22,386 nt of DNA from a virus, in the IMG/VR virus record IMGVR_UViG_3300020183_000502, positions 1 to 22,386 of that record. One strand, written 5' to 3'. The position numbers were made by a program, and so were the translations under genes. Below are positions 1 through 22,386 of the stretch, piece by piece. The notes beneath the pieces were generated by a model. That model did no database searches. It had not been told where the DNA came from and worked only from the letters and a program-made list of their open reading frames with translations. Numbering within the stretch: position 1 is the first letter of the stretch; each line of letters begins with the position of its first letter.

Positions 1-201
1 ACCCGTATAGATCTTGCGCGTGAAGTAGTTGAATAAACGAATCTGACCATCCCAGATTCTACGCTTGAATGCTGGTGAGTATTGGGAGTTTGGAACCTTG
101 AATGTGAAGTAATCAGATATCTCTTTTGCTACTGAATTTTCGCAATGAATCTTGATGAATGTACCATCAATTTTTTCTATTTTTACTTCTTCACTGCCCA
201 T
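1..201 (-). CDS. uvsW: UvsW-like DNA helicase, N-terminal fragment (runs off the left edge)
   Basis: Only the first 67 codons are present. In T4, UvsW is a superfamily 2 helicase that unwinds R-loops and branched DNA and helps move from origin-dependent to recombination-dependent replication. The visible part corresponds to the small N-terminal domain that precedes the motor. It has the family pattern of an IDGTFIKIHCE strand, then a D-Y-F-T-F-K segment, then a PAFKRRIWDGQIRLF block (T4 has a matching R-F-R-Y-G-N-W-D-G-R-I-R-L-L). The helicase motifs would lie outside the window. The ATG at 199-201 lies inside the 3' end of uvsY (11-bp overlap), which suggests translational coupling. The uvsY-uvsW adjacency supports the call. 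It is based on remembered family sequence, not a search. Confidence 0.87.
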   Translation of the reverse strand, partial: MGSEEVKIEKIDGTFIKIHCENSVAKEISDYFTFKVPNSQYSPAFKRRIWDGQIRLFNYFTRKIYTG

Positions 202-625
202 GACTAAATTTGATCCATTCGATGGCTGATCGTATATTCCACTGTCTGTTACCTACGATCTTTACAACACCATCCAAATAACTCACTAGTTCTTTCTTTT
301 CGGTGATTTGTCTTTCAAGACGAATGACATCATCATCCGCATCAATGAACCGATCCACATCGGTCTTAAGAATATTTAGGTCAAATGGTTCCCACTTAAA
401 ACGGTCTAGTTCCTCTTTAGACAGCTTCCCTGTGTAATACAGCCACTTGTACTTCCTCATGACACGGAGCGTTCTCTCGTCCTCTGCTAGGGCTTCCTTG
501 TGTTTCTTGAGGAATATGAGATACTTGTTATGGATCTGTGGAGTATTGACCGATTCTGTTGCTAGTTCGGTGGAATCAATCTTCAGATCTTCTTGTACTT
601 GTTCTTTTAATTCGTCAAATGTCAT
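191..625 (-). CDS. uvsY: UvsY recombination mediator protein
   Basis: This 144-aa protein is close to the 137 aa of T4 UvsY, which loads the UvsX recombinase onto single-stranded DNA coated with gp32. The N-terminus (M-T-F-D-E-L-K-E-Q-V-Q-E-D-L-K-I-D-S) aligns well with the T4 start, so the ATG at 623-625 is secure. The middle holds charged helices (KHKEALAEDERTLRVMRKYK) and a YYTGKL motif equivalent to the T4 YYSGR. The C-terminal helix includes IRSAIEWIKF. It lies downstream of the capsid cluster and overlaps uvsW by 11 bp. There is no Shine-Dalgarno sequence before the ATG. A sigma70-like promoter abuts the start, consistent with expression of a recombination gene independently of late genes. 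Confidence 0.93.
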   Translation of the reverse strand: MTFDELKEQVQEDLKIDSTELATESVNTPQIHNKYLIFLKKHKEALAEDERTLRVMRKYKWLYYTGKLSKEELDRFKWEPFDLNILKTDVDRFIDADDDVIRLERQITEKKELVSYLDGVVKIVGNRQWNIRSAIEWIKFSHGQ

Positions 626-631
626 AAATTA

Positions 632-659
632 ATTATATAAAAATCACAAAATATTTCAA
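632..659 (-). promoter_or_regulatory. Sigma70-type promoter of uvsY
   Basis: Read on the minus strand there is a TTGAAA (654-659, five of six matches to the -35 consensus), a 16-bp spacer, and a perfect TATAAT (632-637). The -35 overlaps the stop codon of the preceding gene. Standard spacing puts the transcription start at about 625, the A of the uvsY ATG, so the mRNA may be leaderless. It differs from the late NATAAATA boxes elsewhere and would let uvsY-uvsW be read by unmodified host polymerase. The boxes are seen directly; activity is inferred. Confidence 0.6.
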
Positions 660-1168
660 CGCAAGTGAGTTTCGCTTGGTTGAGGTGTAAAGTCATAATA
701 TGTATAGGCAAATTTAGCAGTAACAAACTGGGGAGAATATGCCTGAGCAGTGGATGTAAATTTCATTCCGCCTAAGCCAATAGGAAAAACTTCATAAAAG
801 TTTACTATGATATTATCGTTATAAGTACCTTTTGTTATATACAATTTTGCTTGTGTTGTCCATTGACTAAATGGTAAGGAATTATATGTACAATCATCAT
901 CTATATTTCCTAATTGACGCATCCATGTATAAATTTCAAACCAATTTACCATATTTTCGTCAACAATAAAAGAAAGTTCTAAATCAGCAAAACTATATTT
1001 ACCGATAGGTCTTCTAATAGGAATACCAAGCGTTGTTGGCTGTTCGGCATCACTCAAAGCAAGAGATGGCAAATTTATTTCCTGGCAGTTATAAACAACT
1101 GTTGGTAGTCTTGCTATTTCGAAGTGAAAGTAATTCACTCCAAGATTTGATATTAAATTTCCTGCCAT
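656..1168 (-). CDS. Tail-tube-fold-like structural protein (third gp19-like copy or tail completion protein)
   Basis: This 170-aa protein is not confidently assigned. Its layout resembles tail-tube proteins: an early strand pair (NYFHFEIARLP), an I-N-L-P-S segment like the 'ALP' region of gp19, an IRRPIGKYSFADLELSFIVDE block where gp19 has its G-D-R-x-x-x-x-W-T-V-T-V-x-x-D block, a W-F-E-I-Y-T-W-M helix, and a final strand set ending F-A-Y-T-Y-Y-D-F like the L-A-L-D-Y-W-E end of gp19. Its length is close to the two tube proteins at 6925-7973. It sits just after the gp23 terminator and before uvsY. From memory, marine T4-like phages often carry gene 3 (tail completion) near here, so a tail-tube terminator role is an alternative. 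No Shine-Dalgarno is visible, and a TATAAATT lies directly before the ATG. Confidence 0.5.
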   Translation of the reverse strand: MAGNLISNLGVNYFHFEIARLPTVVYNCQEINLPSLALSDAEQPTTLGIPIRRPIGKYSFADLELSFIVDENMVNWFEIYTWMRQLGNIDDDCTYNSLPFSQWTTQAKLYITKGTYNDNIIVNFYEVFPIGLGGMKFTSTAQAYSPQFVTAKFAYTYYDFTPQPSETHLR

Positions 1169-1180
1169 AATTTATATAGA

Positions 1181-1213
1181 AAAGAAAACGGGAGCCATTT
1201 CTGGCTCCCGTTT
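1181..1213 (-). terminator. Rho-independent terminator after the major capsid gene
   Basis: A perfect 12-bp inverted repeat (1186-1197 with 1202-1213; core ACGGGAGCCA / TGGCTCCCGT) closes on a 4-base GAAA loop. On the minus strand it is followed by TTTCTTTTC. It begins 22 bp after the gp23 stop codon. This GC-rich stem in AT-rich DNA is the only strong intrinsic terminator I found in the window. It would end late transcripts at gp23 and separate the 170-aa gene and uvsY-uvsW from them. Confidence 0.92.
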
Positions 1214-1235
1214 CCGAAGTCTTAGATACTACTTA

Positions 1236-2657
1236 TCAGTTAGTGTTACCGTGAAGATTAGTAACGCGGAAGATACGGTAGTACTGGTTGAGGTTAGCGG
1301 TTAGGGTTTCACCGTCAGCTGTACCAGAGTTATTGGTAACGAAGGGGTTAGCAACCATGCCGTAACGAGTCTTGAAGCCGATCTTTGGCTGGAAGGTGTT
1401 TGGATCGACTGCACGAACCATCTGAAGTGGAACATATGGGCAGTAGAACAAACCAGCGTCGTAGGGGCTTGATCCACGGTAGCCCATGCAGACGAAGTCA
1501 ACGCCTGACTGGACATAAGGATCGATGTAAACGCGCATCTTGCCGTTTAGAATACCAGCAAAGGTGTTGCCAGTATCATCAACTTCAAGCTGAACATTTA
1601 GAGCGGGGCTGATGTTTAGCCATCCACCCATGGCGAGGGCTGAAGCAACATCTGACGAGCAGATGATGAAGTTGCCCTTACCACGACGAGTTTCCTTAGC
1701 AATAACATTGGCTTCGCGTTCAATCTGGAACATGAGGCCACGGAAACGCTCTGCTGACCAACGACCGTCTGAGTCGGTTAGAAGGTCATACACACCACCC
1801 TGATTATTGGTGAAGTTATAACCGCTTAGATCACGCTGCTTTGCACCGAGCTTGGCAACATGGTAGATGCTACGAACGACTTCGCGGTTGATTTCAGCAA
1901 GAATTTCAGTGCTGAGAATGTTAGCGAGTTCGGTTTCAGCATCAAGACCGTGGACTGCCTTAAGGTCCTGAGCAAGTTCAGTGGTATAGTCGGCCTTTAG
2001 AGCACGGGTCTTAGCCTGAACAGCGACCTTATCGATGGTGAATGCCATTTCCTGGAAAGGCTTGGCACTTCCAAGACCTTCGGCATCACCAACAAGCATG
2101 GCCTTGAAGTCATCGTTGAATAGTGCAGATGATCTGGTAGAACCAGTATCTCCAGCAAAGATGGTTAGACCATAGCCAATGTTAGAGGCTAGATTGGTAT
2201 CTGGATAATCAGTAAACTTACTGTTATTGCCGTTAGTACCACCTGAACCACCGAATGGTACGAATGGTTCCTGGAATAGAGCTTCCTTACGGCTACCATC
2301 AACGTCGTACTTGGGACGCATTGCGAAAATGAGTCCGGTTGGAGCGGTCATGGGCTGAACGCCGCAGATGTCGTAGGCGATAAGGTTAGGCATAGCACGA
2401 CGAACAAGGCTGATTAGGATTGGATCGTAACCAGCGATGTTGGTTGCGGCTGGAGTAATAACTCCACCGCCAAGTGCGCCGCCTAGAGTGTTATCTTCTA
2501 CTAGTCTTTGCTGACGGATAGCAGCCTCTTGGTTCTCAAGTAGAACTGCGGTAACCTTCTTCTTATAAGTGTCTTCGATAGATGGAAGAGCGTTGTGGCT
2601 TAGTACAGGCTCCCACTTTTCGGTTAAAATATCGTATGGTGTTGTTTCTTCGTACAT
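1236..2657 (-). CDS. 23: Major capsid protein gp23
   Basis: This 473-aa HK97-fold capsid protein (T4 gp23 is 521 aa) forms the hexamers of the head shell. The diagnostic block lies at residues 75-114: AGYDPILISLVRRAMPNLIA followed by Y-D-I-C-G-V-Q-P-M-T and then G-L-I-F-A-M-R, nearly as in T4 and marine T4-like phages. In T4 the N-terminal propeptide is removed by gp21 after an (I/L)xE motif; here L-V-E at residues 52-54 is a candidate site. The start is fixed by a strong Shine-Dalgarno AGGAGAT (2661-2667) and a canonical late promoter 15 bp upstream. The gene is visibly richer in G+C than its neighbours, with C/G-ending codons, as expected for the most highly expressed late gene. A terminator follows it. 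No gp24 vertex paralogue is in the window. Confidence 0.97.
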   Translation of the reverse strand: MYEETTPYDILTEKWEPVLSHNALPSIEDTYKKKVTAVLLENQEAAIRQQRLVEDNTLGGALGGGVITPAATNIAGYDPILISLVRRAMPNLIAYDICGVQPMTAPTGLIFAMRPKYDVDGSRKEALFQEPFVPFGGSGGTNGNNSKFTDYPDTNLASNIGYGLTIFAGDTGSTRSSALFNDDFKAMLVGDAEGLGSAKPFQEMAFTIDKVAVQAKTRALKADYTTELAQDLKAVHGLDAETELANILSTEILAEINREVVRSIYHVAKLGAKQRDLSGYNFTNNQGGVYDLLTDSDGRWSAERFRGLMFQIEREANVIAKETRRGKGNFIICSSDVASALAMGGWLNISPALNVQLEVDDTGNTFAGILNGKMRVYIDPYVQSGVDFVCMGYRGSSPYDAGLFYCPYVPLQMVRAVDPNTFQPKIGFKTRYGMVANPFVTNNSGTADGETLTANLNQYYRIFRVTNLHGNTN

Positions 2658-2660
2658 TTT

Positions 2661-2680
2661 ATCTCCTAAATTTATTTATA
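2661..2680 (-). promoter_or_regulatory. Late promoter and ribosome binding site of gene 23
   Basis: On the minus strand this reads TATAAATA (2673-2680), the exact T4 late box, then AATTT, then AGGAGAT (2661-2667) and AAA before the ATG. The box ends 15 bp before the ATG. If the box spans -13 to -6 as in T4, the mRNA would begin at about 2667, the first base of the Shine-Dalgarno, giving a 10-nt leader. The box and ribosome site are seen; the start point is inferred. Confidence 0.88.
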
Positions 2681-2684
2681 ATAA

Positions 2685-3701
2685 TTATTTCTTTGTATGT
2701 CTACTCAAGGCTTTTGTATACTTATCCATCACGCCTTCGGTAATTACTTCTGGCTGTGTTGATGTTTCCAAGATGTCAACAGGAGGCAGACTTCTCGCTG
2801 GGACAACTGGGGAAATTGGTCTTACTTTAGGTGCAGAAACATGCTGAGATCTTAGGAAACTTTCCTTGATGATTCTTAGCTTATCTCTGAACATCTCGGG
2901 TGATTCATATTCTACGCCTTCGCATAGGTTCTTTAGTCTTTCGACTTGGGTAGCAGCAAGACCGCGAGTCTCTTCTGCAAAGATTGCGACAGTAGCAGAT
3001 TCCATGATCTTCTTGCGTAGAACAACGTTTGCATTGATAACATCATTCAATTCTGAATTTTGTTCATCAATGGTTTCGTATAGTTCATCAAGAACATCAT
3101 ACTTTTCATCTGGAACATCGATGAAATTGCTTTCAAAAAGCTTCTTGAGTCCGAAGATGAAGTTTTCTGCTAGCTCGACCTTTAGGCCGCGCTCAACCTG
3201 AAGCTTATTTTCAGTAACCCATTCTTCTACGACGTAGGTTAGATAATCATCTACCTTTTCGGTTAGCTGATCGACCATACCTTCTAGAGCTGTGTTATAC
3301 TCATTGGCATAGTGTTCTTCAATTTGTCTTGCTGCTTGACCAACCTTTTCGTTTACAGCAGCAACAAAAATTGTCTTTGCCTTTTCGATGAAATCTTCTG
3401 AAAGATTTGTATTGGCAAAAAGTGCGGCAAGATGCTCCTTTAGAGCTTCTTCTGCCGACTCCTCATCGCCTTCTTCTTCCATATCCATTTCTGGCTCTTC
3501 AACAGGTGCTGATCCCATACCCAATCGTGCGCCCATTCCCATGCCCATACCACCCGAGCTAGTTGCGCGACCGGGGCCTGAAACGCTAGCCTTGTTTCTG
3601 CCTTCTAAACCTTCAATTGGTGAAGGAAGTTCAAATCCTTTACCCGTAGTGTCGAAACTACCTTTACCCATAAAATCTGAAACTGGTTGTTTGTTTTGCA
3701 T
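2685..3701 (-). CDS. 22: Prohead core scaffold protein gp22
   Basis: This 338-aa acidic, mostly helical protein lies directly upstream of gp23, the invariant place of the T4 scaffold gene 22 (269 aa in T4). Residues about 43-60 form a Gly/Met-rich low-complexity stretch (GGMGMGMGARLGMG), followed by a very acidic run (EMDMEEEGDEESAEEALKEH) and long predicted coiled-coil helices across about residues 100-260. In T4 the scaffold is cut to peptides by gp21 after capsid assembly; I-T-E-G near the C-terminus matches the (I/L)xE cleavage pattern. The start has a GGAGA ribosome site and a late promoter 15 bp upstream. The identity rests on position, size, acidity and coiled-coil character more than on residue identity. 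Confidence 0.85.
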   Translation of the reverse strand: MQNKQPVSDFMGKGSFDTTGKGFELPSPIEGLEGRNKASVSGPGRATSSGGMGMGMGARLGMGSAPVEEPEMDMEEEGDEESAEEALKEHLAALFANTNLSEDFIEKAKTIFVAAVNEKVGQAARQIEEHYANEYNTALEGMVDQLTEKVDDYLTYVVEEWVTENKLQVERGLKVELAENFIFGLKKLFESNFIDVPDEKYDVLDELYETIDEQNSELNDVINANVVLRKKIMESATVAIFAEETRGLAATQVERLKNLCEGVEYESPEMFRDKLRIIKESFLRSQHVSAPKVRPISPVVPARSLPPVDILETSTQPEVITEGVMDKYTKALSRHTKK

Positions 3702-3707
3702 TTATAA

Positions 3708-3724
3708 TCTCCGTTTTATTTATA
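3708..3724 (-). promoter_or_regulatory. Late promoter and ribosome binding site of gene 22
   Basis: TATAAATA (3717-3724, minus strand) is followed by AAACGGAGATTATAA and the ATG. The box is 15 bp from the start, as at gene 23. The ribosome site GGAGA is at 3708-3712. T4 geometry would place the mRNA 5' end at about 3711, inside this site, leaving a 10-nt leader. Confidence 0.85.
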
Positions 3725-3735
3725 ATCTTTATTAA

Positions 3736-4305
3736 TTAAGTTCCTCGTCGTTTAAATCTTTGAGGAAGTCCTGCCATTTCTGCTGGATCTGTTGCAATAT
3801 TGCTTATTGTTCTTGTTATGTAAGGAATCCCCAGGATACCTTTTTCAGCTCCTTTAGAAGATTTTATTATGTCTCCAAATACATCTCCCAAAAAGGATTC
3901 TCCAGAATCAGTAGAGGCAACTGCTGCTCCGCCAGCAGCTGCCGCTCCAACTCCTAGAGGACTCAAATCTCCTTTTGGTCCTTGTCTTAAACCTAAAAGT
4001 TCTGATCCTCTTCCTTGTTCTGCCAATTTTTTAAGTCTTTCAACTTCAAAATAATCTCTAGAACCTGGAGTATGTGGATTTGATCTACCTAACACATCAG
4101 AAATATAATCTTGTGTTGTTTGCTGTGTTTTAGCCCTTTGACTCGCAGCTTGTGCTTTTTTGGCTTTTCCTTTAGGTGTCAAATCTTTTATTTGTTTGCC
4201 AAGATATCTAAAACCACTAGCAACAAAACCTCCTCTACTCTCAACAAGCATTCTTTTTGAGGTATTATAGAGAGATAATTCTTGTTCTTTTGAAAGCGGT
4301 TTCAT
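3736..4305 (-). CDS. Unrecognised basic protein between protease and scaffold genes
   Basis: I do not recognise this 189-aa protein. The first 60 residues are rich in Lys/Arg (KDLTPKGKAKKAQAASQRAK), which would suit DNA or scaffold binding. Residues about 116-131 are a Gly/Ala-rich, weakly hydrophobic stretch (LGVGAAAAGGAAVAS), and the C-terminus is basic (RFKRRGT). There is a possible gp21-type site (L-A-E-Q) near residue 94. It overlaps the gp21 gene by 4 bp (ATGA), so it is probably made by coupled translation and belongs to the prohead operon. T4 has genes 67 and 68 before 21 and nothing between 21 and 22, so this is either a relocated core or internal protein or a lineage-specific addition. 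A prohead core role is inferred from context only. Confidence 0.6.
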   Translation of the reverse strand: MKPLSKEQELSLYNTSKRMLVESRGGFVASGFRYLGKQIKDLTPKGKAKKAQAASQRAKTQQTTQDYISDVLGRSNPHTPGSRDYFEVERLKKLAEQGRGSELLGLRQGPKGDLSPLGVGAAAAGGAAVASTDSGESFLGDVFGDIIKSSKGAEKGILGIPYITRTISNIATDPAEMAGLPQRFKRRGT

Positions 4306-4949
4306 TTAATTTTTCTTAAAAAATCTTCAAATAATTTAATAGAAGTTTGCTGAAGTTTTCTTTTTGGAGTTGATTTTAGTGCTTGATGATAAGAAGCAAT
4401 CTGATTTTCTTTCAGAATACCGTTATCCCAAACCCATTCTTTTCCTTCCATAATCCCATTAACAAAAGCATTTGGAGCCGAAGGATCTGCTACAATATCA
4501 ATTGCAGCAAGCATGAAGTCTTCCTTTACAAAGTTGACTCCGCCCTTCTTTTCAAGAGAACCCATTCCTCTTGTAGAAACTCCTAGCTTGGCTCCTTCGC
4601 TCATTAGATTTTTAACAATCTGACCGCAAGGAGTATCAAGAATCTTTGCTTTACCATGAAAGTCGTTTCCGCTTTCATAAAGGAATTTTACCATATGAGA
4701 AACACGATCAAGATTTACAGAAGGTCCAGTTGGGTGGTTTAATTCGCCTAAAGCTCTGCTTTTCTGGACGTATTCTTTGTTATATCGATTAGCTTCTTTT
4801 ACTAAAATTTGCTTGGGATAAATTCTACCGTTTTTATTCTGAGTCTCAGCTTGCATAAAAACGCCTTCAATGAAGAATTGTTTATCTCCATTTTCAGCGC
4901 GTTCTGTTAGATACGCAATATCTTCGACTGTTTCGGTAATTAATTTCAT
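4302..4949 (-). CDS. 21: Prohead core protease gp21
   Basis: This 215-aa protein (T4 gp21 is 212 aa) matures the prohead by cutting scaffold, core and capsid proteins at (I/L)xE sites. The family blocks appear in order: FIEGVFMQAE near residue 26, R-I-Y-P-K at 42-46, G-E-L-N-H-P at 68-73 with candidate catalytic His72, G-V-S-T-R-G-M-G-S-L at 123-132 with candidate nucleophile Ser125, and DIVADPSAPNAF from residue 151. These match T4 gp21 nearly block for block. The start codon directly follows the stop of the gp67-like gene (TAAATG), and the 3' end overlaps the next gene by 4 bp. It is therefore part of a coupled head-assembly set. Confidence 0.95.
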   Translation of the reverse strand: MKLITETVEDIAYLTERAENGDKQFFIEGVFMQAETQNKNGRIYPKQILVKEANRYNKEYVQKSRALGELNHPTGPSVNLDRVSHMVKFLYESGNDFHGKAKILDTPCGQIVKNLMSEGAKLGVSTRGMGSLEKKGGVNFVKEDFMLAAIDIVADPSAPNAFVNGIMEGKEWVWDNGILKENQIASYHQALKSTPKRKLQQTSIKLFEDFLRKIK

Positions 4950-5297
4950 TTATTCTTTGCCTTTATTTTGCTTATTCATGATTGCAGTTGCTTTAGCAAT
5001 TGCCTTCTTCTTTGGCATGCCTCTCTTCATGAATAACGCAATAAGAGAATCTAACTTATCGGTGGTTCCATCATCATTTTGATCTTCGTATTTTCCCTCT
5101 CCGCCTTCGCTGCTTTCTCCACCGCCACCGCCACCATCTCCTCCGCTATTCTCTTCGCTGAAGTACATCTTGGCTATATCCTTGTATTCTTCAGCCAATC
5201 TCTCTCCTAGCTTTAATGCCAAATCCTCGCAAATAATACGCTTGGCATCAATGGCGTTTTCTTCTAAAATTGATTTTATAATTTTTCTTGATTTCAT
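4950..5297 (-). CDS. 67: Prohead core protein, gp67-like
   Basis: This small protein (115 aa; T4 gp67 is 80 aa) lies between the portal and the protease genes, the T4 location of gene 67. The N-terminal half is helical with mixed charge (MKSRKIIKSILEENAIDAKR). Residues about 51-68 are almost only Gly, Ser and Glu (GGDGGGGGGESSEGGEG), encoded by repeated GGN codons. The C-terminal third is Lys-rich (KRGMPKKKAIAKATAIMNKQ). In T4, gp67 is an abundant core protein trimmed by gp21 to internal peptides; I-L-E near residue 12 is a possible site. It has its own late promoter and a GAAAGGA ribosome site. The assignment rests on position and composition. Confidence 0.65.
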   Translation of the reverse strand: MKSRKIIKSILEENAIDAKRIICEDLALKLGERLAEEYKDIAKMYFSEENSGGDGGGGGGESSEGGEGKYEDQNDDGTTDKLDSLIALFMKRGMPKKKAIAKATAIMNKQNKGKE

Positions 5298-5304
5298 AGT
5301 TTTA

Positions 5305-5320
5305 TCCTTTCTTATTTATT
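5305..5320 (-). promoter_or_regulatory. Late promoter and ribosome binding site of the gp67-like gene
   Basis: AATAAATA (5313-5320, minus strand) is followed by AGAAAGGATAAAACT and the ATG, again a 15-bp gap. The ribosome site GAAAGGA is at 5305-5311. The predicted mRNA start at about 5307 would leave a 10-nt leader. This box would serve the 67-21-189aa group. Confidence 0.75.
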
Positions 5321-5335
5321 TTTTATTTAAGTTGG

Positions 5336-6913
5336 CTATTCTGGCTGCTGTTCTTCTGGTTTAGATTGTTCTTCTGGAGCTGAAGCTTGGGTCATTTGAA
5401 GTTCTAGTTCCATTTGACGCAATTCTTCTTCCCTCTTAGCAGCCAAATCTACGGCCATTTCTTCGTCAAGAACCTTAATTTCTTCGTCTGTAAGCTTTAA
5501 AATATTTCGTTTAATATAATTGGTAGAAAAATATCTACCGACAAGAGGTTCCATTTGTCCAGCCAAATCCATTCTTGCACTCAAAATTTCGGCATCTTTT
5601 AGATCATTAAAATACGAATCTTTATTAAATGCAAAGTTAATATTTGGATATAGTAAATCCCAATCTTGTTCTGTGATTATTCCCTTGAGCAAAAGCTGAA
5701 CTCTCAATAGTTGAAGGAATAATCCAGAAAATTTATATCGAAGTTTTTCTATAAACTTATAAAATTTAACTTCATCTCGCGTAATTTCAGCTGATCTTCC
5801 AAGATTAAAACCATTTTCTCCTGCCAGACGGGAAGGAGGAATATTTAAAGCGTAATAAAGCTTTTTCTTAAAATACTCAACATCTGTTAATTCGCCCAGA
5901 TTTTGGCCTCCGTCTAGGGTAGAAATTTCAGTACCCTTTCCACCTTCTCTTCTCGGTAGCCAGAAGTCCTCAAGCATTGCCATTTGATTTCTATCGTCTT
6001 TGATTTCGCCAGTAGTCTGGTTATAAACCATTCTATTGCGATACTTGTTCATTAACTCACGAATATATTGTTCGGCCTTCTGCTTTGGCAAGTTACCGAC
6101 ATCCACATAGAAAATTCTTCTCTCAGGAGCGCGGGAGATGCGATATACGACGATTGCATCTTCAACCTGTCGTAGCATATTTAGCGGTCTAATGGCCTTG
6201 TGGAGGAATCCTAGAACCCTCTTAGAGTTCATATCAACCATGCCAGAGTGAACATAGCATATTGCATCTGATGATATTCTAAGACCTGAAGAATTGGTTG
6301 ATATTACAGAATTCTTATCATTATTTGCGTAGGTGTAATACTCTTCGATGTCTTTAATCAACATCATAGAATCAGTACCTTGCTTAGTTCCTGAAGTTTT
6401 TACTTTTCTAACTTTCTTGATCTTAGTAGCATCAAGAGGAACTAATTGCTGAATTCCATCTCCTGGATTTTCGCTATCAATGGTTATGTAATAGAATAGT
6501 TTTGAATCAACATACCATCTTCTGAATATTTCATATCCTTTATCTTGGAAATCCAAAAGCTTTAAAATATTATTAAATTCTTCGTGTATTTTGCTTTTGA
6601 TATTATCAGAGTAATCTATTTTTTGTAGATCTAATTTTATTGGTCTTCTATCATTACCCATTACAATAGATTCATTTGAAATTTCATCTATTGCTGTATC
6701 GACTTCAGGATACAATGCCATTGCTCTATATTGAGCAATTATTGCGTTATCGTCTTTAGCAGATCCCATGAAGTCAATAAATGTTCCATATACACCAGCA
6801 CCTTCAAGTGTATATGCTCCATCAAATTCTTCGGGCGTAGTAAAGTTTTGAAGATTTTTTGTTTCTTCTTTCTTTTCTCTGCCAATACTAAATCCAAATA
6901 AATTCCAGGCCAT
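5336..6913 (-). CDS. 20: Portal vertex protein gp20
   Basis: At 525 aa this has almost the same length as T4 gp20 (524 aa). The dodecameric portal sits at one head vertex, starts prohead assembly and is the channel for DNA packaging by gp17. Clear family blocks include F-R-R-W-Y-V-D-S-K-L-F at 130-140, I-C-Y-V-H-S-G-M-V-D, LGFLHKAIRPLN, V-V-Y-R-I-S-R-A-P-E-R-R, a tunnel region with EDFWLPRREGGKGTEISTL, and LLLKGIITEQDW. The C-terminal tail is rich in Glu and Gln. An upstream GGAG (6920-6923) supports the start. The gap to the second tube gene is 11 bp, with no late box of its own, so it is probably read from promoters further upstream. Confidence 0.97.
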   Translation of the reverse strand: MAWNLFGFSIGREKKEETKNLQNFTTPEEFDGAYTLEGAGVYGTFIDFMGSAKDDNAIIAQYRAMALYPEVDTAIDEISNESIVMGNDRRPIKLDLQKIDYSDNIKSKIHEEFNNILKLLDFQDKGYEIFRRWYVDSKLFYYITIDSENPGDGIQQLVPLDATKIKKVRKVKTSGTKQGTDSMMLIKDIEEYYTYANNDKNSVISTNSSGLRISSDAICYVHSGMVDMNSKRVLGFLHKAIRPLNMLRQVEDAIVVYRISRAPERRIFYVDVGNLPKQKAEQYIRELMNKYRNRMVYNQTTGEIKDDRNQMAMLEDFWLPRREGGKGTEISTLDGGQNLGELTDVEYFKKKLYYALNIPPSRLAGENGFNLGRSAEITRDEVKFYKFIEKLRYKFSGLFLQLLRVQLLLKGIITEQDWDLLYPNINFAFNKDSYFNDLKDAEILSARMDLAGQMEPLVGRYFSTNYIKRNILKLTDEEIKVLDEEMAVDLAAKREEELRQMELELQMTQASAPEEQSKPEEQQPE

Positions 6914-6924
6914 TTAAATCTCCA

Positions 6925-7461
6925 TTATGTTAATACATCGATATAATCAAAAACAAATGTTAAGTTGAAAGTAACATATTCGTCATTTGCAGTCATATCT
7001 AGGTCAATTTCACCTACGCTAAAAGGCCAACAGCCATATAAACTTACAGTCTTTAATGGATTCTGCGAACAATTTAAATCTAATTGCTTTATAGTCCATC
7101 CATCTCTTTTATAAGAAATTGGAGTTATTTGAGAACCAACATTTGTTTCGTGGTTGTTTATGCTATTGCTCCAAGAATGTAATTTACTCCACAATAAGCT
7201 ATTGTTCTGGTTATTGTCATCCAAAACAGTTACAACCCATGAAGATTCTCCTTGCTTTCCGTAGATTCTATCTCCAGGAAGTTTGAGCTTTCTTCCTCTA
7301 TGATTAAATTCATTGGTTAATAATGTTACTTGCGGAATAGAAGCACTTAGAACTTGAAATTTATTCCATTGACCGTCAGGAAAAGAACCTTCGACAATGA
7401 AGCGATTTTTTCGTGTTCCTCCTGAAAATTCAGTTTTGAAATTGTTTATTGATTGTGCCAT
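6925..7461 (-). CDS. 19: Tail tube protein, second copy (gp19-like)
   Basis: This 178-aa protein is a clear paralogue of the next gene upstream (7464-7973). Shared blocks in the same order are G-G-T-R-K-N-R-F-I-V, V-L-S-A-S-I-P, H-R-G-R, P-G-D-R-I-Y, W-V-V-T-V-L-D-D, S-L-L-W-S-K-L-H-S-W, L-Y-G-C-W-P-F-S-V and a closing F-V-F-D-Y. T4 gp19 (163 aa) has the matching G-D-R-T-F-x-x-W-T-V-T-V and G-L-W-P-T-N-V-G-E motifs. The family forms the rigid inner tube around which the sheath contracts. It starts 3 bp after the stop of the first copy, with AGGA overlapping that stop. The two copies are diverged, so the duplication is not recent, and each may occupy a different part of the tube. Confidence 0.9.
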   Translation of the reverse strand: MAQSINNFKTEFSGGTRKNRFIVEGSFPDGQWNKFQVLSASIPQVTLLTNEFNHRGRKLKLPGDRIYGKQGESSWVVTVLDDNNQNNSLLWSKLHSWSNSINNHETNVGSQITPISYKRDGWTIKQLDLNCSQNPLKTVSLYGCWPFSVGEIDLDMTANDEYVTFNLTFVFDYIDVLT

Positions 7462-7463
7462 GT

Positions 7464-7973
7464 TTATCCTGTGAAGTAGTCGTAATTTATTTGAACCCCA
7501 AATGTATTATAACCGTTCTGGGTCATGGTAAAATCAATTGGATTTACGATGACAGGCCAGCATCCAACAAGAGTCATTACTTTAAGTTCGTTACCGTTTT
7601 GATCTAAATGTTTAACAGTCCAATTTCTCTTTGCATCAGAAAAACTATCTGTTATTGTAGAGCTTCTTTGATTAGAAACATGCTCATTTATTAATTTTTG
7701 CCATTGATGGAACGAATGCCAAAGGGATGTATTTGTATCGTCTAATACAGTTATATCCCATGGTTCGTATGTTCTGTCGCCAGCAAAGTTAGCAAATCTT
7801 CCTCTATGAGGAACAGAAACCACTCCTAAATCAGAAGAAGGCAAAGAAGCAGAAACAATATGATAGGTGGTAGTGTTATTGATTACATTGGAAGGCCATG
7901 TTCCAGTAACTATAAACCTATTTTTTCTAGTTCCGCCTTTAAAAGCTGAAATAAAATCGGTAATTGAAGCCAT
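7464..7973 (-). CDS. 19: Tail tube protein, first copy (gp19-like)
   Basis: This 169-aa protein is close in length to T4 gp19 (163 aa). It has GGTRKNRFIVTG at the N-terminus, I-V-S-A-S-L-P, H-R-G-R-F-A-N-F-A-G-D-R-T-Y (T4 has A-G-D-R-T-F), WDITVLDD, L-V-G-C-W-P-V-I-V-N-P-I-D and a terminal I-N-Y-D-Y. The A-G-D-R-T-Y-E-P-W form is nearest to T4, so this may be the main tube subunit. It follows the second sheath gene by 3 bp with no obvious Shine-Dalgarno, implying translational coupling. Confidence 0.93.
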   Translation of the reverse strand: MASITDFISAFKGGTRKNRFIVTGTWPSNVINNTTTYHIVSASLPSSDLGVVSVPHRGRFANFAGDRTYEPWDITVLDDTNTSLWHSFHQWQKLINEHVSNQRSSTITDSFSDAKRNWTVKHLDQNGNELKVMTLVGCWPVIVNPIDFTMTQNGYNTFGVQINYDYFTG

Positions 7974-7976
7974 GTA

Positions 7977-9272
7977 TTATGTAGTAAAGGACAATTCCAC
8001 AAAATTTATGCTTTGTGAAGGCTTTATATAAACTTCTACGTTTAATTTACGATTTAATATATCCTGCTGATTGTTATTTGATGCGTCACAAACTACTCTA
8101 TAATCTTCCAATCCCTGATTGGCCTTAATCTGCTGTAAAACAGATTCAAATCTATTTTTAATATTTGCTCTCAAAAATTCGTCATTTATTTCAAATAATG
8201 CATTACTTAAAATCGTATTAGATTCGTAATTTATGTAATTTAATAAACTTGCATAACTTATGGATGTTTTTATTGGAAGATCGTTTGAGGGTTCACCCGA
8301 AAAATCACTTAAAAGATATACTGTTTTATTGCCAGTATCGTCTGTTATCTTTAAGAAAGAATTTACTCTTTTTGTATAGCTTGTTTGAATCTGGGTATTT
8401 GTTGTTGACGTAAAAGTTGTTGGGGTTTCGGGAATAATAAATTCCAAAGGAACTCCATTTTGATCCGTAGCAAATGTTTGATTTAACATCCTACCTCTTT
8501 CAAATCCTGCTGGCGTAAACCAAGGATAAGTTGATAGGCTTCTGGATAAAGCTCCAACCCCATCGGAAAGCATAGGTAAAATAACAAAAGGTACAGCAAA
8601 TGTAGGATTTACATCAGATTCATAAAATCTCTTAACTCTTTTAGTTCCTCCCACAGTAAATGTAATATAATTTAAAGAATTGCCAGTTATGGCTGTTCTT
8701 TTTTTCATATTATCAAATGTAAATGTGTGGTTTATATTGCCAGTTTCCGTATACGCTGTTTCGTAAATGTTGTTGGCTCCTCCACCAGGATTGGTAGTTT
8801 CAGAAACTGCGTTAAAACAAATAGGAACTTTTTTCTCTTCAAAAAAAGATTTTACATTATTGCTGAATGTTGTTGTTAAGGGATCAAAGACAATCGCTTC
8901 GATATCGTATTTACCAAAGGCTTCTGCCAAATAAGTTTCTGGAGAAGAGGAACAATTTATAAGTACAATATTGAAATTGTAGTGAGCTAAATCTAGCAAA
9001 AAATTATTGTAAAAATCTATTTTTCTTGCTAATTTGTTATTGGCTGCGGTTGCTGTATTTAATAATCCGACAAGAGTTTCAAAATTTGCTCCTGCTCCAA
9101 AAGAAGTATAAGAAGCATTGGTTATTAATGCAGTAAGTTCAGAAATTTCTGAAATTTTATAAACTTTATCCGTAATTCCCAAGTATGTAAATACAGCAGA
9201 ATCATAGAGCATTACTGCAACATCTATGTCTTTCTGTGTATCTACCGACTTGAGTTTAAAAGTTACGGCCAT
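7977..9272 (-). CDS. 18: Tail sheath protein, second copy (gp18-like)
   Basis: This 431-aa protein is a paralogue of the sheath gene just upstream. Both have the sheath core signature Y-P-W-F-T-P-A-G-F-E-R-G (residues 249-260; F-P-W-F-A-P-A-G in the other) and the C-terminal Y-R-V-V-C-D-A-S-N-N block (391-400) followed by N-V-E-V-Y-I-K-P and final strands. T4 gp18 (659 aa) carries extra surface domains that both copies lack. The middle segment (about 100-250) differs strongly between the copies, while the C-terminal handshake region is conserved. It overlaps the first sheath gene by 1 bp (TAATG). The N-terminus lacks the Ser/Asn-rich linker strand seen in copy one. It may form part of a mixed sheath or a specialised ring. 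Confidence 0.9.
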   Translation of the reverse strand: MAVTFKLKSVDTQKDIDVAVMLYDSAVFTYLGITDKVYKISEISELTALITNASYTSFGAGANFETLVGLLNTATAANNKLARKIDFYNNFLLDLAHYNFNIVLINCSSSPETYLAEAFGKYDIEAIVFDPLTTTFSNNVKSFFEEKKVPICFNAVSETTNPGGGANNIYETAYTETGNINHTFTFDNMKKRTAITGNSLNYITFTVGGTKRVKRFYESDVNPTFAVPFVILPMLSDGVGALSRSLSTYPWFTPAGFERGRMLNQTFATDQNGVPLEFIIPETPTTFTSTTNTQIQTSYTKRVNSFLKITDDTGNKTVYLLSDFSGEPSNDLPIKTSISYASLLNYINYESNTILSNALFEINDEFLRANIKNRFESVLQQIKANQGLEDYRVVCDASNNNQQDILNRKLNVEVYIKPSQSINFVELSFTT

Positions 9273-10441
9273 TAAGATTGATTTATAGTAAATCTAAATG
9301 TTATTTCGTTAACTGAGAAGTTAGGCTTGAAAACAAGATCAACTACGAATTGACGAGCCTGTACAGTAGAAGTGGTATTATTCGAAGCATCGCAGACTAT
9401 GCTATACGAAGAAATACCTCTACCAGACTTGATAAATTCCATAACAGCAGTAGCGTCAGTAACAAACTTTGCTCTTGTTTCTGCATCATTTAGTTCGAAT
9501 AAAATTGAGTCTAGAATAGGTCTAAAAGATCTCTTGATGTATAGAAGAAGTCTTGAAATACCTACTTGTTTCTTATTGTCGTCAGAAATTTCGTATGTCC
9601 TATCTCCTAGAAGATAAAGTCCATCATTTCCAATCAAATTATTAAACGAGTTAATTTTTTCATTTGATAAGAAATTTGTGACATCAGTATCTGTAAAATT
9701 AGGAGTAATATTTGTAAAAGAATTTACTTCTCCTCTAACTACACCAGCAGGAGCAAACCAGGGGAAGAAAGACGCATCTGTTCTTGCCATACATCCGGCA
9801 GCGTCAGAAGTCATCAAAATCGCAATATTGCTGGTTGATCCACCATATATTCTAGCTCTTTCTTTTCTTCCAATTACAGAGAAAATAAGATCATCGTATA
9901 GGGTTATACCACTGATACCTGCTTTTTGAGAAATTCCAAAAAGTGCAGGAGATGAAGTTGATGGATAAGTACCAGTAGAACCATTACTATATTCAAAACT
10001 AGTTCCAACAATGCCGATTAAATCCTGTCTAAGATTTAAAAGGTTTGTTATATCAGTAAATCTTTCTTTTGTTTCACAGAAAGCTGAATCTAATTCAAGT
10101 TCATTTACGTTTAATTGTGTAGCTCCTGTTGCAAACACAATCTGACCACCATACTCTAAGTAATTTAATGCAGAATGAAGTTCTCTATCTGAAGTTGTAC
10201 CATTGGACAAAGTGTCTCCCTTCGCCAAACCAACAGTTCCTAGTAACTGTGAATTTGTAAATTCTCCGAGTAGATCCTGAGAATTTGTATAAATTTTATA
10301 GGTAGGAACAGGAGAATCCCCATCAATTATATGATTAAAAAGGCTTAATCCGCAAAGAAATGCCGAAAGATGGGTAGATGCCTGACCAGCAATGCTTGTT
10401 ACTATGTTGGATGAATTTTCGTTTATGTTAATTTGTGGCAT
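9272..10441 (-). CDS. 18: Tail sheath protein, first copy (gp18-like)
   Basis: This 389-aa contractile sheath subunit is much shorter than T4 gp18 (659 aa), near a minimal sheath core. Recognisable parts are the early A-S-T-H-L-S-A-F segment, R-E-L-H-S-A-L-N-Y-L-E-Y-G-G near 86-99, F-F-P-W-F-A-P-A-G-V-V-R-G near 225-237, a G-D-R-T-Y-E near 279-284, and the C-terminal Y-S-I-V-C-D-A-S-N-N at 346-355 followed by the strand-donating tail. An AAGGA ribosome site lies 7 bp before the ATG. It starts 3 bp after the gp17 stop, with a late promoter inside the end of gene 17. A second sheath gene follows at once. Confidence 0.94.
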   Translation of the reverse strand: MPQININENSSNIVTSIAGQASTHLSAFLCGLSLFNHIIDGDSPVPTYKIYTNSQDLLGEFTNSQLLGTVGLAKGDTLSNGTTSDRELHSALNYLEYGGQIVFATGATQLNVNELELDSAFCETKERFTDITNLLNLRQDLIGIVGTSFEYSNGSTGTYPSTSSPALFGISQKAGISGITLYDDLIFSVIGRKERARIYGGSTSNIAILMTSDAAGCMARTDASFFPWFAPAGVVRGEVNSFTNITPNFTDTDVTNFLSNEKINSFNNLIGNDGLYLLGDRTYEISDDNKKQVGISRLLLYIKRSFRPILDSILFELNDAETRAKFVTDATAVMEFIKSGRGISSYSIVCDASNNTTSTVQARQFVVDLVFKPNFSVNEITFRFTINQS

Positions 10442-10444
10442 TTT

Positions 10445-12085
10445 TTATCCTTCTGTGAACCAAAGATCGTTTCCATCACTTACAGCATCTTCAAAAATTT
10501 CAGGACCCATCAAAAAAGTCGTATTTTCTTCTTCCTCTTCTGGTTTATTTATATCTTTTTTCTTTTGTAATTCGATTATCTCTTCGAAGTATCCCTGCCT
10601 AGTAAGCCAGCCAAAAAGAACCAAGCACATGACCAAGTCATCCGTATAACCCTCATCAGCCACGAAGGACTGTTGTTTGGCCACGAATGTCATCAATTCT
10701 TGTATAATATTTTGGTCGTTTAAAACAAGTTTATCCTGTTCGATCAATGTTTTAAGAACAGCACACCCTAATTTTTTTACTGCCGAGCTGGTTCTAACGC
10801 CAAGCTGTTTGCTTTTATTACCGAAACCAAGAGAAACTTTTTGTCCTGCTCTGCCCATATACACTGTCTGAATGATGTTATCATATTCAAACTCTTCGTG
10901 CATAGCATCTGCTACTTGACCTCCGATATCATTGACTTCAATTAAAACGTGGGCATCATTGTACTTTGTTACTAAATTATAAAGTTCAACTGGGAAATCA
11001 AATGGAGATATAACATTATTTCTATAAGTAGCAACTACCCTATAAGGTTTTTCTGTTACGTTTATTACAATTACTGCCGTATAGTCTTTACCCTGACCTC
11101 TTGCAGTATCCGCAATTGCAAAATAAACATTATCTGGTTTTGTGTGTTCAAATACCCTAAGACCATTATGGGTACTTTCTAAAGGTCTTTCGTGCTGAAG
11201 TACAGAAAGTTTACTTGTGCTAATTAGAGTATTAGATGAACCAAGGAACGAACATTCAAATTCGCTTTCAAATTGCTGTTCGCTTGTCTGAGCAATAACT
11301 TCTCTTCTCCAATCATCATCTCTTAGAGGCCCACCAGCATACTTAGGAACCTGTCTCCAGGATACTTCTATAGGAACGTATTCGTTCTTCCCGTCTTCTC
11401 CAGGCTTCCTTGTAGCCCCCCTCCAGAAGCTATAGAACATATTCAAGCCATTAGGAGTAGATACCATTAAGACCTTGGTGGTCTGGCCTGATGTAATTGT
11501 TGGATAAACAGAGCTAAAGAATTCTTCTGCTACGTTTTGCGGAACATGAGCAAATTCGTCCAAAAAAATTAGATTAAATGAACCACCACGAATAGCTGAC
11601 GAAGAAGTTGCTGATGCCATAACTTTAGAACCATTTTCCAACTGAACAGAAGTTTTATTCCATTCTATGATGCCTTGCTGAAGCCACTTTGGAATATATT
11701 CATATGCTAATTTTAAACGACCTAAAATTTCTCTAGCAGTATTCATCTTATTTGCAAGAATACCAACACTCATACTCTGATTGAATAAAATATAATGCAG
11801 AATATAAGATACGATTGTAGTGCTTTTACCAGACTGTCTTGGAAGTTTAGCAATAAGATAACGATTGTTATGCATCTTATTGACCATATTTTCCTGATAA
11901 TCATAAAGATCAAAAGGAACTAAACCTTTATCAAGAGAAACTACTTTAACATATTTTTTTATAAAATAAATTGGATCATTGGCGCAACGAAGATATTCCC
12001 GAATTTGATCTTCGGTGTAATCAATCTTAATACCAGCTTCTTTTAAATTAGGATTACCTAAGTATCCTTTAAACTTCCTCGTCAT
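10445..12085 (-). CDS. 17: Terminase large subunit gp17
   Basis: This 546-aa protein (T4 gp17 is 610 aa) is the packaging motor and headful nuclease that docks on the portal. The N-terminal ATPase has Walker A PRQSGKST at 82-89 (Lys87), Walker B with adjoining catalytic Glu N-L-I-F-L-D-E at 171-177, and coupling motif S-T-P-N-G at 209-213. The C-terminal RNase H-like nuclease has A-D-T-A-R-G-Q-G-K-D at 325-334 (Asp326), I-E-V-N-D at 382-386 (Glu383) and D-E-G-Y-T-D-D-L-V-M at 477-486. All key residues are present, so it should be active. It overlaps gene 16 by 17 bp, and AAAGG upstream of the ATG supports this start. A late promoter for the tail genes lies in its last 110 bp. Confidence 0.97.
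   Translation of the reverse strand: MTRKFKGYLGNPNLKEAGIKIDYTEDQIREYLRCANDPIYFIKKYVKVVSLDKGLVPFDLYDYQENMVNKMHNNRYLIAKLPRQSGKSTTIVSYILHYILFNQSMSVGILANKMNTAREILGRLKLAYEYIPKWLQQGIIEWNKTSVQLENGSKVMASATSSSAIRGGSFNLIFLDEFAHVPQNVAEEFFSSVYPTITSGQTTKVLMVSTPNGLNMFYSFWRGATRKPGEDGKNEYVPIEVSWRQVPKYAGGPLRDDDWRREVIAQTSEQQFESEFECSFLGSSNTLISTSKLSVLQHERPLESTHNGLRVFEHTKPDNVYFAIADTARGQGKDYTAVIVINVTEKPYRVVATYRNNVISPFDFPVELYNLVTKYNDAHVLIEVNDIGGQVADAMHEEFEYDNIIQTVYMGRAGQKVSLGFGNKSKQLGVRTSSAVKKLGCAVLKTLIEQDKLVLNDQNIIQELMTFVAKQQSFVADEGYTDDLVMCLVLFGWLTRQGYFEEIIELQKKKDINKPEEEEENTTFLMGPEIFEDAVSDGNDLWFTEG
10546..10553 (-). promoter_or_regulatory. Internal late promoter ahead of the sheath genes
   Basis: An exact TATAAATA (minus strand) lies inside the 3' end of gene 17, 104 bp upstream of the first sheath ATG. 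It would boost sheath and tube transcription relative to terminase, which fits the far larger amounts of tail protein needed. The consensus is exact, but the site is coding sequence (an Asp-Ile-Asn-Lys stretch), so chance is possible. Confidence 0.65.
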
Positions 12086-12488
12086 TTATAACCTTTGCAT
12101 CAATTATATTATCAAGTGCTTTCTTTTTACTTCTTTCCGGATTGATTAAATCTTGAAGATCGGTTGTAGATCCAATAAAGAAAGAATTGTGATTTGTTGT
12201 TTTAACGTTTTGTTTTTCTGTTTCTTTCCTGATATTATCAATGTCAATGAAATCTTTATTTATTTCTGACATTGTTTTTAGCATTTGCGTAACAACTTCG
12301 TATGCTCTAGGAGAATCGCCTTCCATTGCAACTTTCATTATACCTTCAAGAGCTATTTTAGATTGCTCTATGATATTTTTAAGATTTTGCTTAGCATAAG
12401 CAAAATCTTCTCCAGTTGCTCCGTCGTTTTTTTGTATAGCTGAATCTGGAGTTTGTTCTATATTAAAAAAATTGTTCAAATTATCCAT
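12069..12488 (-). CDS. 16: Terminase small subunit gp16
   Basis: This 139-aa protein (T4 gp16 is 164 aa) lies directly before and overlaps gene 17, the fixed T4 order. The family forms rings that recognise concatemeric DNA and stimulate the gp17 ATPase. It is helical, with a D-F-A-Y-A-K-Q-N-L segment at 28-36 matching the D-Y-G-V-V-R-R-N-M segment of T4. This is followed by a central helix pair in which D-S-P-R-A-Y-E-V-V-T-Q-M-L matches T4 D-S-P-R-H-M-E-V-F-A-T-L-M, and F-F-I-G-S-T-T-D-L-Q-D-L near residue 103 matches T4 F-M-G-S-P-T-E-L. A perfect 13-bp inverted repeat lies in codons 27-36. No strong Shine-Dalgarno is seen; it starts 3 bp after gene 15 ends. Confidence 0.93.
   Translation of the reverse strand: MDNLNNFFNIEQTPDSAIQKNDGATGEDFAYAKQNLKNIIEQSKIALEGIMKVAMEGDSPRAYEVVTQMLKTMSEINKDFIDIDNIRKETEKQNVKTTNHNSFFIGSTTDLQDLINPERSKKKALDNIIDAKVINDEEV
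12381..12409. repeat. Perfect 13-bp inverted repeat inside gene 16 (candidate pac site)
   Basis: AAGATTTTGCTTA (12381-12393), a 3-base spacer GCA, and its exact reverse complement TAAGCAAAATCTT (12397-12409). It is coding sequence for residues 27-36 of the small terminase. Small-terminase genes of several headful phages (P22 and SPP1 types) hold or adjoin the pac site, and a pac-like function has been proposed for gene 16 in T4. An alternative is an mRNA hairpin controlling gene 16 translation. The repeat is certain; the function is inferred. Confidence 0.5.
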
Positions 12489-12491
12489 AAA

Positions 12492-13553
12492 TTACTCGCA
12501 TATTTGCATAGTTGTAAATCTACTATCTACTTGATCGTAATAAGTTCCATTTGTAACTCGTATAACAAACGTTTGTTTATTTGCTGTAAAACTATAAAGA
12601 ACAGGATTTAAGCACGAAGGTTCGTAATAATCAAGACCTAAAGAAGTAGAAATTTGTTCTCTTAAAGAATTTACATCATCTTGTGTTAATGATGTAGTTG
12701 CAGCAGATACTTGTAACGTTGCAATTGCTTTATCGACTTTGGGTTCATAAATTTGAATGTAGTTAAATTTATCAGGAGGATTGGTAACAGTCCAAGTAAA
12801 ATTGTTTATAAACGAAGTATCAGAACCATTTAAAATGTAAGTATTTGAAATGTAATTCTTGTTTATAGCTACGCTAGAAATTGATAGATCTTCGTCATCT
12901 TCAGTAGCTCCTAATGCTGTAATATTAAACACAGCAGTTTCTGATGGAGCACCAGTTTTAATTTCTCCGAAGACATAACTCATAGCATTGAAAGTCATAG
13001 TTCCTATCAATACTCTTCTAGATTTATATTCCCCATCCGATTCATCTAAAATTTTTAATCGATCAAAACTAATAGGAACATTTATGTTCTGAAATACATC
13101 ATTAAAATTTATTCTAAGATTAAATTCAGGATTAAAATATGCCATTATCTGTTCTGATATTTGGAATAGTTCATCTAAATTTTTAGTATAGAAATAAATT
13201 GTAAAACTTACTTGGACTGGTGTTTCTGAAAATCCTTTATATGTTGTATTTTCATCAACGTTATTTGAAGCAAATTTTAATTTATTTCTTTTTCTATTAT
13301 AATCATATGCTATAGCAGCAACATCAAAACTTATGTAAGGCAGATTTATCTGTGTTTTTATATTGTCAGAAATTGATGAATTAGATTCTAATCTTCTTAG
13401 AAATTTTTCTTTAGATGCAAAAGTTATAGGAACTTTTATTTTTTCTTCCACATCAGTAGTATCATTTTTTCTGGTAACATAGATCTCATCAAATAAAGAT
13501 CCAAATGCCACTACTAGTTTTCTTATCGATTGATTATTGAATGAATTAAACAT
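12492..13553 (-). CDS. 15: Tail sheath terminator gp15, with C-terminal extension
   Basis: This 353-aa protein is about 80 aa longer than T4 gp15 (272 aa), the hexameric ring that caps the tail and joins it to the neck. The N-terminal 200 residues match the family: M-F-N-S-F-N-N-Q-S-I-R, VPITFASKEKFLRRL (T4 V-P-I-T-Y-A-S-K-E-H-F), LPYISFDVAAIAYDYNRKRN, a Y-F-Y-T-K-N-L-D-E-L-F-Q-I-S-E-Q-I segment followed by A-Y-F-N-P-E-F-N (T4 L-P-Y-F-Q-P-H-F-N), and S-R-R-V-L-I-G-T-M-T-F-N-A. Residues from about 210 on are an extra beta-rich region with a Q-I-S-T-S-L-G-L-D-Y-Y-E-P-S-C segment and no T4 counterpart known to me. It shares one base with gene 14 (TAATG). Confidence 0.92.
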   Translation of the reverse strand: MFNSFNNQSIRKLVVAFGSLFDEIYVTRKNDTTDVEEKIKVPITFASKEKFLRRLESNSSISDNIKTQINLPYISFDVAAIAYDYNRKRNKLKFASNNVDENTTYKGFSETPVQVSFTIYFYTKNLDELFQISEQIMAYFNPEFNLRINFNDVFQNINVPISFDRLKILDESDGEYKSRRVLIGTMTFNAMSYVFGEIKTGAPSETAVFNITALGATEDDEDLSISSVAINKNYISNTYILNGSDTSFINNFTWTVTNPPDKFNYIQIYEPKVDKAIATLQVSAATTSLTQDDVNSLREQISTSLGLDYYEPSCLNPVLYSFTANKQTFVIRVTNGTYYDQVDSRFTTMQICE

Positions 13554-14488
13554 TAATAATTACCCTCAGAGAATGGATCTGTTTCTGTAAAGTCAATAAT
13601 TTCCATGTCAAATTTGCTACCAGAACCAGTGAAACCTCTCTGGTAATCCATCGGTGGAACTTCGCCTGCATCATCATCAAGAACAATATTTACTAATCCA
13701 TAATCGCCAGATGCAGTTGTGTTGTTGGAACTGAATGTTTGACCAGTTACTTCGTTTCTGATTACTGTGGAAGAGAATGTAATTCCATCCAATGACATGA
13801 ATTCTGCGGTTAAAGTATTACCCGATAGATCAAAGTCAAGTAGCCTGAAGTAAGCTGTAGTCCCGGCCAGAGAACCAGTTATAGAATACTTTCCACCGCG
13901 AATAGCAGAGTTGTATGCAGCAGTGAATCCGGCAGCTTGAGCATTGATAAGGAAGTTGTATATATTCTGCTTGAAATCGTTGACGGCATCGATATTTTCG
14001 TTTCCAGTATCGAAATTTTCCGCAGAGTATGTGAAAGTTTCGCATACTAAAGTGAAGACATAATTCTTGTCTAATTGATAGAATGGAAGTTCATGTTCTA
14101 CAAAGTTAATTTCGAAAAGAGTTTTTGATAAAGGAAAATAGATCAGATCTCCTTCTCTTGGTCTTAAGATATCAGCATTGTTTGTAGTGACTTCTTTATT
14201 AAATCTCTTTTTACTAATCACTACAGTCATTCTATCTTTATTCTCTATACCGAATTTTGATATTACTTCTCCCCCTTCAAATCCAGAGTAAGTAGAAATA
14301 TACATTTCGATAGGATATGCTTTAGTAAATCTATTAAGCTGATCTTCACCAAAAAATCTATCCAAATTTACAAATTCTCTAGGAATATACCAGAGTTCTT
14401 TACCCATCATTCTTATAATTTCAATGGCAATGTCTTCTGTTACATTTTGCTCAGTTGATTGGAATTTGAAATATGGATTCGTAGGCAT
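13553..14488 (-). CDS. 14: Neck protein gp14
   Basis: This 311-aa protein (T4 gp14 is 256 aa) forms, with gp13, the neck that seals the packaged head and accepts the tail. The family blocks are clear: L-W-Y-I-P-R-E-F-V-N-L-D-R-F-F-G-E-D (T4 Y-Y-V-P-R-E-Y-V-N-V-D-L-I-F-G-E-D), a F-T-K-A-Y segment, S-G-F-E-G, a R-P-R-E-G-D-L-I-Y-F-P-L stretch (T4 K-E-G-D-L-I-Y-F-P-M) and LFEINFVEHELPFYQL. The region from about residue 170 to 285 is Thr/Ser/Gly-rich and beta-like, and looks like an insertion relative to T4. It starts 2 bp after the gene 13 stop, with a weak GGGA upstream. Confidence 0.95.
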   Translation of the reverse strand: MPTNPYFKFQSTEQNVTEDIAIEIIRMMGKELWYIPREFVNLDRFFGEDQLNRFTKAYPIEMYISTYSGFEGGEVISKFGIENKDRMTVVISKKRFNKEVTTNNADILRPREGDLIYFPLSKTLFEINFVEHELPFYQLDKNYVFTLVCETFTYSAENFDTGNENIDAVNDFKQNIYNFLINAQAAGFTAAYNSAIRGGKYSITGSLAGTTAYFRLLDFDLSGNTLTAEFMSLDGITFSSTVIRNEVTGQTFSSNNTTASGDYGLVNIVLDDDAGEVPPMDYQRGFTGSGSKFDMEIIDFTETDPFSEGNY

Positions 14489-14489
14489 A

Positions 14490-15293
14490 TTATCCCGTCA
14501 TCATATCAGGAGGCAATTCGTATGAGGATATTATCTGATCTTCAAGTTGTGCTATTTCTTTTTCCGCTTCTGCTGCGATAGAACCGCCTCTTAATTGAAC
14601 ACCACCAGGTAAAGAAATACCATCAAACTTAGATAGATTTAAACCCCATTGTCTTTTTATAAGAGCTGTAAAATACTTTTTAAGCATTCTATCGTTATAA
14701 ATTTCAGGATATAAATCTGGATCAAGATTTACATAAGCTTCAATCGCAATGTATGTTCCGGCTTTTAATGAAGTCCAATCTGTTTCGATGTAAAGTTTAT
14801 TTGTGACTTTATTGAATCGAATAGTTCTTTCTGGATCAAACATCATCTCAATAAGTCTGATGTATCTCTTAGTTAGATCATAGTTAGCAATTGGAGTAGA
14901 ATTAATAAATCCTAAATTTGTGTTAATACCATAAACATCGTTCAATGCTAACTGATATCTAATATCAAATAGCTCATTTGAGTTTAAAGAACCAAAAGGA
15001 AAAACTCTAATAATTGATAAAATATCGTATCCAGTAGGCTTGCTACTATTTGATCCTACTATTGGACCGAAATTAGTAGTGTCGATATACTTATTAGCCA
15101 AGTCATTGGCTGTTAGTTGATAAGAGAAAAATGCTTTCTCTACGCCATCAAAATGACGTTCTGAGAAGAACTGTAGCGCATCATCAAGTCTATCGCTAGC
15201 CTGCTCGTAATCGACATTAATTTCGATTACGGGTGCTCCCAACTGTCTATAAGCGTAGTCTATAAGAGATTGTCTTGAATTAGGCTGTGCCAT
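14490..15293 (-). CDS. 13: Neck protein gp13
   Basis: This 267-aa head-completion protein works with gp14 to close the filled head. Diagnostic stretches are S-L-I-D-Y-A-Y-R-Q-L-G-A-P-V-I-E-I-N-V-D near the start, a following D-R-L-D-D-A-L-Q-F-F-S-E-R-H-F-D-G-V-E-K-A-F, and the middle L-T-K-R-Y-I-R-L-I-E-M-M-F and A-I-E-A-Y-V-N-L-D-P segments, as in marine T4-like gp13. I chose the ATG at 15291-15293. A GTG six codons upstream (15309-15311) would extend the frame, but it lies above the late-promoter box that ends 5 bp before the ATG, and the conserved sequence starts at M-A-Q-P-N-S-R. No Shine-Dalgarno sits at a normal distance from the chosen ATG. Confidence 0.94.
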   Translation of the reverse strand: MAQPNSRQSLIDYAYRQLGAPVIEINVDYEQASDRLDDALQFFSERHFDGVEKAFFSYQLTANDLANKYIDTTNFGPIVGSNSSKPTGYDILSIIRVFPFGSLNSNELFDIRYQLALNDVYGINTNLGFINSTPIANYDLTKRYIRLIEMMFDPERTIRFNKVTNKLYIETDWTSLKAGTYIAIEAYVNLDPDLYPEIYNDRMLKKYFTALIKRQWGLNLSKFDGISLPGGVQLRGGSIAAEAEKEIAQLEDQIISSYELPPDMMTG

Positions 15294-15298
15294 TATTT

Positions 15299-15306
15299 TA
15301 TTTATG
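15299..15306 (-). promoter_or_regulatory. Late promoter abutting the gene 13 start
   Basis: CATAAATA on the minus strand, then AAATA, then the gene 13 ATG: a gap of exactly 5 bp. With T4 late geometry (box at -13 to -6) the first transcribed base would be the A of the ATG. The neck-terminase genes 13 to 17 would be served from here. Confidence 0.65.
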
Positions 15307-15318
15307 CACACCTATAAA

Positions 15319-15858
15319 TCAAGTTTTTTGGTTTGCTTGATCCTTTGGAAGTACTTCTGGTAATGTTACAGATAATTTATCTAAATCTTCCTTAGCTAAA
15401 GATTCTATCATTTTTTTACGAGAATCATTATCAGTTGTTTTTTCTATTGTTACAGGAATATAATTACTGAATCCTGGCATATTTAAAGGACATGAAAGTT
15501 TTGGATAATCCAGTTTTGAATATTTTTGACTTTCTGCAATTAACCAGGTTCCCTCCTTATCCCCACATCCGCATGCCCCGCAAAAATGCTTTCCTTCCGT
15601 AGCTGAATTGTTTAGGGCTGGGCATTTACCGATATTTCCACCAACAGACTCTGTTCCAAAACAACTAGCAACTCTAAGTCGTTTAGTGTCTAAATCAGTA
15701 ACATTGTCAGAAAATCCCCTAGAAATCATAGCAGATGCAAATGATTTTATTTGCTCTATTGTATTTGGCTGCTGTATATTGATATTATCTTTATTTGGCG
15801 GCTGTATATTATTTTTACTCACTCGTTGAATCGACAAACCATTTTTAAAAAAATTCAT
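15319..15858 (-). CDS. Cys-cluster protein, putative metal-binding, function unknown
   Basis: This 179-aa protein has no function I recognise. The first 60 residues are Asn/Gln-rich and contain a short tandem repeat (N-I-Q-P-P-N-K-D-N-I, then N-I-Q-Q-P-N). Residues 62-135 form a compact block with six cysteines: C66, C79, C93, C96, C98 and C123, with H91. It includes H-F-C-G-A-C-G-C-G-D-K-E-G and S-C-P-L-N-M-P-G-F. The CxxCxC core suggests a zinc site or an iron-sulfur cluster. The C-terminal 40 residues are charged. It lies between a baseplate-associated gene and gene 13, overlapping the former by one base (TAATG), so it is co-expressed with virion genes. Virion component or assembly factor are both possible. 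Confidence 0.7.
   Translation of the reverse strand: MNFFKNGLSIQRVSKNNIQPPNKDNINIQQPNTIEQIKSFASAMISRGFSDNVTDLDTKRLRVASCFGTESVGGNIGKCPALNNSATEGKHFCGACGCGDKEGTWLIAESQKYSKLDYPKLSCPLNMPGFSNYIPVTIEKTTDNDSRKKMIESLAKEDLDKLSVTLPEVLPKDQANQKT
15762..15810. repeat. Short direct repeat, 30-bp period
   Basis: TATTTGGCTGCTGTATATT (15762-15780) recurs at 15792-15810 with one mismatch (TATTTGGCGGCTGTATATT), exactly 30 bp later. It is coding sequence and gives a 10-residue repeat (N-I-Q-P-P-N / N-I-Q-Q-P-N) in the N-terminal linker of the Cys-cluster protein. It is probably a slippage or unequal-recombination duplication in a flexible region. Confidence 0.75.
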
Positions 15859-16562
15859 TAAATCGTAACTCCATTAATATAATAAAACGCAAAATTACCA
15901 CTAATCATAGAAAATTTTACAATTTTGTTCAAAGTATTATCATCAAATCCACTGACCGGAGCAAATTCTATTGATGTTATCGTTGTCTTATATCTATCTG
16001 CTCCACAGACACTTTCATTCCATAATCCAGAAGAATTATCGGTTAAAGTAGTATCTTCAATACAATCTACAATTTCATTCACAAAAGAAATTCCACCGTA
16101 ATATTGTAGTCCCCCCGTAAAACCATAATGTTTACTTAAAGAATCACTCAAATAGGACCAATTTTTTATTCCTGAAGGTTGAGTAAGCAAATACCATCCT
16201 TCTCCTAAAGTTAATGTAATTCCTAAAGGAGAAGTAGATAAGGTATAACCAAGAAGAGTTTCTCCACCAGAATTTAAGAATGGATATAATGGCGTTGTAC
16301 CATTCCAAGCTGGTCCGCTTATCATGGAATTGTTATTTACTTCTTCAAACCAATGATGAATCATATTCATACTTAATGTTTGTTGAACATAAAATATTTC
16401 TTGTAATTCGTTTAATTCAGATGCTTGTAATTTTTTACCTGGTTTAAATCCAATCAGGTTATAATTTTTTTTGGTTTCAGAATCTACACTATTACTCCAT
16501 TCTCTGCTTGAGTATGGATAATCAGTTAAAGGAAACTGGTTTTCGAATGGGTAATTGCTCAT
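15858..16562 (-). CDS. Baseplate or tail-fibre-associated protein, unassigned
   Basis: In this 234-aa protein the best clue is the G-F-K-P-G-K-K-L-Q-A-S-E-L-N-E-L-Q-E-I-F segment near residues 38-57. It resembles the N-terminal 'KPG-x-x-x-Q-x-x-E-L-N-x-x-Q' motif of phage structural proteins annotated with DUF4815-like or fibre-attachment domains. The remainder is beta-rich and aromatic (W-F-E-E-V-N-N-N-S-M, G-W-Y-L-L, Y-Y-I-N-G-V at the end), as in fibre or wedge proteins. It follows the gp8-like gene by 1 bp, in the place where T4 carries genes 9 to 12 (fibre sockets and short fibres), so a fibre-network or adaptor role is plausible. A late box lies 84 bp upstream within the previous gene. 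Family membership is from memory. Confidence 0.55.
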   Translation of the reverse strand: MSNYPFENQFPLTDYPYSSREWSNSVDSETKKNYNLIGFKPGKKLQASELNELQEIFYVQQTLSMNMIHHWFEEVNNNSMISGPAWNGTTPLYPFLNSGGETLLGYTLSTSPLGITLTLGEGWYLLTQPSGIKNWSYLSDSLSKHYGFTGGLQYYGGISFVNEIVDCIEDTTLTDNSSGLWNESVCGADRYKTTITSIEFAPVSGFDDNTLNKIVKFSMISGNFAFYYINGVTI

Positions 16563-16563
16563 T

Positions 16564-18429
16564 TTAGATGGTGAATATTAAGGTTAGATTTGACTTATCT
16601 TGGTTGTAAGTAGTATTCGTTGCAAAAAGAACATCGCAGTCTTGGATATTTATACTAGATGCGGTTATGCCTGTTATATTGAATGTTCCGCTGTTAGTAT
16701 TTGCATTTTCAAAATACAGAGTAGTTCCAGATGTTATTCCGTATGATTCAAAATATGATATTTCAGCAGTTCCAGTTGAACCAGTGAAGTTTTTAAATCC
16801 CACAGAATAACTTGAGGTTGGTTTATAATTTACAAACTCCGTATCTCCAGAACCTATGTCCTTATCAAAAAGCGATTTATTTGCATAATAATTATCGTTA
16901 ATTGAAGAAGGATCAGTTACAAAGACTAATGAATCTTGTGTTAAATCAGAAGAAGAACCAGAAGATACTGATATGGTTACTGTAGAACTAGACTTTGTAG
17001 CTTCTTTGGAATCTCTGAAAACCTTGGGAGCAATTCTATATCCATTAGAATTCTTCACCCCTGTTAAGAGGAAAGCCGAGTCAAATGTATATGTTGAACC
17101 AGCACTAGGTATAGTTGTCTGGATCTTTGCAGTTGTTATGGTTGCGTTGACTGCGATGCTTTCCGTTCGTAGTAAATCATACACAGAAAGATAGCTTTCT
17201 CCTGTGGATGTTATAGGTGCTAGATTAAACTGTAAGCTAGCCAAGCACACTGAAAAATCGCCAGATGAAGCAGATCCGGTTGCAGTTACCAAATTTATTG
17301 CTTCAACATAAGTTATATTGCTACTTGATAATTGGCCTTCTAATTCTACACCAGTAACTTTCCAACCTTTATTGCTTCCAATATAGGTGGTTGTTAAATA
17401 CGCTTTGCACGACCCTATATTACCATCGGTTACAAGAGTAACCTCTGGTCTTTCTTCGCTGACATAGTAAGAAATAGAAGAGTCAACATTAAGAATAGCA
17501 TTTAAAATACAACCAGAATTTACGCTGGTTAAAATATCATAATTTTTCTTAAAAATATTTGTGGATGCATATCCAGCAGATCCACCGGATGAATAACTTA
17601 ATTTAGCAGTAACATCAGCATATGTTGCTCCACAGGGAGTGCATCCGCTTGTGGATGAGATATTAAAAAATCCTCCCAATTCGGTGCTGGTAACAGAATT
17701 TTTAAATACTGGATGAAAATCTGTAAGTGCTCCAAGATGCTCGCATGCCCAAGCATTTGCTACCTTGAATGCCCCGTAAATATCTCCTCTGGCATATGTC
17801 TTACCTGTCATCGGCTCGACAAAATCCTGCTTATAGTACAAGCAGCATGTTCCATAAGTCAATCCAGAGGAACCGTAAATGGTATTTACAGCGTCGGCTG
17901 GAAGTTGATTATCAGCAGTTACGCCTCTAAAATTAAACAGAGACTCAATACCCACAATTTTTACAAAATTGGCTGAAAGTGGTTCGTCATTATAATTGAT
18001 TTTAATCCACTTATATCCATCCTCCATTTCGATAACAGTTCCGTTTGAACCGGATGGAGTAAACTTCGATGGATTATTAGCATTTCTATCAGAGAAAAGG
18101 TTATTAGTATTATTTTCTAGGCAAAGAAATAATTCTCCACTTGTAGAATTGAAGCATGTGCTAGATTTAATATCTGGATCTGTTGAGTCATAAACCTTAA
18201 AGCTTTTTCCTGCCGCCCAATCATTTCTTTCAAAAGCTGCAAATATATCGCTTATTCCTACCCTCTTAATAAGACTTGAGACATTAGCAGCTCTTTGAGC
18301 GAGTCTGGTATCCTTACTGACATATCCAACCCCATCCACTCCAAGACCAACGTATAGATCGTCAGTAATGGCATTAGATAGGAATCTAGCAATAGATGAT
18401 GAATATCTGGACGCAGAATCGTTTCTCAT
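16564..18429 (-). CDS. 8: Baseplate wedge protein gp8-like, extended
   Basis: At 621 aa this is nearly twice T4 gp8 (334 aa). The first 150 residues follow the gp8 plan: a short helix with R-F-L-S-N-A-I-T-D-D-L-Y-V-G-L-G, L-I-K-R-V near 53-57, R-N-D-W-A-A-G-K-S-F-K-V-Y-D at 68-81 (T4 has R-R-D-W-G-D-T-R-Y), a 'C-F-N-S-T-S-G-E-L-F-L-C-L' strand pair (T4 V-V-C-N-S-A-P-Y), then G-T-V-I-E-M-E-D-G-Y-K-W (T4 T-I-E-P-G-D-G-Y-V-W). Residues from about 190 to 620 are Ser/Thr-rich beta sequence with clustered cysteines (C195-C196, C229, C263, C266) and no T4 match known to me. gp8 dimers brace the wedge arms. The ATG lies 5 bp after a late box, with no Shine-Dalgarno. Confidence 0.75.
   Translation of the reverse strand: MRNDSASRYSSSIARFLSNAITDDLYVGLGVDGVGYVSKDTRLAQRAANVSSLIKRVGISDIFAAFERNDWAAGKSFKVYDSTDPDIKSSTCFNSTSGELFLCLENNTNNLFSDRNANNPSKFTPSGSNGTVIEMEDGYKWIKINYNDEPLSANFVKIVGIESLFNFRGVTADNQLPADAVNTIYGSSGLTYGTCCLYYKQDFVEPMTGKTYARGDIYGAFKVANAWACEHLGALTDFHPVFKNSVTSTELGGFFNISSTSGCTPCGATYADVTAKLSYSSGGSAGYASTNIFKKNYDILTSVNSGCILNAILNVDSSISYYVSEERPEVTLVTDGNIGSCKAYLTTTYIGSNKGWKVTGVELEGQLSSSNITYVEAINLVTATGSASSGDFSVCLASLQFNLAPITSTGESYLSVYDLLRTESIAVNATITTAKIQTTIPSAGSTYTFDSAFLLTGVKNSNGYRIAPKVFRDSKEATKSSSTVTISVSSGSSSDLTQDSLVFVTDPSSINDNYYANKSLFDKDIGSGDTEFVNYKPTSSYSVGFKNFTGSTGTAEISYFESYGITSGTTLYFENANTNSGTFNITGITASSINIQDCDVLFATNTTYNQDKSNLTLIFTI
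16647..16654 (-). promoter_or_regulatory. Internal late promoter in the end of the gp8-like gene
   Basis: An exact TATAAATA on the minus strand lies 84 bp upstream of the next ATG (16562), within the 3' end of the gp8-like coding sequence. It could drive the 234-aa and Cys-cluster genes. It is a coding position (Ser-Ile-Asn-Ile), so it is less certain than the intergenic boxes. Confidence 0.55.
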
Positions 18430-18434
18430 ATTAG

Positions 18435-18442
18435 TATTTATT
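18435..18442 (-). promoter_or_regulatory. Late promoter abutting the gp8-like start
   Basis: AATAAATA on the minus strand overlaps the stop codon of the preceding gene (18441-18443), followed by CTAAT and the ATG: a 5-bp gap, as at genes 6 and 13. The predicted transcript would start at the A of the ATG, with no leader. Confidence 0.65.
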
Positions 18443-19193
18443 AACTTAAAACGATGGCGTATGGAGATAACTTTTCAGACGCTGTTATTGCGGTGGATAT
18501 TACTGATTTTTCTGCTCTTACCAGATTGAAATAAAACCCCATTGGTTTGAGTAATGCCTTGAAATCGTCTTCGTATTTTTCGGGTATATCTGCCTGTATT
18601 AAAATTGACCTATCCTGTTTATCTGTACCATTTGTTAAGTAGGTTTCGTTCAAAGAAGCAGCATTCAAAGTCATGGTATCTGTACCGTAATTCAAAGAAA
18701 AATCATCAAGTTCTGAATTAAAAAATGTCTTTATGAAATAACGATAAGAATCTTCAGTACCCTTTATACCCACAAATCTTGTTTTATTTGATATTAAGAA
18801 TTCTCTTAATAATTGTTCATCTTCAAAATCAGAAAAATCAAAGTCTGAAAATAAAGAAGAATAGTATTCTTTTAGATAATTTTTGTTAGTAACATAAACA
18901 TCTTGAATATTTTCATAATTTGGAGTTAAGTTCAATCCAGATTGTGAAAACAAAAAATTATAAAGTTCTTGTATAAAATCGACTATTTTTGCTTCAGAAT
19001 TAGTTTGAGTTTCGTCAAGAATCCATTGTGGAAAATGATGAGAAATGCTGTAAGTATAATTTAGATTATTACTTACTTTTTTCTGTGAATAGGCTGCATT
19101 TATCAAACCAAGAGCGTACTCTGCCCCTGCTTCTAAATTGTATTCAGTAAGAGCAAATGTTTGATCTTTGTTTTGATTAAAAAATATAATCAT
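18441..19193 (-). CDS. 7: Baseplate wedge protein, gp7 / P2 gpI-like (short form)
   Basis: This 250-aa protein lies directly after gp6. T4 gp7 is 1032 aa, but simple contractile tails use a short equivalent (P2 gpI). Supporting features are an early F-P-Q-W-I-L-D-E segment near 54-61, a helical L-Y-N-F-L-F-S-Q-S-G-L run near 77-87, and a V-G-I-K-G-T-E-D-S-Y-R-Y-F-I-K-T-F-F block near 141-158. The last resembles the 'K-G-T-x-x-x-I-x-x-x-F' motif common in gp7/gpI-type wedge proteins. The family forms the heterotrimer with two gp6 chains in each wedge. Its ATG overlaps the gp6 stop (ATGA), indicating coupled synthesis at matched amounts. The assignment rests mainly on synteny and this motif. 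Confidence 0.65.
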   Translation of the reverse strand: MIIFFNQNKDQTFALTEYNLEAGAEYALGLINAAYSQKKVSNNLNYTYSISHHFPQWILDETQTNSEAKIVDFIQELYNFLFSQSGLNLTPNYENIQDVYVTNKNYLKEYYSSLFSDFDFSDFEDEQLLREFLISNKTRFVGIKGTEDSYRYFIKTFFNSELDDFSLNYGTDTMTLNAASLNETYLTNGTDKQDRSILIQADIPEKYEDDFKALLKPMGFYFNLVRAEKSVISTAITASEKLSPYAIVLS

Positions 19194-20914
19194 GTTACTG
19201 TTAGTGAAACACTATAGCTTATGGCCATATTATTTTTTGGCGTTATTGTTTGCGAAGATGAAGTTAATGTCAAAGTAAAGGTTGAAGAAGCAGTATATGT
19301 GCTATAGAAGATTATATCTCCATTTGTTGGATTAAAAACTCCTACCTTATCTTTTACTAAAGTATCAGAAGAATTATATGCTCCAATGTACTTGTATCCA
19401 TTAAGACCTGGAACATTAGTTGTTGTGTTTTTGAATTTAACTTGATTTGCTGATAGGCTTGTAGTTACCAAATCAGTAGTAAAACTGCTGATACCATTGT
19501 AGAATCTAACTATTCTGCTGCTATCAAAATCTACTTCCTTATCAACAGTAACAGTTATATTTGAAAGCTGGACTGAAAGTGCTGGATTTTTTGTCATTAT
19601 GGTATACGCAATATCAGATTTTGACAAAGAATTGTTAAATTTTTCAGATCCGTATTGAGTTTCCAGTTCATCTATAAGTTCTGTTTTTAAAACTCCAGAG
19701 GAAATATTTGTTTTACTTGAATCATAAGAAACAGAAATACTGAGTGATCCTGTAAATGAATCCGCCTCAAGATAGGTAACATTTATACCAGAAATAGATT
19801 TTGATTTTAGATTAGCAGTTAAAGATTCTACCTGAGTAGAATCTGCTAACAAATCTATTACGGAGTAATAAACTGTTCCGTAATTATTATTGTAATCCTC
19901 CCCATCAAAAACTGATATAGAATTGTCGATATCTGTGTATGAGGCCAGATAAGAAGAATTTGCAATTTCTACTTCGTAATCGCTTTGTGTAACTAGCGAA
20001 TTATTGCTATAATATCTTGTTCCAATATACTTCAGGTAATCGATATCAGGTTCATCAAATCCTCCGTATGAAGCAACTGAGCTAACGGATACATTTGGTA
20101 TGCTGATGGTATTATTGGATTTAAACTGTTCTATAGAGCTAAAGGTTATATTGTTACCTTCCTCTCCAGAAGCAATGACATAAGAAATTTTTACCGTATT
20201 TGTAGAGATTATAGATTTACCAACAGAGTTTATATCTTGGCTGGTAAGATCTTTTCCAAATTTTACATAATAATGCTCCCCGCTTTTTACTACAAAGAAT
20301 ACCTCAGAATCTTCGTTGGTTCCTTTTACTTGATTGAGAGTATTATTTGCCCAATATCTACCATCAACACTAATAGAAACAGTTCTAAAATCTACATCCT
20401 TATCTGGAATTTTATATTCTTGCTTATCTAAATCGACAGTAACAGTTACTTCTTTTACTAAACTAGTTCCACCATAAAATTCTAATGTCTTTGATAAATC
20501 TATGGTAGTTTTTGGCCCAATGTGATAAAAATAAATTTTGGTATTATTTTGACTAGTTCCTTCAAAAGTGGCAAATCGATCAATCTGAGCCAGTTCGTTA
20601 GAATTTGACTTAGTAAAGGTTATCAATGCCAACGAAGACTTCTTTGTTGGAGGAGTAAACCCAGAAGTTTGCAGGAGTTTGGATACAGAATCTAAATTTT
20701 TAGCACTGGAGATAAAAGATTCATTGCTCAAAACATGAAGATAATGCATCCAAATGAGATTGTTGTATGAAAACAACCTTAAAACCATATCGACAGCCGT
20801 ACCCTGGCTGTCTAGATCAAACTGCTGACCTACAGCGGTTGTCTTTAGGTATGTTGTTAAATTTTGCTTTAATTTGTCAAAATCTAAGTCTACAAGGTTA
20901 ATTGGTTGATCCAT
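19190..20914 (-). CDS. 6: Baseplate wedge protein gp6 (baseplate J family)
   Basis: This 574-aa protein (T4 gp6 is 660 aa) forms the inner baseplate ring, two copies per wedge. N-terminal conservation is clear: F-D-K-L-K-Q-N-L-T-T-Y-L near 12-23, F-D-L-D-S-Q-G-T-A-V-D-M-V-L-R-L-F-S-Y-N at 32-51 (T4 Y-D-F-E-G-S-R-L-N-V-L-C-D-L-L-A-Y-N) and N-E-S-F-I-S-S-A-K-N-L near 64-74. The baseplate-J core signature sits at 284-313: G-G-F-D-E-P-D-I-D-Y-L-K, then T-R-Y-Y, then L-V-T-Q-S-D-Y-E (T4 R-C-V-T-A-T-D-Y-D). The C-terminal 150 residues are beta-rich and shorter than in T4. It starts 8 bp after the gp25-like gene, with a late box 5 bp from the ATG and no Shine-Dalgarno. Confidence 0.94.
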   Translation of the reverse strand: MDQPINLVDLDFDKLKQNLTTYLKTTAVGQQFDLDSQGTAVDMVLRLFSYNNLIWMHYLHVLSNESFISSAKNLDSVSKLLQTSGFTPPTKKSSLALITFTKSNSNELAQIDRFATFEGTSQNNTKIYFYHIGPKTTIDLSKTLEFYGGTSLVKEVTVTVDLDKQEYKIPDKDVDFRTVSISVDGRYWANNTLNQVKGTNEDSEVFFVVKSGEHYYVKFGKDLTSQDINSVGKSIISTNTVKISYVIASGEEGNNITFSSIEQFKSNNTISIPNVSVSSVASYGGFDEPDIDYLKYIGTRYYSNNSLVTQSDYEVEIANSSYLASYTDIDNSISVFDGEDYNNNYGTVYYSVIDLLADSTQVESLTANLKSKSISGINVTYLEADSFTGSLSISVSYDSSKTNISSGVLKTELIDELETQYGSEKFNNSLSKSDIAYTIMTKNPALSVQLSNITVTVDKEVDFDSSRIVRFYNGISSFTTDLVTTSLSANQVKFKNTTTNVPGLNGYKYIGAYNSSDTLVKDKVGVFNPTNGDIIFYSTYTASSTFTLTLTSSSQTITPKNNMAISYSVSLTVT

Positions 20915-20919
20915 AAAAC

Positions 20920-20927
20920 TATTTATT
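20920..20927 (-). promoter_or_regulatory. Late promoter abutting the gene 6 start
   Basis: AATAAATA on the minus strand contains the stop codon of the gp25-like gene (20923-20925). It is followed by GTTTT and the ATG, a 5-bp gap. By T4 geometry the start point would be the A of the ATG. Confidence 0.65.
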
Positions 20928-21300
20928 TGATCAAGAATTTAAAGGTTGAATTAGTCAAAACCTTGCTATTCTGGTCATCAATAGAATATGAAACATTAAC
21001 CGAAACTCTTCTGTTAAAGATATTACTCTTATCAACTGTGAATTGAACATTCTTTATGCCTTTTATAATAAACTTGCATTTGTTCTGTAAAAAATTAATA
21101 ATATAATATTCTCTAGCCACATTTTTATTGAACCTTATTTCATCGATAGGAGATCCGAGAGTATTATCAAATCTAATTTCATACTTTTTAGTTAAAGATA
21201 TTTGCTTTACCTGTTGATTGGTAAATGCAATTCTACTATAGGTAGAAATATCATTTTTTTGATTTATCTTAAAAAGTATGTCTAGATCTTTTAAGCTCAT
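20923..21300 (-). CDS. 25: Baseplate wedge protein, gp25-like (P2 gpW family)
   Basis: This 125-aa protein (T4 gp25 is 132 aa) belongs to the lysozyme-like-fold sheath initiator family that bridges gp6 to the first sheath ring. The N-terminal pattern D-L-D-I-L-F-K-I-N, then N-D-I-S, then a Q-Q-V-K-Q-I-S-L-T-K-K-Y-E-I-R-F-D-N-T-L-G-S-P segment fits the gp25 layout (helix, 'I-x-x-L-L-x-T-x-x-x-E-R-x-F-x-P-x-x-G'). The final strands (R-V-S-V-N-V-S-Y-S-I) also fit. The Glu-Pro-Arg triplet typical of the family is not visible; the matching place reads K-F-I-I-K-G-I-K. Gene order (this, then gp6, then the gp7-like gene) equals W-J-I in P2, which strengthens the call. Its ATG overlaps the previous stop (ATGA). 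Confidence 0.68.
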   Translation of the reverse strand: MSLKDLDILFKINQKNDISTYSRIAFTNQQVKQISLTKKYEIRFDNTLGSPIDEIRFNKNVAREYYIINFLQNKCKFIIKGIKNVQFTVDKSNIFNRRVSVNVSYSIDDQNSKVLTNSTFKFLIK

Positions 21301-22043
21301 CGTTGTACTTGGTTAATTGCGGTTAGATCGGTTGTCTTAGTATCTAGGAATTTAGAATTGGTAATAGCATTTCCAAATGCAGACAAATTTAAAACCATTT
21401 CGTGGTGTCTGTCCTTAAATATCTTATGAGATACAGATAAAACTAACCATCTTCCTGAGAGTTTGCCATTTCTAGCCTGAAATCCTGGTAGCTTCGGATC
21501 ATTTATAAAGATAATATCCCCCGGTTTTACAGCAAACTTACCAGCCACATTTATCTGAATTCTTACAGAATTCATTAAAGATTTTAATGCCTGCCTATAA
21601 AGAGGAGTTCTTAAATCAGTTTTCCAAAACGTAGAGCTTTTCAAAGCAAAGTTTAAAAGTTTTGGAAATTTTGTTCCTATTTTAGGGCATCCGCAGCTAA
21701 AAGGAAGTCTGGGTTCAGAAAGAACACATCCAAGATAATCGGTTCCTAATGATGTTCCTATAGCATCGCACATAAGTGTTTGCTTATATGCTTCCATCAA
21801 TTGTGAATTAGTTGGTTCTGTTTGGGTTGCGTCAACAGCATCGGGCTTCAATTTATTAGCATCAGATGCGGTTGGAAAAAATCTACTCATACATTCAGTA
21901 ACAGTAACCGGAAAACCTTCATTAATTGCTTTTTGATTAGCACATTCGTAGGTTTTATTTTCTATAAAAATTTCTCCAACATTTACTGTGTATGATGGAT
22001 TAAACCCTACGATGTTACTTACAATGGTTGCTGGGTCTAGCAT
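21297..22043 (-). CDS. Putative baseplate hub protein, Cys-rich N-terminal part
   Basis: This 248-aa protein is not firmly identified. The C-terminal 90 residues (about 158-230) look like the closing domain of hub or late-control proteins: V-R-I-Q-I-N-V-A-G-K-F-A-V-K-P-G-D-I-I-F then S-G-R-W-L-V-L-S-V-S-H-K-I and H-E-M-V-L-N-L-S. This matches the 'x-P-G-D-x-I-x-x ... G-x-Y-x-V-x-x-V-x-H-x-x ... Y-x-x-x-x-x-L' pattern in gp27/gpD-type hubs. The N-terminal part holds six cysteines (C34, C51, C92, C106, C117, C119), with S-C-G-C-P-K. T4 gp27 is larger (391 aa), so the hub may be reduced or split between this gene and the one upstream. It overlaps both neighbours (7 and 4 bp). A spike-hub complex just before a W-J-I-like set is the usual order. 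Confidence 0.5.
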   Translation of the reverse strand: MLDPATIVSNIVGFNPSYTVNVGEIFIENKTYECANQKAINEGFPVTVTECMSRFFPTASDANKLKPDAVDATQTEPTNSQLMEAYKQTLMCDAIGTSLGTDYLGCVLSEPRLPFSCGCPKIGTKFPKLLNFALKSSTFWKTDLRTPLYRQALKSLMNSVRIQINVAGKFAVKPGDIIFINDPKLPGFQARNGKLSGRWLVLSVSHKIFKDRHHEMVLNLSAFGNAITNSKFLDTKTTDLTAINQVQR

Positions 22044-22386
22044 GCGTCACACTGCCCTTCCTTATCGTTCTGTGTCTCAAACATGTATATTACAGGAGTA
22101 TTAGTGTATTCTTGACTAGTAAAGGTTAAACCTCTAACAGTTCTTATATCCACTTGATACATCTTAACTAATTGGCCGTGAGCTACATCATTACACGGAT
22201 TGCTAGTATCTGGATAGGATCCAACTGCGACATTTCTTAATCCAGCAGGATATCCTGTGGCTGTAAAATTCGTACCAGGCCCACCGTACTCAGCAGAACC
22301 AGAAGTTTTATTTGTAAATTCGTTTATATTATAAGCTTCAAATTTTCTTGCTGGAGTTACTGTACCTTTTCTACCATTGTTTAATT
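22037..22386 (-). CDS. C-terminal part of an unidentified baseplate-region protein (runs off the right edge)
   Basis: An open frame enters at the right edge (first full codon at 22382-22384) and ends at TAG 22037-22039, giving about 115 residues. It is Gly/Thr/Asn-rich (A-E-Y-G-G-P-G-T-N-F-T, G-Y-P-A-G-L-R-N-V-A-V-G-S-Y), then strand-like (L-V-K-M-Y-Q-V-D-I-R-T-V-R-G-L-T-F), and ends in G-Q-C-D-A-C. The stop lies inside the next gene (7-bp overlap), so the two are probably translationally coupled and may work together. No family is recognised. A spike, hub or fibre-related protein is possible given its place before the hub-like and gp25-gp6 genes. A terminal CxxC is unusual and could bind metal or form a disulfide. 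Confidence 0.65.
   Translation of the reverse strand, partial: LNNGRKGTVTPARKFEAYNINEFTNKTSGSAEYGGPGTNFTATGYPAGLRNVAVGSYPDTSNPCNDVAHGQLVKMYQVDIRTVRGLTFTSQEYTNTPVIYMFETQNDKEGQCDAC

Follow-up and report, generated by a model that had tools for sequence, protein, structure and literature searches.

Late boxes and structural genes in the window

The window (the whole 22,386-nt stretch of viral DNA that was analysed) carries T4-like head, neck and baseplate genes on the minus strand, six of which follow an intergenic copy of the heptamer ATAAATA (Table 1). All nine copies of the heptamer in the window lie on this coding strand (9/9), the remaining three (10546, 12257 and 16647) being intragenic. 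We confirmed the original prediction that the intergenic boxes stand at only two gaps, counted from the last A of the box to the ATG: 5, 5 and 5 nt for gp6, gp8-like and gp13, and 15, 15 and 15 nt for gp67-like, gp22 and gp23. The raw number of ATAAATA copies was not above chance (9 observed versus 13.1 expected on both strands of the window); their spacing was, as 20 permuted heptamers gave no ATG-ORF at gap 5 and at most one at gap 15, compared to three observed in each case. The genes gp6, gp8 and gp13 belong to a compact block on one strand, with distances to the preceding gene of 8, 11 and 25 nt, respectively. At gp6 and gp8 the box overlaps the stop codon of that preceding gene; the TAA within the gp6 box is the stop codon of a gp25-like gene (20923-21300).

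Table 1 Late boxes and the genes downstream of them in the window.
Feature	Position	Strand	Gap to ATG	Predicted +1 and leader	Match	Predicted late mRNA
Late box, gp6	20920..20927	(-)	5 (ATG 20914)	20914, A of ATG		
gp6 baseplate wedge gene	19190..20914	(-)			PHROG 219, E 1.5e-54	leaderless
Late box, gp8-like	18435..18442	(-)	5	18429		
gp8-like baseplate wedge gene	16564..18429	(-)			PHROG 438, E 1.5e-6, partial match	leaderless
Late box, gp13	15299..15306	(-)	5	15293		
gp13 neck (head-tail adaptor) gene	14490..15293	(-)			PHROG 211, E 4e-37	leaderless
Late box, gp67-like	5313..5320	(-)	15 (ATG 5297)	5307, leader GGATAAAACT		
gp67-like gene	4950..5297	(-)			no PHROG match, named by position	minimal leader
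Late box, gp22	3717..3724	(-)	15 (ATG 3701)	3711, leader GAGATTATAA		
gp22 scaffold gene	2685..3701	(-)			PHROG 237, E 2e-73	minimal leader
Late box, gp23	2673..2680	(-)	15 (ATG 2657)	2667, leader AGGAGATAAA		
gp23 major capsid gene	1236..2657	(-)			PHROG 138, E 3e-151	minimal leader

T4-type late promoters are marked by a NATAAATA box that precedes late structural genes, and both box and genes are common to the window phage, T4 (TATAAATA; gp55, gp33 and gp45) and the cyanomyoviruses S-PM2 and Syn9. Genes for gp55 and gp45 were absent from the window, which is a 22-kb fragment only; as in the T4-type system, homologues of both were found in its relatives (18/18 comparison records). The gp23 and gp20 products are approximately 55% and 52% identical to those of cyanophages, while gp13 is nearest to Mosig (44%) and HTVC008M (43%).

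The start codons in the window are predictions, and the ORF finder was already wrong for gp13, choosing GTG 15311; we placed its start at ATG 15293 because the alignments with relatives of 80-100% identity begin at its residue 1. If starts had been miscalled more generally, the true ones would lie further downstream behind normal leaders, which we regard as extremely improbable: besides the gp13 alignments, no second Met occurs within the first 30 residues of gp6, gp8 or gp13, and all gap-5 ATGs of HTVC008M that were compared with its record (8 following ATAAATA and 3 following CTAAATA) are independently annotated CDS starts.

Distance between box and start codon in related phages

Plotted across related records against permuted motifs, the distances showed a sharp peak at gap 5 (range 4-7), to which 35 unrelated protein families from 11 records contributed, compared to 0-3 families at each gap from 8 to 14. 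Gap-5 counts reached 9 in HTVC008M, 6 in Mosig, 6 in G007 and 5 in G006, while permuted heptamers averaged 0.0-1.1 per record, a control that ignores shared ancestry among records. The variant CTAAATA, which also occurs in Aeromonas phage Aeh1, peaked at the same gap (7 cases at gap 5, against a mean of 0.3 per gap at 8-14). An unbiased 7-mer enrichment over all ATG-ORFs was discarded as too noisy, repeats and internal ATGs dominating it.

Boxes beyond the depleted zone (8-14) form a broad, continuous leadered class from approximately 14 to 40, with 15 merely at its lower edge: outside the window, 7 families had gap 15 versus 9 at gap 18, with occupancy on to 40. Overall, of the claim that boxes stand exactly 5 or exactly 15 nt from the start codon, gap 5 held as the genome-wide mode, with 4-7 tolerated, whereas no peak was found at 15, and the two-spacing rule as stated is already refuted by the genome-wide distributions. 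The underlying idea, that two fixed spacings one helical turn apart are set by DNA phasing and define cyanophage promoter classes, describes the six window boxes; nonetheless, we give it next to no chance, as the helical-turn difference dissolves in the continuous leadered gaps and the 5-nt class is missing from most sequenced cyanomyoviruses tested, which also makes the cyanophage framing doubtful.

In the same box scan the 5-nt class did not rise above background in T4, RB49, KVP40, Aeh1 or most cyanophages. Boxes of T4, RB49, KVP40 and the cyanomyoviruses lie mostly 15-40 nt from the ATG and leave the 5-nt class almost empty, whereas a large share here lies at 5. The class is strong in the pelagiphages HTVC008M and Mosig, both isolated on 'Ca. 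Pelagibacter ubique' HTCC1062, weaker in the methylophage Melnitz, and it also occurs in several IMG/VR relatives. As in the window phage, HTVC008M, Mosig EXVC030M and Melnitz possess it, with gp2 as a member in all three and gp25, gp4, gp3, gp48 and the tape measure gene as further members in HTVC008M; gp8 and gp13, at gap 5 in the window phage, are leadered in some of these three. The predicted leaderless starts of HTVC008M include the ATGs at 6280, 7562, 16007, 18916, 18943, 19456, 31132, 49760 and 75559.

Start codons at gap 5 were ATG in 36 cases, GTG in 2, TTG in 1 and CTG in 1, and only ATG was enriched, which is the expectation for leaderless mRNA given that in S. meliloti AUG is used at 171/171 leaderless starts (PMC3616915). 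A strong Shine-Dalgarno motif preceded 62/87 leadered genes compared to 3/58 in the 5-nt class, as originally noted for the window, an absence largely dictated by the box itself, which occupies that position. An AUG start, a missing Shine-Dalgarno (partly forced) and a -10-type box at a fixed short distance are likewise found in bacterial leaderless mRNAs (S. meliloti, mycobacteria and others); unlike those, the messages considered here are predicted to be made by a phage-encoded late sigma, in parallel to leadered late mRNAs.

Conservation of the gap and divergent gene pairs

The relatives compared in IMG/VR were found via gp13 and gp23, gp6 giving four loci only. Wherever a box was found, gp6 belonged to the 5-nt class: 14/14 distinct contexts with ATAAATA had gap 5, and other contexts had CTAAATA at gap 5. 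Where ATAAATA is present the gap stays at 5 although the spacer sequence changes, suggesting that selection acts on the box-to-ATG distance. Relatives of the gp8-like gene had gaps of 5 (11), 6 (7), 4 (2) and 10 (2), and gp13 relatives at least 70% identical mostly had gap 6 (32), followed by gap 5 (6); gaps 6-7 are thus common and would leave a leader of 1-2 nt unless the start shifts. Relatives of the head genes had gaps of 15 and 14 (gp67-like), of 14, 17 and 21 (gp22), and of 19 and longer (gp23), and none of the three genes was leaderless in the records compared. The suggested link of spacing to gene module and protein dose survives as a tendency carried by these head genes and by gp6, but gp8, gp13, gp25 and gp3 change class in distant phages. 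Relatives of gp25 at gap 7 (ATAAATATTCAGAG) were excluded from the argument because upstream coding sequence may dictate the box there; the window has no gap-7 box.

Some divergent genes share back-to-back boxes with only approximately 25-30 bp between their ATGs (HTVC008M gp2/gp4 and the loci L208 and L294). Genes so arranged cannot be translationally coupled, and a leader would not fit between them. When all of IMG/VR was scanned with the right-hand gap fixed at 5, a scan that counts symmetric pairs twice, 24 cases had a left-hand gap of 4-8, none had one of 9-14 and 30 had one of at least 15.

Probable leaderless late messages and competing readings

T4 late transcription is a textbook system, and its late mRNAs have leaders. 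The T4 late box occupies -13 to -6, and RNA starts 6 nt past the box (PMC1524935), so that with a 5-nt gap +1 would fall on the A of the ATG. Many late promoters would then lie exactly 5 bases before the start codon, their mRNA probably being leaderless, while the genes of the abundant head proteins would keep a short leader. We consider it highly probable that the boxes are T4-type late promoters, with gap 5 giving a leaderless mRNA and gaps of about 14 or more a leader with room for a Shine-Dalgarno. At all six boxes host RNA polymerase would be directed by gp55, the late sigma of the phage, assisted by the gp45 clamp; at gap 5 the message would be translated via direct recognition of its 5'-terminal AUG, and at gap 15 a 10-nt leader would put the mRNA 5' end right at the Shine-Dalgarno. 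Gaps 8-14 are presumably avoided because the resulting leader would exceed what leaderless initiation tolerates and yet could not accommodate a Shine-Dalgarno. The peak in spacing, the need for ATG, the zone of avoided gaps, the gene-by-gene conservation and the restriction to some lineages can be read directly in the sequences; where RNA actually starts, how it is translated and whether protein dose is affected we infer. The earlier idea that spacing sets the translation mode would hold in that two classes go with two modes, although their meaning differs (leaderless versus minimal leader).

The boxes could also be real late promoters whose 5-nt-class transcripts are minor, the adjacent genes being translated mainly from longer read-through operon mRNAs. 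The compact arrangement around gp6, gp8 and gp13 favours this, and where boxes overlap the preceding stop, read-through transcripts with coupled translation may indeed contribute; as a general account we find it unlikely, since the gp6 gap is constant and in several cases (gp2/gp4) the gene opens its transcription unit. Alternatively, ATAAATA at gap 5 may be a signal for translation or a stop-restart element rather than a promoter, its TAA providing an upstream stop and an A-rich, unstructured start following downstream (termination-reinitiation or S1 binding). The overlaps with stops at gp6 and gp8 are in keeping with this, yet we judge it quite improbable: a divergent pair lacks the upstream gene that such coupling needs, no peak is seen with permuted A+T-rich heptamers, and the same heptamer also forms the separate leadered class. 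In addition, a G follows the box in both leaderless (78%) and leadered (71%) boxes of HTVC008M compared to 28% of other boxes, numbers that are small.

Beyond the leaderless reading itself, one phage sigma and one box might serve two modes chosen by spacing alone in T4-like phages of heterotrophic plankton, leaderless messages for genes of low-copy proteins (baseplate, neck and DNA-end) and minimal-leader messages for high-copy head genes, so that promoter position determines both the mode of translation and the dose of protein, perhaps together with altered ribosomes; we put this forward tentatively, as a possibility on which we would not count. The three cultured members (HTVC008M, Mosig and Melnitz) encode ribosomal protein bS21. 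A requirement of bS21 for the 5-nt class was rejected, as G006 and other records with the class had no match.

SAR11 and OM43 are among the most abundant marine bacteria. A lineage-wide shift to leaderless late mRNAs in T4 relatives infecting them would, if true, be unexpected, and no report of such messages in T4-like phages or cyanophages was found in the open-access literature searched, although they may be mentioned elsewhere. Late promoters have been sought in pelagimyophages without success (PMC7029224), which a box abutting the start codon may explain. The spacing would also make it simple to annotate late promoters, and to correct start codons, in uncultured T4-like phages, and would offer a natural test of competition between leaderless and leadered messages late in infection.

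Separately from the late boxes, a TATAAT (632..637, minus strand) lies 6 nt before ATG 625, with TTGAAA (654-659) 16 nt upstream, a sequence match that may represent a leaderless promoter for host sigma in front of a gene with a UvsY-like N-terminus. TATAAT occurred at gap 6 in 17 cases compared to up to 13 for permuted hexamers, which is only suggestive of a host-sigma leaderless class.

Late boxes in the window and their spacing in relatives

The window carries nine copies of the late box ATAAATA, every one on the coding (minus) strand and six of them intergenic; their total is not above chance, while the spacing from box to ATG is. We confirmed the six intergenic boxes where the original prediction had placed them, with gaps (from the last A of the box to the ATG) of 5 nt before gp6, gp8-like and gp13 and of 15 nt before gp67-like, gp22 and gp23. 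For gp13, ORF finding takes a GTG at 15311, upstream of the late box (window 15294-15311); conservation supports the ATG at 15293 as the putative start.

As the window is a 22,386-base IMG/VR fragment, relatives were used for the whole-genome test. About 165 loci were pooled with the window (1.79 Mb); an ATG was counted if it opened a frame of 50 codons or more, and identical contexts were removed. Gap 5 was found 58 times, gap 6 44 times and gap 7 13 times, compared to 11 for gaps 8-14 together, seven for gap 15 and 1-14 per gap beyond it; permuted heptamers in the same loci were flat (2.5-5.2 per gap). Since many pooled loci are closely related, the count was redone by record and by protein family. 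Gap-5 counts were 9 in HTVC008M, 6 each in Mosig and the IMG/VR records G001 and G007, 5 in G006, 4 in G004, 3 each in Melnitz and the window, and 2 in G003 (which also had 4 at gap 6), with permuted-heptamer means of 0.0-1.1 for records with this class. The Mosig excess is the least secure among the large ones (one permuted motif reached 4). P-SSM2 and S-PM2 had one each and P-SSM4 two, and the per-record scan found none in T4, RB49, KVP40, Syn9, G005, G002 and G008. When 11 records were pooled, 35 unrelated protein families had a box at gap 5; 7 had one at gap 6, 4 at gap 7 and 7 at gap 15, and each gap from 8 to 14 had 0-3.

The per-record and per-family counts thus give a mode at 5, as predicted, but with a tolerance of 4-7 instead of an exact distance, while the proposed fixed distance of 15 (7 families) is, in relatives, where a broad class of leadered gaps begins. 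Against shuffled controls, the genome-wide distances peak at 5, with no sharp peak at 15. In G001 and G002 (L208-L216), boxes with gaps of 0-4 are in excess, several of them with a gap of exactly 4, and the start position in this sub-lineage may vary slightly.

Predicted transcript starts and independent checks

The T4 late box spans -13 to -6 (PMC1524935) and lies roughly one turn before the start site (PMC2988020). Because of this position, and with the start site carried over from T4, a 5-nt gap would place +1 on the A of the ATG and a 15-nt gap would leave a 10-nt leader. A gap below 5 would start the mRNA inside the start codon, and gaps of 8-14 would give 3-9 nt leaders, too short for a Shine-Dalgarno; both ranges are depleted. 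The predicted leaders of gp23, gp22 and gp67-like each begin inside or beside a Shine-Dalgarno, and in 17 of the leadered cases that were scored the motif begins at position -1 or 0, measured from the predicted +1. The 5-nt class does lack a Shine-Dalgarno, as originally noted, but this absence is partly geometric; the class would be translated in a leaderless mode. Strong Shine-Dalgarno motifs were counted in 24/102 leadered late genes of a cyanophage set (Syn9, P-SSM2, P-SSM4, S-PM2, G005), 62/87 in the set with a leaderless class and 40/61 in T4/RB49/KVP40.

Among start codons, gap-5 enrichment is limited to ATG, which matches the leaderless mRNAs that were mapped in S. meliloti (PMC3616915), and all HTVC008M gap-5 ATGs compared with the record are annotated CDS starts. 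The divergent HTVC008M genes gp2 and gp4 (18914-18945) have a back-to-back pair of boxes between their start codons, both with a 5-nt gap to their own ATG; two relative loci are similar (see table), and L343 and L355 probably share the arrangement. Coupled translation is ruled out for these pairs because the genes are divergent. An IMG/VR-wide scan (TATTTAT-N(0-12)-ATAAATA-N5-ATG) fixed the right-hand distance and left the left-hand one free, measured to a CAT with an open frame, symmetric pairs counting from both sides. The left-hand distance was 4-8 in at least 24 cases and 15 or more in at least 30, with none at 9-14 among the matches listed. The variants CTAAATA (the Aeh1 form) and ATACATA occur at ATAAATA distances in orthologous positions (relatives of gp6, gp8, gp13, gp53-like and gp67), indicating promoters missed by searches limited to NATAAATA.

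Features of the window, cultured phages and relative loci
Feature	Record	Position	Detail
gp6	window		PHROG 219
gp8-like	window		PHROG 438, weak partial match
gp13	window		PHROG 211
gp67-like	window		named by position, no PHROG match; predicted 10-nt leader GGATAAAACT
gp22	window		PHROG 237; predicted 10-nt leader GAGATTATAA
gp23	window		PHROG 138; predicted 10-nt leader AGGAGATAAA
Gene with UvsY-like N-terminus	window	191-625 (-)	
TATAAT	window	632-637 (-)	before UvsY-like gene
TTGAAA	window	654-659 (-)	before UvsY-like gene
Annotated gap-5 starts	HTVC008M	6280, 7562, 16007, 18916, 19456, 31132, 49760, 75559	ATAAATA
Annotated gap-5 starts	HTVC008M	11972, 18943, 75830	CTAAATA
Divergent pair	L208	13387-13422	only two back-to-back late boxes between, each 5 nt from its ATG
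Divergent pair	L294	13928-13961	as for L208
bS21 gene	HTVC008M	91237-91392	PF01165
bS21 gene	Mosig	9983-10132	PF01165
bS21 gene	Melnitz	35461-35619	PF01165

Spacing class by gene and by lineage

Relatives of gp6 had gap 5 in 14/14 distinct ATAAATA contexts, and elsewhere often CTAAATA at 5. Gaps were 5 (11), 6 (7), 4 (2) and 10 (2) for gp8, and 6 (32) and 5 (7), with one each at 8, 20, 27 and 28, for gp13; no gap of 4-7 was found in relatives of gp23 (15+), gp22 (14-21) or gp67 (14-15). With ATAAATA and CTAAATA boxes pooled, leaderless:leadered counts were 0:64 for gp22, 0:30 for gp23, 0:8 for gp67, 0:5 for gp21 and 0:4 for gp19; 2:13 for gp18, 3:17 for gp20 and 8:23 for gp3; and 14:6 for gp53-like, 16:4 for gp8, 13:3 for gp25, 29:2 for gp13, 17:0 for gp6 and 3:0 for gp2. 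Class tracked general background figures for T4 copy number (Spearman rho -0.58, p = 0.02), a correlation that is suggestive only, since the contexts share descent. The proposed split by module and dose is favored as a tendency, and spacing may influence protein dose, but distant phages switch class: gp8 is leadered in HTVC008M, Melnitz and Mosig, the last of which also has a leadered gp13.

Across 21 cultured or single-cell records, ATAAATA-N5-ATG occurred 9 times in HTVC008M, 8 in Mosig, 4 in Melnitz and 0-3 in the others (including Aeh1, phiM12, CP220, DLP6, Bellamy and Syn33). Counts for a control with the pattern reversed were likewise 0-3. The window's gp13 is nearest Mosig (44%) and HTVC008M (43%), but its gp20 and gp23 are nearest Synechococcus phages (about 52-56%); a cyanophage label for the window is not justified. 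Late promoters were reported as not predictable in pelagimyophages (PMC7029224), and a box abutting the start codon is a likely reason that they escaped prediction.

The three cultured phages that show the 5-nt class all encode the ribosomal protein bS21; it was not found in T4, RB49, KVP40, the cyanophages searched or the IMG/VR contigs (mostly fragments), and a connection to how start codons are selected is no more than a lead. In the window, a sigma70-type -10 hexamer lies 6 nt ahead of the ATG of the UvsY-like gene, the spacing expected for a leaderless sigma70 mRNA. TATAAT at gap 6 was counted 17 times in the same records, where one permuted hexamer reaches 13, and a similar gene in G008 (L278) is preceded by the same TATAAT layout.
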